From Muricea muricata (taxonomy: Eukaryota > Cnidaria > Anthozoa > Malacalcyonacea > Plexauridae): a stretch of 64,000 nt of DNA. Under the pieces are notes generated by a model that was given only the letters and a program-made list of their open reading frames with translations, searched no databases and had not been told where the DNA came from. Position 1 is the first letter of the stretch, and every line of letters starts with the position of its first letter. This document shows, one piece after another, positions 1 through 64,000 of this stretch. A program made the translations under genes and the position numbers. The DNA is taken from positions 42,777,559 to 42,841,558 of the forward strand of contig OY979718.1 in NCBI GenBank assembly GCA_963855995.1, in the 5' to 3' direction.

Positions 1-549
1 CAGCTGCGTAACACGGCGCCTTATTACTAAGCAGTTTACTGGCTGCCACCTGCCAGTTCAGCGTTCTTAATTGCCAGAAAATGCAATTGACTGGCCGCCA
101 TAATGGTAATGACATGTAATGCAGTATACGCGGACACACAAACCTTGATTGAGTGGCCTTACTGTTCATTCCCTATACTGTGGTTGTAACTGTTTCCTCA
201 ACAATATTCAATGTAGGTATATTAAGATAATGAATTAGTGCAAAAATGTTTAAGGCCTTGAAGTCGACCATCACTAACAAGAACAGCAAGGAAATCTGGA
301 TGGATGCAACATTCACGAATGAGCACTGAACCTACTCTATCTTGTTCTTCCCTTTCTGTCTTTTCTAAAAGCTCCCAAATTGCACTCTCTTCGTTTTAGT
401 TTTCATTTGTTTTGAAAGTATAGTTAACAATTAGACAACGAGGTCGAAACCAATTCTTCTAATACAAATTATTTAGAGCTATTAACTGAACTGAACTGTT
501 ATTTTGGAATGCACATAGCTGAGATAAAATTTCTATAGCAGTCTGTAGC
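1..549. other. Intergenic DNA with a dispersed repeat copy
   Basis: No gene is visible. Bases about 50-150 resemble bases about 57,265-57,370 in the same orientation: both carry a CCAGTTCA start, a shared block around AATGCAATTGACTGGCC and later a GGACAC..ACAAAC segment. This marks a dispersed repeat family of unknown type. The rest is plain AT-rich DNA. Confidence 0.5.
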
Positions 550-754
550 CCAGTGGCGGATCTAGCGTAAGTCAAAATAAATTACCACAGCTCATTCTAG
601 GATATATTTACATTTTAAAATATCTTCAAAGCAACTTCATTGGTTAGATCTTATTCTTTTGAAATTCATAGCCTATGGCATTGTTATAAAGTTATTTTGA
701 ATTTAAAATTGAGCTGCTATAATTTATTTTGACTCACTCTGGGTCCGCCACTGG
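550..754. mobile_element. hAT-like MITE, 205 bp
   Basis: The ends are inverted copies of CCAGTGGCGGAYC, a terminus common in hAT transposons. The element is flanked by an 8-bp near-duplication, TCTGTAGC at 542-549 and TTTGTAGC at 755-762 (one mismatch), the duplication length expected for hAT. The interior is AT-rich and also partly self-complementary (AAAATAAATT near the left end, AATTTATTTT near the right). There is no coding capacity, so it would depend on a transposase elsewhere. Confidence 0.8.
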
Positions 755-762
755 TTTGTAGC

Positions 763-981
763 AGCATTTAGGCACACTATAGTAAAAATAGTTCCGTTGG
801 TACCGTCCATGCATGTCTTCCCGTGACAAGGTTAATAGGCAATGAAGTTGAGAATTCCTGGATCTTTCTGAATGTTCTATGGCATGAGGTTTGTCGCCTA
901 TCTTTTAACCGAAGGCACTGTGCAATACTCAGGGCATCATCATAGCCATGTCCTGAATAGATAATGCGAAAAGCTCGTTAT
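763..981. other. Intergenic stretch, nothing recognised
   Basis: No open frame with coding character, repeat or RNA signal stands out in this short spacer between two inverted-repeat elements. Confidence 0.4.
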
Positions 982-1211
982 GGCCGGTTTCCACTCAGGA
1001 AAATAGTCCTCGGATCAGACCGGATCGGAACAAAATTTAACCTGCTCATGTGCCTTTAGAGCCAATTTTGTGTCGGTTTGAGGTAGGCTGTTCAAACGTA
1101 TAAAATTGCTTCAAAGTGGGCAAAGAATTGGCACCAAAGGCGCATGTGCAGGTTAAATTTTGTTCCGATCCGGTCCGATCCGAGGATTATTTTCCTGAGA
1201 GGAAACCGGCC
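982..1211. mobile_element. MITE-like inverted repeat, about 230 bp
   Basis: Two arms of about 65 bp are inverted copies. The left arm runs from GGCCGGTTTCCACTCAGGAA at 982, and the right arm ends at 1211 with the complement (TTCCTGAGAGGAAACCGGCC). Both contain the GGATCGGAACAAAATTTAAC block. The centre is about 90 bp with no gene. Target duplication is not clear. The small overlapping open frames on both strands here are shadows of the palindrome. Confidence 0.7.
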
Positions 1212-1243
1212 TTTAGAGAGATACAGTGGTAAATTAGTATGCC

Positions 1244-2884
1244 ATACTGAGCGGCCACTACTAAAAAGCGATACAGCGATACAACGATACACGGAGCTGG
1301 AGCCTGGAGCCGGAGCCACGCGTAAATTATTCAAATTAATTAACTATTCAATAAATTATTGCTTTCAATCACCGCAGGAGACATTAGTAATTGTATTTTC
1401 CGGGGGAAGGGGCGCATGTACTTAAAAATACCTATTATAAAGTGAAAATGCGAAGACTTAATTAAATAGATTTAAATACTAGCATATGCAAAACAATAAT
1501 TTGGTATATTTCTTCACAAACTAGGTGGTTGACAATAATATTCATATAGATTGTGGGTCACTTCAGACATTCAGACTAACAGAAATTTGTCCAATGCCCT
1601 ACGTCGATCGGCGCTTTCTATTTCACTGTTGACAGTAATAGGCTTCGCTCGAAGTCGCGGTGTGAAAAGAGCAACTGTGGATATTCACTTTAATGTTACA
1701 TTAATTCAAGTGTAAATTCTGGTAGATTTCAAAATACGTAAAATACCAGCTTGATGAAAAAGCAAAAGACACGCGATAAGACAATGCTGACTAATAAAAT
1801 CGAGGGTTTGTTTGTCCCCCATGATATAATACCATACTTCGAACCGGCCCACGTTCACTTGCTTAGCAATCATGGCTTTAAATTCTAGACGCAAGAATAT
1901 TAACTGGAATTATATATATAACCTATATATATAACCTGTAATTCATTCATGTACAGTTTACTGACTACATACAGGCGACTTCTCAACTTTCACTAGCACG
2001 CTAGGTCGTGGTCGTGCCTCTTATTAAAGTGTGCGCACGCTCACAAAATATGTTTGCCACAACGTTTCACGAATATGATATGCGTTTCACAATGGCATTC
2101 TTTAGCACGCAAGCGTCACTCACGAAGGCTAATTTATAATTAATTATGCTGATAGAAATAGAATATTTCTTTCGCTTGAACGACAAACGTCCTTATCGTA
2201 AAAATTGCAAATTTTAGATAACCATGCTGCATTTCGTGCATGTGGTGTCGACTTATGATGCGCTTATAAAAACACCTAAGGGAAGGGAAGGAAATACTCA
2301 TCAAACCCTCGACATTACTAGTCAGCATTGCCCTATCGCGTGTCTTTTGCTTTTTCATCAAGCTGGTCCTTTACGTATTTTGAAATCTACCAGACTATAA
2401 TACCTTAAAGAGTTTACACTTAAATTAATGTAACATTAAAGTGAATATCCACAGTTGCTCTTTTCACACCGCGACTTCGTGCGAAGCCTATTACTGTCAA
2501 CAGTGAAATAGAACCGATCGACGTAGGGCATTGGACGAATTTCTGTTAGTTTGAATGTCTGAAGTGACCTATAATCTATATGAATATTATTGTCAACCAC
2601 CAAGTATGTGAAGAAATATACCAAATTATTGTTTTGCATATGCTAGCATTTAATTAAGTCTTCACATTTTCACTTTATAATAGGTATTTTTAAGTATATG
2701 CGCCCCTTCCCCCGGAAAATACAATTACTAATGTCTTCTGCGGGGATTGAAAGCAATAATTTATTAAATAATTAATTAATTTGAATAATTTACGCGTGGC
2801 TTCGGCTCCGGCTCCGGCTCCGGCTCCGTGTATCGCTGTATCGTTGTATCGCTGTATCGCTTTTTTGTAGTGGCCATACTGAGC
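1244..2884. mobile_element. Mutator-like foldback element with 9-bp target duplication
   Basis: The element proper spans 1253-2875. Both ends read inward as GGCCACTAC followed by an A-run and the GCGATACAGCGATAC motif. Very long arms (about 1253-1815 and 2310-2875) are inverted copies of each other with scattered differences. They enclose a central loop of about 490 bp. The flanks carry a perfect 9-bp duplication ATACTGAGC at 1244-1252 and 2876-2884. Nine bases plus very long terminal inverted repeats is the pattern of Mutator-superfamily (MULE) elements. No transposase is present, so this is a non-autonomous copy. The arms hold a GGCTCC hexamer array, expanded in the right arm. Open frames within the arms are palindrome artefacts. 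Confidence 0.8.
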
Positions 2885-2990
2885 AGGCGTACTTCAGCGT
2901 AGATCTCACCAAAGCGGAGTAAATGGTGAGAAGCTAGGTCAGTTCTTTGCATTTCTTACCATTAAGCTTTATGTCATTTTGCACTGCCTA

Positions 2991-3189
2991 AAAGCCAGTT
3001 TACACTGTCAAATTTTATATAAATTCTATGATTTCAAGTACTTGTAAGAAATTATTGAGGAAAGGGACTTAGTATTTAATGCTTAGTCCGCTCTTTAAAT
3101 ATTGATTACAAATTCTTTAAAGCTTATAATTTTGCGATGTTAAATTTCCATTTTGATCACAGAAAATTTGACAGTGTAAATCGGCTTTA
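2991..3189. mobile_element. MITE, about 200 bp
   Basis: Terminal inverted repeats of about 26 bp: AAAGCCAGTTTACACTGTCA at the left and its complement, ending TGTAAATCGGCTTT, at the right, with the TCAAATTTT block in both. The A/T at both borders (TAA) is consistent with a 3-bp duplication, but this is not certain. No coding content. Confidence 0.7.
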
Positions 3190-3245
3190 AGCGTGAATTG
3201 CGTCCAACTCGAGTTGAAGTGTTGAGATCTCGTTTACAGAAAGTG

Positions 3246-3587
3246 TCAAAGTGACTCAGAAAGTGAGACATCGTCTACATATTTCCAATGATTTATATTA
3301 GCAGATCTAATTTCCAGGTCATTGACCATTAAAAGGAACAGAACAGGTCTCAGTTTAATTCCTTGAGGAACACCACCATTAACGGGAACCCATTCTGACA
3401 GAAACCCATCAACTTTAACAGCCTGGCAGCGGTTGGAAAGAAAGCTGCAGATCCAGGGAACGAAAGATTCTCTGACGCCAAGAGACAACCATTTCTTAAT
3501 TACTAGAATATTGTGAGTAATAATGCGATCAAATGCTTTACTAAAATCCAAAGAACTTTGTAACTCAAAGAGAATTAATGGTACCAA
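3246..3587 (-). pseudogene. Non-LTR retrotransposon reverse transcriptase fragment
   Basis: The minus-strand frame encodes part of a reverse transcriptase palm: LDFSKAFDRI near the N-terminus (motif A aspartates), a GGVPQGIKLRPVLF block (motif B) and KYVDDVSLSE (the YxDD catalytic box, here YVDD). The order and spacing match LINE-type reverse transcriptases (CR1/Jockey/L2 group). It covers about 110 residues of an enzyme normally near 900-1000 residues long, and no endonuclease or gag-like frame is nearby. It is therefore a dead 5'- and 3'-truncated copy. The group assignment within LINEs is inference. Confidence 0.75.
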
Positions 3588-3602
3588 GACAAAACTTCAT
3601 AG

Positions 3603-3764
3603 TTAGGCCCCTTTTTACACGACCAAATTTTCTTTTACAAATTTCATGTGGCAAATGTTTTTTGTGCAAAAATTGTACAAATTTCCTAATTTAAACGGTG
3701 AAACTGAAACATTTGATACACGAAATTTATCAAAGAAAATTTGGTCGTGTAAAAGAGGCTTTAT
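3603..3764. mobile_element. MITE, about 160 bp
   Basis: Two inverted arms share the TTTACACGACCAAATTTTC block (left arm about 3612-3633, right arm as complement about 3736-3758) with AGGC/GCCT near the outer ends. It directly follows the reverse transcriptase fragment. No gene inside. Confidence 0.65.
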
Positions 3765-5394
3765 ATTATGCTTATGGGACCATACGTAACATGAGCGAGC
3801 ATGACACAAATCAGCTCGGTAAACAATCCTGACAATTCAGCTTCCTAATATCGACATGTGATCCTTCCGGCCTTACCTGCTTTAAATAAGCTACTTTGTT
3901 TGATTCTGCCTATTAACAAATCTAAACTTGATTGAATTTTAGGGCTATAGAGGAAGCCAAGAAATTCCAGATTTAATTTGACTTAATTACGTTGTAATTA
4001 CATTATTGCGCATTTTCTTGGCCAAATTTCAAAATTTACATCGAAATGTCGTACAGAATGCGCAACAACTTGTTTACCACGTACCTACAAATAGCGTATT
4101 TGAAGACCCGGTTCCATTGCCGGTGAAAAAGGCTAATACTGAGTAAGATTATTACTCTCTCTAGACATATATAAGATAATTCAAACACAGCATCCATATT
4201 GGCATATATTTGGACTTCGCCTTCATGAACTATAACGTCGAACATATAGAAATGTCAGATTTAACATTTCCTTTATGTTCAGTTAACTTTATTTTAGCTC
4301 AAAAAGTTCTTCAAAAAGTTGTAGCTCACAGGAAATTATACCCTATAACAGCAACAAACTTGCTACAATGTAAATTATGTAATATCAGTAATAAGACAGT
4401 GTCATTTTTGTATTCTTGCTAATGTACATTAGCAGTGTAAAGAAAAAATGAAAATTAAGATATTTATTTTACAGTTTAAAAGCTTTTATTCCAAAACCGT
4501 TTATGTTGCGACAACACAATAGGAATAGTGGTGTGAAGCTACCAAATTGTTATAGTCATGCAAAGTGTGAAAAATTTCTGCCTGCTATTTACAGAGATAT
4601 TCACCATTTAATAAATGTAATTTATTATGCGTGAGTAGATGACGTCAGAAACACCTAATTTGCATGTTTCAAAAAACCTTAATATCTCTAAAACGAAACA
4701 AGATTTCGAGAAACTGAAAACGCCATTAAGGCTCGTATAGAAATGTTGTTCTGTTGTGTTTAAAATTGGCAGTGGCACTTCAACTTTTGGCAAGTCTTTT
4801 CAATTTCAATTGTGAATGTCTGTGAAACCTCAAAAGAAGCAACAGAAGTCGTCTTGTGAAATCGTAACTAATAATTTCACTCAGTTTTATCGATTTATTG
4901 TTTCGTGAACACTCAAGCTGAGGCAGAACTTTTAATAATATCCATTATCGACGCAAGAGAATGCGTTGCGTTTCTACTTTCGCCACGTTAGCTTTGAAGT
5001 GGAAATTAATTGAACAGGCTTACAAAGGAAGATGTAGAAAAGCTGTGAACGAAATGTTCTTGCTTTTGAAGTAATAGTTCTATTTATCACAATATAATTG
5101 ACCTGGATTTCTTGAACTATTGACAGCTTTCATCCTGGCTTCAATCCTGCTTTAATCAATCAACGCGGTTGAGCGCACGTGCTTTCAGCATGACGCATTG
5201 CACTTGCTTGATTTGTGAAGCAGTTGTTGAACTTTGTACTCCTTGCATAAATTAAAGTATCATAATATCGTAATCCGGCCACGCATCGACATGAATTGGC
5301 AAAATAAAAAGTTAACAACAATGGCAAGTAGAATACTGTACAACGATCTTCTATGAACCACAGTTAACAACTGCCGAAAACTGTCGCGTGAACT
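3765..5394. other. Upstream region of the LRRC58-like gene
   Basis: No coding region or repeat was recognised in these 1.6 kb. The part next to the start codon at 5395 should hold the promoter and 5' untranslated region of the LRRC58-like gene. No clear TATA box or intron boundary could be fixed by eye. Confidence 0.4.
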
Positions 5395-8300
5395 ATGGAT
5401 GTCAACAGATTCAGAAAGACCGAAAATATGCTGGATTTGTCTTCTCAGGAAATTGCTGTTTTTCCCACAATTTCAACTCTACAAAGACTACAAATACAGC
5501 CTCATTTATTAACCCATCTCAACTTGAGTGGAAATCGTATGAAATTCATCCCTGACGATGTAATAGGCTATTTTACTAACCTGATTACACTGGATCTTTC
5601 TTCAAATGAACTTGGATATCTGCCTTGTGGATTGTGCAAGCTTACGAAGTTAAAGACATTGCTGGTCAAAAATAACGTTCTCTGCGAGTTGCCAAAATGT
5701 AAGAGCTCATCTCAGTCGTTGGAAATATTGAATGTCAGTGGTAATAAATTAGAACTCTTCCCAGCGCAGGTTTTACAATTACTGCAGTTAAAACAGCTTC
5801 ATCTGGGAGGAAACCGTATTCATACTATTCCAAAAGAAATCATGCAGTTGACAAGGTATAATTCGTAAGCTATTATATTTTACAGGCAACTATGGTATTT
5901 AATAAAGTGGAAATTGCACTGAGTGGAGTGCAATTTGGTCTGAAATCAAACGCGTGATTACAAAATCGCACGACCGCGAAGCGGGAGTGCGATTTGTAAT
6001 CACAAGTTGATTTCAGACCAAAATTGCACGACACGAAGTGCAATTTCCACTTTATTACATTCATTTTGAAATCTAAAACAAGACACTCCTCCCGCCTTCC
6101 TTCCGGTTCTTCTTCGGCGCGGTAGCATAGCAACAAGCGAACAAAATCGAAGGACATATTTGTACAGGTATTTAACAAATGGAGAAGATAATGAACTTGT
6201 TTGTGCATAAAATCTTGGCCAAAGGAATAGCAAGGTTAGTTTGAACATTCTATCAGCTTTACTCGTGATTTAACAGGATTCAACAACAGATTTTTGAGCT
6301 AAAACATATTAAATTTATCTGGACTTACTTGTCGCTGCCATATTGCATTTCGAGCTTGTACTAGTTATTCAATGTTATTCACAAAGGTTTTATTTCTGTA
6401 ATGTGTAGAATCGTTTGATTTGTTTAGCAACTTAGCTAGTGTTTTATCTGTTTTTCAGTGCTTGTGTACTAGCCTTTGACTGCCTGAGAAAATAGTATAG
6501 GTGATATGAAATTTGAATATTTTGCTCTTTTGTCACCGTGATCAGATGTTTTTAAAATTTATTTGGTAAATTGAATGCATGCAGTTTGATTTGTTTTGTT
6601 GGCTAGACTCAGCAGCCATATGCAATTGGGACCAAAAAAGATGCGATTAATGAGCAATTCTTTAATTGCACCCAAAATGATGCAATTTGGGGATTAATTG
6701 CACTATTTTTGACCAATCAGAATGCTGGAAATACCATTGATTTCAAAATGAATGTAATAAAATTATTAATTAATTAGAGTCATGTTCTGGTATGAGGATT
6801 TATTAAGACTATCATCCAAACCGTAGTTTCACAGAAACACAATCTTTATAAAATACTGTAACCCAAGACGCCTGCTAAGGCGTGTACCACCTTCCCAACT
6901 TTCAACACCAAAAACCACCAGAAAAAACTGAGCCAGGCAAATAATAAAAACCTTTGTTATTGAAGAAATATAAAACATTTTCCGTGTTGATATACAGTTA
7001 TACCAACATGGGTGGAAATTGGAAAAACGAGAAATCGTGTGGAAACACGACGCCCGCAGGGCGGAGATTTCCACACAATTTTGAGTTTTTCCAATTTTCA
7101 CGAGTGTTGATATAACTGTATATCAATACGGAAAAAATGTTTTATATTTCTTTTATAATATAGCACAAAGAACTTTAACAGAAGAGCGGCGGGAAATTTT
7201 CCATGTTGACATAGAGTTATATCAACACGGCTCTTAGCCAATCAGCGTTTGGAATTTACAAATGCTATACTATAATATAAACTAGTGTGAACAGCTTTAA
7301 AGGTATGTTTACATTACATCATGCAAAGTGGTTATAGCAAAATATTCTTTACATAAGAACCAGACTTCATTCTAGCTTTTCAGAACCGTGATCTAGTAGA
7401 GAGCAGCCACATATGGCTGACGACGAGACTGAAAAGTTTTTGAAATATTCAGGGGAAGATGTACCAAAAACCCAAAGGTGTGCCAAAGTTGCACGACAAA
7501 GTTTTTTTTCCCAAAAGATCTCCATTTTTTACTATATAAAACAAATAGATAACATTTTGCAATTGTCTGTTTAGTTATAGGACATGGTAAGTGTCATAAT
7601 GTGGTAAGAATATCAAACTTGTCTCTGCAGCTTATGGGCAATTTTATGTTCTTACTGCATTATGACGTCAATGTATGTATATATAACTGGACAGACAATG
7701 GCAAAATGTTATATCTGTTTGTTAATCAATGCATTCTATCAATCTATGGTATTTTTATTTTCTACATAAAGGTTTTTTAAACATTCTTGAGATGAACATA
7801 GGGACTATTTGTATGGTCCTGCCTTGTTTGGATTAGATGAAGGGCTGGTGATAAAAATGTTGATTGATGTATTTAAATTAAGTAAACAAGTTTTATTAAA
7901 AGTGCTACACAATTTGTGTTGTAGCTTCAGCCATATTCAGTTTGCAAGTTACCATAATTTACCTCTACAAAATAATGCACTTGTCGAATCCTGGTCTGTG
8001 ACTTATTTACATACACTAAAATCAACCTGCCTATAATTTCATCCTAGAATAACAGGACTATGTAAATAGCCCCTTAAGCCCAGAAAAACCCCAGCAATGT
8101 CAGATTTGGGGTAGCAAATGTTGAATTCTGCTGCTGCATGAACAAGTGGATTTTGTAGCATATTTGTCATTTCTCAGTTTAATCTCTTTTTATGCTACAA
8201 ATGGATTTTAAATTCTATATACAGCAGTTGACCATATTTGGCTGCTTTAAACCCTAGTGTAAATGTTGCAATTATGTTGGGCTACAATTATATTGTAGTG

Positions 8301-8963
8301 TAAATGGCATGTTGTGTGTTATGCTTTTTAGTAATTAAAATACTACGATTTTTTAGTTTGGAGTATTTGTATCTTGGTGGAAACAAATTAAAAGAATTGC
8401 CTGTGGGACTAGGCAAGTTGACAAAACTAAAAATTCTAAACTTGTGTGATAATCAGATTACAATATTACCCAAAGAACTTGCTAAACTCTACCAATTGGA
8501 ATCCTTGAGTTTACATAACAATAACTTAACTGCGCTGCCAATTGCAATAGTGAAACTGAAAAATCTTCAGGCCATCAGTGTACGTGGGAACCCTTTAGTC
8601 ATTCGGTTTGTCAGGTCTCAATCTTCAACTTTCCCCACCTTACAAGAACTGACAGGAAAGGCAATCAAAAACAACCGTGTTCCATACTCTCAGCAATGCC
8701 TACCAGCATTTCTTGTGAAGTACCTTGACAGTGGAAGGAAATGTGTTAATCCTTTGTGTCGTGGTGTGTTCTTTGACTCTGGGGTTCGGCACATAAAATT
8801 CGTCGATTTCTGTGGAAAATACAGACTACCATTTGAACAATTCTTATGTTCTCCTCATGATAATGAACAGTGGGAAGATCTAGGAAGTTGTAGCAGCACT
8901 AGTAGTGATGATGATGATTCAAATGTTGAACCTTCTTGGATGAACAAAATTCTGTTGGGTTAA
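5395..8963 (+). CDS. LRRC58: Leucine-rich repeat protein, LRRC58-like (two exons)
   Basis: The coding sequence joins 5395-5855 and 8357-8963 (355 residues). The donor is ACAAG/GTATAA and the acceptor TTTTTTAG/T. The junction is phase 2 and keeps a leucine-rich repeat intact. About nine to ten repeats follow the LxLxxNxLxxLP pattern (for example LNLSGNRMKFIP, LDLSSNELGYLP, YLYLGGNKLKELP, LNLCDNQITILP). The C-terminal domain has paired cysteines (CVNPLCRGVFFDSGVRHIKF) then VDFCGKYRLP and a Ser/Asp-rich tail. This C-terminal block is what points to LRRC58, a cytoplasmic protein of about 370 residues in vertebrates. The two exons look intact. A poly(A) signal AATAAA lies at 9014. The identity rests on recalled family features, not on a search. 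Confidence 0.85.
5898..6060. repeat. Long hairpin repeat in the intron
   Basis: Bases 5898-5972 and 5984-6060 pair as an imperfect hairpin. Matching blocks are AATAAAGTGGAAATTGCACT, GGTCTGAAATCAA and GATTACAAATCGCAC. Nested short inversions (GCACT..AGTGC, GCGAAGCGGGAGTGCG) make a multi-armed cruciform. Similar TGCAATT blocks recur at 6,650-6,700, and the outer ATTTCAAAATGAATG recurs near 6,745, so this may be one end of a larger degraded element ending near 6,770. Confidence 0.65.
6965..7160. repeat. Inverted-repeat element in the intron
   Basis: Inverted arms share AAATATAAAACATTTTCCGT, the GTTGATATACAGTTATA block and GGAAATTGGAAAAAC. Further partial copies of the GTTGATATAACT arm lie at 7,205-7,232 (CATGTTGACATAGAGTTATATCAACACGG) next to a typical AGCCAATCAGCGTTTGG tail. 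It is a MITE-like family present in at least two degraded copies here. Confidence 0.6.
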
Positions 8964-9120
8964 TGGCATTCACGATCAGTTATTAAATCTACAAACCTGG
9001 ATTTCTCTTGTCCAATAAACCACATAAATTAATTGCTTTATTGCTTTTTTATTGTCAATAATGTCAATAGATTTACAAATTATTAAATGTAAGAGGTCGG
9101 AACGGTTTATAAAATGAATT
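8964..9120 (+). promoter_or_regulatory. 3' end region with poly(A) signal of the LRRC58-like gene
   Basis: A canonical AATAAA occurs at 9014-9019, about 50 bases after the stop codon, inside an AT-rich tract. It is the likely cleavage and polyadenylation signal for the leucine-rich repeat gene. Confidence 0.55.
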
Positions 9121-9127
9121 TTCCTGT

Positions 9128-9300
9128 AAGTAGCAAAATTAGTATAATAATTGTATAATCATTAGCAAATAATAATAATTGTATAATCATTATAGCAAAA
9201 TTAGTATAATAATTGTATAATCATTTTAATAATTACAAATGTATGTCAAAATTAGTATAACAAATGCATAGCAGAATTAGTATAATAATTATATAATGGT
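9128..9300. repeat. AT-rich imperfect tandem repeat
   Basis: The unit AAAATTAGTATAATAATTG with TATAATCATT variants recurs about five times, with units of roughly 30-50 bp separated by short changes. This is simple satellite-like DNA and has no coding meaning. Confidence 0.7.
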
Positions 9301-10460
9301 TTTACTGAGATGGAACAATTATTACTTGTTTTAAACGTACAAGGCTTTTACAAGACTAGAAGAATTGTCTAGGACTTTCAGCTGGCAAACAGCCGTTTTA
9401 CAGAGAAAAGCCCCTGCTGTACTTCAGTGGCAAAACCAGCCAGATTTCTTAGGGTTATGCAAATTTCGAAAAAGCTTCAAAAAGGAAAAAATTTCGAAAA
9501 ATGTAAAAACTATATCATTATTATTAAGAAATTGGTTGTTTTTAATTTGCAGACGATTAACTCGTAAAAGTTCACATAGCAGGGGTAAATTAATAATCGG
9601 GCTTGCTACAGCACTGAAATTAAAAATACCAAATAGTTTTACTTAATGTTATCAAAAATATATGTTATAGTACTAGACTACTAGTTACGTTGATAAGCTG
9701 TGATAAAATTCACGTGCGACTAAATGATACCAAAACGTTTTCGCAAACGTGGATATTTTGTGTTGGTCTAATGCAGCCATCATACTCGTGCATTGACCTC
9801 TGAAAAAGTTTTCGTATTAAAATTTTACTTTTTGTTAAACTTTCTGTCATTCTGTGTAGTAACATTTGTGAAACTCATTTGTGAAGTAGTCTGTATACCT
9901 GGATACAGAATTCTGATTTTCACAAAATATAGTTTTGCAGATGTACGTATATTGAAAAAATTACTTTGCAAATCAATAAAAAAAATTTGAGACTGGCTTC
10001 GCCTCGAGTTTGTATACAACACGGCCACTCATGTTGTATAGTACATCCAAATTTTAAGGAAAATACTTGTATGTATGCATTACAAAGTTGAAATTACACT
10101 CACGCATTCAGTACGAATTGCACCCAGTAGAGGCAGGCAAGCTGTGCTTTAATGCGTAAATGTAAATGCCTGCTATACTCGAGCTCTATGTCTATGATTG
10201 TAAACTTCAAAGTTTCGTTAGTAATGTAATTATTGTATATAATTATGTAGGTCTTCAACCTATAATTTCCTGCGACAGTTCATCATTACATCAATTTCCT
10301 TTGTCGTGTTCTCGTCTGTTTTTCTCCTGCCCTAAAGCTATTCGTACAGATTCTAGTATACAGATAGCGTAGAAAGTAGCTAGCATAACACGATTATAAA
10401 AATGTATCGCATGAGAGAAGAATCGTCTATTATTGGATACGTTATCAGTTTCATGCAAAG
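9301..10460. other. Intergenic AT-rich DNA
   Basis: The open frames between 9,365 and 10,372 have neither recognisable domains nor a codon pattern that persuades me. I see no RNA gene. The stretch is annotated as intergenic. Confidence 0.4.
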
Positions 10461-10463
10461 ATA

Positions 10464-10620
10464 ACCACAGATCTTTATGACATCCCAGGCGCTTAATTCT
10501 TTTTTTTTGAGCTGAAAAATCAGACCTGACCGACCGTGTAGCCTGGTTGGCAGAGTATTGGGCTAGCATGGTCTAGGTTTTAGGTTCGATATCAACGTGT
10601 TCAGAAATATTTTTCAACTT
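10464..10620 (+). repeat. tRNA-derived SINE-like fragment
   Basis: A tRNA-like pair of internal promoter boxes is visible: GTAGCCTGGTTGGCAGAGT (A-box-like) and GGTTCGATATC (B-box-like), about 35 bases apart. The preceding CCACAGATCTTTATGA motif at 10,469-10,484 also occurs at 12,507-12,522, after another tRNA-like copy. No complete cloverleaf forms by eye, so it is a SINE or tRNA pseudogene rather than a working tRNA. Confidence 0.45.
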
Positions 10621-10824
10621 GCAAACTCAGTGTAACACCACAAACGTCATTTTCGATTTGAACCGACCTGACCTCAAAGAAGGTTCCGTATACAAATACA
10701 ACTAACTAAGCTTTGTTTGAGACCACTGGACTAGTGATAAGTTGAACCCAGACTCCCGTTTATACTTTTTTATCATATAAAGTACAGTGCTTTATAAAGA
10801 TTTCGGGCACTGGTAAAACTGATA

Positions 10825-11095
10825 ATCTCACATGTGAGATTATTTATGATAATTTCACATGTGAAAATCATCGCTTTTCAAACAATCATCAATCATAGCT
10901 TCTGGACATTTCATATTGGTGGAAAACCTGTAGTTTATATAATAAACAGAAAAATACATGGTTGCTTGGAGATACCAGCTTTATTTCTTGTGTTGAACAT
11001 GATATTTCTCACTCGTTCGTTCAACACTCGAAATAAATCTGGTATTTCCGCGCACCCATGTATTATTCTCTATATAATTTATAGTGATATTTAGA
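10825..11095. repeat. Inverted-repeat element with CACATGTG palindromes
   Basis: Two long arms pair. They carry ATATAATAAACAGAAAAATACATGG with GATACCAGC..TTTATTTC on one side, and the complement near 11,015-11,085 on the other, around a GTTGAAC/GTTCAAC loop near 10,990-11,025. Just before it, AATCTCACATGTGAGATT and TTTCACATGTGAAA are perfect small palindromes. It is a MITE-like foldback structure with no gene. Confidence 0.6.
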
Positions 11096-11348
11096 TACAG
11101 CAAAAAATAGTCTTCTTATGTGTGTGTGATTATGCGACAATTTTTACCTTAAATGAAACAAGAATACATCCTAGTAGATTAAAGGAAGCAGTTATGAGTT
11201 ATCTAAAGTTTCTCGTAACTGAGAAAAATTTCGAAAAGCCGGTGATAGATTAGCTTTTATTGTTGTCATCAATATTATTTAACTTGGTATTCATGCAAAC
11301 AAGTCATGTACTAAAAATGCTGCAGCGCGCGACCAGGATTCATAATAA
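11096..11348. other. Intergenic stretch, nothing recognised
   Basis: No coding frame, repeat or RNA signature supported. Confidence 0.35.
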
Positions 11349-11473
11349 ATAAGTTTCTGAAAACATTCTCTGATCGTAAAATTTATTTTAACACGAGCTT
11401 TCGACTGCCAGTCTGCACTCTTTGATACATCTAAAATAAATTTTATGATCAGAGAACGTTTTCAGAAACTTAA
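11349..11473. mobile_element. Short MITE, about 125 bp
   Basis: Near-perfect inverted arms of about 40 bp: AAGTTTCTGAAAACATTCTC on the left, with its complement ending at 11,473 on the right, both extending through GATC..TAAAATTTATTTTA. The loop is about 40 bp (AACACGAGCTTTCGACTGCC region). No gene. Confidence 0.75.
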
Positions 11474-12160
11474 AAGTCATGACTCATGTACTCTTAAGCA
11501 ATCAGATTCACCGCTTAGAGTTATAGCACTAAGTAAAAAAATATTAAAAATTACCTGTAAGTATTTTTACATGCATCTCATTTATATCCTCGAAACACAA
11601 CTATATACCCCTCTCCCGTCCCTGTCACTCTCCGGCAAGTTAAAAAATGTTTTTAAGGGAGGGGAAATATTTGCCAATAGGATTTATTATAATTGAAATA
11701 TATGGTTTTGTCGACGATCGCAGTTCGTTGAATCCTAGCTCTAGGTGGATTGTAGTTCTGGCGGATCAATTTGTTTTTATTTGTATCATTTACATTTACT
11801 CTTTAATTTGAATTTCTCGCTCAGGATCCGTAAACTTGCAAGTAAGGGTAATAATTCCATGTTCTCAGTACGCGAAATTAAATTTTAATCCAAGCCCTAA
11901 ATCTAATCAAAAACATGACAAATAAAACGCTGGTTAGGATTAGATAGGCTTGGATTAAGATTTATATGAGCACGCAATTATTACCTTCTTTAGCCGGAAA
12001 ATTACCCAGGAAACTCACGTCATCCAATTTAATCCGGACGAGTTTCTATCTTAGACCACACGCACATAGTCTGATCTGATCGCGCCAGTATGTAATGACA
12101 GCAGTGTATAGCTATTGATATGTATTGAAAAGACTGTACATAATGTTTAGAGACCTACGG
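11474..12160. other. Intergenic DNA with an imperfect inverted repeat
   Basis: A loose inverted repeat spans about 11,845-11,990 (GTAATAATTCCATGTTCTCA with AAATTTAATCCAAGCC, and their complements). It flanks a lysine-poor AT-rich core. No gene is supported; the frame at 11,445-11,696 begins inside the neighbouring MITE arm. Confidence 0.4.
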
Positions 12161-12164
12161 CTAT

Positions 12165-12535
12165 GTTGGACATTTTGAATGGCCGCAATTCAGTTGGCAG
12201 ATCATTGGGTTATTTGGGCCAGCATATCGAGTGTTGTAGGTTTGATTACTATCCTGGGCTTAAGCTTTTAAGCTTGCTTTGTGTTAATTATCTTTTCCCG
12301 GTGTTAAAAAATGGAGTAACACAACTAACATTATTGTGTATGACAATTTTTTTTTTGGGAGGGGAGAGAGGTTGTGGCTTCAACCAGGCCGTGTTAACAT
12401 TAAACCCACAGAGGTGCTCTAAAACACCGTATAGGCTTATAAAACTGTGAGTTGGAGACATTGCGCGGTGGCCGAAAAAAGAAACGTAATATTGTAGTAA
12501 ACAACCACAGATCTTTATGATCATATTATATAATA
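12165..12535 (+). repeat. tRNA-derived SINE-like copy
   Basis: A degenerate A-box (TTCAGTTGGCAGATCATTGGG) and B-box (GTAGGTTTGATTACTATCC) lie about 35 bases apart near 12,190-12,255. A longer non-tRNA body follows and ends with the CCACAGATCTTTATGA motif shared with 10,469-10,484. A run of T bases then a G-rich block is at 12,350-12,372. The whole fits a tRNA-headed SINE in sense orientation; family unknown. Confidence 0.45.
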
Positions 12536-12672
12536 AGTCAAATAACGTCATATCCGCTAAATTTATTGCATAACATTGTTGATAAAGTATTTTATGACCG
12601 GGTATATAGCCATTTGGTATATATTTAATAACAATGCACATTGCAAGTCACGTGTCGATGTAGTGCGATGAA

Positions 12673-13029
12673 ATGAACGAAGTTATGGGTCTGTCCTACA
12701 TATATAGTGGACAATTACATTATATGCAAATACGTACATCACAAGGGCAAGACAGCTGCAGTTTAGTCTCCGTCGCAATTAGTGCGTGCAACACAAGCAT
12801 AGGACAGCTGCAAATCAATTCCGATTCTCTACCGCAATCAATACTGAAAGCTACACTGCTCAAGAGTATACCAGAAAGGTGGAATAAACACAAGAAAAGG
12901 GTAAGAAATGACCGAACACCTGTCTCTATAGCTGTGTACGATGAAGTGGGATGGTTGCTGAAGAATTTTAAAGCTCAAGGCAAGGAATTTCATCTTAAAA
13001 AGTTGTTCACAATTGTGAATTATTTTTGA
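12673..13029 (+). CDS. Possible small protein, 118 aa, unknown
   Basis: The open frame starts at ATG 12,673 and ends at TGA 13,027-13,029. It has no recognised domain, signal peptide or membrane segment. The composition is fairly ordinary for a soluble protein, with a basic middle (ERWNKHKKRVRNDR) and a charged C-terminus. It stands alone between SINE-like DNA and another small frame on the same strand. It could be an exon or a chance frame; only transcript evidence would tell. Confidence 0.25.
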   Translation: MNEVMGLSYIYSGQLHYMQIRTSQGQDSCSLVSVAISACNTSIGQLQINSDSLPQSILKATLLKSIPERWNKHKKRVRNDRTPVSIAVYDEVGWLLKNFKAQGKEFHLKKLFTIVNYF

Positions 13030-13278
13030 ACAGTTATAAAAAAATCAGCGCATTTGAGTGAAAACGTATCAAAAAGAATTTACGAGTGAATGTGTGAACA
13101 TTCCTGGATAGCGATTGTGCAGGAGCTTCTGCTAACAACGAGCTAATCCCAGCTATTTGATTTTGGAAAACGTGCCGTACGGTTGTGTCTCTGCTTACAC
13201 CTGGACAACTATAACTGCTGAGTTCTTGTTCAGCTCAATTAATAAACACAAAAGAAAGGTTAAAAAATCAGTGAGACA

Positions 13279-13566
13279 ATGAGTTATCAGCAGAATTCGT
13301 ACGACATTAGCCCAACCAAATCTGGAACTGTGGCATCTTCTTCATTTTATCATCATACAACATCTAATACCAGTGAGAAAGTAGGCGATTTTGCACCGCT
13401 TATAATTGTTCCTGTGCTGATAATTACTTGCATATGTTGCAGTCTAGTGTATCTGATCAAAAAGTATAAAATTTGTCGAAGACGATCAATTGTGTTTCAT
13501 GAGACATCCGAAGCGCAAGGCACGGAAATCACTAACGATCGTGGTACTAACATTAATCTAAAATAA
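13279..13566 (+). CDS. Possible small single-pass membrane protein, 95 aa
   Basis: The ATG at 13,279 opens a 95-residue frame. It has a Ser/Thr/Tyr-rich N-terminal half, one strong hydrophobic segment (about residues 40-60, LIIVPVLIITCICCSLVYLI) and a basic stop-transfer KKYKICRRR. A short polar tail follows. This is the layout of a type III or I single-pass protein without a cleaved signal. AATAAA overlaps the stop codon region at 13,563. I do not recognise the family. No neighbour helps. It may be a real single-exon gene or the end of a longer one. Confidence 0.4.
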   Translation: MSYQQNSYDISPTKSGTVASSSFYHHTTSNTSEKVGDFAPLIIVPVLIITCICCSLVYLIKKYKICRRRSIVFHETSEAQGTEITNDRGTNINLK

Positions 13567-14340
13567 AGAAAATGATGAGAGGGGATTTGCCAGGTTTTGT
13601 TATGAATGAGACATATCGAAATACTATAAAAATATAGAAATACTATAAAAATATAGAAATACTAACAACTTTAGAGTTAACTAGTTTTCCGTTACGTATG
13701 ACATGCTATATTTAGATAACAGTGGTTTAAAGCATGCAGCCATGTGATATCAGTCGAGGAGAATTATGCATGTAGAGTAGAAATTATATAACAGTTCCGA
13801 CATCAGACGCGCCCACCACTTGCGACAATCGTTATCGTATTTCCCAATAAAGCAACAAGCACCAACGAGGGGGCATATATCAATAATAATCGGATGTTAC
13901 GCCATCAAATTGACACCTAATTATACTTAAGACCAGTGAATTCACGTGTAATTAATGTTAACTGGCGTAAGTACGTACTACTCGTTAATTAGTTCAAGAT
14001 ATGATCAGCAAACTACTACTATATTGAAATGGTTGCCACGAGACTGAAGAATCTTAATTAAAGCTTTATACCAACGTATACTGAGGTTCGTTTGGTAATA
14101 AAACACGCAATCATATGTGACAATTTCTGCAACTAATGACTGTTTGCTAATACCATTTAAGACTGTATTGGGATTCAATTTCAAGTAATCGGGTATCGTT
14201 CAAATCTTTCGCTATTTTTAGATTTAAAAATGATTTGTCTATAACGCGAAATCCGCTTGATTTTTTAACATGTCGCTCATCAAGCGCATTATTTTTATGC
14301 TACAATTAGCATCAAACTATGAAAATGAATATCTATTTTA
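13567..14340. other. Intergenic AT-rich DNA
   Basis: A short tandem triplication of AAATACTATAAAAATATAG lies at 13,617-13,660. Nothing else is supported. Confidence 0.4.
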
Positions 14341-14354
14341 TTAGCTTTCCCGCA

Positions 14355-14640
14355 AGCCAAAGGGCAGGGTCACCAGAACAAATTACTGTGGGACCGTATC
14401 ACTTAGCCCATCCTGTCAACTTCCCTCCTGTGGGAGGAAACCGTACTACCCGAAAAATGTACCTCACGCTTTCAGCAGACTGACTTGTGGCAAACTGTTG
14501 GTATATACTACTCTCACATGATGACTTAGTTCGAGTCAGGTGGACAAGTTCTTACTGACATTGTCACAATCGAACCCGCGACACCAGAAGTGGAAGCTAA
14601 GTTGTCGTCTAACTACTTTGCCACATATGAAATATTAAAC
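14355..14640 (-). repeat. tRNA-derived SINE, reverse orientation
   Basis: Read on the minus strand from 14,625, the sequence opens with GTGGCAAAGTAGTTAGACG (A-box TGGCnnAGTnG type). About 35 bases later comes GTCGCGGGTTCGATTG (B-box GGTTCRA type), the pol III promoter arrangement. A body with CCCACAGGAGGGAAGTTGAC follows. The plus strand shows the matching TCCCTCCTGTGGGAGGAAACCG block at 14,420-14,442. No cloverleaf is complete, so this is a SINE rather than a tRNA gene. Confidence 0.6.
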
Positions 14641-15249
14641 AAAAAAATAATCTAATACCTATACTTTAATTACCGGCAGCTTTGAAAAGCACTTTAAAGC
14701 GCTGATTTTGCACATGGTTCGATGGGCATTTGCACTGAGGGGGGAGGGGGAGGGCATCGCAATCCATCACCGACATTACCTTCACTCTCAGAAATTGGAA
14801 GATACGCAATTTCCTGCGATTTTAATAATCATTCGTTTTTTAACTGCATTATCGGTAACGTTTTGGTAACGGGTCTTGCTCGAAAAAAGCACTTTTGTAC
14901 ACGTCGAACAGTGTATGGGGCCATAATCCCGCATAATCAAGGGGGTATAAACATGGGGGCATACATTTTTTTGAAAAAAATTGTCTTGCTTGATTTCTAA
15001 GTCGGTTATTTGAGCTTAATCGTCATCAACTACTACCTGCCATAGAAATCTATAGCTCATCGAGATCATACTGGATACCAGGATGTCTAGAGAATCCCAC
15101 TGAATGTCACTCAAAGAATTTCCGAATATAAAAAATAATGGTATTACAGATATGAATATTTTAACTGTGGTTACATGAAGTTCATCAAACCGTCTCCTTA
15201 CCAGACCTCTAAAAGCTAGTGCGTGGTTAGGTTGTCATGGTAATTCAAT
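14641..15249. other. Intergenic DNA
   Basis: The G-rich run near 14,738-14,752 starts a frame without recognisable features. Bases just before 15,250 are the likely promoter and 5' untranslated region of the possible gene that starts there. Confidence 0.35.
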
Positions 15250-15421
15250 ATGGCCGCTGTTTCAATGCAAGATTCAGTAATTTTTAATAACACATCGACA
15301 GAAAACATAGGATATGCAAAAGAATTCTGGAAATCGATTGATGGAAATTTTGACGAAAAATCTAGTCTTTTCGTGCCAGGCGTAGACCATCGATTGCGTA
15401 CTGCATCACAGAATAATAGAA
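15250..15421 (+). CDS. Possible first coding exon, unknown protein
   Basis: The ATG at 15,250 lies in the good context AATATGGCC. The frame runs 57 codons to a strong splice donor, AGAA/GTAAGT, at 15,422, leaving phase 1. The peptide (MAAVSMQDSVIFNN..., KEFWKSIDGNFDEKSSLF) has balanced composition and no low-complexity character. I do not recognise it. A 42-base segment at 17,982-18,023, bounded by CTGCAG/ and /GTATGT, keeps the frame open from phase 1 and could be a following microexon. That link is inference. Confidence 0.4.
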
Positions 15422-15619
15422 GTAAGTTTCAATGTTTCGTTTCGAAGTAGTTTACAACAGTTTGTCAACGGCAACCAGGTGTGCTAATCATATTACGCTT
15501 GTTACCGTAGTTTGGTTTAAGTGAACACAAAGCCCGATCCAACTGCAATCACCACCCAACGCTTTATAGAAGCATGGCATATTTGTAATACTACCGCGTG
15601 ACCCAAAAAAGTACTAGAA

Positions 15620-15712
15620 AAACAAAGAAAATGGTCAACTCGGCCCACTATGTAACTCGGCCCACTTCTTAAGTCAACTCGGCCAAGAATCGAAGTTAAC
15701 TCAGCCCAGCAC
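15620..15712. repeat. Short repeats of AACTCGGCCCA
   Basis: Four spaced copies of an 11-base motif, CAACTCGGCCCA / TAACTCGGCCCA / CAACTCGGCCAA / TAACTCAGCCCA, occur within 90 bases. The spacing is irregular. This may be a small minisatellite or a cluster of protein-binding sites. Confidence 0.55.
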
Positions 15713-16423
15713 GTGCGAAGAAAAATAGATGCCATAAACTTCATCTATTTCTTGGCAATTTCATTGAAATCCTTTAAAAGCATCACAATCACGATTATCA
15801 CGTACGTTTGTAAAATTGCCTTCACAGTACACCATATCATTCTTGCCCTGAAAAGCGCAAGTACCACACGGCCATTTACGTTTGGAAACGCGAGTGAATT
15901 GTCTTGCCATTTTAGGACTTTATAACAAAGATGAAAACGTACGTACGGTGCGAGTTCTAACGAGCGAGATAGCTACTGAGCTGTAACCAACTTGGTGCAC
16001 ACTAGCTTTTTTATATCTAGTATGCTAATTGAGAGAAATTCTTTCACAATGATGTCATTTCCCCCACGCCAGTTATACTCTTTTATCTGTTCTTTTTATT
16101 TTAAGTTTTAGTGTTTTTCCTAATCCTTTTAGAATTTTGTAAAGTTACGTTTAACGTTATTTTTAATCTTTTTGCGAAACACTGATGCTCAGGAACTACG
16201 ACAACTATCTGGCAATATTTGTTTTTGCAGCATCTATTGTCCGCCAATTTATTTTGCACGTGAACACAGATTGATCATTGGCGCAACCTCTGTTGTATGG
16301 CGAGTCAGGAGGTCGCGTTTGGCAATGCAGACGTTGTGAATCGCATGTTTTAATTACATTCAAATAAAATTTCTTGGATAATTGTTAAGCGAAAACAAGC
16401 TTAACATCCCATGCTCTGCGTTT

Positions 16424-16925
16424 GTTGGGTGCATTAATCTGTTGGGTGCATTTTGTCTGTTGGGTTTGTTGTGTAGATTGGGTCTGTTGTGTGCGATGGG
16501 TTTGCTGGGTGCCTTGGGTTGTTTGGTTCGTTGGGTGCGTTGGGTCTGTTATGTGTGTTTGTTTTGTTGGGTTCGTTGGCTCTGTTGGGTTTGTTTGGCC
16601 TGTTAGGTGTGTTGGGTTCATTTAGTCTGTTGGGTGGATTTTTATCAGTTGGTTGCCGTTAGTCTGTTGGATGTGTTGGGTGTGGTGGGTCTTTTCAGTG
16701 AATTTGGTGTTTTACGCGTGCTTAGTCTGCTGGGCCCGTTAGGTTTTTTGAGTTCGTAGGGTCTGTTGGGTTCATTTGGACTGTTGGGTTGGTTGGGTCT
16801 GTTAGGTTCTTGGGTACGTCTGTTGGGTGCGTTTGCTCTGTTGGTTACTTTGGGTGTGTTGGGTGTTTGTGTCTGTTGGGTGTGTTCAGTTTGCTGGGTC
16901 TGTTAAGTTTGCTGGTTCTGCATAT
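16424..16925 (+). repeat. Degenerate TGTTGGGT repeat array, 0.5 kb
   Basis: A strand-asymmetric array is built from variants of (C)TGTTGGGT with period about 10 (TTGGGTGCGTTGGGTCTGTTGGGT style). The G/T-rich strand is plus and the A/C-rich strand minus. Long Pro/Thr/Gln- or Leu/Val/Cys/Trp-rich frames on both strands come from the repeat. The last clear units are near 16,920, with an echo at 17,080. It resembles a decayed minisatellite; it is not a perfect telomeric repeat. Confidence 0.8.
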
Positions 16926-17087
16926 AAAAGACCCTGGGTGCGAGGTTGCATGTATTTCTCTTTTACTTGCTCAATTTTCTTCAGTTTTTATAAAAAGCCA
17001 CAATCAGCTTACATGAAATATTTCTTGATTACCGGTACACAATGCATTATATGCTGTGATATTGCATCGTAGTGTTGGATCTGTTGG

Positions 17088-17640
17088 GTCGAACCCTGCG
17101 CGAAATCGCTATTCGTAAAACAGGGCGTGTGTGGGTACTTTCTGTATTTTTTTATTTTCAGCCTGACTATGTAGCCGCACTATATTTAGCCCTGCATGTA
17201 TACTAGAAATACATTACATGTAGAAACCCCCTCGCCGTTTCAATTTTTCCTACTTTGCGAAAGTAAAGTTAATTCTTCGTCGCAAGATGCATTCCTAGTC
17301 CAGCTCTACGCTAGCTAATAAATGACAATGATTTACCTTTACCTTCGTTGATACCTGTACTTCTCCACTTGCTTGATCTTGTCTGCAGGCATTCTTCTTG
17401 ATTCTCTTCCGCAACTAAATCCATCGTAACACATCCATCGTAACATTTTCCATTTTCCCAGATGTTTTGTGATTTACAGTAAAGTTAAACTGTTTAAAAA
17501 GTGCTTTCCAGATGATAGAAAGAAATGTGTAACAGTTAAATTTCGTGTCGTGACTAATACAAAAACAAAATATATCAATTCAGCCAATCACGACGTTCCT
17601 AGTCACCAGTCCAACCTCGGAATTTAACACGTCAGCTAAA
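17088..17640. other. Intergenic DNA
   Basis: No gene, repeat or RNA feature could be supported here. Confidence 0.35.
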
Positions 17641-17649
17641 AGGTCGAAC

Positions 17650-17684
17650 GTCCAAACCAAACCAAACCAAACCAAACCAAACCG
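17650..17684. repeat. (CCAAA)n microsatellite
   Basis: About six tandem ACCAA pentamers. Confidence 0.85.
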
Positions 17685-17981
17685 ACACATAATGGCGGAT
17701 GACTTTCGCCTCTCAGAATTAGTAACCCTCGCCCCGGGCTGGCTCCGTTTAAAATTCTCGTTACTTTATGGCGAATTTTTTTGTTTTTCCACCAAACTGA
17801 TATGACCATAATGAGGATCAACAATAGGTTTTGCGGGTTGCTGGATTACGATTATTTTGGTAACGCGAAAAAGGAATAATTAGCAAAATAGCGGGTGGGA
17901 GTCGAAAAAATTATTTCTCTAATTAATGATCATAATAATTGTTTTCCGTTCCAACAACGTTATATTGTGACCCTACTGCAG

Positions 17982-18023
17982 GTAAAACAACAGAAAAACT
18001 TCAAAATGCAAGTGAAGAACCAG
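17982..18023 (+). other. Candidate 42-nt microexon
   Basis: The segment is preceded by a CTGCAG acceptor and followed by a CAG/GTATGT donor. Its 42 bases leave phase unchanged and would extend the frame opened by the possible exon at 15,250-15,421 by 14 codons. The upstream polypyrimidine tract is weak. This is a proposal that needs transcript data. Confidence 0.2.
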
Positions 18024-18941
18024 GTATGTACAAAGAGTCAAGGCTTTTTCAAAACTCTAAAACATTACACTGGTCCCTTAGCGAGATACATTTAGAACAA
18101 AGTACTAGCTACAGCAGTGTTCAACACATCACATATGTTTACCATAGAAAGTAATTTTTATAAAAACCTCTTAAATTGACAACAAAACGTTGTACGAACT
18201 CATTTCAAGTGCGTTCTGACAAATTACCAGTTTCACAGTCATAAAGACCATGTGGTAGTACCACGTGTGGCAGTGCCTCCCTAAAACAGAAATTGCGTTC
18301 CCTTCGCTCGGCTACCCTTCGTTGTTTCCGCCTTTGCACATTTTAGCAAAATCCTCTCTTTTTAAAGTTATAATAAATGAATGTTGCAGATATTTATATA
18401 TATTTTAAGCTTAGAAATTAACTGTAAAGACGCCCAAAAAGAGGTCTTCTTAAGGTAACTTGTTTTTGCTATTTTTGTAAAACATATTATTCATTTTAAA
18501 ATGTTTCAAGGCCTTGTGAGTCACAGAAATGAAGTCAGCAGGAGGCTCAAAGTTGAAGAAGAAGAATATGTTCATAGAGTAGTAAGATATAATTAAATAT
18601 GTTCTTAGTAAGTTTATTTTTATTAATGGGTCCACTTTCTGTCAAACTCGTGACGGACCGTGCTGAAAATAAATTATCATTAATGAACACTAAACAGGCT
18701 AAATGCACTCGTCCGTTTTTTTAAATATGTATGCAGCATACTCTGAAGACACCAGACATCACGTTCAAGCTTGTTTCATGATGGCGAGTCGTTATATAAT
18801 CAATCCGAAAATTATCCGGCAAGGATAATTTCGAGTGATCGTTATAACAACATCAGTTTCACGTATTCTTTGTGGGAAGAAGCTGTCAGTCATAGCCAAG
18901 TCCTAAATTAAATTAGGCGTGGTTTATTTTGGCTGAACTAC
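18024..18941. other. Intergenic DNA
   Basis: A small hairpin (CATGTGGTAGTACCACGTG, 18,249-18,267) is the only distinct structure. No gene is supported. Confidence 0.35.
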
Positions 18942-19103
18942 GAGCTACAAAAGTCACCCATTTGCAAACGCTGTTTCACCCCAGAATATAGCGCCCTTTT
19001 AACCATGTTTTGAATGAAATCTCTTCTGAGCTTTACACAGGGTTAAAAGGGCGCTATTTTAGGGTTGAAAACAGCGTTTGTAAATTGATGACTTTAGTGG
19101 CTC
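18942..19103. mobile_element. MITE, about 160 bp
   Basis: Imperfect inverted arms of about 60 bp run from GAGCTACAAAAGTCACCCAT on the left to its complement (ACTTTAGTGGCTC) on the right. Both carry the TGCAAACGCTGTTT and TATAGCGCCCTTTTAACC blocks. No coding content. Confidence 0.75.
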
Positions 19104-19515
19104 TTGGTTATCAATGGCGGCCTTCAATTTGGCTTCGAAAAGAACAGCAAAGTTATCGTTCCAGGTATAGTTAAATAGAGTTTTCTGGTAACCATCAATA
19201 AAAACAGCCAGTAGGCTGTAAAAACATAGCCTACATTAAACTGAACATTAAAAACGTTCCATGCTTAGTTATAACTCCAAAAAGCCAACATAGAATGACG
19301 AAATAAAGACAGCTAAAACGGTAATAAAAAATAAAATAGATTCAGCAATAAATAGGTGAATATTTTTTTAAACATGCATTTCGTTGCCTCCTGCAAAGTT
19401 TTTACCTGCCTATATACGTTACAACATCAATATCATTCAACGAATAAATCTACAATTTTACCGGATCATACAACACGTTGTAGAGTGCGACGTTTGAGCT
19501 AAGGATAACACCCAT

Positions 19516-19637
19516 GATTACAGCGTAATTTTGTGGAAACACCACGTAAATAAATGGTCGCAATTGAGCTAACCTCGGATCTTTATCAGTGCTGACAATA
19601 TATTATTACATTGTTTCCACAAAATTATACTGTGATT
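19516..19637. repeat. Short inverted repeat
   Basis: ATTACAGCGTAATTTTGTGG with AAACA on the left pairs with TGTTTCCACAAAATTATACTG on the right across a 75-base loop. It is a small MITE-like hairpin. Confidence 0.6.
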
Positions 19638-19802
19638 TCCAAGTTCCAACCACTATGCGAGCATACTGATGACACCTATAATATAGTGTCAATGTTTTTA
19701 GCTTGATCAAAGGAAGCAACAGCAAGATATCATGAAAAAAAGAAAAGACGAGCGACTTGCAGTTAGTAATTTCTTATTCAACTCCAGATTAAGTTTTCGT
19801 AC

Positions 19803-21057
19803 TGTGTAATCAGTGGCGAAGCCAGATGTCCTGCTTGTCCTGCTGAGCATGACATAGAAAATTTCAAATGATGAATTATTTCACCCACATATTTTTTATA
19901 AGAAAACACATTTACCCAGCTTTACACATTTTCTTATATTTTCCTAATTTCAATACGTTGCGCAGAAATTATAACCACAGAAATACTTTATGAACGTTAT
20001 TTAATAACTTATTTTGAATGAATGCGGGTCTTTACCTGCATGCTGGCAAAAGCAGGAAAAATGGGTGGCCTGCCCGAAGTTTAGTCCTGCTCAACTCAGG
20101 CGAGCAGGACAATCTTAAAATTCTAACGATGTTCATTGGCTAAAACAGCTTTTAAGAATGCAAAACACGCCAAAATATGCATTTTACTCCTGCTCGAGCT
20201 TTGACGCATGATATTTCGCATGATAAGCTGAATTATTTTCTGAATTATTCATATTCCGGTGGCGAAATAGCTTTATGAATATGGAAATCAATCCGATTCA
20301 ACCAAGCGTATCTGACAGTACACGAGACGTTATTGTTGGTCTATTACGAAAGTCTTTTAGTTCGCGAAATCAAAGCGAACAAAAGGCTATAGTATGCTCA
20401 TCATATCCTAGCAATTACAACAATATATAATACGTCAATGTGCCTGCAAAATTTGATCGGGAAATTTTAAAGCAGTTGAATTGAGATGCATATCACGAAA
20501 TTTGATGAGACGCTACAAAAACATCACGTAAATGCGCTTGTAACTTTTTAACTAGACGGACTATGAATTTCATTCAACTATATTTATGCTCATCATACCC
20601 TAGCGATTACAACAATATATAATATGTAAATGGTAGCAAAATGGTAGAAAATTTGATTGGGATATATTTTTCCAGTGAAATTGATATAAATATTGACATG
20701 AAATTTGATCAGGCGCTAAAACCACGAATTATTTTGGAGTACACGGCGATACGAATTATTATGTCATCAATATCTGCCGGTGTCTGTGAATGGGGTTTTC
20801 CTATTGTTTTGTCTATCTTGTTGTCCGAAATATGCTTAAATGTCCACATTTTGCCCCTCATTAGCTCAAGCTATTCCCTCAAATTTCATGCTCAGATTGC
20901 CGCAAATGGCGATTCTGGGAGTCTAGATTTCAAAATTTTCTGGGGGAATTCCCCCGGACCCCCCCCCCCCCCCATGTGCATCGGGCTTTCACCTTCGGCG
21001 CTCGTTGCGAAATAGCATGACCACTTGCATCAAGCTGGCTTCGCCACTGTGTGTAAT
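19803..21057. mobile_element. Non-autonomous hAT-like element, 1,239 bp
   Basis: The element at 19,811-21,049 has terminal inverted repeats CAGTGGCGAAGCCAG at both ends and a perfect 8-bp target duplication TGTGTAAT (19,803-19,810 and 21,050-21,057). Both features fit the hAT superfamily. There is no transposase frame. The interior repeats a block of about 40 bp (CTCATCATA..CCTAGC..TTACAACAATATATAATA) at about 20,398 and 20,587. It also has a C-run at 20,958-20,973. The frames inside are not convincing genes. Confidence 0.85.
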
Positions 21058-21274
21058 GATGAGTTAACCTGCCTTGCTTACAATTATAGAAAGAAAACAT
21101 CAGAGAGGTCAGCAAGGAAACATTTGTGGAGGAGTTGTAAGTTTACTAATTTAGTAACTCGCTTTCTTTTATCGACTATACGGGGCGGTATACATGCATG
21201 AAGGTGTGGTAGTGTATACCCAAAGTCTGTACAAATATAGCGTGCACACAGAACAAAATGAAGTCCTCTTGTTT

Positions 21275-21540
21275 AATCTACCTGGGGCCGGTTGTATCAA
21301 AGGCGTTTACCTTAAACGGTGGATAAGGGAAATTTAAAAAACCACTTTTACACCTAGTACGGAACAGAAATTATGAGTTTAATAGAATAAATATTTAGTT
21401 TTATATATAATTCTTCGTCTCAGGTCAAATAACTTTAGCTGGTTTGTTTATACAACATGCAAACTTGTTTTATATTTTTGACTTATCCACCGTTTAAGCT
21501 ACACGCCTTTGATACAACCGGCCCCAGATGTGGTAGATTA
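21275..21540. mobile_element. MITE with GGGGCCGGTTGTATCAAAGG ends
   Basis: Near-perfect inverted arms of about 45 bp (left from CTGGGGCCGGTTGTATCAAA at 21,282, right ending CAACCGGCCCCAG at 21,527) continue inward through TTAAACGGTGGATAAG. An outer TAATCTAC/GTAGATTA pair extends the inversion. The loop is AT-rich with no gene. Confidence 0.75.
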
Positions 21541-21924
21541 GCCGCAAAACTTAACGAGAAATCATACCGAAACAATCGACACACAGCTGCTATGAACATA
21601 TATAAATTAAAAAGATATTATTACCAATGAGTGTAACAAATGCGTGCTGACTTGGTGTGCCCGAATTCAGGGTATCATAATGCGAAGAAATTACGAGCTG
21701 ACAAAGCAATGGTTGTGTGTGCCTGAAAACCTGATCGGTGCTCTCACCTTTTAATGACAAAGACTGTGATTGATTATTGTTGTTGGGGGACTCAATAATA
21801 ATATTTAACATACATATAATTATACAGTCTATTCACAACTTCTTTATGGCGCTCTTTGTTCGCATCCCAGTCTTAGTGTTATCAGTCTTATGCAAGTTAA
21901 TTGTGAAAGTCAGTATAATATCCA

Positions 21925-22314
21925 AGCTAAGCGGATCAATTTAAGTTAAAGCCCCCCTATGCATAGGGTGGCGTATATTTAAATGGTCATTTGAGTATAC
22001 GCCCCTTTTTATAGTATGAAATAACAAAGTTAAAAACGTCGAAAATATCGCAAACTTGTTTAAACTTCTTTTATATATTTGTTGGTTCCGAAAGGAACCG
22101 TTTTTTAATCTTTTCTTCGTCTTTAAATTCTTCATCTGTTTACCCGATATTGCAGCGCAATTTAAAATTGCATTGAATTTGCGTGCCTTTGTAATAAAAT
22201 TACTCGCTAATTTGAATTTGTTTACAAAAAACGTTACAATTTTGTTATTTAAATATACGCCACCCTATGCATGGGGGGGGGGGGGGGCTTTAACTTAAAT
22301 TGATCCAGCTAAGC
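21925..22314. mobile_element. MITE, 374 bp, with 8-bp target duplication
   Basis: The element spans 21,933-22,306. Its ends are inverted copies of GGATCAATTTAAGTTAAAGC, followed by a C-run (G-run of about 15 on the right), then TATGCATAGGGTGGCGTATA. A perfect 8-bp duplication AGCTAAGC lies at 21,925-21,932 and 22,307-22,314. Eight bases suggest a hAT-type transposase in trans, although the terminus does not match the usual CAGNG hAT end. Open frames on both strands are not genes. Confidence 0.8.
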
Positions 22315-23079
22315 AAGTGTGACACTGTGGGTGAGAGTGATGAGACACATTATTCTTATCTTGGGAAAATGACAACCACTGCTGGTGATCACGATAGGGT
22401 GCATGATCACGATGGGATGCTTACGACGACGAAAAGAGAACAGTAAATCGATCATGCGGGGAAGGAAGGTTCGACCAGGAACTGCAACAGGCGGGATGAA
22501 GAGATCCTATCAGGGACTGTAACTCCCAACTACTGCAGGTTTTCTTCCGTGCCTGGCCGGCTATAAAAGGATTCGATTGACCTTGCTGGTCTGCTTGGTT
22601 TGTAGCCGAGTGCGTATCCAGGACGCACCCTGGCTCCCAACCCACTTGGAAACCAAGCTGAACACCGTTGGTAACTGGCTTGAAAAATTCGCGTGAATTG
22701 CGTCAAGACCGATGATGTCACCTGGACGATTGAAGTATGAATTCCAAGCAAGGGACGTCCTAAAAAAGCCCAGTATAACAACAAGTGCGTGGGCAACGTA
22801 CATATTTTGGCGCACGACTATTCAGCAGAATAGATAAAGAGAGAAGGCAAAAATATGCTGATATGAGTTAGACTGCATTGAAGAAAGCAGGTGACTGGAC
22901 GTCAGCCGGCAATGTTGAGTTCCGAACATTTTGCTACTTTAAAACAGCACAAACATATTTACTAGGAAAGAGCAAAGATACAGTGGATCCCAAGATGGCA
23001 ATGAACTACAGAGAACTCGCTTACTTTACCTCCTACAAAGTAGTACGAGTATAGATTTTAACAGAAAGAAGCCATTCCC
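22315..23079. other. Unassigned stretch, possibly mobile-element debris
   Basis: Overlapping minus-strand frames at 22,421-22,815 carry no domain I recognise. The GC content rises relative to the surroundings (22,430-22,800), and the LINE fragment follows, so this may be degraded retroelement sequence. I cannot support a gene. Confidence 0.3.
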
Positions 23080-23089
23080 ATATGATAAT

Positions 23090-23350
23090 GAATAACCGAC
23101 TAAGGGAGGTCGTGTCAGGAATTCATATGATGCAAGGGCAGTGGATCGTATTCTGTCGGGCAGGGATGTGAGGTATAAGCTAAAACAGAGTACATTTCCA
23201 GGCACAATAAGGACCACCATATCGAGCAAGCCAGAGACTGTGATGCACGACACAGACAACAGCATCATTATCTTATGGGACATGGCAGTCAGTACTGATA
23301 GAACTATAACAGGCCATGCAGATATCAACGTGAAAGATACAACAAATGCC
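23090..23350 (+). pseudogene. Retroelement ORF2 C-terminal fragment
   Basis: The plus-strand frame reads a stretch with VRYKLKQSTFPGTIRTT, then IILWDMAVSTDRTIT and DINVKDTTN. The ILWD..TDR.I......VKD pattern resembles the region downstream of the polymerase in some non-LTR retrotransposons. It is cut off on both sides and no reverse transcriptase core lies next to it. The minus-strand frame over the same bases is hydrophobic and is a shadow. The assignment rests on motif memory only. Confidence 0.4.
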
Positions 23351-23464
23351 TCTTGCAAACAAAATTACAGTCTGAGAATTCTATTCTGTAAGAATTTCTT
23401 TTGGATTCAATATCTTTCCCCCGCTGCCTTAGACGCAGCTGCAGGTCTTGTAAACTACCATTGA

Positions 23465-24659
23465 AACTGAAAGTTGAAATGATAATTTTACCCTTCTGAA
23501 TTACTTTCCCAGCAATCAAATCTATATGTGCTTGCCAAGACTGATTGTGCTAAAAGCAACTAATTCGACATAAAAATGTATCTGTTTAGATCAAGTTTTG
23601 ATGCTGATGATGACAAAAAATATCTGGAAAATGAAGGACTTCAGGCTATGAAAGACATTGACAATTTTGATAAAATGGTTAAGATATCAAACGAGCGAAG
23701 AAAAGAAAAACCATAAAATTATTTTTGAGCAACCGCCGAAAATTTACAACCACTGGTTGTAAATAAAGAACATAATCTCAAGACATTGTAATGCATGGCA
23801 TCTGGGTGGTCTAACAAGTGTAGACTGTAGTTTCCTCTTAAATCCGATGAAATCAACTTTGGGTGCTAGTTACGCCGTGAAGGAAAACCAACTGTTTGTT
23901 AAAACATTTTAGAAATATATTTATCAAAAAATCGAAATAATTTATTGCGAAAAGGTAAATGTCGAATGTATATCAATGTAAATAAAAAAACTGGTATTTA
24001 AAAATATATGGATGTATCGCAATAACTTACCAAATGAACTTGATCGTCGCAAGAAAATTGAGAAAAAGTTTCTATGAAATAAAATTTTGTCCGACTATTT
24101 ATTTATTCTATGCTTTGCAAAAATCACTTAAAATCACAGTGTAACTTCTTTAGTAGAACTTAATCTTGTCCTCGAGATATTCAACTTTATTCGATATGCA
24201 AATTACACAACTTACACAGTTTTAGTTGTTTCTTATTGTCATATGCTACAAAATAAGCAACCTTAAAGAACTCTTTATGCACGGCAATGTCATAAGTTCA
24301 TTTACGTAACTCGAGAAGATATTGAATATCTCGAGAAGGAAGAGAGCGAGCTATAGAGAAATTGTACCAAATCGTTTTAAAGCGATCTTAGCAATGTAAT
24401 CAATAAATAGTTGCACAAAATTTCGTTTTTTAGGCACTTTGAGCCATATATGAAATATTTGTCGTAATTATTTATATACCTACCTATATCTATGTACCTA
24501 CCTCATACTTCTCAGTGTGTTTATATAGTTATCTCAAATCATTTCTTAATGCATGTATTATTTTGCATTAACTACTGTAACTACTTTAAGGTTTGGTATG
24601 ATATTGTAGTATGCTGTGGTGTGGGCTGGTAACGCTATATGGTACGCTATCATATGGTA
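23465..24659. other. Intergenic AT-rich DNA
   Basis: No gene or repeat is supported, apart from short simple-sequence runs (TATATAC/CTACC near 24,475-24,505). Confidence 0.35.
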
Positions 24660-24925
24660 TGACAAACATTTTAAGTCCTCGTAAAGGTAATTTGTTGCAA
24701 TCATCATTTCCGCATGTAAGTTCGGAAATTCTGTTGTCATGCCTACGTAACCAACCGACGTAATTAGTTAACATCTAAAACCCTTTAAATGACGAGCAGT
24801 CTGAAATTGTTGTGCATTTCATTTTGAACTTGCTATTCGTACAATCACAGATTGACAGTTCAAACTTGAAACTTAAAGTATTAAAGTTATACTTGGAGGT
24901 TGTTTAGAGTCAAATTGAAGCACAT
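24660..24925 (+). promoter_or_regulatory. Upstream region of the cysteine-rich gene, duplicated at 28.2 kb
   Basis: This stretch, ending just before the start codon at 24,941, is similar over about 260 bases to 28,188-28,445. Shared blocks include TGACAAACATTTTAAGT, CTCGTAAAGGT, AAAACCCTTTAAAT, TTGTGCATTTC/TTGGTGCATTTC and AAAGTTATACTT. Such conservation in an otherwise noncoding region suggests promoter and 5' untranslated sequence of a small gene family. Confidence 0.6.
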
Positions 24926-24940
24926 TTTGGATACTCGAAA

Positions 24941-26743
24941 ATGAGCACAAAACACCAGCTTTTGCTCATACTGGCTGTGGTATTTTTTACTGGTGTACAC
25001 TGTCGTGGTCATCGTTCCTGTATCGGGCCTCCGGGTCCTCCGTGTCAGGGTCCATGTAACTGTGAAGCCAAGAACTGTACAGGAGGTTTAGTAACTGGTG
25101 TATGCGATTGCACATGCCATGTGTGTGCAAAACAGGAAGGTAAGCACGTGGTGTGAAAGATATGATTGTCATTAACCCTCACGAGATTTGCTATCATTGC
25201 CAATATTCTTATCCAAATCCGCATTAATTACTCACTCTGTCCAGTCTGTGCAAGCTAATCCAAGATGCCGAAGCGTAGCATTAGACAAACGTTCAAGCAC
25301 TTCACATCTATTTTAGTCTGAAATACATAGGAGGGCTTGAAATATACAAATCCATAACAAATTTTAATGTAAACTACACTTGTATTTAGACATTATCTTT
25401 TTGGTAATTTTCTTTTTCTAAGTACAGTACGTGTATCTGTCCGATGCGGGTAAATGTCTTTTTTCTTCCGTTCTAAATATGGTAATGATTAAAAACAGTT
25501 GTTTAAATTTGAAAAAAACCCGCTTAATCGGAGTTGCGCTGTCGTCGTTGATCACTTGGATGTGTTACATTAAAAAAGCGGAGCAATTTTTTGTGCTTCG
25601 ATTGATTTTCGTTTTGTTTTCCGTGGGTTTCTCTAACGAAATATTTATTACTACTTATTACCAATAGGACTCAGTCAAGATTTAGGATGTAAAATGGAAA
25701 TGGTTATTTCCCATGCCAAATTTTGACTGAACCCTATTGTCTCAGCGTACAAATGCTATCGTGCCAGTTCGTATCGAAACCGAACGATTCCGACTTCATT
25801 GCGTTGACCGATAGTATATGGAACAAATTACCAGAGCGAGTAAAAAAACAGCTTGTACGTCCCTTTGTATTTAATGTTGTTGACCTTGTTAACCGACGAT
25901 TTGGAATAGATAACAGAAGATGGAAAAAACTGAAGAGTTCCTAAAAGATAGCGAATGTGTTATAATCAGCCTAACAGACAAAAATTCAATAGAATCTCTA
26001 TTATATAATACAAGAACGTTTGTTGGAAAAGTGTGAAAGACAAGCATAAACTAGCTGAATTTGTGTTCTAATTAATTTCTTCTGAAATCAATTGTTTTTG
26101 CGGTCTGTGAGCACGTGTATATGAATATTGCTCTCAATTATATCGAGTCTGGCTACGTATCCACCTGAAGTAGCGGTATGTGCTCTCATAGATTACTTTC
26201 CGAGATTGTAACTATCTGATCAACATCAATTTCTCAACATTTGAATTAACGTTTTTTTTAAAAGAGGCTGGTTAAGATTGTAATTTATACGGCGGGCCGC
26301 CAACTGAAAGTGGAAAATTTCATGTATTATCCAAAAATCATGTGTTCGATACCAGGGTAATTTGTGCAATCCAACTGAAACATGAATGACTGTGCATGTG
26401 TGTGGAAAACATGTTAAGCCTGTTCGATGGCGATATGGCGATACATACTCAGAAGCATCATGCAGATTTTACCTTTAAATGTGATGTACAATTAACTATT
26501 TGAGGTTCATTGCCAGAATATTGGAGTGCAATATTTCACATCCACTTTCTTTCTAATTGCTGGGGCCTAAACTATGTCTTTTTTGAAGGCGAGTGTTGTG
26601 GCGGATGGAGAGATTATCAAGGGAAATGTGATGTTGGTCTGTATTGTCCCCCACAGTTCGCACCACTACCTCCGCCAAACGGAGGCGCCCCACAGCCCGG
26701 TATTTCGGTCCCTTTCCCTGGGAGGTGTGTCCGTCGAAGTTAA
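24941..26743 (+). CDS. Secreted cysteine-rich protein, IGFBP-like domain (two exons)
   Basis: The coding sequence joins 24,941-25,139 and 26,589-26,743 (117 residues). The donor is GAAG/GTAAGC and the acceptor TTTTTTGAAG/. The junction is phase 1 and completes a glycine codon. Residues 1-21 form a clear signal peptide ending VHC. A GPPGPPCQGPC loop and clustered cysteines (CNCEAKNC, CDCTCHVC) follow. The second exon supplies ECCGGWRDYQGKCDVGLYCPP and ends PGRCVRR. The CxxCAKxEGExCGG..G.C..GLYC...PG.C order resembles the N-terminal IGFBP / single insulin-like-growth-factor-binding fold, though this is inference. An AAG/GTGAGT site after the stop may start a 3' untranslated intron. The protein is likely secreted; its partner is unknown. 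Confidence 0.65.
25140..26588 (+). other. Intron of the cysteine-rich gene
   Basis: The intron is bounded by GT at 25,140 and AG at 26,587-26,588. The frames inside (25,431-25,667 and 25,723-25,944) have no recognised features. The 25,723 frame contains a soluble-looking stretch but no splice support. Confidence 0.6.
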
Positions 26744-28187
26744 GGTGAGTCATTTGTTGAGTATTTCAACTATTGTTTGTAGGAATTTAGGAACAGTTTT
26801 TATCAAAAATTATTTTCAAATCGATTGTTTTTCTGGTCTGTCTTTGTTATACCAAGCTTGGCTACGTTACTGTTTTCCCCCCGCTTCTTGTACATGTGTT
26901 TTCTCGCCTACTCTTATGCAGATGACTGTCTAAATCAACACCGTAAGAACAATTTTGACTTCTTATCTATATTCACTATCATGCACCGACTTGCGTTTCC
27001 ACTTCAAAGAAAAATTTCATGCAAAAACCATCACTATTAGAGGATTAATTAGTATTGAATATAGCATATAGTATGCATTATTTTGAAACGTTTAAACCTT
27101 ACGCGAATTCTGTTACACGCCGGATTTAAGACCGTACTTTACTAAGCAAATTTTTTCGGGTTTTCAGGAACGTTATCGATTGGCGAAAAAAATCTAACTT
27201 GCTTTAATGGAATATTCAAACGTAATTTCTTTTTTATTTTAGAATGTTAAGTGAAAATTGGGAAGTCAGTTGATATACCGGAGTAAGAAAAAACATAGTA
27301 GAGAATATGTACGTTGAGAATAATCCATGATCAAATATATGATAATCTTTGGATAATGTTTCATTTCACATTTCTCTATTCTCTTCGTTTAAATGCTCAA
27401 AATTAACCTGCTCTTTTAAGTGCAACACGCGAGTACGCCAAATTTCTGAAGTAATCTTCCACTTTATTAGGTTTAAGTTTAACTACTCCTTTCTATCATA
27501 CTGCTATGATTTGACGAAAATACCGATTTTGTGTGATCTTATACTGTACGCCTGTCGATGAAATAGATTCAGTGCTCTGAGTCTGAGTTCTCCGACAAAA
27601 ATAATATTTTACCTCGAACTTCCTGTCAGGCAAACGCAAGCTTGTAAATCGTTTTCTGGCATCGAAACGAAACTTGCTGTCCTGCTGTGTTTTCAAGGGG
27701 TTTTTTCAAGGCTTTTTTCTTCATGGTTTCTTGCGTTCTGCAACGCATGCCTCGTCTTTTTAAAATATTTACAACAATTTCAATTCATTAAAGTCGCGTT
27801 AATAATTGCCATACCGCTAAAGTCTCCAATATCATTGATCTTGAAGAATACGTATTTAAGTTATTTCGATCAAGCTTTACTAAAAATAAGTACTCTAACA
27901 CTTGATGTATTACTCTCTAAAAAACCGCATTTATATTAAAATTCTCTTAGAATATTGGGCAGTCGTTGATACCAATGCGGAATGTATATTTAGTGCATAT
28001 CATGGTTGAATCCTTCCAGTGTTTTTACCGCTTCATGCCGTGGCGGTGCACTGCAGACCTGAGCACTCTGTCTACGGAGGTAGTGTATGATATGCCAGGT
28101 ATGGTGTGATATGCTAACCTCTGCATTATAAACTTCTTTTGCACAAGAGCAATCGACAACGCTAGGTATAATTTTCTGGTGACAGCT
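26744..28187. other. Intergenic DNA
   Basis: Nothing beyond AT-rich sequence is supported. Short frames at 26,825-27,040, 27,349-27,561 and 27,496-27,696 lack gene features. Confidence 0.35.
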
Positions 28188-28445
28188 TGACAAACATTTT
28201 AAGTTCTCGTAAAGGTTATGATATTGTTTCGCATTTTAAGTTTAGAAATTATGTTGTCATGCCACATTACATTATTAATTAACGTCAAAAACCCTTTAAA
28301 TTTCGAACAGTCGGAGACTTTGGTGCATTTCGTTTCAAAGTTGCTGTTCACAAAATCACATATTGACGGTACAAACTTACCTTGTGCTGTAATTCGCTGT
28401 TTGAAGCGGCAAAGTTATACTTAGATTTTATTAAGAGTGAAATTA
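28188..28445 (+). repeat. Second copy of the cysteine-rich gene's upstream region
   Basis: This is similar to 24,660-24,925 as described there. No start codon or signal-peptide frame follows: the sequence runs into AT-rich DNA and then the LINE fragment. It is most simply the orphaned promoter of a lost or truncated paralogue. The direction matches the intact copy. Confidence 0.6.
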
Positions 28446-28505
28446 AACGGTTTTATAAAGATTATTAACTTGTTTATGAAACGTTAAATTACAATCCATT
28501 AAAGT

Positions 28506-28750
28506 TCACAGGTTTTTGACGATTTGAGAAGGGGGAATACTGTTTTCACCAACTTTTATTTTCTCAAGGGATACTTTAGCCAATTGTTGACGTGTTCCAA
28601 TTAGCATACATTCAGTTTTGTCATCATTCATTTTCAATTTACTTGCCGTCATCCAGTCACGTACATTTGAAATACAATTCTCCATATCTTGGACAGCCAC
28701 TACCTGGTCATTAACACTGTCTTAACACAATACGGATTTATTGAACTATA
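28506..28750 (-). pseudogene. LINE reverse transcriptase fragment, 3' part
   Basis: The minus-strand frame gives VAVQDMENCISNVRDWM, then KMNDDKTECMLIGTRQQL. This is the segment just after the YADD box in CR1/Jockey-type reverse transcriptases (the NDDKTE..LIGT block). It belongs with the fragment at 30,362-30,548; a foldback element separates the two. Both ends are truncated. Confidence 0.75.
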
Positions 28751-30365
28751 CAGTGTGACTCACGATATAACTTTTATGAGATATTTATGCCGTACGTATT
28801 CAAAATGAGCATTGCTATTCATTAAAACTTACGAACATCAAAACAAAGTTGGGAGAAGATCTTTACGATGTTGATATTTGATGTTAGTCACATGACTGAA
28901 AAAACATGGCGTTGTTCCATATTTGGGGTGGACCACGCTATTAGTTTTAAAAATATGATAACACGACAGGACGTCGTTTTTAACTTAATTGGAAGTGGAA
29001 ACGACATTCTTTAACCAAAAACAGCATAGTTAACAACAAGAGAATGTTTTAGCTAGAAAATAAACGAACTTGGTGTCATAGTTGAAGGATTTTTCAAAGA
29101 TTACGTGGAACGGTGGAAAAGAGGGATTCTGGACTTCTAAAATGGATAAGAATGGAAGGTATTAGGCGTTTGAAGGAGAGCTGTTCGTAAATTATCATGA
29201 TCAACGTCTATCAACATTTTGAGAAAGTTTGCTTTGCCATATATCTTCAAAACTAGCAATGATGGATTCCTGGTAATCAATAATAATTCTAAAAGTACCT
29301 CCACTGGTGTCGTGGAATAAACGTTTGGAACTGGACTGAGGAAAAAAAATGCTTGAGAGCACAACAAGTCGAGAAAGACAAGACAGACAAGTCGAGATCA
29401 ACATGATAATTCCCTAATGCTGGAAAAGGAACTTCTGATGAAAGGTTTTAGGTACCTGTCAAAGAAGTGGTAGAACGATCATTTAGATCTGTATCATTGG
29501 CAACCAACATGTCTTCACATGTGCCTAAATGTGCAAAAGAGACCTCTGATCCCTATTTTCGCTGTTACCAGCAGAACTCGTTTACTTTGCCACTTTTTTG
29601 TTGACTCCTTAGCCTCGCTGGTCACATACCATCATTGAATATCAATAATCTAACCCATGCATACATTTTCCAAGCTTTATCATGCTGATTTCGTCTGCCC
29701 GTCAAAAGGACAAACTTCTGTTGTGCTCTCAAGCATTTTTTTGCCTCAATCCAGTGCCAAACGTTTATTCCACGACACCAGTGGAGGTACTTTTAGAATT
29801 ATTATTGATTACCAGGAATCCATCATTGCTAGTTTTGAAGATATATGGCAAAGCAAACTTTCTCAAAATGTTGATAGACATTGATCATGATAATTTACGA
29901 ACAGTTCTCCTTCAAACGCCTAATATCTCCCACTCTTATCCATTTTAGAAATCCAGAGTCCCTCTTTTCCACCGTTCCACGTAATCTTTGAAAAATCCTT
30001 CAACTTTGACACCAAGTTCGTTTATTTTCTAGCTAAAACATTCTCTTGTTTTTACCTATGCTGTTTTTGGTTAAAGAATGTCGTTCCCACTTCCAATTAA
30101 GTTAATCAAGTTAATCGTGTTATCATATTTTTAAAATTAAGTTAATCGTGTTATCATATTTTTAAAACTAATAGCGTGGTCCGCCTGAAATATGGAACAG
30201 TGCCATATTTTTTCAGTCATGTGACTAACATCAAATATCAACATCGTAAAGATCTTCTCACAACTTTGTTTTGATGTTCGTAAGTTTTAATGAATAGCAA
30301 TGCTCATTTTGAATACGTACGGCATAAATATCTCATAAAAGTAATATCGTGAGTCGCACTGTATA
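28747..30365. mobile_element. Foldback element, 1,611 bp, inserted in the LINE fragment
   Basis: The element at 28,751-30,361 starts CAGTGTGACTCACGATATAA and ends with the complement (GTGAGTCGCACTG). Arms of roughly 650 bp (28,751-29,405 and 29,690-30,361) are inverted copies with few differences. The loop of about 285 bp is unrelated. TATA flanks both sides (28,747-28,750 and 30,362-30,365), which may be a 4-bp target duplication. It separates two consecutive pieces of one reverse transcriptase frame, which confirms an insertion. Matching frames in the two arms (29,137-29,404 and 29,657-29,948) are copies of the same arm; no transposase is recognised. Confidence 0.85.
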
Positions 30366-30548
30366 GTTTCGTGTCATCAGCATAACCATGTGAACTTGGG
30401 GAATGACTTTCGATCATAGAGAACATTTCGTTTGCATAGATAATAAAAAGTAGTGGACCAAGACGGGAACCCTGAGGAACACTGCAACTCAAGGCAATCT
30501 ATCCGATATTGAGTCATTAAGATGAATGCGCTGCTTTCTATTTGTTAG
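30362..30548 (-). pseudogene. LINE reverse transcriptase fragment, 5' part
   Basis: On the minus strand this gives SCSVPQGSRLGPLLFIIYAN, then GYADDTKLY. These are reverse transcriptase motif B (PQGSRLGPLLF) and the catalytic YADD. The next residues of the same gene are at 28,506-28,750 across the foldback element. A stop and a frame change occur near 30,485-30,495. The truncated upstream border lies next to the old Polinton integrase, so the LINE copy probably landed in, or abuts, that element. Confidence 0.8.
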
Positions 30549-30552
30549 ATAG

Positions 30553-31215
30553 ATATTACGATCCGAAACGACCGGGAGGATTTGGCGGTGTCGATCGGTT
30601 GTATAAGGATGTGAAAAAAGAGGAAAATTCAATATAAACCGTACAAAAATCTAAGAATGGTTGATGAAACAAGATGCGTAGACTCTCCATAAACCCATAC
30701 GTCGTCGTTTTAGAAGAAACCACGTGGTCGTGGGCGGTATTGACGAGCAGTGGCAAATGGATTTGGCCGATATGCAGTCTATGCAAAAATTTAACGACGG
30801 CTACCGCTACTTATTAGTGTGCATCGACGTGTTTTCCAAATACGCATGGGTGATTCCATTGAAAAACAAGACGGGCCTTTCGCTGGTCGAAGCCTTCAAA
30901 ATCATTTGGCTAGTGGACGCAAACCCGAAAGGATCATCACGGATGAAGGCACGGAAGTGTTAGACAAACATTTCAAAGCGTTGCTGAAAGACGAAAACAT
31001 TCAATTGTACAGCACGTATAATGAAACCAAAGCTCCTGTCGTGAAACGCCTGATACGTACGTTGAAAACAAGAATGTGGCGATACTTTACGGCAAAGAAA
31101 ACCATGTGATACATCGACACGTTACCGGATTTAGTGTACTCGTACACCTGCCGATGTCACGTTCGATAACGAAAAGCAATTATGGCACACGTTGTACGAC
31201 GACACGACGCTGTGA
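30553..31215 (+). pseudogene. Old Polinton integrase pseudogene
   Basis: The plus strand encodes a retroviral-type integrase of the Polinton kind. An N-terminal YYDPKRPGGFGG..RLYKDV segment is followed by a zinc-region remnant and the catalytic core. The core has QWQMDLADMQ (first Asp), GYRYLLVCIDVFSKYAW, then TDEGTEV (second Asp); at the Glu position the sequence reads APVVKRLIRTLK, so the catalytic glutamate appears lost. In-frame stops occur in the linker before the core and after RYFTAKKTM, and a frameshift lies near 30,905. No chromodomain remains. It is the first gene of the decayed Polinton whose capsid region lies at 34.4-35.1 and 53.5-54.5 kb. Confidence 0.85.
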
Positions 31216-31247
31216 AATGCGTAGTATAAGCTCAATATTGGGGATAT

Positions 31248-31556
31248 AAAATTTCCCGGAGGGTACTTACCTGAAGGGGAGATGTAGTTCTCCGAAGACC
31301 GTCGAAGACTGATAGGAGCAATACTGGTGCAGATCCGCGGCCAACAGCGGTCTGGAACCCACAAATTTTTTGACATGCGTACTAACCATCCTCTTATTGA
31401 GTTGACTGCTGAGGTTCATGATTTTAGATAGCTGGGAGGGGTGGATTAGACAACCCACCATGGTAGGGGTACCAGTATTATATTGCTCCTATCAGTCTTC
31501 GAAGGTCCTCGGGGAACTACATTTCCCCTTCAGGTAAGTACCCTCCGGGGAAATTT
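31248..31556. repeat. Inverted repeat at the end of the DIRS-like element
   Basis: Arms of about 85 bases pair: left 31,248-31,335 and right about 31,470-31,556. Both contain GGAGGGTACTTACCTGAAGG, a TAGTTC..CCGA block and CGAAGACTGATAGGAGCAAT. A third partial unit (CTCCGACTGATACTCACAATACTGGTGCAGAT) follows at 31,579-31,611. DIRS elements end in inverted terminal repeats and an internal complementary region, and this arrangement fits that. Confidence 0.6.
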
Positions 31557-31720
31557 TATTTCTCCCTAATTTCGTACCTTCTCCGACTGATACTCACAAT
31601 ACTGGTGCAGATATACAAAGATAGTTATGTAAATCATGTCACTATTAAGCACTCGAATAAATAAATCACCGTTAATGATATATAGGCTACACTACCCTGT
31701 AATAGTCGATATATTAATAA

Positions 31721-32889
31721 TTAATAGCATGCATCAAGTACTTTGTGAGCGAATCGAGCTTTCTCCGCCCGTTTGTTATAATGTCGTTCAAATGTTTGTG
31801 CTGAGGACCAGTTTGCAGCCTCTAAAACGACTTCGAGAGGAACTCCATTGTCGACTGCTTCAGACGTTGACGCCGCTCTCGTAGAATGTCCGGTATAGCA
31901 GACATCCACTCCAGCTAATCGAATTATTGAGCATATCGACCTTGATACAGTTTGACTGTCAACGGATTTGTATGGACTGACGTGGGAAAGTAAAAGCTCT
32001 TTGTGTTGTCTGTGGTTAGAGGTGCGTTAAAGATAATGTTCTAAACACCGCACAACACAAATGGAGCAATCTTGCTGGTAACATCTCAGGAATATCTTCC
32101 GAGAGAGGTGATATGGCCTCGAATTTTTTACGTGAGTGGTGATAATAAACTCACAACTGTCTACTTTCTTTGAAAAATGATCGAGATGAAGGGCAGCGAT
32201 TTCATGAGCTTTGGCAGCTGAGGTCAATGCCAGGAGGGTTGTTAGCTTCAGACTAAGAACTTTCAGGGAAAGTTCCGCCAGAGTTTCTAGGGATGACAAA
32301 TATCGTAGCACAGGACTTACTTGCCAAGTCGTGCAAACTCTAGGGGTTCCGGTCTTAGTTGGAAGATCTAGATACCTTTCATGAACCATGATATCAGGGG
32401 TAAGCTACGAAGTTGTAAGCCGTCGACGGGGTCATGCATCAGGTCGTTAAACTGTTCTGATAGAAAATCCAAGACATCCGCTACAGGGGCTAAAAAGGGA
32501 CATTCATTCCTTTGCATACACCAGCCAGCCCACAGCTGCCAGGGTCCTTCGTATCTCTTCTGAGTGCTTGTTCGCCAAGAAGCCAACAAAATTATGCACA
32601 CCTCTGGTGAAAGGCCTGTTGTTTGCAAACGAGACCTGACAGCGGCCATACAGCTAGTCAGAGGGTTTTCCACAATGGATGTATTGTTTGCTGTTCGAAC
32701 GGTAAGAAGATTGTTCCTTGCGCTATCGGTAACTGAGCCGGAAAGTCCACTAGTAACTCTAGGAGGGCTGGAAACCACGGCTGCCCTGGCCAGGTTGGGG
32801 CTATCACAAGTCCCGTTGCTTGATCCTGTCGTAGTTTCTGCAGAATCCGAGGCAGGAGCACTATTGGAGCATGTACGAACACCTTCCAA
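31721..32889 (-). pseudogene. DIRS-type tyrosine recombinase pseudogene
   Basis: The N-terminal part (about 32,889-32,368) has a helical core-binding-like stretch with SWRTSTQKRYEGPWQLWAGW. The catalytic part has ALTSAAKAHEIAALHLDHF (the position of the first active-site Arg reads Lys), GHSTRAAS (the HxxR box) and FERHYNK (nucleophile Tyr). A frameshift near 32,370 and a TAA at 32,027-32,029 break it. Between these the frames join smoothly. It would normally recombine a circular cDNA into the genome without target duplication; this copy should be inactive. Confidence 0.75.
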
Positions 32890-33719
32890 TGTCCCCAGTG
32901 CTGAAGAAAAGCATCGGTCGATATTGACCCCGGGTCTGGGTATCTCGCCACACAGCGTGGTAACTGGTTGTTAAGCCGAGAGGCAAAGAAGTCCACTTCT
33001 GGCGTATAGAACCTCTTGGTTATTCTCTGGAATACCATCTTGTTGAGAGTCCATTCCGTTCGATCGTTGAAGTTCCTCGATGCGAAATCTGCTTCGATGT
33101 TTGTCACTCCAGAAACATGTCTCGTTGTAATCCATATTTTCCGAGAGATGCAATAGTTCAATATCTCTATCGCCAGAGATGCCAGAGTCGGTGAATGTGT
33201 CCCCCCTCGCCTGTTTATGTATGATACCGCCGTGGAGTTGTCCATAAGCACCTGAATATGACGTCGGTTCATGGTGCCCTTGACAAATGCCTGAATAGCG
33301 CGGTAGGCTGCCTTGAGTTCCAATACATTGATGTGTACCTCTTCTTCCTCCTGCCACCGACCCCCCGTCCTTTCGCCCAGAAAACTGCCCCCAACCTTTC
33401 TTGGAGGCGTCCGTCGATATTATTGCGTCGATTGCCGGAGGGTTCAACGCCATCCCGTTGAGTTGTTTCAGTTTCTCCGAAGACCACCATTTGAGTTCTG
33501 AGGATGCTTCTTTCGTGAGAGGAATCTGGAACCGCTTTGATCGTGTGAAGTGACCTTTTCTGTGCAGGGCTGCAATGAACAATCGTTGAAGAGCTCGGTA
33601 GTGCAATGGTGCTTCCCAAATCCCAATCCGTGTAATTGAATTAGTGACTTGATCAACAACCAATGCCCGAATTTCATCGGTAAGTGATGTTCTGTCCGAG
33701 CTGGGACCCTGGACAGCAT
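32658..33719 (-). pseudogene. DIRS-type RNase H region of the polyprotein
   Basis: One frame gives PLTKEASSELKWWSSEKL and IDAIISTDASKKGWG, the connection and first Asp of RNase H (STDAS). After a frameshift near 33,400-33,330 the next frame gives MELKAAYRAIQAF (the E position), VLMDNSTAVSYINRRGG (the DNS box) and a HVSGVTNIEADFASR end. These are RNase H motifs of DIRS/Ngaro-type elements. The gene overlaps the recombinase frame, as is usual in this group. The reverse transcriptase proper is missing. Confidence 0.75.
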
Positions 33720-33770
33720 TCTCCTCGCCCTGTGAGACTTGTACCTGCAGGGTGAAACAGTCTATTAAAC

Positions 33771-34330
33771 TGAATTTTAATCATGAAGTGTATCTTCATG
33801 TGCAACTCATTATACTGAGTTTCTTGCACAGTTGTACTAAATTCTGTTTTAAACTGAGAGCCATTGGCTTGTGCGAACTGGTACTCTGCCCATAGACCTC
33901 AAAACTTAAACTCCACTGAGGTTTACATAATACTATTAAATAGGTTCGCTATCTTGATTGTATTTACGCGCCAAATTGCCATAATCTGAGCGACTAAGTA
34001 CAGTCGTCTATACAGATAATTTACGACCGAGATATGATTATCCTACCCTTTACTACTGGCGATTAGCAATAGTTGTTTTAATCGGCTAAATGTTAAACGT
34101 GCTGATATTTTACACGAGTCTCGACTCGTGTCAACAAACAAAATGTCGATATTTCGTGCTTACTTAGTGTAGCATTTGCAGTACAACAAAAAAAAGTGTT
34201 CACTGACCTGTTTAGTATCCATCTATTTCGAAATATTTAAAGATGATGAATGAACTCAATGAATGAAAGAGACGTGACATTTATACGCAGAAAGGTGATA
34301 GCGCCACTACACTTCAGAAACTAGAGCTAC
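33771..34330. other. Stretch between the DIRS-like element and the old pX-like gene
   Basis: AT-rich with a CGAGTCTCGACTCG palindrome near 34,112-34,126. No gene is supported. The border between DIRS-derived and old Polinton sequence lies somewhere here. Confidence 0.4.
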
Positions 34331-34806
34331 TTCAATAGATGAAAAATCCGTAAATACACTACTATGTCGATCAACAACAGGGCCGCGGCATGCCCGTGTT
34401 CAGATGGGCTATGGACAAACAGGCCACGGTCTCGGCGATGTGTTCCGGTGCGTCTTGCAAAGGTTGCCACACCAATGATAAAGAATGGAGCGAAAGCCCT
34501 TAAAAACATTGCCCTCACTAGCGGCGTGAATTTACTGGCGATGTCCTTGCCGGGAAAAGCGTCAAGGAAGCAGCAAAAACTCGTACTCTAGAAGGTGCGA
34601 ACGTTGCAAAGAAGCAAGCCATACAACGAGCACAAAGGTATGCTCAAACCCGACGAGGGCGTTCTAGAAGCACCAAACGCTCAACTAAAAAGAGAAAAGT
34701 ATCCCATACGAGACGTAAAGCTCAAAAGAGAAAGGCATCAGCATCGGCGACCAGACGTAAACAGGCCAAGCGACCGAGAACATCTCCTCGAGACATATTC
34801 GGTTAA
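34331..34806 (+). pseudogene. Old Polinton pX-like basic core protein, broken
   Basis: Fragments across all three frames add up to a small, very basic protein. A GRGMPVFR start lies near 34,382. An IKNGAKALKNIALTSGVN segment follows near 34,480, then a long Arg/Lys tail (RRGRSRSTKRSTKKRK, RRKQAKRPRTSPRDIFG) ending TAA at 34,804-34,806. Adenovirus pX-like basic proteins with this layout sit just before the capsid gene in many Polintons and adintoviruses, and here the capsid frame starts 4 bases later. At least two frameshifts are present. The name is family inference. Confidence 0.65.
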
Positions 34807-34810
34807 ATAT

Positions 34811-35075
34811 GAGTTTTGTGCACAGCAAATCGGAAGAGTGTACCAAGACGGAATTAAACTTATTTTCTGTCCCGCCGACGCAAGTAAGTTTGAAAAAAGG
34901 GCTGTGGATCAATCATCAGCCCGTGTCCAGTGTCTCAGACGGCGGACCAATTACATTCGTCTGCTCGGGCACCTAGGATTATGCGGACTTGTCAAAGACT
35001 GTTTTGGAGGTTCGCGCAAAAGTAACCAAAGCAAATGGAAACGATCGTGATCCAAATGCAAAAATGAGCATTGTG
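34811..35075 (+). pseudogene. Old Polinton F54H12.2-like capsid protein, 5' part
   Basis: The ATG at 34,811 begins a frame with MSFVHSKSEECTKTELNLF and LKKGLWINHQP, typical of the F54H12.2-like family. That family is taken to be the double-jelly-roll major capsid protein of many animal Polintons. A TAG lies at 34,974-34,976. The frame is cut at 35,075 by the 18.4-kb Polinton and resumes after it at 53,469 in the same phase once one target-duplication copy is discounted. The gene follows the pX-like frame directly, as in related elements. Confidence 0.8.
35070..35075. repeat. Left 6-bp target-site duplication ATTGTG
   Basis: ATTGTG directly precedes the AGTAGTATAG terminus and is repeated directly after the other terminus at 53,469-53,474. 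Six bases is the duplication length known for Polinton/Maverick integration. Confidence 0.95.
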
Positions 35076-35253
35076 AGTAGTATAGAAAGGCCGGTTCCAG
35101 CACATTTTAATTTTTTAACTGACCAACATCCAAAATTGTGACCGCGGACACAGGTAATTACCATTTTGGGGTTCCAGCACATTTTCGAATCCTCCTTCCC
35201 ATCCGCACAAAAAATTCGTTAAAAATTCTTTTGAAAACGTTTCTAAAGAATTT
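35076..35253. repeat. Left terminal inverted repeat
   Basis: About 178 bp matching the inverted right end. The first 111 bases differ at three sites, all transitions. A block of about 35 bases present in the right repeat is missing here, between two copies of CCATCCG. The unit GGTTCCAGCACATTTT occurs twice (35,093-35,108 and 35,170-35,185), 77 bases apart, and may be an integrase-binding site. The inner end contains TTTTGAAAACGTTTC, related to the recurrent motif inside the element. Confidence 0.9.
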
Positions 35254-35259
35254 TGAATT

Positions 35260-35643
35260 CTATTTCGACGCGTGTTCCTTATCAAGTTCGTTCCGATAAT
35301 AATCCCTATCGTATTCCGCTTGGTCTTTTTCCTTTTTTAACCTATCCTTTATTACACGTTCTTCTTCTCACGTTTCCTTTATAGTATCGATAAACACTTT
35401 GAGACTTTTTGATTTAGACTTACTTTTCATTTCTTCTATTTTTAATTTTTTGTAATATTCATCCCGTTCTTTCTCGGTCTTTGCCAACACCTTTACCAAC
35501 TTCCAATAGCTCCTGGACATAACATCTATACGGTCTGTTAAATCGATATAAATATCGGTCATTTCTTCTGCAAGGTCTAAATTGTAGACTTCGGCAATCT
35601 TATCGTTTAAATCTTTTAGAACGTCTTTAAGATCCGTTGTCAT
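35260..35643 (-). pseudogene. Small coiled-coil protein, broken by TGA
   Basis: ATG 35,643 opens a charged, helical protein (LKDVLKDLNDKIAEVYNLDL, later KTEKERDEYYKKLKIEEMKS) with heptad-like spacing. A TGA at 35,368-35,370 interrupts after 91 residues. The same frame then continues with similar Lys/Glu/Tyr-rich character for 35 residues to TAG at 35,260-35,262, next to the left terminal repeat. This suggests an original 127-codon gene. No family is recognised. It follows the polymerase end by 15 bases, with AATAAAG just before its start. Confidence 0.6.
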
Positions 35644-35658
35644 CTTTATTATTATTCT

Positions 35659-38600
35659 CTAAAATAACTTTTTTAAGTTTTCGATTTCTTTTTTTAAAGT
35701 TTTTTTGTTTTCGATTTTATAATGTCCTATTACCAACGTGTTGATTCCGTCTTCTAATATTATTCGTTTATCATCGTCGGCCGAGAGTGCAATCTTTGTA
35801 ATGGATTCCGTGTGGATATTATGTTTACGGCTTCTAATAGCATTCATTGTCCTTTGCTGGTCTTCTTTGGTGAACAGGCAGTTCTTGTAATCCTCGAGCG
35901 TTATTCCTTTTTTCACCACTCCTTTCTTTACACCTTTACATTTCTTCTCTTCTTTTCCACAATCCATTTTGTAAGCATACAATTTACTCCTTAATCCTAC
36001 GAACTCTGTAATTTGTTTTCCACCAGCCTCGTCTTTCATCATCCCAATAACTTTTTTGTTCATTCCTGTTGGGATTCCGCTCGGGTGATTCTTTTCATAA
36101 TTTGACGTATCGAACCATTCGGTAGCGTCGTCGGATATGTCTTTGTAGAAATCTTTCGTTTTGATTTCGTAGAACGAACCATCCGTATCCGTGGAGAGTA
36201 GACTTATTACCGTTATTACCGTACTTAGGTTTGATGAAATTATAATGGAAGTCATACATTAACGTCTTACTGAGATCTAGGATGCTCATACCTAGGTATA
36301 TTGGTTTATGTAACTTAATTGTTGTCTTTTTCATATGTACTGCCACCAAATCTTCTGTGAAAATATTAATCCTATCGAAGTTAGGTTTTTTAACTAATTT
36401 TTCGAGTTCTTTTTCGTCGGTAACGAGTCTTACGTCAATCCTGTTTCTGATGTTTTCCATAGTTTTCCCGAATACAGAATTATTCATCAATTTGAAAAAG
36501 TCCTTCTCAAACTCCGTGGTTCCTTTCGTTCTTAGGTTTGTGTTTAATTGAATATAATCTTTTAACCAGGCTTTTTCGTTAAATTTGACTCCTCTATGGA
36601 TTTTAATGAGTTTTAAACCTAAGTCTAGGTATTGTTTTAGACTTCTATGATGGAGTACATATTTTTCCTTGTTATTAAGATTAGGAATAAGTTTATCAAC
36701 TTTGTATACTCTGAGTCGTTCTGGGGCTAGCGGGTATTCGTTATGGGTGTCGTGTAAGTTTTCAGGGTATTCTATATCAATTTCTAATATACATCCTTTC
36801 CCATCACCTAAGTTATTCCAGTTTTGTAATTCCGATTCGCTCATCCATTTGAATCCGTTAACTGGGAGGGGTTGACTCATTGCCTACCCGTATAGGTTAT
36901 TGGCGTCGAGGTACATAATGTATTTTGTGACTTGTTCTGGGTTGAAGACCTCACCACTTTCCATTTTTTTTCTTAGGTTCTTAATTTCTTCTGCAGAGAA
37001 GTCAGGGAAATATTCGCAGACAGCTTCCACGGAGAATTGATGTTCTTCGTTTGTTATTTTTTTTAACTCCTTCATAATTTCAATCGGCGTTTTGTCCCTG
37101 ATTTTACCGACGTATGGGTTATTCGCCTTTGCATATCTTTTCATGATAGTACTGATTCCTCCTCGGATACCGTTTTCAACCAGGTCTGGGTCGGTTAGTA
37201 ATTCTAGTTCTATTTTTGATATTATCAAGGCTGCGTCCCACGCCAATCCGGGTGCTGTATAGTACCATAAGGGGTCTAATTTATAATTTTCTAGACATAC
37301 GTTTCTATAATTTTCCATTACGTCTGCTAACAATAAGACGTCTGTTTTCAAATACAAGTCGTGGTAATCCCGCATCGTTTTACAATCGAATTCCTTCCAA
37401 ACATTGTGAGCGTGTTTGTACTCTTCATTGCTTATATTGGTATCATTAAGTTTGTTGTAGAAGTGTTTTTTGGATGGGAGTTTGTTTACGTTTATCTTTT
37501 CAAAATCAGTCATGAAATCATATGGGAAAACTCCTTTTTTCTTCAATAGTTTGTTATTACCCATCTCCTTTAAATTTTCTAACGATTTGAATTGGTCGGG
37601 TCCTAATCCTTTTACGAGACCGTCTAGGGATTTTAAAGTGAATTTTATAGAGTCTAAAAATCTTATTTCTAAAGTTTCCGGTTTTAATTTTGTTTTTTCA
37701 CATTCTATTTCCTTATCGGTAAGGTTTAGAACCCGGTCTATTTCTTCATTGGTCCAATCAACCATTTCAGATATTTCTTCTCTTGACCAGTTTGATTCGC
37801 GTACGGCTTGTATTAGGCGCATTTCCTCATCGTTTTTTGTATTATCAATATTATTAATTTCAATATACTTACTGAACGAAATATACTTTTCGTCTGTTTT
37901 TGGAATGCAACTTACATCACCTCCGAGACTTTTTACGAATAGGTGAGAATCGTAACCTTCTAGATTGTGAAACAACACGGGCACGAATTTTGGGGTTCTC
38001 ATTCTAAGATTACATTTACTGTGTGCCGCCCCTCGATACTTACCAGTGAGATGACAATGATCTCTTACACGATCGTCTTTCAGATCTAATCCACATGCAT
38101 AACATTTGACTGCATTTTTAAAACTTTCCTCTTCTTGTTCAGAGATTTTGATTGGAACAACCGTTTTTAAGATTTTATGAACTTCTTTAAGATCTTTTTC
38201 TAATGATTTTACGAATTTTTTTCCTATATCTTCACCCTCTTCTTTTGCCGTATACAATACGGTTTTGTCTTCATAGATGGATTCATCCATGCATTTGATT
38301 ATATAACAGAACCCGCTTGGTGAATGTTTCTGATATTGAACGGTTGCTTTTCCGATTTTGTTATCGGTGGGTTCGACAAGGCACTCGAAGTCTGCGTATA
38401 CAGCGAAAGGGACTCTGTGTGTTTTTTGGAATTGTTTAAAGGAAGCGTGCTTGTTATACTCGTTAGGATATACATGGTGCTGATGGTCATGATTTTGACA
38501 AAGCTCTAAATGTTTTTCTAGGCTTTCTGATGATTTAATAAATGATTAAGACATCTAAGACATATAAATTTTTTGTGGTCTTGTTTGTTAACCTGGCTCG

Positions 38601-39534
38601 AAACAAGTCTGCTCAGGTTTTTAACGACCCCGTAATGTTCATTATAGAGGAAGAGGTTTATGGTCTCCTCGTGTTCCGTTTTACGAAGTCTTAACGTATA
38701 AACTTTTCCGGTTTCATTATCAAAACTGAATACGTTAACATTAACATTATTGTTCTTTTCAAATTTGTGAATGTCTTTTAATTTTGTGGGGAATTCTATA
38801 TCGTTCCAATTATATTTTTTAACCTGGGTTTTGAGGATTTTTGTAATACGATTAGGGTTACGTTCGGCAGGATTTAATGCCCTTGTGACGGCCCACTTAA
38901 AACACTGATCGTCATCGTTTTCAATATTGATAACAGCGTTCTTTTTCACGATTACTTTTGGGAACGGTTTATAACTTTTACCGTTTAATGGTTTGAATTT
39001 TGTAATAAATATTTCTAACATTTCTACGGATAGTAACCGCCATCCGCTCCCAAGCTTTTGGTATTTGGCAAGACTTTCTAACATTTTTTCCTTCATTGTC
39101 GGGTACTCGTTTTTGACATCTTCTTCGCTGATCATGCTATGTGTCTTGCTACTGAAATGGGCGATGGTGAGGGTATCTTTTCCGGTTTCCGAGTTTGTCC
39201 GACCCATTTTACACACCAATACGGTATGTACCTTTTTCCCAACGCTGTTGATGCTGATAATAAGTTTTTCAACAGCCGGCGTTGTGCTTTCGAGAAAGAC
39301 GAGCGGATCTTTAAATCCACCACCGGGAATCATCCACTTGCTCGTGTTTCTTCTGATTGCTTCGGAAATTTGGATTGGTCTTAAATTCTTACCCGATTTT
39401 TCAATTCTTTTAAGTTTGCTTCCGAGCTTCTTTTTTGCAATCCTGAACCTTTCTTTTCGTTCATATTCTTTTTTGATTTCTCGTCGGCGCTTTTTCTCTT
39501 CCCGTTTGCGCATATCCTCTTCCTTTTTGCCCAT
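35659..39534 (-). pseudogene. polB: Protein-primed DNA polymerase B, three breaks
   Basis: About 1,290 codons read in pieces on the minus strand. Domains in order: basic N-terminus; a DQCFKWAVTRALNP-containing segment; CLRCLNHL zinc-like site; exonuclease motif YADFECL (about 38,390); an endonuclease-VII-like zinc site CYACGLDL..DHCHLTGKYRG (about 38,080); FHNLEGYDSHLF; YLKTDVLLLAD; polymerase motif A DANNLYG (36,884-36,904); motif B region MNNSVFGKTMEN; motif C DTDG (about 36,180); and the MMKDEAGGKQITEFVGLR tail. Breaks: a frameshift near 38,518, an in-frame TAG at 36,881-36,883 directly after motif A, and a frameshift near 36,205-36,225 inside a GGTAATAAC direct repeat, just before motif C. 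Protein-primed family B enzymes replicate Polinton-type genomes. This copy should yield no full enzyme. Confidence 0.9.
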
Positions 39535-39537
39535 TTG

Positions 39538-39792
39538 CTAGAATTTACGCTGTTCCTTTCTGCGCACTTGTTCCATTGCTTTCTCTCGTTTTTCCCGTTC
39601 CTGTTGTTTTAATCGTTGAAGTCTTTCTCGTTCTTTCTGCTTGGTACGACGAACTTTTTCTTCTTCTCGCTGTTTTAACTGGCGGACTTTTTCTTCTTGT
39701 CGACGGATCTTTTCTTCTTGCTGACGGATCTTCTTATTTTGACCCTCAATTATTTTACGGAACTTCTCGTAAACGTTATTTGAAATACTCAT
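39538..39792 (-). CDS. Basic coiled-coil protein, in frame with the polymerase
   Basis: ATG 39,792 begins an 84-residue Lys/Arg/Glu/Gln-rich helix (EEKIRRQEEKVRQLKQREEE style). It ends at TAG 39,538-39,540. The next codon but one is the ATG of the polymerase frame, in the same phase, and the coiled-coil character continues after it. It may therefore be the true N-terminus of the polymerase cut by a stop, or a separate small gene. AATAAA lies 10-15 bases before the start. Confidence 0.55.
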   Translation of the reverse strand: MSISNNVYEKFRKIIEGQNKKIRQQEEKIRRQEEKVRQLKQREEEKVRRTKQKERERLQRLKQQEREKREKAMEQVRRKEQRKF

Positions 39793-40095
39793 ATTACCTA
39801 TTTATTTATAACGCAAAAAAATTTTATAACCCGATTGGATTATGAAATTTATAAGTATTTCAAATAACGTTTAGATAATATGAGTATAACCGAATGATCT
39901 TCTTCTTTATTAGTATATTTTTTGAAACGTTTTAATAGTTGATTTTTTGTAACTCGCCGGGAGTTACCAAAAAGAAAAAACGAATGAATGACCGTCAGGT
40001 AAGGAAACAGTTGATCTTCTTCTTTATTAGTATATTTTTTGAAACGTTTTAATAGTTCGATTTTTCATAACTCTCGCGAGTTACAAAAAAACTTT
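39793..40095. promoter_or_regulatory. Noncoding block with two tandem motif-hairpin units
   Basis: Two copies of a 70-base unit start at 39,896 and 40,013 (period 117). Each has TAGTATATTTTTTGAAACG, the GAAACGTTTTAATAGTT motif and then a hairpin: GTAACTC/GAGTTAC around GCCGG at 39,949-39,967, and TAACTCTCGCGAGTTA at 40,068-40,083. Just left, 39,852-39,875 is an inverted copy of the start of the coiled-coil gene (GTATTTCAAATAACGTTTA). The TATA-like run with a downstream hairpin could mark small plus-strand transcripts or 3' ends. Confidence 0.5.
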
Positions 40096-40494
40096 TTAAT
40101 CATAATCTTCAGGACACAGGTTTTCTGGGAGGTGTTTGTTTACTTTCCCAATCTTGTTGACGTTAAAACAGAGGTAACTGTTTCCATCGTCTCTTGTAAA
40201 TATGAATCTGGTTTCGAATTCCACTCTGATGTGTGTCAATCCGTTGTTTAGTAATTCTTTCTTTTGCTTTTCCGATAAGCATTTTGATTTTAGGTAAAGT
40301 GTCTTGTTTTCACCGTTTCCGTATAATGGACTTTTTGTGTTGTGTTTCTTTGCGAGTTGATCTATTTTTGTTTTTACTTCGTCGTCGTTCACTGACACGG
40401 GGATTGAATAACCGTCTCTTATGTTCTTTTCGACCCCCCATGAGATCGTATTCAAAAGTTCAAATTTAACATTTTCAATATCTTTAAAGTTCAT
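40096..40494 (-). CDS. Hypothetical Polinton protein, 132 aa
   Basis: Intact frame from ATG 40,494 to TAA at 40,096-40,098. The protein is soluble, acidic and basic residues are mixed, and there is no membrane segment. A KTLYLKSKCLSEKQKKELLN segment and a β-rich RVEFETRFIFTRDDGNSYLCF stretch suggest a small mixed fold. No family is recognised. Its start overlaps the stop of the 62-aa gene by 4 bases (ATGA), so the two are probably co-expressed. The GAAACGTTTTAATAGTT motif lies 17 bases upstream. Confidence 0.7.
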   Translation of the reverse strand: MNFKDIENVKFELLNTISWGVEKNIRDGYSIPVSVNDDEVKTKIDQLAKKHNTKSPLYGNGENKTLYLKSKCLSEKQKKELLNNGLTHIRVEFETRFIFTRDDGNSYLCFNVNKIGKVNKHLPENLCPEDYD

Positions 40495-40679
40495 TCTTTA
40501 TTGATATAATTTTGAAACGTTTTAATAGTTGGGTTTTCCCTCTTAAATATACCGAACGTCATATCCTTACAGGGTATCGCGGTAATCAGTCCGTGGTTAG
40601 CACGACATTTCTTTGCGTCCGGAATGTTAATCGGTCCACTTTCCAGGGTTGGTGTTGTTCCTAGGTATTCGTAATTCAT
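40491..40679 (-). CDS. Hypothetical Polinton protein, 62 aa
   Basis: ATG 40,679 to TGA 40,491-40,493. It has a PTLESGPINIPDAKK segment and two cysteines in CRANHGLITAIPC. No domain is recognised. Its last codons (IKTFQNYINKE) are written by the recurrent GAAACGTTTTAATAGTT element read in reverse, so coding and regulatory content overlap here. AATAAAAATC precedes its ATG. Confidence 0.55.
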   Translation of the reverse strand: MNYEYLGTTPTLESGPINIPDAKKCRANHGLITAIPCKDMTFGIFKRENPTIKTFQNYINKE

Positions 40680-40703
40680 GATTTTTATTTAATCACTTTC
40701 GAC

Positions 40704-41111
40704 TTAAATTAATTTATATACTCCCCATCCGCCGATCAACCCTGCCAGTCCGACCGCGACGTGTTGGTATTCTCTCATTTCGTCGGAAGGTTCGTAGAAA
40801 TCCGACTCGTGAGGTTCTCTTGTGAACGTTCTGTTTTCGAAGGTGATCTTTCTTAAATTGTCCAACGCTTTGTTCGTCTTGTTGATGTCTGCGTTTGCGT
40901 CGGATAATTGTTGACGTAATAATTGCATTTCATTCTTTTTTTCGATCTCATTTTCATACCATTTCTCCTTTGCTGCCGTTAATTTTTCCATAGCTAAATT
41001 ATGACGTTTCATTTCGTCTTCGTACCCGTTTTTGTCGAGGAATTTGAATAAGAATCCTGCTCCTGCGAATGCAAAGGCATTGAATACTCCTGCTGCTGCG
41101 GTACTTGCCAT
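40704..41111 (-). CDS. Polinton membrane/coiled-coil protein, 135 aa
   Basis: The N-terminal region is Ala/Phe/Gly-rich and hydrophobic (about residues 1-25, AAAGVFNAFAFAGAGFLFKF). A long coiled coil follows (about 35-90, MKRHNLAMEKLTAAKEKW..LLRQQLSDANADINK). A C-terminal Gly-rich hydrophobic stretch (HVAVGLAGLIGGWGVYKLI) ends the protein. The layout resembles small virion-associated proteins found next to minor-capsid genes in other Polintons; that is inference. The start lies 1 base after the stop of the 75-aa gene, with GAATAAATG as start context. Confidence 0.7.
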   Translation of the reverse strand: MASTAAAGVFNAFAFAGAGFLFKFLDKNGYEDEMKRHNLAMEKLTAAKEKWYENEIEKKNEMQLLRQQLSDANADINKTNKALDNLRKITFENRTFTREPHESDFYEPSDEMREYQHVAVGLAGLIGGWGVYKLI

Positions 41112-41339
41112 TTATTCTTTAGATACCTCTTTCGGAATGTACTCCTTGCCTTGAAGCGTCTTGACCAATAACGAACCCAATCCAACGGCGACGGCTAGTT
41201 TTGCTGTTCCGTTTACAGTTTCTGGAACTCCCAACGGTGTCTTTAAAAATTTCTTGCTTGCGTACGAGACTCCAACGGCACCAGCGGTAATTGCAGCTGC
41301 GGTGTACGCATCATTAATCATATCTTTTTGCGAAACCAT
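41112..41339 (-). CDS. Small hydrophobic protein, 75 aa
   Basis: Two hydrophobic Ala/Gly-rich helices: about residues 12-28 (TAAAITAGAVGVSYASK) and 46-62 (AKLAVAVGLGSLLVKTL). They are separated by a short loop (TPLGVPETVNG). A basic/acidic tail ends EVSKE. Probably a membrane or capsid-interior protein. It is followed without a gap by the 135-aa gene. ATAAATAAAGAGT precedes the ATG. No family is recognised. Confidence 0.65.
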   Translation of the reverse strand: MVSQKDMINDAYTAAAITAGAVGVSYASKKFLKTPLGVPETVNGTAKLAVAVGLGSLLVKTLQGKEYIPKEVSKE

Positions 41340-41363
41340 ACTTTACTCTTTATTTATATATAT

Positions 41364-41735
41364 TTAATTTTTAAAAGTGCGTAATCTACTAACGGTATTT
41401 TCCTGAACTTCGTTATTGTTTTGAGTTACGGGTTGTTGGACGACTTCTTTTTTACCGTTGTTTGTTGTTGTCGTGTAAATATAATAACCGAGACCGGCTG
41501 CTCCTGCAAGCAATAGGATTTTCGTTGTGTTGCTCATTTCTCCCTCGCTATTATTTTCACGGTCTTCGTGATGTTCAGGTTCTTTGAGTTCATCACCTGA
41601 TTCTTTTTTCTTCCTTACCATTTTATTAAATGCGGCAAGTTTTTTCCCAGCATCAACCCTTCTCGGGTCCTTTTCTGGTTTATCGACCGTTATTCGGTGC
41701 TGAGAATTATTTGATGTTGTGGATTCTTCGTTCAT
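41364..41735 (-). CDS. Single-pass membrane protein, 123 aa
   Basis: The N-terminal half is polar and charged, with RRVDAGKKLAAFNKMVRKKK, a stretch like ones I recall from other Polinton proteins. A membrane segment lies at about residues 72-88 (ILLLAGAAGLGYYIYT). The tail is Asn/Gln/Thr-rich. The gene is first of a three-gene run (123, 75, 135 aa) with spacers of 24 and 0 bases. CAAATAAATG is the start context. Confidence 0.7.
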   Translation of the reverse strand: MNEESTTSNNSQHRITVDKPEKDPRRVDAGKKLAAFNKMVRKKKESGDELKEPEHHEDRENNSEGEMSNTTKILLLAGAAGLGYYIYTTTTNNGKKEVVQQPVTQNNNEVQENTVSRLRTFKN

Positions 41736-41829
41736 TTATTTGTTAATGAGACAGATAAATGAAAATGGGGTGCTTACAAAGTACTGAAAGAAAATTATCA
41801 ACGAAGACGTTGATATAAAACGAAAATTT

Positions 41830-41979
41830 ATGGTAGGGATACATTTTTCAAAAGGCGCAGATGGTATGAAGGCTAACGTCCAAATCACACTCGGAACAAC
41901 TCGAAAAAAGAGATACGAAATTGTTTCGAACGTACAAACACCACCTATTGAAAAAACGTACAGGGTGATTTGGAAACCA
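41830..41979 (+). other. Short plus-strand frame between two minus-strand genes
   Basis: A frame beginning MVGIHFSKGADGMKANVQIT follows GATATAAAACG and runs about 50 codons before it enters the antisense of the GIY-YIG gene. It may be the remnant of a plus-strand gene or chance. It lacks the AATAAA start context seen at the other genes. Confidence 0.25.
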
Positions 41980-41980
41980 C

Positions 41981-42457
41981 TTAGTCTAGGGAATTTAGGT
42001 ATGCGTAAGAATGATTTAAACTTCCAAAGTGTCTTTTTAAATTTATCTTTTGTCCAAAGGGTTTATCACATACGTTGCAATAATATGTTTTGTTTTGTAT
42101 GTTACTGTGGTAAAGTTTCCTGTCTGTCTGCCTACATCTTTTTTCATAATTATCACTAAGGGGGGAATATGTGTTTAGGTCAGTATTTAGTACTTCAACC
42201 CATTTTCCCTCGAATTCACGAATTGTATTTTTATCGCACGTAAATGTTAATAAGGGGACTACTTGCCAGTTGTTTACACCTATTTCTCGCATTTTGGTGT
42301 AAAGTTTACTAGTCCTGTTACCTATTACACAACTTTTATGTTTCCACAACCGCTCCTTTAAGTTTATCGACGTGCTGCCCACATACGTATCCTTTCCATT
42401 GTCTGGTCTATCCGTCCTTCTCAGAAGGTAGACCGTTCTGGGTTTAATGTCATTCAT
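41981..42457 (-). CDS. GIY-YIG endonuclease with C2H2 zinc finger, 158 aa
   Basis: The N-terminal catalytic domain has TVYLLRR (GIY position), DTYVGSTS (YIG position), NLKERLWKHK with the conserved Arg, and a later EFEGKWVEVLN with the conserved Glu. The C-terminus has CNVCDKPFGQKINLKRHFGSLNH, a C2H2-type finger. GIY-YIG enzymes cut DNA in homing, repair and recombination. In a Polinton the protein may process replication intermediates or act as a selfish nuclease. The frame is intact. TATAAATAAAAGA lies directly before the ATG. Confidence 0.8.
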   Translation of the reverse strand: MNDIKPRTVYLLRRTDRPDNGKDTYVGSTSINLKERLWKHKSCVIGNRTSKLYTKMREIGVNNWQVVPLLTFTCDKNTIREFEGKWVEVLNTDLNTYSPLSDNYEKRCRQTDRKLYHSNIQNKTYYCNVCDKPFGQKINLKRHFGSLNHSYAYLNSLD

Positions 42458-42664
42458 TCTTTTATTTATACAATTTTGAAACTTTTTAATAGTTATTTCC
42501 TTTTATAACTTACAATAAATTTTTAGGAAAATTACAAGTAAATTTTTTACTTGTAATTTTATTGATTCCTATCTAAGAAATTTTCTAGGTTGCTATATTT
42601 TTACTACAGTTTATTGAAAAAATTTTTTCAGTAAAATATAACAGATTCATAGTAAAAATCCTGT
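42458..42664. promoter_or_regulatory. Intergenic block with motif and long hairpin
   Basis: It contains TTTGAAACTTTTTAATAGTT (42,475-42,494) next to the GIY-YIG start. A strong hairpin, AAAATTACAAGTAAA / TTTACTTGTAATTTT, lies at about 42,530-42,561. A second loose inversion lies at 42,590-42,650. It is probably the promoter of the nuclease gene and the 3' end of the 498-aa gene upstream of it. Confidence 0.5.
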
Positions 42665-44161
42665 TTAAATTAAAAATTTTGAGATTAATGTCCCGCCAGC
42701 GGCCGCGATTACCAGTAAAATTAGTTCCGATTCGTTCATTTTAGGTTCGGGCCTTACGCTCTTTAATTCCTTACTTGCGGGACTTGATTCAGTGTTTACG
42801 CTTGTTGGTTTAGTGCTTTCGGAGCTTGGTACGCGACTAGACCCGGTGTTTACGGGGCTTGGTACGCTGCTAGGTCTAGTGTTTACGGCCCTTGATTCTT
42901 CACTAGGTTCGAAATAATTAATCTTATCATTTTTTCCGAATTTCATACCTTTTGTTGCTAACTTCAAAACGTTATTGTAACCGGGTATCATTTTATCAAG
43001 AATGATGAGATTGAACGGAATCAAAATAATCCCCGGGGAAATAACCATATTCAACACGACGTTCGTATCTTTTATTGCTTTTCTCATATTTGAAATCGTT
43101 ACGGTATGATCACTTTGAATGATCGTATCGCCCACTAATTTCTTAAAGACTTCTTGCGTCTGCAAGGACATTGCACCACGCCCAACAATTGGCCATCGAG
43201 TGTTTGCCTGAGAACCTAATACGCAATAGACGAAGCTCTCAATGCTTTTCTGGAATAGTAATTGACCTGTCCTTGTCAACCCGTTTGATTTACTAGCAAC
43301 GAATAATTTATAATCGTCTAAACTCCTGATCGTTTGTGCGCCGCGTTTCATATACGAAATACCAATTTGTCCCGCTCCGTTATTGCTCATCACAATCCTC
43401 GCGTCTTTAATAGTTCCTCTCGGTTGTTTCGAAATCCAATAACCTAATTGTTCCCTTCCCGAGTGGAATTCTTTCGTCCATTTGTAAACCACGGGTTTGT
43501 TATTTAGGACGGTAGTTTCTATTTCTTGCGTTATATATTTAGACATTTTACTTGGTTGTCTAATGAATCTTCTCATATGAAAGTAAAGATGATACCTAGC
43601 GATGCTCGAAATAATTTTTGGTCCGTCGTAATTGAAATGTTCTTCGCTTATTCCACACGAATACGTTGCGATGTACGCCGCAAATAACGCTGCCAAGTAA
43701 GGATTGTCTTTATAATCATTCGAACTCTCGTTATTCCTTATTTCGAGTTTCGGTAAATTTGCGTCGAAAAACAAATCGTCCGCCACGTAAATTTTAAACG
43801 AATTCACGTCTACGTCCGATAAGTTCTTTACGAACGGTTGAACCGTACCGGCAGTCCCCCAAATTCTCGGTGTCCAGTACAACTCTCCGGAATATAACTC
43901 CATGAACGCGTTTGTCGTAATGTCTAGAAACTGCTGGTCGCGAACCTTAAAGGAAACACTTGTCCCGGTCACATCCCCGCTTTTTGATAGGATTACATTG
44001 AAATTAAACATTTCGATGTTAGCGTTTGGGTATTTTTGTAAAAAATCATCCCGTAAACTTTTTTTTGTCGACCTTAAATTTTTCAACGCCTTGTCGAAAT
44101 TTTTACCATAGTACTGTCTGTAAGATTTTTCGTACTTTTTAAAGTTCTCTTCGAGCGTCAT
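42665..44161 (-). CDS. Large Polinton protein of unknown function, 498 aa
   Basis: The frame is intact. The N-terminal 45 residues are highly charged and Tyr/Lys-rich. The middle is a large soluble domain with conserved-looking blocks (DNPYLAALFAAYIATYSCGI, FNYDGPKIISSIARYHLYF, GYWISKQPRGTIKDARIV). A Ser/Pro/Thr linker (about 420-470) has imperfect repeats of SSVPSPVNT. The C-terminal membrane helix is ELILLVIAAAGGTLISKFLI. The anchored architecture suggests a virion surface or membrane-associated component. I recognise no family. It lies between the nuclease and integrase genes, 3 bases after the integrase stop. Confidence 0.7.
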   Translation of the reverse strand: MTLEENFKKYEKSYRQYYGKNFDKALKNLRSTKKSLRDDFLQKYPNANIEMFNFNVILSKSGDVTGTSVSFKVRDQQFLDITTNAFMELYSGELYWTPRIWGTAGTVQPFVKNLSDVDVNSFKIYVADDLFFDANLPKLEIRNNESSNDYKDNPYLAALFAAYIATYSCGISEEHFNYDGPKIISSIARYHLYFHMRRFIRQPSKMSKYITQEIETTVLNNKPVVYKWTKEFHSGREQLGYWISKQPRGTIKDARIVMSNNGAGQIGISYMKRGAQTIRSLDDYKLFVASKSNGLTRTGQLLFQKSIESFVYCVLGSQANTRWPIVGRGAMSLQTQEVFKKLVGDTIIQSDHTVTISNMRKAIKDTNVVLNMVISPGIILIPFNLIILDKMIPGYNNVLKLATKGMKFGKNDKINYFEPSEESRAVNTRPSSVPSPVNTGSSRVPSSESTKPTSVNTESSPASKELKSVRPEPKMNESELILLVIAAAGGTLISKFLI

Positions 44162-44163
44162 CT

Positions 44164-45234
44164 TTATTTAATATCCTTAATATCTTTTATCGGGACCCAC
44201 GACCGACTATCGTACCCTAACCATTTTACCAATGCCATTCCGTCTTTTTTCTTAAGTATTTTCTCCACTCTGTACGTTTCGTCTTTTTTATTTACGATGG
44301 ATAATTCTTCTTCGTAAAATTTCCCAACGATTGGTTCTCCTTCGTGGTCCTCTAATTCGTAGACGGTAGGGTCGCCTCTGAAAACTTTTGAAATCGTAAA
44401 AATTTCTTCGGTAAAATTAGCTTCGTATCCTTTTTTAAAAACGTTTTTGTATTTACTTACTCGAACCGTATCCCCTACTCTGAATTTCGGTAAGGGGAGT
44501 TTACCAAAACCCGAACCAAAAAGTGTAATCCATACTTCGTTTTCGTTTTTACGATTCATGTCTTTCGGTTTCATATGGATGGTCGTGTGTTTCGTATTAT
44601 TATAATTTCCAACGAGTTCGTCTAAAACACTAATCCAACCGTAAGTTCCCTTGCTGTAAAAATATTTCCACATTGCGGTTTTTAGAGTTCTATTAAACCT
44701 TTCGACGATCGCGGCTTTCTTTTCAGACTTTGTAGAAAAATAATTCACGTTGTGACTTTTCAATAATTCCCCGACACCAACGTTATAGAATTCTTTTCCT
44801 TCATCGAATTGGACGACGTTTGGATATTTTCCAAACCTCTCTTTTAATTTTTTAAGTAATTCCTTAACGGCTTCCGTCATATTTTTAACGTCTTTCCTGT
44901 AAACGGGAATGGCAAACGCGTATCGACGATATCCTTTGTTTTTATTTGCCTATTTCCCCATATCAACCAAATCCATTTGCATTTGATCTGCGAGGTTTTT
45001 CACAAAAGTTTTTCGAAATTTATGTTTTCTAATCACGGGTTTGTATCTCGTGTACGTGTCCTGAGTTATTAACCATTCTTTAACGAGTTTTCGACTTACT
45101 TTTAATCCATCCTCTCCTGCTTTTTGATATAATTTTTCAGCAGATCGATAACCCGTTTTCGGATCGTAATATATATCTCTCAAACCTTGTTCGTAAGCAA
45201 ATTCCTTATCGCTAATTTCGTTTTGTCTTGACAT
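44164..45234 (-). pseudogene. Chromodomain integrase with in-frame TAG
   Basis: A retroviral-type DDE integrase of about 356 codons. The N-terminal segment has DIYYDPKTGYRSAEKLYQKAG. The core has MQMDLVDM (first Asp), QFDEGKEF (second Asp) and AIVERFNRTLK (Glu). An SH3-like RVGDTVRVSKYKNVFKKGY and a C-terminal chromodomain (YRVEKILKKKDGMALVKWLG, SWVPI) follow. A TAG at 44,950-44,952 stops the frame six residues after the first Asp. About ten residues present in the older integrase of this window, before the KYAW/RYAF block, are absent, so a small in-frame deletion is likely. It should not be active. It would catalyse integration at 6-bp staggered sites. Confidence 0.9.
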
Positions 45235-45311
45235 TTATTTTAAGTAATATGAATGATGCAACATAAACAGAGGAAGGGGTGAATCGCCCCTCCCTCTTGA
45301 ATCGTTTGGAA

Positions 45312-45968
45312 TCAATTTATATACAATTCGAGTAACAAACTCATATCAACCTTATCTTCAATGTTCGTATCAACGTTGAATAATATCCTGTTAAATTGAC
45401 CGTTGGTAATTCTAACGCTGCTATTGTTACCTTTAAATTGGGTAACCGTCGAATTCAAAAGCTGATCCGAAGGTATCGGAAGCGTGGCTAACGCACAACT
45501 CCAGTAACCGTCCGTATCGATATTCCCCACCGTGTTTACGATATTACAATTAATATTCACGTACCTGAGACCCTTGTTTACGTCTACTACGCTCGGCGAG
45601 GTTTTCCACGTTCCGCTGTTTACGATTTCGTTTTCGGGGAAACCTAATAATTTTCCAAACTTTTTAAGATTTAAATTTTGTGATTCCGAATAAATTTTAC
45701 ACGTATTATTGTGTTTGTTAGCTTTCAATTTTATTGATTGCTTCCCGAGTTTTTCCTCAATCATATCGAATGTCCAGTAACCCTCCTCGAAGGGAATCTT
45801 TGTCGTCCCACGCATAACGTGATCGTTTTTACCGGTAATGACGTTTTTGTAATTCCAATAGACGGCCGCATTTTTTAACGTCATTACGGACCCCGCAGGT
45901 TCTATTATGCAAGTGACGAAACGGAGTTCCTTTTCATTGTTCTCAATGAATACGTTTATTTTGCTCAT
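45312..45968 (-). CDS. Minor capsid (penton-like) protein, 218 aa
   Basis: The frame is intact and β-rich throughout. The middle has GYWTFDMIEEKLGKQ, and the C-terminal half carries RYVNINCNIVNTVGNIDTDG, LPIPSDQLLNSTVTQFKGN and VDMSLLLELYIN. Size and pattern match the single-jelly-roll minor capsid proteins of Polintons, which fill capsid vertices; the assignment is by pattern and position, not search. It diverges from the 414-aa gene across a spacer of exactly 20 bp. Confidence 0.65.
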   Translation of the reverse strand: MSKINVFIENNEKELRFVTCIIEPAGSVMTLKNAAVYWNYKNVITGKNDHVMRGTTKIPFEEGYWTFDMIEEKLGKQSIKLKANKHNNTCKIYSESQNLNLKKFGKLLGFPENEIVNSGTWKTSPSVVDVNKGLRYVNINCNIVNTVGNIDTDGYWSCALATLPIPSDQLLNSTVTQFKGNNSSVRITNGQFNRILFNVDTNIEDKVDMSLLLELYIN

Positions 45969-45988
45969 TTATCTTTATAAAATAAAAA
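45969..45988. promoter_or_regulatory. 20-bp bidirectional spacer between two gene starts
   Basis: TTATCTTTATAAAATAAAAA is all that separates two divergent start codons. It contains TATAAA and AATAAA on the plus side and ATAAAGATAA on the minus side. There is no room for a conventional host core promoter. Confidence 0.6.
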
Positions 45989-47233
45989 ATGGAAGATCAA
46001 AACATTGAAATGAAGGACAGGGACCGCGAACGATATGAGGAGGAGCAACGAAGAGTTAACGAAGAAGAGGAAACTAGTTTTTTCGACGACAGGAGACCCG
46101 GTGATGAAAGCATTCTCATTATCGACGGTTCGAATCCGGTTTTTGCAAGAGTGGATGCCGATAGACCATCGACATCCGAAATCCCTAATGTGAGACGTGA
46201 TGTCGGTGTTATGAGAAGACATATCATTCACGACATGAAACAGTTTTTAAAAAAAGGACTTGGACTTACAATTAATAAAGGGGACGGACCAAATTCGACG
46301 ATAATATACGATAAGGTAAGATTTACGACCGACAAGGATGATAAGATTAACGGTGCCACGTACAAAGGTAAAAAAATCTTAATTTTAAGGGGTGGGAAAC
46401 TTATATACTCGACGGATAAAACGAAAGCACCGCTCGTTAACGAATTTAAGGAATTACTTAAAAGGGCAGACGCCGAACATCAAAAAACTCCAACCCCAAT
46501 AGCCGAAAAACGTGCCGGAGTCGATCTCCCGCAAGACGTCATGATTGACATTATTGGGGATGTGAACGATCAAATAGATTCCGAAATAGATAGGAGATTC
46601 GATGAAATATCGTCCAGCACGGAAATAACGGCTAACGAGTTAAGGGAATTAAGGGGTACGTTATACGCAAGAGAGGGAGGCGAAGAAAGAATTAAAGCCT
46701 TGGGTATTGAAATGGAACATTGGAAAAAGGAGTCGGATAAGGCAAAAGCCGAAGGGAAAAATAACAAAGCCTTACTTTACGATGCAATGAGAAAAGCTGC
46801 AGAATTAAAAGCCGATGAAATAAGATTAAAACTTAATCAAAAACCCGTGAGCGAGGAAGTTCTAAGTATGATAGAAGAAGAAACTGATGTCAACGATTTG
46901 ACCAGACTTGAAAGGTTTAAAAAATGGGCTAGGGAAAACATCGTTGGTGTGTCTGCAATCTCAATATCCATAGCAGGAATAGTTACCACGGCCTTCATGG
47001 GTGCAAGGAGCGTTGTAAAGAAAGGTGGAAAAGCCTTAGGTAAATTCGCTAAGGGTGTATCAAAAGTATTTAAAAAACTCGGTCCGTTATTTTCCGCATT
47101 AGGAACGCTCTTATCAAAAATGATTTTGGCAGGCAGTCAGGGACTTTTGTGGTTGTCTCAAAATTTATGGGTTTTGTTCCTAATAATAGCATCCATCGTT
47201 TACAACGAATATAGAAGAAAAAGAAGAAGATAA
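45989..47233 (+). CDS. Polinton protein with C-terminal membrane region, 414 aa
   Basis: The N-terminal 35 residues are highly charged (Glu/Arg). The middle is soluble, with an FTTDKDDKINGATYKGKKIL strand-rich part and a long helical part (about 205-300). The C-terminus has a hydrophobic helix (about 317-340, VGVSAISISIAGIVTTAF), a basic amphipathic stretch (VKKGGKALGKFAKGVSKVFK), a second hydrophobic helix (QNLWVLFLIIASIVY) and ends in KRRR. The tail resembles membrane-active tails I recall in other Polinton proteins. A role at the virion or host membrane is inference. TAA is embedded in TAAATAAATG, the start of the next gene. Confidence 0.7.
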   Translation: MEDQNIEMKDRDRERYEEEQRRVNEEEETSFFDDRRPGDESILIIDGSNPVFARVDADRPSTSEIPNVRRDVGVMRRHIIHDMKQFLKKGLGLTINKGDGPNSTIIYDKVRFTTDKDDKINGATYKGKKILILRGGKLIYSTDKTKAPLVNEFKELLKRADAEHQKTPTPIAEKRAGVDLPQDVMIDIIGDVNDQIDSEIDRRFDEISSSTEITANELRELRGTLYAREGGEERIKALGIEMEHWKKESDKAKAEGKNNKALLYDAMRKAAELKADEIRLKLNQKPVSEEVLSMIEEETDVNDLTRLERFKKWARENIVGVSAISISIAGIVTTAFMGARSVVKKGGKALGKFAKGVSKVFKKLGPLFSALGTLLSKMILAGSQGLLWLSQNLWVLFLIIASIVYNEYRRKRRR

Positions 47234-47237
47234 ATAA

Positions 47238-47570
47238 ATGGATATTGTTAAAATTTTTTCCGTTCAATACGATGCGTTTTTAAACGAACTCGTACGATTA
47301 TTCCCATACAAAATAGAAATACGACTTTTAACCTCTTACGTTGCCACGTTCACACACGAATACTTACTGGAAGAAGGATCAAAACTTTTGAACGACCAGG
47401 TGGAATCATCCATTTCAAACAGGGATGTTGAAGGACTCGTTTACCTAGTTCCAGACAATCACAAATCAACCGCCCGATCGCTCGTAAACGAACTAACCGA
47501 CAAGAATTTAAAAATCTTGTGGGGCTGGGCCCATCTTTTCATAAAAATATTTAAAAAATATAATATATAA
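47238..47570 (+). CDS. Hypothetical Polinton protein, 110 aa
   Basis: The frame is intact, 4 bases after the previous stop. The protein is helical and soluble, with a YDAFLNELVRLFPYKIEIRL start and a C-terminal LKILWGWAHLFIKIFKKY amphipathic helix. No family is recognised. It is placed directly before the major capsid gene, so a packaging or assembly helper is possible, but nothing in the sequence proves this. Confidence 0.7.
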   Translation: MDIVKIFSVQYDAFLNELVRLFPYKIEIRLLTSYVATFTHEYLLEEGSKLLNDQVESSISNRDVEGLVYLVPDNHKSTARSLVNELTDKNLKILWGWAHLFIKIFKKYNI

Positions 47571-47583
47571 ATAAAGAAACAGT

Positions 47584-48831
47584 ATGCTTACAGGAAAAAA
47601 GCTAGAAAACAGAATGGAAAGTCTCGATACAGAATTCTCAAGATACAAGGATGCAAAGATTATGGGAAAAAGACTTTTTACAGAAGTAACGTTCAATCCA
47701 AGCGTTATCAACCCTGGGGAATCTGTTTACATTTCAATCCCAACCCTCGGAGCGAATATGTGCCTAGTCCCAGACACCTTTTTCCTAACCGCAAAGTTTA
47801 AAAGCAAGAACACGAAATCCTGGTTCCTGAATAATCTTGGAAGACTTTTGGTGAAACAGTTACAAGTTATGGTTGGGAGCGGAGAAGCTTGCTACACGAA
47901 CGATCAGGAAAGCTTGTATTCCGTATACAAAGATCTGTGGTTGCCAGTCGACCAAAGAAACAATATGGTAGACGTGGGTATCATGAACGAAAACAACAGA
48001 AAACTAATATCAGAAGATGATAGCGCCGATAAATCCGTTGTTGCTGACAAAACCGTTGTCGACGTCTTCGATGGTCGGGTAAGAATTAAACTCGGAAAAA
48101 TCCTAAACGATCACGGGTTATACGCACCTCTTGATGCCGGTAACATTATTAAATACAAGTTAATTTTCCCAAAAGCAGACGAAATTATGGTTGCACAAAG
48201 CAGCCAAAAAGTTGCAGGGTACACGTTAGAAGACGTCAGGTTAGAATACTCGTCGGTAGAAAATCCCGACGTGTACAACAAAGCCTTGAATAGCTTTCAG
48301 AGTCGAACGCTCGTCTTCGAAGACGTGACTTTCATCGATGAAGAAAGCTGGGGAAAGGACACAACGATCATCAACAAAACAATCAATTTACCGTGCTCGT
48401 CGATGAAACACATCGTAATGCTTTTCAGAAAGAAAACGCTTACGGATAGCGAAGAATACGTTTACCCAAAAATCAAGAGAGTGGATGTTACCATCGAGGG
48501 TAACCCAAACTCCGTTTACAGTCAAGGACTAGTCAAATCAAAATTATTCGAGGAAGCAAGAAAAGTTTTCCTAAACTACGAAACAGATACCCTTACCCTA
48601 ACCCTAACCGACTTCTTCGCAAATGACAAGTTCGCCCTAGTTATCGACTTGCGGGCTTACCCGGATAACGACGTTTCCGGTGACGGAAGAAAGATCCTGA
48701 ACACCCAAAATGGCATCACGCTCGGTATCAAAAAGGATAGAACATCAGAAGACATCGTGTGTAATACTTTTGTTGTGTCTGACAGGTATCTAAACTTCGT
48801 CAATATGATGTTCCGAAATCTCGAAATATAA
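47584..48831 (+). CDS. Major capsid protein, double-jelly-roll-like, 415 aa
   Basis: The frame is intact and β-rich throughout. Features typical of Polinton hexon-like proteins are an early VINPGESVYISIPTLG, KQLQVMVGSGEACYTNDQESLYSVYKDLW, a GLYAPLDAGNIIKYKLIFP strand pair and a VTIEGNPNSVYSQGL segment in the second half. The length is below the usual 500-600 for this family. It differs clearly from the F54H12.2-like capsid of the older element, so two capsid lineages are present in this window. Its position before the ATPase fits capsid-packaging gene order. Confidence 0.75.
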   Translation: MLTGKKLENRMESLDTEFSRYKDAKIMGKRLFTEVTFNPSVINPGESVYISIPTLGANMCLVPDTFFLTAKFKSKNTKSWFLNNLGRLLVKQLQVMVGSGEACYTNDQESLYSVYKDLWLPVDQRNNMVDVGIMNENNRKLISEDDSADKSVVADKTVVDVFDGRVRIKLGKILNDHGLYAPLDAGNIIKYKLIFPKADEIMVAQSSQKVAGYTLEDVRLEYSSVENPDVYNKALNSFQSRTLVFEDVTFIDEESWGKDTTIINKTINLPCSSMKHIVMLFRKKTLTDSEEYVYPKIKRVDVTIEGNPNSVYSQGLVKSKLFEEARKVFLNYETDTLTLTLTDFFANDKFALVIDLRAYPDNDVSGDGRKILNTQNGITLGIKKDRTSEDIVCNTFVVSDRYLNFVNMMFRNLEI

Positions 48832-48839
48832 ATAAATAA

Positions 48840-49441
48840 ATGAAATTTGAAACGCCATTAAATATGATTATCGTCGGAGTGACGGGTTGTGGGAAAACTT
48901 ACTACCTTCTTAAAATGTTAGAAAACGATTACAAAGACCATTTTGAATACATTTTTCTAATTTGTTCAACGTATTTGTGGAACAAAACGTACCAGGAATG
49001 GAAATATAAAGACGATAAAAAATTTTTCCAATCCCCTGCGATCAAGACGAGGTAGAAAATTTTCTAAAATTCGTTACGCACTGTTACAAAGACACGAACA
49101 GTTTAATCATTCTCGACGATTGTGCAAGCAGTCAATACGTAAAAAACAGATCGAGCGAAATCGTAAGACTTGCCTTTTCGGCTAGACATTACGGATTCAG
49201 TACAATTATCATTACCCAACAATTAACATCGATCACAAAACCGTACAGAACCAACACACAGATCCTGATCACGTTCTACAACCCTGATAAGAACGATATG
49301 AAAACGTTATTAGAAGAGTCCGTCGATGGTACCGAAGAAGAATATCGTGAGATCAAAGATAATCTTAAGAAGAACGAGTATTCCACGCTCGAAGTGTACC
49401 GTCGCCCTCCCTGGGGACATAGAATCGTATACTCATCATAA
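48840..49441 (+). pseudogene. FtsK/HerA-type packaging ATPase with one frameshift
   Basis: The first frame has the Walker A site IIVGVTGCGKTYYLLKML. A one-base frameshift lies near 49,025-49,035, within an A/T homopolymer. The second frame has the Walker B site NSLIILDDCASSQ, then LAFSARHYGFSTIIITQQ (sensor-like Gln) and ends HRIVYSS with TAA at 49,439-49,441. About 200 residues is normal for Polinton ATPases, which pump DNA into capsids. The start context is AAATAAATAAATG. The frameshift should abolish function unless it is a sequencing error. Confidence 0.85.
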
Positions 49442-49447
49442 TAATAA

Positions 49448-49927
49448 ATGAGCTCTGAAAATATTAATCTCCCAGACGTAAACTTTGAAATCCCCGAAGA
49501 AACTTCTGGTGATGACGGCTTACGCGAGAAACTTATTTCGTTAGCCGAAAAAGGAAAAATAAACTACTCGCCAAAATATATACAAAAAGCAAACCGAGAT
49601 GCTTTGGAAAAAATTAAAATAAAATACGATAGAAAAATTACCGAAAAGTCATCCAAAATGGTTTTGAACTTACTCGTTTCCAAACTCTCGGACATACTGG
49701 AAAAAACCACCCTAATCGAAAGTTAGGATGTATTGAAACAGAAATTAGATGAAAACGAATTGTTTAAAGAAGAATTCACCGAATTGATAAACGATGAATT
49801 AATGCCTTACATTCCTAAAATCGGATTGGTAAGCGGCGGTGTAACCGTTGTCGAAGAAATAATAAAAAAACGTATGGGAAAACAAGGCGAAATGAGGGAA
49901 CCTCCTGACGTCGATCTGGACTCCTAA
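49448..49927 (+). pseudogene. Small acidic helical protein with in-frame TAG
   Basis: ATG 49,448 opens an acidic, helix-rich frame (INLPDVNFEIPEETSGDDGL, then KSSKMVLNLLVSKLSDILE). A TAG at 49,724-49,726 interrupts. The same frame continues with the same character to TAA at 49,925-49,927 (LKQKLDENELFKEEFTEL, then MGKQGEMREPPDVDLDS). There is no methionine start for the second part except TTG, so one 159-codon gene with a stop is the likelier reading. Function unknown. Confidence 0.6.
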
Positions 49928-49938
49928 ATTGTTTTTTT

Positions 49939-49958
49939 CATATACGATTACGTATATG
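49939..49958. terminator. Hairpin between convergent genes
   Basis: CATATACG-ATTA-CGTATATG, a perfect 8-bp stem, is flanked by a T-run on the left and an A-run on the right. It lies exactly between a rightward and a leftward gene end and is a plausible shared 3'-end signal. Confidence 0.5.
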
Positions 49959-49965
49959 GAAAAAT

Positions 49966-50145
49966 TTAAAGTCCCGGGTAAAGTGGCGGTGCGGTTGGTT
50001 GTTGGTTTTGAAAATATTCTCTCACCGTCTTCTTCTTTGCAAGTTCTGACTCGACACCTTTTAATTCACCCTTCCCAGCTTTAGTTTTCTTTTTACCTTC
50101 TTTAACCTTCTTTAACGATTTAATCGTTCCCTTACCTCCATCCAT
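49966..50145 (-). CDS. Small basic protein with PPxY motif, 59 aa
   Basis: ATG at 50,143-50,145, TAA at 49,966-49,968. The N-terminal 40 residues are Lys/Gly-rich (SLKKVKEGKKKTKAGKGEL). The C-terminus is YFQNQQPTAPPLYPGL, which carries PPLY, a match to the PPxY late-domain motif that recruits WW-domain proteins in many viruses. It follows the 66-aa gene by 3 bases. The short length makes chance occurrence of the motif possible. Confidence 0.5.
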   Translation of the reverse strand: MDGGKGTIKSLKKVKEGKKKTKAGKGELKGVESELAKKKTVREYFQNQQPTAPPLYPGL

Positions 50146-50148
50146 TCC

Positions 50149-50349
50149 TTACCTCCATCCTCCTATGGCGGAAGGGAATACTATGGCCACCGCTACACCA
50201 CCACCAATAAAAATTAATTTCAATAACGTTTTCCCAACCAACTTTAATTTCTTTCTTCTAGTATTTCCTTTCATTTTCGATAACTCCGTCGTTAATTCTT
50301 CTTTTAATTCCGTAAGTTCCTCTTCCGTGAAATTAATAATTTGATCCAT
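50149..50349 (-). CDS. Small membrane protein, 66 aa
   Basis: A soluble acidic N-terminal helix (about 1-30) leads to a basic patch (RRKKLKLVGKTLLK) and one hydrophobic stretch (LIFIGGGVAVAIVFPSAIGG). It forms a two-gene leftward unit with the 59-aa gene. Its start faces the 44-aa gene across 20 bp. No family is recognised. Confidence 0.6.
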   Translation of the reverse strand: MDQIINFTEEELTELKEELTTELSKMKGNTRRKKLKLVGKTLLKLIFIGGGVAVAIVFPSAIGGWR

Positions 50350-50369
50350 GTCTTATTTATTATAATAAA
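50350..50369. promoter_or_regulatory. Second 20-bp bidirectional spacer
   Basis: GTCTTATTTATTATAATAAA separates two divergent start codons, the same length as the spacer at 45,969-45,988. AATAAA is present on both strands. Confidence 0.55.
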
Positions 50370-50504
50370 ATGATGATAGAAAATATATTTGAATTCGGGG
50401 TTTGTGTACTTATTAGCTCTCTTATCGTTTACGGAAAGGATATAATGGAATGGTTCTCAAAACCTCGTGAAACACCAGATATTGACTTGGATAATATTAA
50501 ATAA
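50370..50504 (+). CDS. Small membrane protein, 44 aa
   Basis: ATG 50,370 to TAA 50,502-50,504. A hydrophobic helix lies at about residues 8-20 ([14 protein letters not shown]), then a short polar tail ends DIDLDNIK. Stop and next start are linked by AAATAAATAAG. It is too short for family assignment, but it follows the spacing and start-context rules of its neighbours. Confidence 0.5.
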
Positions 50505-50509
50505 ATAAG

Positions 50510-50755
50510 ATGATACATATTCTAGGATACGGAATCGGACTATACATTTTAAAAAATATTTTAACAACCAATGAACCACCCGGTCCACAAGGCCCGCCTG
50601 GATTACAAGGGCCACCTGGATTACAAAGACCGCCTGGATCAAGACGACTCGTCAATTGTAAAGAACTTAGTAAAACGATATTGAACAAGGAGGAACAAAA
50701 AAGCGGAAGCGTCCTGGAAAACATAATGGCAAAAAGGCCTACAAATAAACAATGA
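50510..50755 (+). CDS. Membrane-anchored collagen-like protein, 81 aa
   Basis: An N-terminal hydrophobic segment ([15 protein letters not shown]) is followed by a short collagen-like run ([20 protein letters not shown], about residues 23-43). A charged tail with one cysteine follows. The stop overlaps the fibre start (ATGA). A companion of the fibre, perhaps its base or anchor, is a plausible role by position and shared collagen motif; it is inference. Confidence 0.65.
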
Positions 50756-52167
50756 GTTTAAACTTCGGTTACTCACCACCAGGTTTGGGGAGAATTAAAA
50801 AAGATATCAAAATGAACGGTCATAAAATCTTAGACCTTCCATCACCAACGTCGGATTCGGAACCCATTACGAAAAGTTATGCGGACACACATTATTCTAG
50901 TGGTGGCGGTTCTTCGAAAGGTCCGAAAGGGAGCCCAGGACCACAAGGACCTCGTGGTTTGAAAGGAAGTCCAGGACCACAAGGACCTCGTGGTTTGAAA
51001 GGAAGTCCTGGTCGTGGTGGATCACAAGGAAGCCCAGGACCGCAAGGACCTCGTGGTTTGAAAGAAAGTCCAGGATCACAAGGACCTCGTGGTTTGAAAG
51101 GAAGTCTTGGTCGTTATGGTTCACAAGGAAGTCCAGGACCACAAGGATCTCGTGGTTTGAAAGGCAGCCCTGGGCCACGCGGTCCCGCTGGCAGCGGTGG
51201 ATTATCAGACGCAGGTTTTACAATACAAGGGGATATTAATATGAACAACAACAAAATTACAAACCTTCCAGACCCAACATTAGCAAACGATCCCATTACA
51301 AAACAATACGCTAACCGAGTATACTTGACCGACAGCGGGTTTACGATGCAAGACAACATAGGTATGAACAACCACGAAATATTAGGTTTAAACCCGGTTC
51401 CATCCGGCGATACGTCAGCCGTGTCCAAAAGTTATACCGACACGGCGTATATTAAAAAAGACACCAATATTGATATGAACGGCCACCGTATTACCGGTTT
51501 GCCTATCATCCCTTTAACATCTAGCGAACCGATCACGAAAGGTTTTGTCGAAAGGTATTATTCAGATTATACGAACATTATGACGTTTAAAGGGAAGCCT
51601 GGTAGCGTTACAATTCTTAGGCAAGACAATATGGTCGACTCGCCTGAGAACGGACGTGCTACGAAAACGTTAGACTTTTCAAAAGTAGGCAGCAGTTATC
51701 AAATAAATTTTTCCGTCCAACCAAAACTCCCAAACGGTGTTTACACGTACGAGATGGATGTTGTTTTAACGACTTCTAGAGGATACGATGTAATGTTGAG
51801 GGGCGATTGTGGTGGTTCTGGGTACAATGCGTCAACGAAATATAAGTATTGGAGTTGGAGTTATGAGAATAAGATTGCTCATAACGATGTACAGGGTGGG
51901 ATATTCCATAGAGGTACTGGTAAAAGGGCACGTATTCAAGGGTCGTTTTTGAATCGGGGTACGCGTATTTACGGACAAGAAATTTCGCTTTCGTTAGATT
52001 ATGAAAATGGGAAAACGTACGAATTTGTTCTGCAGGATTTGGTGTCAAGAAGTACCGACCACGTTCTTGGTAACTCTATCTATTTTGTATTCCAACCTGA
52101 TAATAACCATACGATGGACTTTACGGACGAAACGTATTTTTCGTTTAAACGGTTATTGAAACTCTAG
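50752..52167 (+). CDS. Collagen-like fibre protein, 471 aa
   Basis: Residues 19-48 hold a first unit of the pattern I-x-MNxxxIxxLPxP...PITKxYxDxxY. Residues 57-147 are a collagen-like Gly-x-y region with repeats of [13 protein letters not shown]. Three more MN..I..L..P units follow (161-191, 202-233, 239-270). They resemble trimerisation repeats of bacteriophage tail fibres. Residues 275-471 form a β-rich C-terminal domain ([40 protein letters not shown]), a likely knob. An attachment fibre is the natural reading. The frame is intact. Confidence 0.75.
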
Positions 52168-52187
52168 GTTCATTAAAAAAAGTTTTT

Positions 52188-52219
52188 GATTCGTAACGAA
52201 AAAAAAAACGTTACGAATC
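52188..52219. terminator. Hairpin after the fibre gene
   Basis: GATTCGTAACG and CGTTACGAATC form an 11-bp perfect stem around an A-run of ten. It lies 21 bases after the fibre stop codon. A 3'-end signal is likely. Confidence 0.55.
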
Positions 52220-52233
52220 CCACCCTATTTTAT

Positions 52234-52281
52234 TATATACTTTTTGAAACGTTTTAATAGTTGATTTTCATATAATAAAGA
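52234..52281 (+). promoter_or_regulatory. Promoter region of the zinc-ribbon gene
   Basis: TATATAC at 52,234, then TTTGAAACGTTTTAATAGTT at 52,243-52,262, then ATAATAAAGA before ATG 52,282. The same TATA-plus-motif layout occurs at 39,915, 40,033, 40,505 and 42,468. It is therefore a recurrent element of this Polinton, probably a promoter. Confidence 0.55.
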
Positions 52282-53253
52282 ATGAATATTGACCCAAGAC
52301 AATTTATTAATTGTAGTCATACCCGTAAAGAAAAATACGGAATTTTCCATCGCTGTGCGGATTGTAAATACCACTTTTGTTATGATGAGACAAAATATTC
52401 TCACCCGGACCAATACAAAGACTGTGAACATCCCGTAAAGGGTGACATCTTCGGAGACCTCACTTGTCTCCGATGCGGGCTTCGATTCACTTCAGTCCTC
52501 AGTACGTGCAAGCATCGCCGTAAAAAGAGATTCTTTGACTACTCGGATTTTTATTGTTGTGCTGATTGTGGTTACCACTTCGTCGACGGCGACCCAAAAC
52601 TCAGACATCCTGGCCAATACGAAAATTGTGAACACACAGATCAAAGGATGGTTGATAACCAACTCTTATGCTTACGTTGTGGACTCAGATTTACAGGACC
52701 ACCTCCCATACCATTTGAAGAAGAGGAAAAAACCAAGTGTAAACATACCCGTTTAGAAAATATGTGTCGGACCGTATTTTGCACAAATTGTGGTTTAGTT
52801 GATGAATACATACCTTATGATGAAACGTGTAAACACCCTCATCTCACAGAAAAGAACGATAACACATTATGTTCAAATTGTGGTTTATTCGAAGAATACG
52901 AGTCGATAGACGAACTCTGTTTAGACCTTGGTTACCACGCGAGAATACAAGAAAACAAAACCAACCTAAACGAACACTCGAAAGTTAAGGACCTGAGAGA
53001 AGCCGCAAAAAAGGCCGGTGTTAAACGCGTTACCGTAATGTCTAAAAAACAACTTTGTAAAGTTCTAGGGATAAAAAATTCAAATGAAGGAAAGTACATT
53101 CTCAAAAACCTAAAAACAGGTAAAGAGCATAGACTCAAAAACCGAAAAGAAATCTCAGACAAGTTTGGTATTTGTCAAGGGTCACTATCGTTCCTTTTGA
53201 AAAAAGGAAAAGCTACCGTAAACGGAAACACGTACTCGCTGGAAAAACTTTAG
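52282..53253 (+). CDS. Six-zinc-ribbon protein with SAP-like and NUMOD1-like ends, 323 aa
   Basis: Residues about 10-215 hold six tandem units of Cx(H)...CxxC(G/K), for example NCSHTRKEKYGIFHRCADC, DCEHPVKGDIFGDLTCLRCG, TCKHRRKKRFF..YCCADCG, NCEHTDQRMVDNQLLCLRCG, KCKHTRLENM..FCTNCGL and TCKHPHLTEK..LCSNCGL. Residues about 235-262 resemble a SAP/Rho-N-like helix pair (DLREAAKKAGVKRVTVMSKK). The last 55 residues (LKNLKTGKEHRLKNRKEISD..GKATVNGNTYS) resemble a NUMOD1 DNA-binding module. A sequence-specific DNA-binding or transcription factor is likely. The TAG stop abuts the right terminal repeat. Confidence 0.75.
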   Translation: MNIDPRQFINCSHTRKEKYGIFHRCADCKYHFCYDETKYSHPDQYKDCEHPVKGDIFGDLTCLRCGLRFTSVLSTCKHRRKKRFFDYSDFYCCADCGYHFVDGDPKLRHPGQYENCEHTDQRMVDNQLLCLRCGLRFTGPPPIPFEEEEKTKCKHTRLENMCRTVFCTNCGLVDEYIPYDETCKHPHLTEKNDNTLCSNCGLFEEYESIDELCLDLGYHARIQENKTNLNEHSKVKDLREAAKKAGVKRVTVMSKKQLCKVLGIKNSNEGKYILKNLKTGKEHRLKNRKEISDKFGICQGSLSFLLKKGKATVNGNTYSLEKL

Positions 53254-53255
53254 GG

Positions 53256-53468
53256 AAATTCTTTTGAAACGTTTTCAAAAGAATTTTTAACGAATTTTTT
53301 GTACGGATGGAAGGGGGAGAAAAGGGGAGGAGGGGCGACGGATGGGGAAGAGGATTTGAAAATGTGCTGGAACCTCAAAATGGTAATTACCTGTGCCCGC
53401 GGTCACAATTTTGGATGCTGGTCAGTTAAAAAATTAAAATGTGCTGGAACCGGCCTTTCTATACTACT
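53256..53468. repeat. Right terminal inverted repeat
   Basis: About 213 bp, matching the left repeat in reverse. It includes an extra pyrimidine/purine-rich block of about 35 bases (53,318-53,352) flanked by CGGATGG copies. It begins next to the stop codon of the zinc-ribbon gene with AAATTCTTTTGAAACGTTTT, which repeats the core of the internal motif. Confidence 0.9.
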
Positions 53469-53474
53469 ATTGTG
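53469..53474. repeat. Right 6-bp target-site duplication ATTGTG
   Basis: Identical to 35,070-35,075. Confidence 0.95.
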
Positions 53475-53985
53475 AACAATTTCCTGCACAGTTTGTTCAA
53501 ATAGGTCGATGTGTTTTTGAAAGAAAATTAAGTGACCCAAGCGACCGGAACGTTTGTTTATCGTGCCCTCTTGGAGACGCTCTTGAACTATGATCCGGCC
53601 ACAAAACAGTCTCAATTGACGGTCGGCATGTTCTACAAGGACACACCCGCAAAGCTGGACGTCGCTGATCCGACGATTGCTGTGGCAGCCATCGCTAATC
53701 ACGGTCTCAAAAAGAGATACGTGTTCAGCCATGAAAGCGGAATCATCGAAATGGCGGGACCGTTGTTCTGTGACGTGTTTAGAAGCGAATGTCTCCTCCT
53801 GAGTTTTATCGATCTCAAAATCATTTTGAATCGTAACACGAACCAGTTTTGTTTGATGGCTTCCGAGGACGATGCGGATTACAGTGTGAAACTGACCGAA
53901 GCTTATCTCAAGATACGCGTAAACCCAAAGTGAGTCCGAGCATTTCCATCGCCCACGAATTGGCGCTGAAACCAGCACCATTTTC
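53475..53985 (+). pseudogene. Old Polinton F54H12.2-like capsid protein, 3' part
   Basis: This continues the frame broken at 35,075. Recognisable blocks are NNFLHSLFK, a YRALLETLLNYDPATKQSQL stretch, GLKKRYVFSHESGIIEMAG and KLTEAYLKIRV. All are typical of F54H12.2-like proteins. Stops occur at 53,502-53,504 and 53,529-53,531, and a frame change near 53,930. After a SIAHELALKPAP segment the similarity ends near 53,985, so the C-terminal third of the gene is gone. Confidence 0.85.
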
Positions 53986-54104
53986 TTATTGTGCTTCATG
54001 TCTAGAACAAAAAGGAGTTCTTCTTCTTCTTCTTGCAATATTTTTAAACGCACGGCCCTTTGAAAATCACGCAAGTGAAAGGCTACCGTGTATAAATATT
54101 TTTA

Positions 54105-54125
54105 AATAATAATAATAATAATAAT
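54105..54125. repeat. (AAT)n microsatellite
   Basis: About seven ATA/AAT triplets. Confidence 0.8.
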
Positions 54126-54148
54126 TACTGGAAATAATATATGCTAGT

Positions 54149-54505
54149 GCTGTAGCACACGAAATTCAAAATTTACGTCGCGAAATATGCCGCGGCTGTA
54201 AAGTGTACACGCAGGAATGCGCACTTCGCAACATTTTAACCAAAATCACAACTTTTTTAAGAATTGTTGCAAGTCTTTTTTTCTCCTTTTTAGCCGATAT
54301 AAGTCTTCCCGCCGAAAAAGAAGAAGAATGCCAGTTTTGCCTGGAAACAATAACAAAAGGACAATTTCTGGTATTTAAACTGCCGTGTTTCGGACAACAC
54401 AGCCACACAGAATGTTTCAAAACCTGGGCATCTCATGCAGAATCAGCCGTGCGCTGCGTCTACTGCAGATCAACTCACCCGTACGAAGACGCGTTCTTCC
54501 TCTGA
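54149..54505 (+). CDS. RING-type zinc-finger protein of the old Polinton, about 115 aa
   Basis: The frame is open from about 54,120 to TGA at 54,503-54,505, with a candidate ATG at 54,203. An EICRGCKVYTQECAL cysteine cluster precedes a hydrophobic stretch (FLRIVASLFFSFL). A RING-like finger follows: CQFCLETI, LPCFGQHSHTECFKTWA, then RCVYCRS. Cys/His order fits a RING-H2-like domain, usual in E3 ubiquitin ligases. Small RING genes occur in adintovirus/Polinton genomes, which would make it the next gene of the old element; the distance to the capsid remnant fits. It seems less damaged than its neighbours. Confidence 0.6.
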   Translation, partial: AVAHEIQNLRREICRGCKVYTQECALRNILTKITTFLRIVASLFFSFLADISLPAEKEEECQFCLETITKGQFLVFKLPCFGQHSHTECFKTWASHAESAVRCVYCRSTHPYEDAFFL

Positions 54506-54672
54506 CCTCTGCTTACAAGAATACACAAAAAACTCGATTCGGCGTGTGTCACGCGAATGTTCACACAGAATGCACAACAGCCCTCACAACTCTACTCTCC
54601 CTTCTAACCTACGATCACACGCTGGAATGCGGACAACTCGTTCATTGTAATCAACTCTGGGTACATGTATAA
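54506..54672 (+). other. Possible decayed continuation after the RING gene
   Basis: A frame ending at 54,670-54,672 contains FGVCHANVHTECTTAL and LECGQLVHCNQLW, with Cys/His spacing slightly like the preceding finger. It may be a decayed second finger copy. Weak support. Confidence 0.25.
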
Positions 54673-56065
54673 CAAGCATTTGAACAGTTATAAAGCGTCA
54701 TTTGAACGCTTTATTCGAAAAGTTCTATTTGAAACATTTGTTTATCGCAAAGTTCTATTTACGTTTATTGTTGTAAACAACTTTATAATATATACATTTC
54801 AAAACACATATTCCGCGTTCTCTGCAACCTGAATACTCATTTTTCCGAGGTAGGTTAAAACACTTATAATATGCCACTCAAAAACACTTGATATTCCCAG
54901 GTAGGGTAAAATCACTCCCCCTCCCCCCCATTTAATGTAAACACTCTATGATATACAGCTCAAAAACACCCCATCATTCATATTACGTCGTCGATCATAA
55001 AGGGCCCCTCGTGATGACGTGACTTCCAGTCCTTCTACTGCCAAGCTTTCTGATGACGTCTATTTCATACTAGTTACTTCCGTTCCCATACGGACGAGGT
55101 AAGACTACTTGCGCTTGCTTTGACGTCTTGAAAAGCTCTTCAAAATTTAGAATCGTTGATTGTTGTATTAATTAGTTTTGATAACGCTGGTGAATGTTTA
55201 GCTGATGCAATTTTAACTACAATGGAAGAGTTATTTAGTATTCTTTGTTATTAACTTATTATAAATACGAGCACAAACAGAAAGTCGTCCATCCTCAAGT
55301 CTGGCTCATACTCACCGTCGCAAGAATCGGGAATGACTTCTCCTGGCCGATGTGATTGAGTGAATTCTATACCTTTGCAAAAGCAATCTAATATCTAGTT
55401 TGTTCACATATCCATCCACATTCGCGAGAAGCAGAAAATCCCCGATTCTTACGACAAGTGCAGTGAACCAGGATTAAGTATATCAGCATACGTTGAAAGA
55501 GATAGGTAACTGGTACGAGTTACGATTTTTTCTCAAACTTATGCTGTCATATTTAGAGAAGATCTAGAAGGGATTGTTTCTGTAGTGCATTTTTATATTT
55601 GTTTTATTGGGTGTAAATATGCATCAACTGAATCGTGTTTTGATTCGTAGTTAAAAGGCATAAAGCCTTGTGTCGTTGTTATTTAATGAGTAAACTCCTT
55701 AAAAAGTGAATTGATATTTTATTTGTGTTGTTGAAGTAACATTATTTATCGTACGACACACCAAAAATCATTAGCTGGGTTTCCATTCGAGACAAGAATC
55801 TCGTTTCACACGGGAATCTCTCATAGACAAGAAACCGTCTCAAGTTAACTTATGTAGACTAGTTTCTCGTCTCAACTTTCTCGTCTAACTTTCGCGTCGA
55901 AAGAGACGGAAAGGGCGAAGGGGAATCTATTCCGGTCAAGAAGTCGTTTTAAATTTGCATTCAGACGGATAAATAAGACGAGTTTCTTCTCAATCAAGGA
56001 TTGGAACTAGGTAAGGGTTTTCATCGAGTCTCCCCGTTCCCATTGAATTCTGTTATTGTTCCTCA
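54673..56065. other. Intergenic DNA with short internal repeats
   Basis: Around 55,790-55,990 there is a cluster of CTCGTCT/GAGACGA-type motifs in both orientations (AAGAATCTCGTTTC, GAGACGGAAAG, AAGACGAGTTTC). It may be a small inverted-repeat element. No gene is supported. Confidence 0.4.
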
Positions 56066-56069
56066 TATC

Positions 56070-57015
56070 GAACCATGGAAAATTATAAAAAATTTAAGAC
56101 ATCTCCGTCACGAAGCTGAGCTTATCAAATGTAAATGTTCCGAAGATCCAACTAAATATCACATACTTTTTTTACGTGTTTCAATAAAATTGGAGAAAAT
56201 TTAGCTAACGAACTACCTGGCACTACTGAAACTGAATTCTATGTTACTCCTAGTAATTCAAATTTTCAAATACAAAATGTGTCTGATGTAGATGTATTTG
56301 CTATGTGGACATGATAAAATGCCTCCAAAGCTTTTGCAAGACTCTGCACGAGTTATGCTCCAATTTTAGGTCATATTTTTAACCAGTCAATTGATCAACA
56401 CAGGTATTTTTCCAAAGGATGTAAAAACTGCAATAATTTCTCCATCAATTTCTCAATGAAAGTAAGATGGAATGTGGCAACTATTGACCTATCTCGGTTC
56501 TTTCAACAGTTGCCAAAATTTTTGAGAAATTAGTGCTAGTGTAATTGTACGAACATTTGGAGAATAACGCAATACTTCTTGTTTCATAGCAATGGTAGAA
56601 ATAAAAACTTCAACGGAAACTGCAATGATTATTGTAACTAATAAATGGCTAATAAACATGGATCAGGGATATTTAAAATAGGGGTAATATGTTTTTCTAT
56701 GAAAACTTTGTTAAAAAAGTTAACTCTTTATTGATGCAATGGACTATCATTAAGATGGTTTCGATCCTATTTTAATAGCTCTCAAATGTGTGAAGTTGCT
56801 CAAATAGTGTCCTCTACTCAAGGGCCTAACTTGGGTCCATTACTCTTTCTTATATTAATGTAAATGACTTTCCTAATTGTCTATCTTTCTCGAACACAAA
56901 CCTGTTTGCGCATGATCATACAAATTTAACAACCAGCGGCATATCAGCTGATATCGATTAAATGAGAATCTAGAAAATGTTCATCCATGGTTGCTTGCCA
57001 ACAAATTATAACCCT
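56070..57015 (+). pseudogene. Heavily degraded LINE reverse transcriptase
   Basis: With many frame changes, the plus strand gives recognisable blocks in order: a GHDKMPPKLLQDSARV segment, IFNQSIDTGIFPKDVKTAII, WPISVLSTVAKIFEKLV, YGLSLRWFRSYF, STQGPNLGPLLFLI (motif B) and HPWLLANKL after a lost YADD (FAHDHTN). The order matches CR1/L2/Jockey-type polymerases. Stops and frameshifts every few dozen codons mark it as the oldest retroelement in the window. Confidence 0.7.
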
Positions 57016-58638
57016 ATACATATGAAAAAAGAAAGTGTGTTGATAGTCTCCAGACAGCGTTTAAATGATATCCAAATCCTAAAATCACATTAATTTGGTT
57101 GTGGTTCATGATCAGCGTCCTGGAAAAAATCATGTGGACAATACAATTGCCAAGATTTCAGTGGTCCTGGTGACAACCACAGTATAATGAATGAACAGTA
57201 GGGCCAACTGTAGTACAACATGTCCCTTATTTTTATGTAATTGACTGGTAAGAGTAAAGGCGGAACAGCCAGTTCAACGTTCCTATTGGCCAAAAAATGC
57301 AATTGACTGGCCAGAACCTGTATAATGAATGCGACATGCGTGAGGACACTCAGGACACAAACATCAAAGGTTCCGACTCGAGTTGCCCTTCTGTTTATTT
57401 TCTATTTTGCGGTCACAACAGTGCGATTACCAGTCCTAGTTGTTTTTAATCGTTCCTTCTTAGCCTTTAGTTGCTCATTCATCCACCTAACTTACTTCGA
57501 AATTAATTTATCGTATAAATCGTAAATGGAAAAGCCAAATTACGTGATCAGTAATCAATCAAAATCCCAAAACAAAACAGTGCTAAAATAAAATTGTCCC
57601 TCACATGATCCCTCACATGCCTAGTTGCTATTATCTTACCTTGTGGCAGCGTAAACAGGGTTGGTAGATTGGCTACATAAATGAGCCAAATTTTTAACAA
57701 TGCTCATTGTTTTCCTTTGTATTCGCCTTTTGTACTCTTTGTTATTTTGATGGTACTAATGATGGCTTGGCTTATTTATTCATAAAATCTACCAACCCTG
57801 AGCGTAAAGGAGAACAAAAGTAACTGCGCATTTAGAAGTATGGACACGAGCGAATTACTCCTATTCATCATCATTCGTATGTCTGGCTACTATTGTCCTA
57901 ATGTACTCTTCCGCAAACCAGAACAATGGTACCCAACCATGTGAATAATCCGAAGATGGGAATTGGGTGGCAACTGTGTAAACAAACGTACGTTAGCCGA
58001 TTGTGTCTTATTATATCGGATTATATTGTAATCGCAATTATATCAGATTTTTCATTGTTCACATTCAGTACTTATAGCATGCTATACATGAGTAATCCAG
58101 TAGTTTTAACAATGTAGTTTTACATGGTCATTGAGAGTTTTGTAAAGTCACTTATGGCTCATCTTATTATATGCCCTTGGCAATATTGATCGTTATTGAT
58201 GATGACATAAACTCTGCGCGTACACTAAATATTTGCGTCGGTGCACACATAATCTAATGAAATAATTCAGAGGTCATGAATGTATATGATATAAGCGAAT
58301 AAAGCAACAATGAGAGGCCGTTTTAATGTCTTTTGAAACAAACACGGCAACGAAAGACATCGGACCGGTATAAACTTACCATCGCGTGCCGACGCCAGTT
58401 ACCAAAGCCCAACGTAAGGCTTAAACTGTCAATGAAATACTCGTGCTTTTGGATTCAAACGCTGACAAGAAATACGGACAAAAAACAGAGAAAATACATA
58501 ATTTTAGATAAAAAAATTTGATATTTTTTGAAACCATTTATACCTCTCGCTCCTTGCATTTGAAATGTATCGCTTGTATGTGGAAGCATGTAATTTGATA
58601 CTTTCTCCAACACGCTGAGCAACAGATTTTTGAAAGAG
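57016..58638. other. Intergenic DNA with a dispersed repeat copy
   Basis: Bases 57,265-57,370 match the repeat at about 50-150 at the window start. A loose inverted repeat with GTTGGTAGATT / AATCTACCAACC ends spans 57,658-57,800. No gene is supported. Confidence 0.45.
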
Positions 58639-58956
58639 TCACATGACCTGCCTGAACCAGGGTCTTCGCCGCAGCGCCGGCGTAGGTAAAGACGATTGCA
58701 GGTGGTTATTATTTTCTTTCAAGTAACCTATAACACCGTTGACCATAACAAAAAAGATGACAGTATGCATTGCAGGCATCAAGCCAAAACGAAAGAAAAA
58801 AGATGCCATGAAAACAAAGAAAATAACTTCCTCAGCAAACGTCAATTTGCTTTTTGAAACGATTTCCGATCGCATTGCATTTTGGTAAAGTGCACATTCG
58901 CCATCGTTTCTGTTCGTGTCAAGAAAGATATTTCTAAGTATGGGATAGACAATCAC
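58639..58956 (-). CDS. Possible small membrane protein, 105 aa
   Basis: The minus-strand frame has one broad hydrophobic region of two possible helices (EEVIFFVFMASFFFRFGL and HTVIFFVMVNGVIGYL). A charged N-terminal third and a Pro/Arg tail flank it. No family or splice evidence is seen. It may be chance. Confidence 0.25.
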   Translation of the reverse strand: MIVYPILRNIFLDTNRNDGECALYQNAMRSEIVSKSKLTFAEEVIFFVFMASFFFRFGLMPAMHTVIFFVMVNGVIGYLKENNNHLQSSLPTPALRRRPWFRQVM

Positions 58957-61072
58957 GTGTATTCAGTGGAACAATCAGTATTGTTCTCTTTGTTTTTTAA
59001 GATTTGAATAATTTTAGGTTTTAAACCTTGATCATAGAACAATGTTATGCATTGCGGCATTCAAGCAAATGGAAGGGCTGTCTCAGCTAGAGAAACTTGA
59101 AGTCGCTGTTGCGACACAGACCTTTTGCGATCTGAATTACTAGATATCGAGAAGTATTTGAGCTAAGATAAAGGGGATGGTAGGTTTGAGAAACCCACTA
59201 CAAGCGAAGAAATTCGGTGGAGAGAAAAAGAAAGAATTCCATTGATAACATTTCTTTAAATTACGTGTATGAATTGTAAATTGTTGTGTGCTTATGTGTA
59301 TATTTTGCAAATTTGAGGTAGGAACAGTTTTTTAGTGTTTCTAGCATGGTGGTTTTTATTAAAAAAGTTATTTTCATGGTTTTGAAATCTAGTCATAGCA
59401 TGCTCTCCAGTTTAATTAGTATGCTTTATATAGAGCATACTAATGAGCTACAGAGACAAAAGAAAACAATGGTCTCATTAGTATGCTCTATATAGATATT
59501 CTTACCCCGCAATTTCTCTGGACTTCAAAACCCACACCACTTGACGAATTAATAGTCTATGGAATATAGACCACTCCAATAAAACGTTGTGATTGGTCGA
59601 GTGGATGTGATCATGTTTAGACCATGCACGTTAGAGGACTAAAACGAACGGCCAAAAATGACCGCAATTTGGCTTACATTTTTCATTACGTGAAGAAAGT
59701 AATGAACAACCTCGTTCCCAGGGCCTCAGTGGTGGAACCTAAAGTAGAAGGACCTGACAAAGGCTGGTTGTCAAGAGACCAAAGTTTCCAAATTAAGTTG
59801 GAAAATTTTCCTGCCAAATTATCGAGTACTTATGTTCTGTAACAAATTTTGCAAGTATATTCGAAAATTTGGTCATGTGACAACCAGACTTTGCCGGGCA
59901 GTCCAACACATGCTTCACCACATAGAGGCCCTGGGAACAAGGTTGAGTAACAAAATACCAAATGGTTTACTTTTCAGAATAGCGTCATCCACGCTTGCGG
60001 ACAACATCCCAAATACATGTGACAAATGACGCTATTCTGACAGGAAACTATTACATAATTGTGTTTTAAAATAATTACAGTGAGACACAAGACAATGCGA
60101 TAGAATTTAGATTTCTCGTTGTTTGATTCCACACAGCAATCACCAAGTGGCCCAATCGACAAAGCAAGAGCCTGCCATCTCTGAGATCTTGAGCTCAACC
60201 CCTGTTCAGATTTGTACCACTTACGTGAGGAGTTAGTCAACGCTTTGCCGACTGTCGTAGGTGTAGTCCGGTTGCGAATGTTGATATGCTCGGGTTGTAA
60301 TTGTAAAATATCGGTAAGGAACTCAACAAGGCTCTTAGTCTTAGGGCTAATGTTTCACTGTAGCTATCATGCAAATGTAGTTGTCAAACTGAATGAATGA
60401 TTATCATTACGACAAATGAATAAGTTAAAGTATGAGAAGGGTACTGGGGGAAAATAGGATGTAAACAGGATAAAGATTGAATTAGAGTGAAAGAAATTAA
60501 GCCAAGGCCTGACTGGTAAAGATCGAGAAATTCAGACTTGCAGTTCAAATTAAAGCCAGTTTAAAGTTCATGTAAGCACTTGTTAAATTAGTATTGAATT
60601 TGAAGTGGAATCTGAATTTCCAGTTTCTTTTACAGATTGCAGTGTATCAGTTAACAAAACCGGTTTTCAAGAAGCAGAAAGAATGAATAAAAATAAGTCC
60701 TGATAAAATTTGAAAAGAATAATATAGCTAGAAACTGTTGCTACAAAATTTCATACAAATGCGACGTTAAATCAAATGGCACTTACGTACTTGTATGTCA
60801 ATAAAAAAAGACCATATTTAATTATGAATCGCTAGAAGGTCAGTTAAAACTAACTGAGAAGATGAAACGTGTCGCTTAATCCGGATCAAGTAATTTTTCA
60901 CCTGAATTAAGAAAAGATGCCCTCTTCATTAGGCAATCATATTTTAGTAATTTTGACGTGCATGTGATTGACAAATATAGCAAGTATATTGTACTATATG
61001 ATTTTCTTGCCACTAAATCGCATCGCATTCGTTAAGTGGCTGTCTTGCTTCGTCACTGGAATATCTAAAATG
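58957..61072. other. Intergenic DNA
   Basis: Contains a palindrome (AGTATGCTTTATATAGAGCATACT, 59,427-59,450) with a third half-copy (CATTAGTATGCTCTATATAG) at 59,477-59,496, and an imperfect inversion at 59,985-60,045 (GAATAGCGTCAT / ATGACGCTATTC). A tRNA-like stretch near 60,130-60,230 is too poor to call. No gene is supported. Confidence 0.4.
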
Positions 61073-61363
61073 TTACAGCCAAAATACAAAAAGTGTCCCA
61101 CTTCCGCTTCTTTAGTCTGTTGCGATTTACTGTAGTTTGTTGTATTTATCCGTATTAGATATCAATTAAACGCAATAAAATATATATTTCGCACGATTTA
61201 TCATCGAAAAACACTTACTTTGTTGAAACATATCATTTCAAAAACGATAGTTGCGATATTTGCAGATAAATCGCTCCTCGCTACTGAAAAACAGAACAAA
61301 GCACAGTAAATCACAACAGAGTACAGAAGCGGAAGTGAGACGCTTTTTGTATTTTGACTGTAA
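61073..61363. mobile_element. MITE, about 290 bp
   Basis: Inverted arms of about 65 bp start TTACAGCCAAAATACAAAAA and end with the complement (TTTTTGTATTTTGACTGTAA). They share the CACTTCCGCTTCT and GATTTACTGT blocks. The AT-rich centre has no gene. Confidence 0.75.
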
Positions 61364-61412
61364 ACGAGCATGCCCATTAGAAATGAAAAACTGGAGACAT
61401 TTCAAAAAATGT

Positions 61413-63039
61413 AAAATTAATAACTGTTGCGTCTATTTTTACTTTCCCTGGGCCGTTTTCTTCTTGATCGAGCTTTACAACATATATGCCATTACGTTCA
61501 GTGTCCTTGATATAGGAGTCATTTATATATGGCCTTGGGTTTAATTCCCAAACACTGAATGGCAGTCTTTAGCTTTTTCAACTAATGAGATAACATTGCA
61601 ACAAAAGGGTACTGCGTTATCACTTTGAAATATGTCGCGTGATTCGGTTAGTGCTAACGAGAAAGCTTGACGTTTTAGCCATCAAACAATTATTATCCAT
61701 TTAAACCATTTCATGTTTTACACAAACTGAATCACAAATTGGTTACAGCCTTAGTCCAGCAGCTAGAGGTACAAAAAAGCATGTTTACTTACCATAACGA
61801 GAGGCAATTCCATTTTGGTTTTATATTGTCCCTTTAAGATTAGTAAGCATATTTCTGCATGTCGGCCGCGTTGAAATTTCTTGGGGGCTCTTGCCAACAC
61901 GTTTTTCATTAATATTACTACAAAACTGTATTGCTGCCAAAAAAGGTGACATTTCAAGTTCAATTTTAGAAAAAATAACTTGAATCATCAGAAAGCTCGT
62001 AAAAACTACTCATAAGACATCTAAACGGTTTTTCCACAATTTTCCAGCGCTTAGTGAAATAGGATTTTGTAAAATTTTAGCATTTTTTGTAGTTTGAAGG
62101 TCAATAACTTGAAAACCGCTTGAAAAATCGGGGTGACCATGCATTTAGATGCCTTATATCTAGTTTTTATGAGCTTTCTGATGATGCAGTCATTTTTTCT
62201 AAAATTTAATTTGAAATATCACCTTTTTGACAGTAATATAGTTTTATAGTATTATCGACAAAAAACGTGTTGACAAGAGCCTGCAAGAAATTTAAACCTG
62301 CCCGACATGCAGAAATGTGCTTAATAACCTTAAAAGAACAAGATAAAACCAAAATAGAATTGTCCCTCGATATGGTAAGTATACGGCCTCTAGCTTCTGG
62401 ATACGTCACATAGTGACTAGGCACAGTAAAACACAGTGCCATCTTGTTGCAATGCTATCCTTATCACACTGAGTTGTCTTTAGCTATTTGAACTAATGAG
62501 ATAGAATTGCAACAAGATGGCACTGCGTTATACTGTGCCTAGTCAATATGTCATGCTGTAACCAATTTGCGATTCAGTTTATCTAAATATGAAATGGTTT
62601 AAATGGGTGCTTTTAACTGCACTGGTGGGACTGGTAACTTTAATTCGGAATTGCGATGCACTTAGTTTACTTGTGACAAAGAAAATGCAGTTATATGCAA
62701 GCTGTGAACGTCAAGCTTTCTCGTTCATACAAACTGAATCGCCGAGTTCTGACTTGAGGCTTATAGAATATACTATGTGTTTGTCGGTCGTTGTTTGCGT
62801 ACGTTGACAAGTAGGTTGCAGGCGTGACATATTTCAAAGTGAGAACGCAGGGCCATCTTTTTGCAATGTTATCTCATTAGTTGAAAGAGCTGAAGACTGC
62901 CATTCAGTGTTTGGGAATTAAACCCAAGGCCATAAACAAATGACTCCTATATCAAGGGCACTGAACGTAATGGCATATCAAGCTCGATCAAGAAGAAAAC
63001 GGCCCACGGAAAGTAAAAAAAGACAACAGTTATTATTTT
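61413..63039. mobile_element. Third foldback element, about 1.6 kb
   Basis: Two long arms are inverted copies: left about 61,413-62,030 and right about 62,135-63,039. Paired blocks include TAATAACTGTTG at the outer ends, TGGCAGTCTT with TAATGAGATAACATTGCAAC, GGGACAATTC-type blocks and TCATCAGAAAGCTC near the loop. The right arm is longer and holds an extra nested inversion (62,425-62,550, GCCATCTTGTTGCAATGC / GCAACAAGATGGC). No transposase and no clear target duplication. A frame at 62,589 that looks like a signal peptide lies in the arm and is not a gene. Confidence 0.75.
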
Positions 63040-63287
63040 GAGAACTTCGACTTTGAGAACTTTCCTTCTTGCAAAGACGTCGCAATAAAAGATCGTAAAA
63101 CATATCTAAAGAACTTAAAACATGACTACACAGGTTTGATTTAGTAAGCGTTCTCGTCTTTCAGTCATTCCTGAAAGAAAACGTTTGTTTCAAAGGCTTT
63201 AAAGTGTTTGCGCTTCTTTGCGAATCCATGTTTGTACCGTAATCTTTGGGAAGAAGTCCGCCATATATACTTGGCAGCTTTAGCTGA

Positions 63288-63327
63288 CTAAACCACTACA
63301 CTGTAGTTTTAAAGTGTAGTGGTTTAG
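63288..63327. repeat. Perfect short hairpin
   Basis: CTAAACCACTACACT pairs perfectly with AGTGTAGTGGTTTAG across a 10-base loop. Confidence 0.75.
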
Positions 63328-63553
63328 TGGTGCCTTGAAGTCTTCACGTCGTTATTTCTCGATGAAGACAACTTGTCTTCTCAAACGAAGGGAAATGACG
63401 GCGAAAAGTCTTCAATGCACCAACCCTACAGGTCTGTCCCCAACGGTCACGTTAAGGAAATTTGCTTAAATATTAGATAAAAACACTGGGTAAATAACGT
63501 TTGCCTCCTTGGCCTCGCGGTACTACCTAGTATTTTCCTGTACTCCACGCCCA

Positions 63554-63646
63554 GCTTTGACTTTAGTTTTGGATGGATCGGGGATCGATCAGTCCAACCC
63601 CAATTTGACTTGACCTGTCCCCGATCCACCAAAACTAAAGTCAAAC
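63554..63646. repeat. Short inverted repeat
   Basis: TTTGACTTTAGTTTTGGATG and the following GATCGGGGA pair with TCCCCGATCCACCAAAACTA and AAGTCAAA. The loop is about 35 bases. It is a MITE-like hairpin. Confidence 0.7.
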
Positions 63647-64000
63647 GATGTGGACAATTCGGAAGACAGTTACCTTTACCTCTTTGCCACGGAGGGAAAG
63701 ATGTTTGCCAATGAAATTACGAACGGGTCTTTCCTTGCTCATCAGCATGCAAATAAAAATATTTTGCAAAAACGCACCCATTGCAGGCGTTTTTTGGGTG
63801 AACTAACTAAGTAAACGACAAGTAAAGAAGTAGAAGAAAGATCTGAGTTAGAAATAATGGCAAAAACACCTTACTTGGTCAATAAAAATTATTTTCACTT
63901 TCGTACATAGATGATCAAACATTATACATACGGGTATTTTTCTGGCATACAATGGTCATCTGACGTCATTTGCTGCAAGGTCCTCTAACACGAAGCTTCG
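63647..64000. other. Window end, nothing recognised
   Basis: AT-rich sequence; no supported feature. Confidence 0.35.

What the first reader, a model, noticed from the sequence alone, without database searches (positions are those of the whole stretch)
35070..53474. A complete-ended Polinton inserted inside the capsid gene of an older, different Polinton
Both termini and a perfect ATTGTG duplication are visible. The F54H12.2-like capsid frame stops at 35,075 and continues at 53,475 in the same phase. The older element has F54H12.2-type capsid, pX-like and RING genes; the younger has a divergent capsid, fibre and zinc-ribbon genes. Nested Polintons of two lineages at one site allow relative dating and raise the question of whether Polintons favour related elements as targets.
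Basis: partly seen in the sequence, partly recalled or inferred. Interest (0 to 1): 0.85.

Follow-up and report, generated by a model that had tools for sequence, protein, structure and literature searches.

The report
Polinton nested inside another Polinton's capsid
A virus-like mobile element (a Polinton) jumped into the shell-protein gene of an older, already decaying Polinton of another lineage in an animal genome, probably a soft coral's; the nest looks real, but the genome is crowded with such elements, the reverse nesting also occurs, and nothing found so far shows that they seek each other out.

Summary
An 18,393-bp element (35076-53468) with terminal inverted repeats and an exact 6-bp duplication (ATTGTG) lies in phase in the major-capsid (MCP) gene of another Polinton. 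Uninterrupted paralogues show the empty site: the two flanks overlap by 2 residues (6 bp) in 5 of 6. Both capsid families model as double-jelly-roll MCPs. The older (F54H12.2-like, "F") element is a remnant: integrase, pX-like, part of the MCP and a RING ORF, with a DIRS-like retroelement among them. The younger ("Y") element has clean ends but a broken polymerase and a stop in its integrase.

The wider reading is only partly right. The host genome (453 Mb) has 247 listed capsid loci of the two families. The reverse nest exists too: an F element, TSD CTGCAG, inside a Y element, with F copies 99-100% identical. So "older" and "younger" apply to this site, not to the lineages. No significant excess of close pairs at nesting scale (6 seen, 4.0 expected, C1+C2); none of 13 other Y insertions checked sits directly in a recognisable Polinton gene. 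Verdict: a well-anchored nested insertion of an ordinary kind.

The parts
35070..35075 (.). left copy of target-site duplication ATTGTG
   Evidence: read directly
53469..53474 (.). right copy of target-site duplication ATTGTG
   Evidence: read directly
35076..53468 (.). younger (Y-type) Polinton, 18,393 bp
   Evidence: TIRs and TSD; related TIR pairs elsewhere in own genome
35076..35253 (+). left terminal inverted repeat, begins AGTAGTATAG
53256..53468 (-). right terminal inverted repeat, with a 35-bp insertion not seen in the left one or in either end of E2 and E3
35659..39537 (-). family-B DNA polymerase of the younger element, broken over overlapping frames (35659-36258, 36095-36883, 36884-38545, 38518-39537)
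   Evidence: ORFs; 15 of the 120 listed homologues of the 36884-38542 part carry PF03175; the pieces themselves do not hit PF03175, best Pfam match is Endonuclease_7 below cutoff
41981..42502 (-). 173-aa ORF with a C2H2 zinc finger, below cutoff (GIY-YIG-like look recalled only)
42665..44167 (-). 500-aa protein of unknown kind, with a relative in another Polinton next to E2
44164..45234 (-). integrase, rve-like, one frame with a stop at 44950-44952 (ORFs 44950-45234 and 44164-44949)
   Evidence: rve E=0.0021 below cutoff; 40% identical over 359 aa to the F integrase, which itself hits rve 5.9e-13
45312..45968 (-). 218-aa ORF; size and place fit a minor capsid protein (inference, not tested)
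   Evidence: no Pfam match
45986..47233 (+). 415-aa ORF; the homologous gene is the target of the F insertion in copy E11
47575..48831 (+). major capsid protein of the younger element (double jelly roll by model), open frame
   Evidence: model pLDDT 85.7; Foldseek to iridovirus, PBCV-1 and mavirus capsids, E 7e-15 to 1e-9
49019..49441 (+). packaging-type ATPase, partial open frame of 140 aa
   Evidence: Pox_A32 2.4e-5, above cutoff
50749..52167 (+). fibre-like protein with collagen repeats
   Evidence: PF01391 1e-12
52279..53253 (+). zinc-ribbon protein
   Evidence: PF08271 6e-4, below cutoff
30539..31197 (+). older (F-type) Polinton remnant: integrase fragments in several frames
   Evidence: rve 7.4e-6, below cutoff; tblastx and tblastn to the F element
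31721..33780 (-). DIRS-like retroelement (reverse transcriptase/RNase H-like and tyrosine recombinase) within the older remnant, where the F element has a 264-aa gene (minor capsid suspected)
   Evidence: PF00589 2.3e-6; synteny; RT/RNase H reading by eye, no Pfam support
34809..35075 (+). older element: MCP gene, N-terminal piece (one stop)
53469..53980 (+). older element: MCP gene continued in the same phase (two stops, then a frame change); homology ends here
54125..54505 (+). older element: RING ORF; its relatives often lie near F capsid genes
   Evidence: zf-RING_2 8e-6, just below cutoff; co-location

Best explanation
A Y-type Polinton integrated as one linear 18.4-kb DNA into the MCP gene of a resident F54H12.2-type (F) Polinton copy. 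The mechanism is the one usually assumed for Polintons: the element's own rve-type integrase joins the two AGT... ends to staggered cuts 6 bp apart, and host repair fills the gaps, giving the ATTGTG duplication. Shown: ends, TIRs, duplication, phase, empty site in paralogues, double-jelly-roll capsids on both sides, many further copies with 6-bp duplications. Inferred: that the element's own integrase acted, and that the site was hit because the genome is full of Polintons, not by targeting. The order at this site is F first, Y second, but F elements are the recently moving ones elsewhere, so the two lineages overlapped in time.
For: Exact ATTGTG at both ends and 130-nt TIRs. Side-by-side alignment of the two MCP pieces to uninterrupted paralogues. 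TIR pairs of the same family elsewhere, 14 of 14 resolved independent insertions with an exact 6-bp duplication. Both MCPs model as double jelly rolls (the F model is of modest confidence, pLDDT 61). Reverse nest at C1:75574768-75591545 inside copy E11, TSD CTGCAG, with F copies 99-100% identical over 1,534 bp against at most 96% between this Y element and its nearest listed copy over about 1.8 kb. Close capsid pairs under 25 kb on C1 and C2: 6 seen, 4.0 expected, reached in 448 of 2000 random placements.
Against: No read data were available, so assembly error cannot be excluded directly. Clustering grows with distance (35 kb: 10 pairs against 5.7, 123 of 2000; 50 kb: 14 against 8.1, 64 of 2000; 100 kb: 26 against 15.8, 11 of 2000), so insertion or survival is not uniform. 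Close pairs are mostly of mixed lineage (7 of 8 under 25 kb, P 0.027; 12 of 15 under 45 kb without the duplicated region, P 0.012; thresholds chosen after seeing the list, and the two proven nests are among the pairs). The Y integrase match to Pfam rve is below its cutoff.
Confidence: 0.94

Rival explanations
1. Assembly artefact: two Polinton loci were joined in the assembly.
For: Repeats of this size are prone to misassembly; no reads could be checked.
Against: A misjoin would not produce an exact 6-bp duplication, complete TIR ends on both sides and a phase-true split of one gene; the duplication equals the 6-bp overlap seen in paralogues, and other copies show the same anatomy with mostly other 6-bp sequences.
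Confidence: 0.03
2. Polintons actively target related Polintons, through integrase tethering (the F integrase carries a chromodomain) or a shared sequence.
For: Two nests of opposite polarity; 7 of 8 close capsid pairs are of mixed lineage; F integrase has a C-terminal chromodomain, E=1.6e-12; clustering at 100 kb; E2 lies at second level inside another Polinton.
Against: No significant excess of pairs at nesting scale; none of 13 other independent Y insertions lies directly in a recognisable Polinton gene; 14 target duplications without an evident consensus, though ATTGTG occurs twice; Polintons fill about 1-2% of the genome if each is taken as 17.5 kb, so a few nests are expected.
Confidence: 0.06
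3. Regional retention: Polintons pile up in gene-poor or low-recombination chromatin where other transposons also pile up, which raises nesting without any recognition.
For: C1 has 27% of the genome but 145 of 247 capsid loci; clustering at 50-100 kb, not significant at 15-25 kb; DIRS-like elements share two of these places.
Against: Gene density and recombination were not measured; it is not exclusive of the best explanation.
Confidence: 0.5

Closest known systems
Polinton/Maverick elements
   Same: TIRs with AGT ends, 6-bp target duplications, size within the 12.7-24.6 kb reported for intact vertebrate Mavericks (PMC8097293, passages); double-jelly-roll MCP (PMC4028283, passages); rve-type integrase and family-B polymerase (PMC11071308, passages); ATPase.
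   Different: A pair of two divergent lineages in one animal genome, one inserted in the other; both copies at this site are decayed.
Ngaro/DIRS retrotransposons in endogenous virophages of Cafeteria (PMC8547959, passages)
   Same: Nested mobile elements in virus-like integrants; one virophage there lies inside an Ngaro, as copy E2 here lies in a DIRS-like ORF.
   Different: There the nested partner is a retrotransposon, and some types prefer virophages; here a Polinton lies in a Polinton and no preference was shown.
Retrotransposon insertions in polinton-like viruses of cryptophytes (PMC12220804, passages)
   Same: Insertion of one mobile element into genes of a virus-like element.
   Different: Retrotransposons, not Polintons, and in protists.

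Membership tests
Polinton/Maverick (younger element) | terminal inverted repeats beginning AGT | tested here: met
Polinton/Maverick (younger element) | 6-bp target-site duplication | tested here: met
   ATTGTG; 14 of 14 resolved independent family insertions
[quoted passage not shown]
Polinton/Maverick (younger element) | protein-primed family-B polymerase | tested here: met
   15 of 120 listed homologues carry PF03175; the query itself did not hit PF03175; the gene is broken here; protein priming itself not testable
Polinton/Maverick (younger element) | rve-type integrase | tested here: met
   rve below cutoff; 40% identity over 359 aa to the F integrase, which hits rve at 5.9e-13; one in-frame stop
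Polinton/Maverick (younger element) | packaging ATPase | tested here: met
   Pox_A32 above cutoff, partial frame
Polinton/Maverick (younger element) | adenovirus-type cysteine protease | tested here: inconclusive
   no match among the ORFs scanned; not every ORF was scanned
Polinton/Maverick (younger element) | minor (single jelly roll) capsid protein | not tested
   45312-45968 suspected by size and place only
Polinton/Maverick, F54H12.2-type (older remnant) | double-jelly-roll MCP of the F54H12.2-like family | tested here: met
   (fold modelled on a paralogue, not on the remnant); name from database records of Dendronephthya, Xenia and Paramuricea
Polinton/Maverick, F54H12.2-type (older remnant) | integrase in syntenic place | tested here: met
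Polinton/Maverick, F54H12.2-type (older remnant) | terminal inverted repeats | tested here: inconclusive
   no pair framing the remnant among the 25 longest of 34 inverted repeats shown
Polinton/Maverick, F54H12.2-type (older remnant) | polymerase, ATPase, protease | tested here: not met
   ORFs of 80 aa or more from one F element, these genes among them, find no trace of them in the window at E 1e-3; read as deletion, so this is a remnant and not a whole member

The most novel reading that the evidence does not exclude
Polintons of the two lineages insert into each other but rarely into their own kind, which would point to a self-avoidance (target-immunity-like) rule combined with attraction to foreign Polinton chromatin.
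Probability: 0.06. Interest if true: 0.75.

Novelty: new member of a known kind. Interest (0 to 1): 0.4.

Why it matters
It is a well-anchored case of one Polinton lineage inserted in another, with paralogues that serve as the empty site and a second nest of opposite polarity in the same genome. It indicates that two divergent Polinton lineages moved in overlapping times in one animal genome, and that this genome, with 247 capsid loci listed here, is a place where target choice, self-avoidance and regional retention of Polintons can be measured. It also warns that left-right TIR divergence is not a safe clock for every Polinton family.

Tried and rejected
Dating by TIR divergence: rejected for the F family, where three copies have identical TIRs at one end (152 bp) while their opposite ends differ from it by 6-7%. 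For the Y family, within-element identity (E1 95.0%, E2 96.2%, E3 97.8%) is of the same size as between E1 and E2 (95.6% left, 95.1% right).

RING ORF as a foreign gene: at first it looked unrelated, since the F element of E11 does not match it; given up. Of its 149 other matches, 112 are not near one of the 115 F loci used, so RING genes of this kind also occur elsewhere. The 115 F loci are the closer ones of the 150 listed; the 35 most distant were left out of that count.

Four Y copies at C1:78.06-78.71 Mb as four insertions: rejected; they share the duplication CTAGAT and adjoining bases and show the same flank matches to the window, so they count once as segmental duplicates.

E11 as an insertion of F into the Y capsid gene: rejected. 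F sits in the neighbouring gene, homologous to window 45986-47233; the capsid split is a separate, unidentified 3.8-kb insert.

Pattern scans of viral contigs (IMG/VR) found no relative of either capsid query. Profile comparison of the two capsid families gave no significant match, though both models find the same double-jelly-roll structures. Copies not resolved: E14 (two right ends only), E18 (outer ends not identified), C1:32098730 (one end).

Library searches with Polinton or Maverick terms showed no title or abstract start about one Polinton inside another, in the 8 to 25 papers listed of each; 'F54H12.2' is in no held paper. The library lacks most subscription journals, and two likely papers were not held. 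Of the papers cited I saw passages only.
Full report
The claim. I checked ends, duplication, phase, identity of both sides, and the wider suggestion that Polintons may favour related elements.

Ends and duplication. The inverted-repeat search gives arms 35076-35205 and 53339-53468 (130 nt, 95%) and a continuation at 35194-35253 / 53256-53315 (93%). ATTGTG stands at 35070-35075 and 53469-53474. The element is 18,393 bp and begins AGTAGTATAG. In the window's own genome (453,007,491 bp, 74 contigs; window at C3:42777559-42841558) the left TIR finds 48 matches, many of them pairs facing each other. I resolved both ends of 14 independent insertions, this one included, and all 14 have an exact 6-bp duplication: ATTGTG, ATCAGC, TAAATA, TTTACA, CTAGAT, GATGTG, ATTGTG, TACAAG, GCACAA, AAAGTT, GAAAGT, TAAATT, AAATAC, AAAATG. 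Four copies at C1:78.06-78.71 Mb share CTAGAT and flank matches and are counted once. E14, E18 and one single-ended copy were not resolved. There is no evident target consensus; ATTGTG occurs twice.

The empty site. In the F-type Polinton that I found inside copy E11 (below), window 34274-35049 aligns to C1:75587298-75586537 and window 53468-53970 to C1:75586517-75586014, next to each other. At protein level, the piece ending with the left ATTGTG and the piece beginning with the right ATTGTG, aligned separately, overlap by exactly two residues in 5 of 6 uninterrupted paralogues and by one in the sixth, whose residue differs there. That is what a 6-bp duplication predicts. The capsid frame is in one phase across the insertion, but it is not open: one stop lies on the left and two on the right, followed by a frame change.

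What the two elements are. The younger (Y) element carries a 418-aa protein whose model (pLDDT 85.7) matches capsids of Singapore grouper iridovirus, PBCV-1 and mavirus: a double-jelly-roll MCP. It also has a collagen-repeat protein, a zinc-ribbon protein (below cutoff), a partial ATPase, an rve-type integrase with one in-frame stop (weak by Pfam; 40% identical to the F integrase) and a polymerase spread over overlapping frames, 15 of whose 120 listed homologues carry PF03175, though its own pieces do not hit that model. The older element is F54H12.2-like: a paralogue's 446-aa protein finds database records named F54H12.2-like in Dendronephthya, Xenia and Paramuricea, and its model, though modest (pLDDT 61), finds the same double-jelly-roll capsids. 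Those names, and Paramuricea among the Y capsid relatives, make an octocoral host likely; this is inference. Profile comparison of the two capsid families gave no significant match.

State of the older element. Its remains are integrase fragments (30539-31197), a pX-like gene (34274-34806), the MCP to about 53980, and a RING ORF (54125-54505). ORFs of 80 aa or more from one F element, its polymerase, ATPase and protease-like ORF among them, find no trace of those genes in the window. A retroelement with a tyrosine recombinase (PF00589 2.3e-6) and, by eye, reverse transcriptase and RNase H (31721-33780) stands where the F element has a 264-aa gene. The RING ORF has no counterpart in the F element of E11, but of 149 other matches listed in the genome 37 lie within 15 kb of one of 115 F capsid loci, and on C1 23 of 72 do, against 1.2 expected and at most 6 in 2000 random placements. 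So the RING ORF most likely belongs to the F-type Polinton, and in this copy the stretch between capsid and RING has been lost.

The reverse nest. Copy E11 (C1:75.565-75.599 Mb, Y type, TSD ATTGTG) contains an F-type Polinton at C1:75574768-75591545 with ends of about 145 nt (93%) and the duplication CTGCAG, inside the gene homologous to window 45986-47233. Over 1,534 bp it is 99-100% identical to two other F copies, while the window's Y element is at most 96% identical to its nearest listed copy over about 1.8 kb. F is thus the lineage with the more recent copies, although it is the older partner in the window. E11 carries, besides, an unidentified 3.8-kb insert in its own capsid gene.

Do Polintons favour Polintons? 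Searches give 104 matches to the Y capsid (336 candidates, 100 scored) and 155 to the F capsid piece (207 candidates, 150 scored), down to about 40% identity. I used 97 and 150 of them, leaving out seven split pieces of the first and taking the 150 shown of the second. On C1 and C2, without the duplicated region C1:77.9-79.0 Mb (174 loci), neighbours closer than 25 kb number 6 against 4.0 expected (448 of 2000 placements reach that), closer than 35 kb 10 against 5.7 (123 of 2000), and closer than 100 kb 26 against 15.8 (11 of 2000): regional clustering, no significant excess at nesting scale. Of 13 other independent Y insertions, 7 with about 6 kb of flank and 6 with about 1.1 kb, none lies directly in a gene recognisable with the proteins of the two elements. 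E2 lies in a DIRS-like ORF (read by eye) that stands between integrase and polymerase genes of another Polinton. Of 8 pairs under 25 kb in the whole list, 7 are of mixed lineage (chance 0.48 each, P 0.027; 6 of 7 and P 0.050 without the window), and 12 of 15 under 45 kb (P 0.012). The two proven nests are among these pairs, and the thresholds were chosen after seeing the list, so I treat this as a lead only.

Known parallels. Intact vertebrate Mavericks have TIRs, 6-bp duplications and sizes of 12.7-24.6 kb (PMC8097293, passages). Polinton PY is the double-jelly-roll capsid (PMC4028283, passages). DIRS-order retroelements interrupt about a quarter of the virophage elements of Cafeteria, and one virophage lies inside such an element (PMC8547959, passages). 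Retroelements interrupt polinton-like viruses of cryptophytes (PMC12220804, passages). The listings of the library searches showed no paper on one Polinton inside another, but I saw only the first 8 to 25 of each and the library is partial.

Judgement. The nest is real as far as an assembly can show. It is a new, cleanly documented member of a known kind, nested insertion. The interest lies in the reciprocal nests and in the genome as a test bed, not in a demonstrated targeting.

Noticed in passing
own genome, contig C1 (124.2 of 453.0 Mb): C1 is 27% of the assembly but holds 145 of 247 listed Polinton capsid loci.
   Followed up: partly
C1:78.06-78.71 Mb: Four Y copies with the same duplication CTAGAT and the same flank matches: a segmental-duplication array.
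   Followed up: partly
C1:75574768-75591545, C1:8309398-8326180, C1:77484046-77500832: F-type elements with identical ends on one side and 6-7% different ends on the other: TIR divergence seems inherited here, not a clock.
   Followed up: partly
C1:75592617-75596378: Unidentified 3.8-kb insert splitting the capsid gene of Y copy E11.
   Followed up: no
window 31721-33780; C1:75496731-75498276 and C1:75514924-75517466: DIRS-like elements associated with Polintons twice: one inside the older remnant, one holding Y copy E2; compare Ngaro in Cafeteria virophages.
   Followed up: partly
window 1253-2875, 28744-30368, 61431-63024: Long fold-back inverted repeats, 77-97% complementary, probably non-autonomous DNA elements (the nature is a guess).
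   Followed up: no
C1:92.2-93.0 Mb: Many F-type TIR matches close together; no pairs or elements were checked.
   Followed up: no
C1:43892890-43927935 and C1:113.859-113.904 Mb (E18): F-type TIR pair 35 kb apart and Y-type pair about 44.5 kb apart, longer than usual: candidates for further nested inserts.
   Followed up: no
window 5392-5868: ORF with leucine-rich repeats, LRR_8 1.1e-13, possibly a host gene.
   Followed up: no
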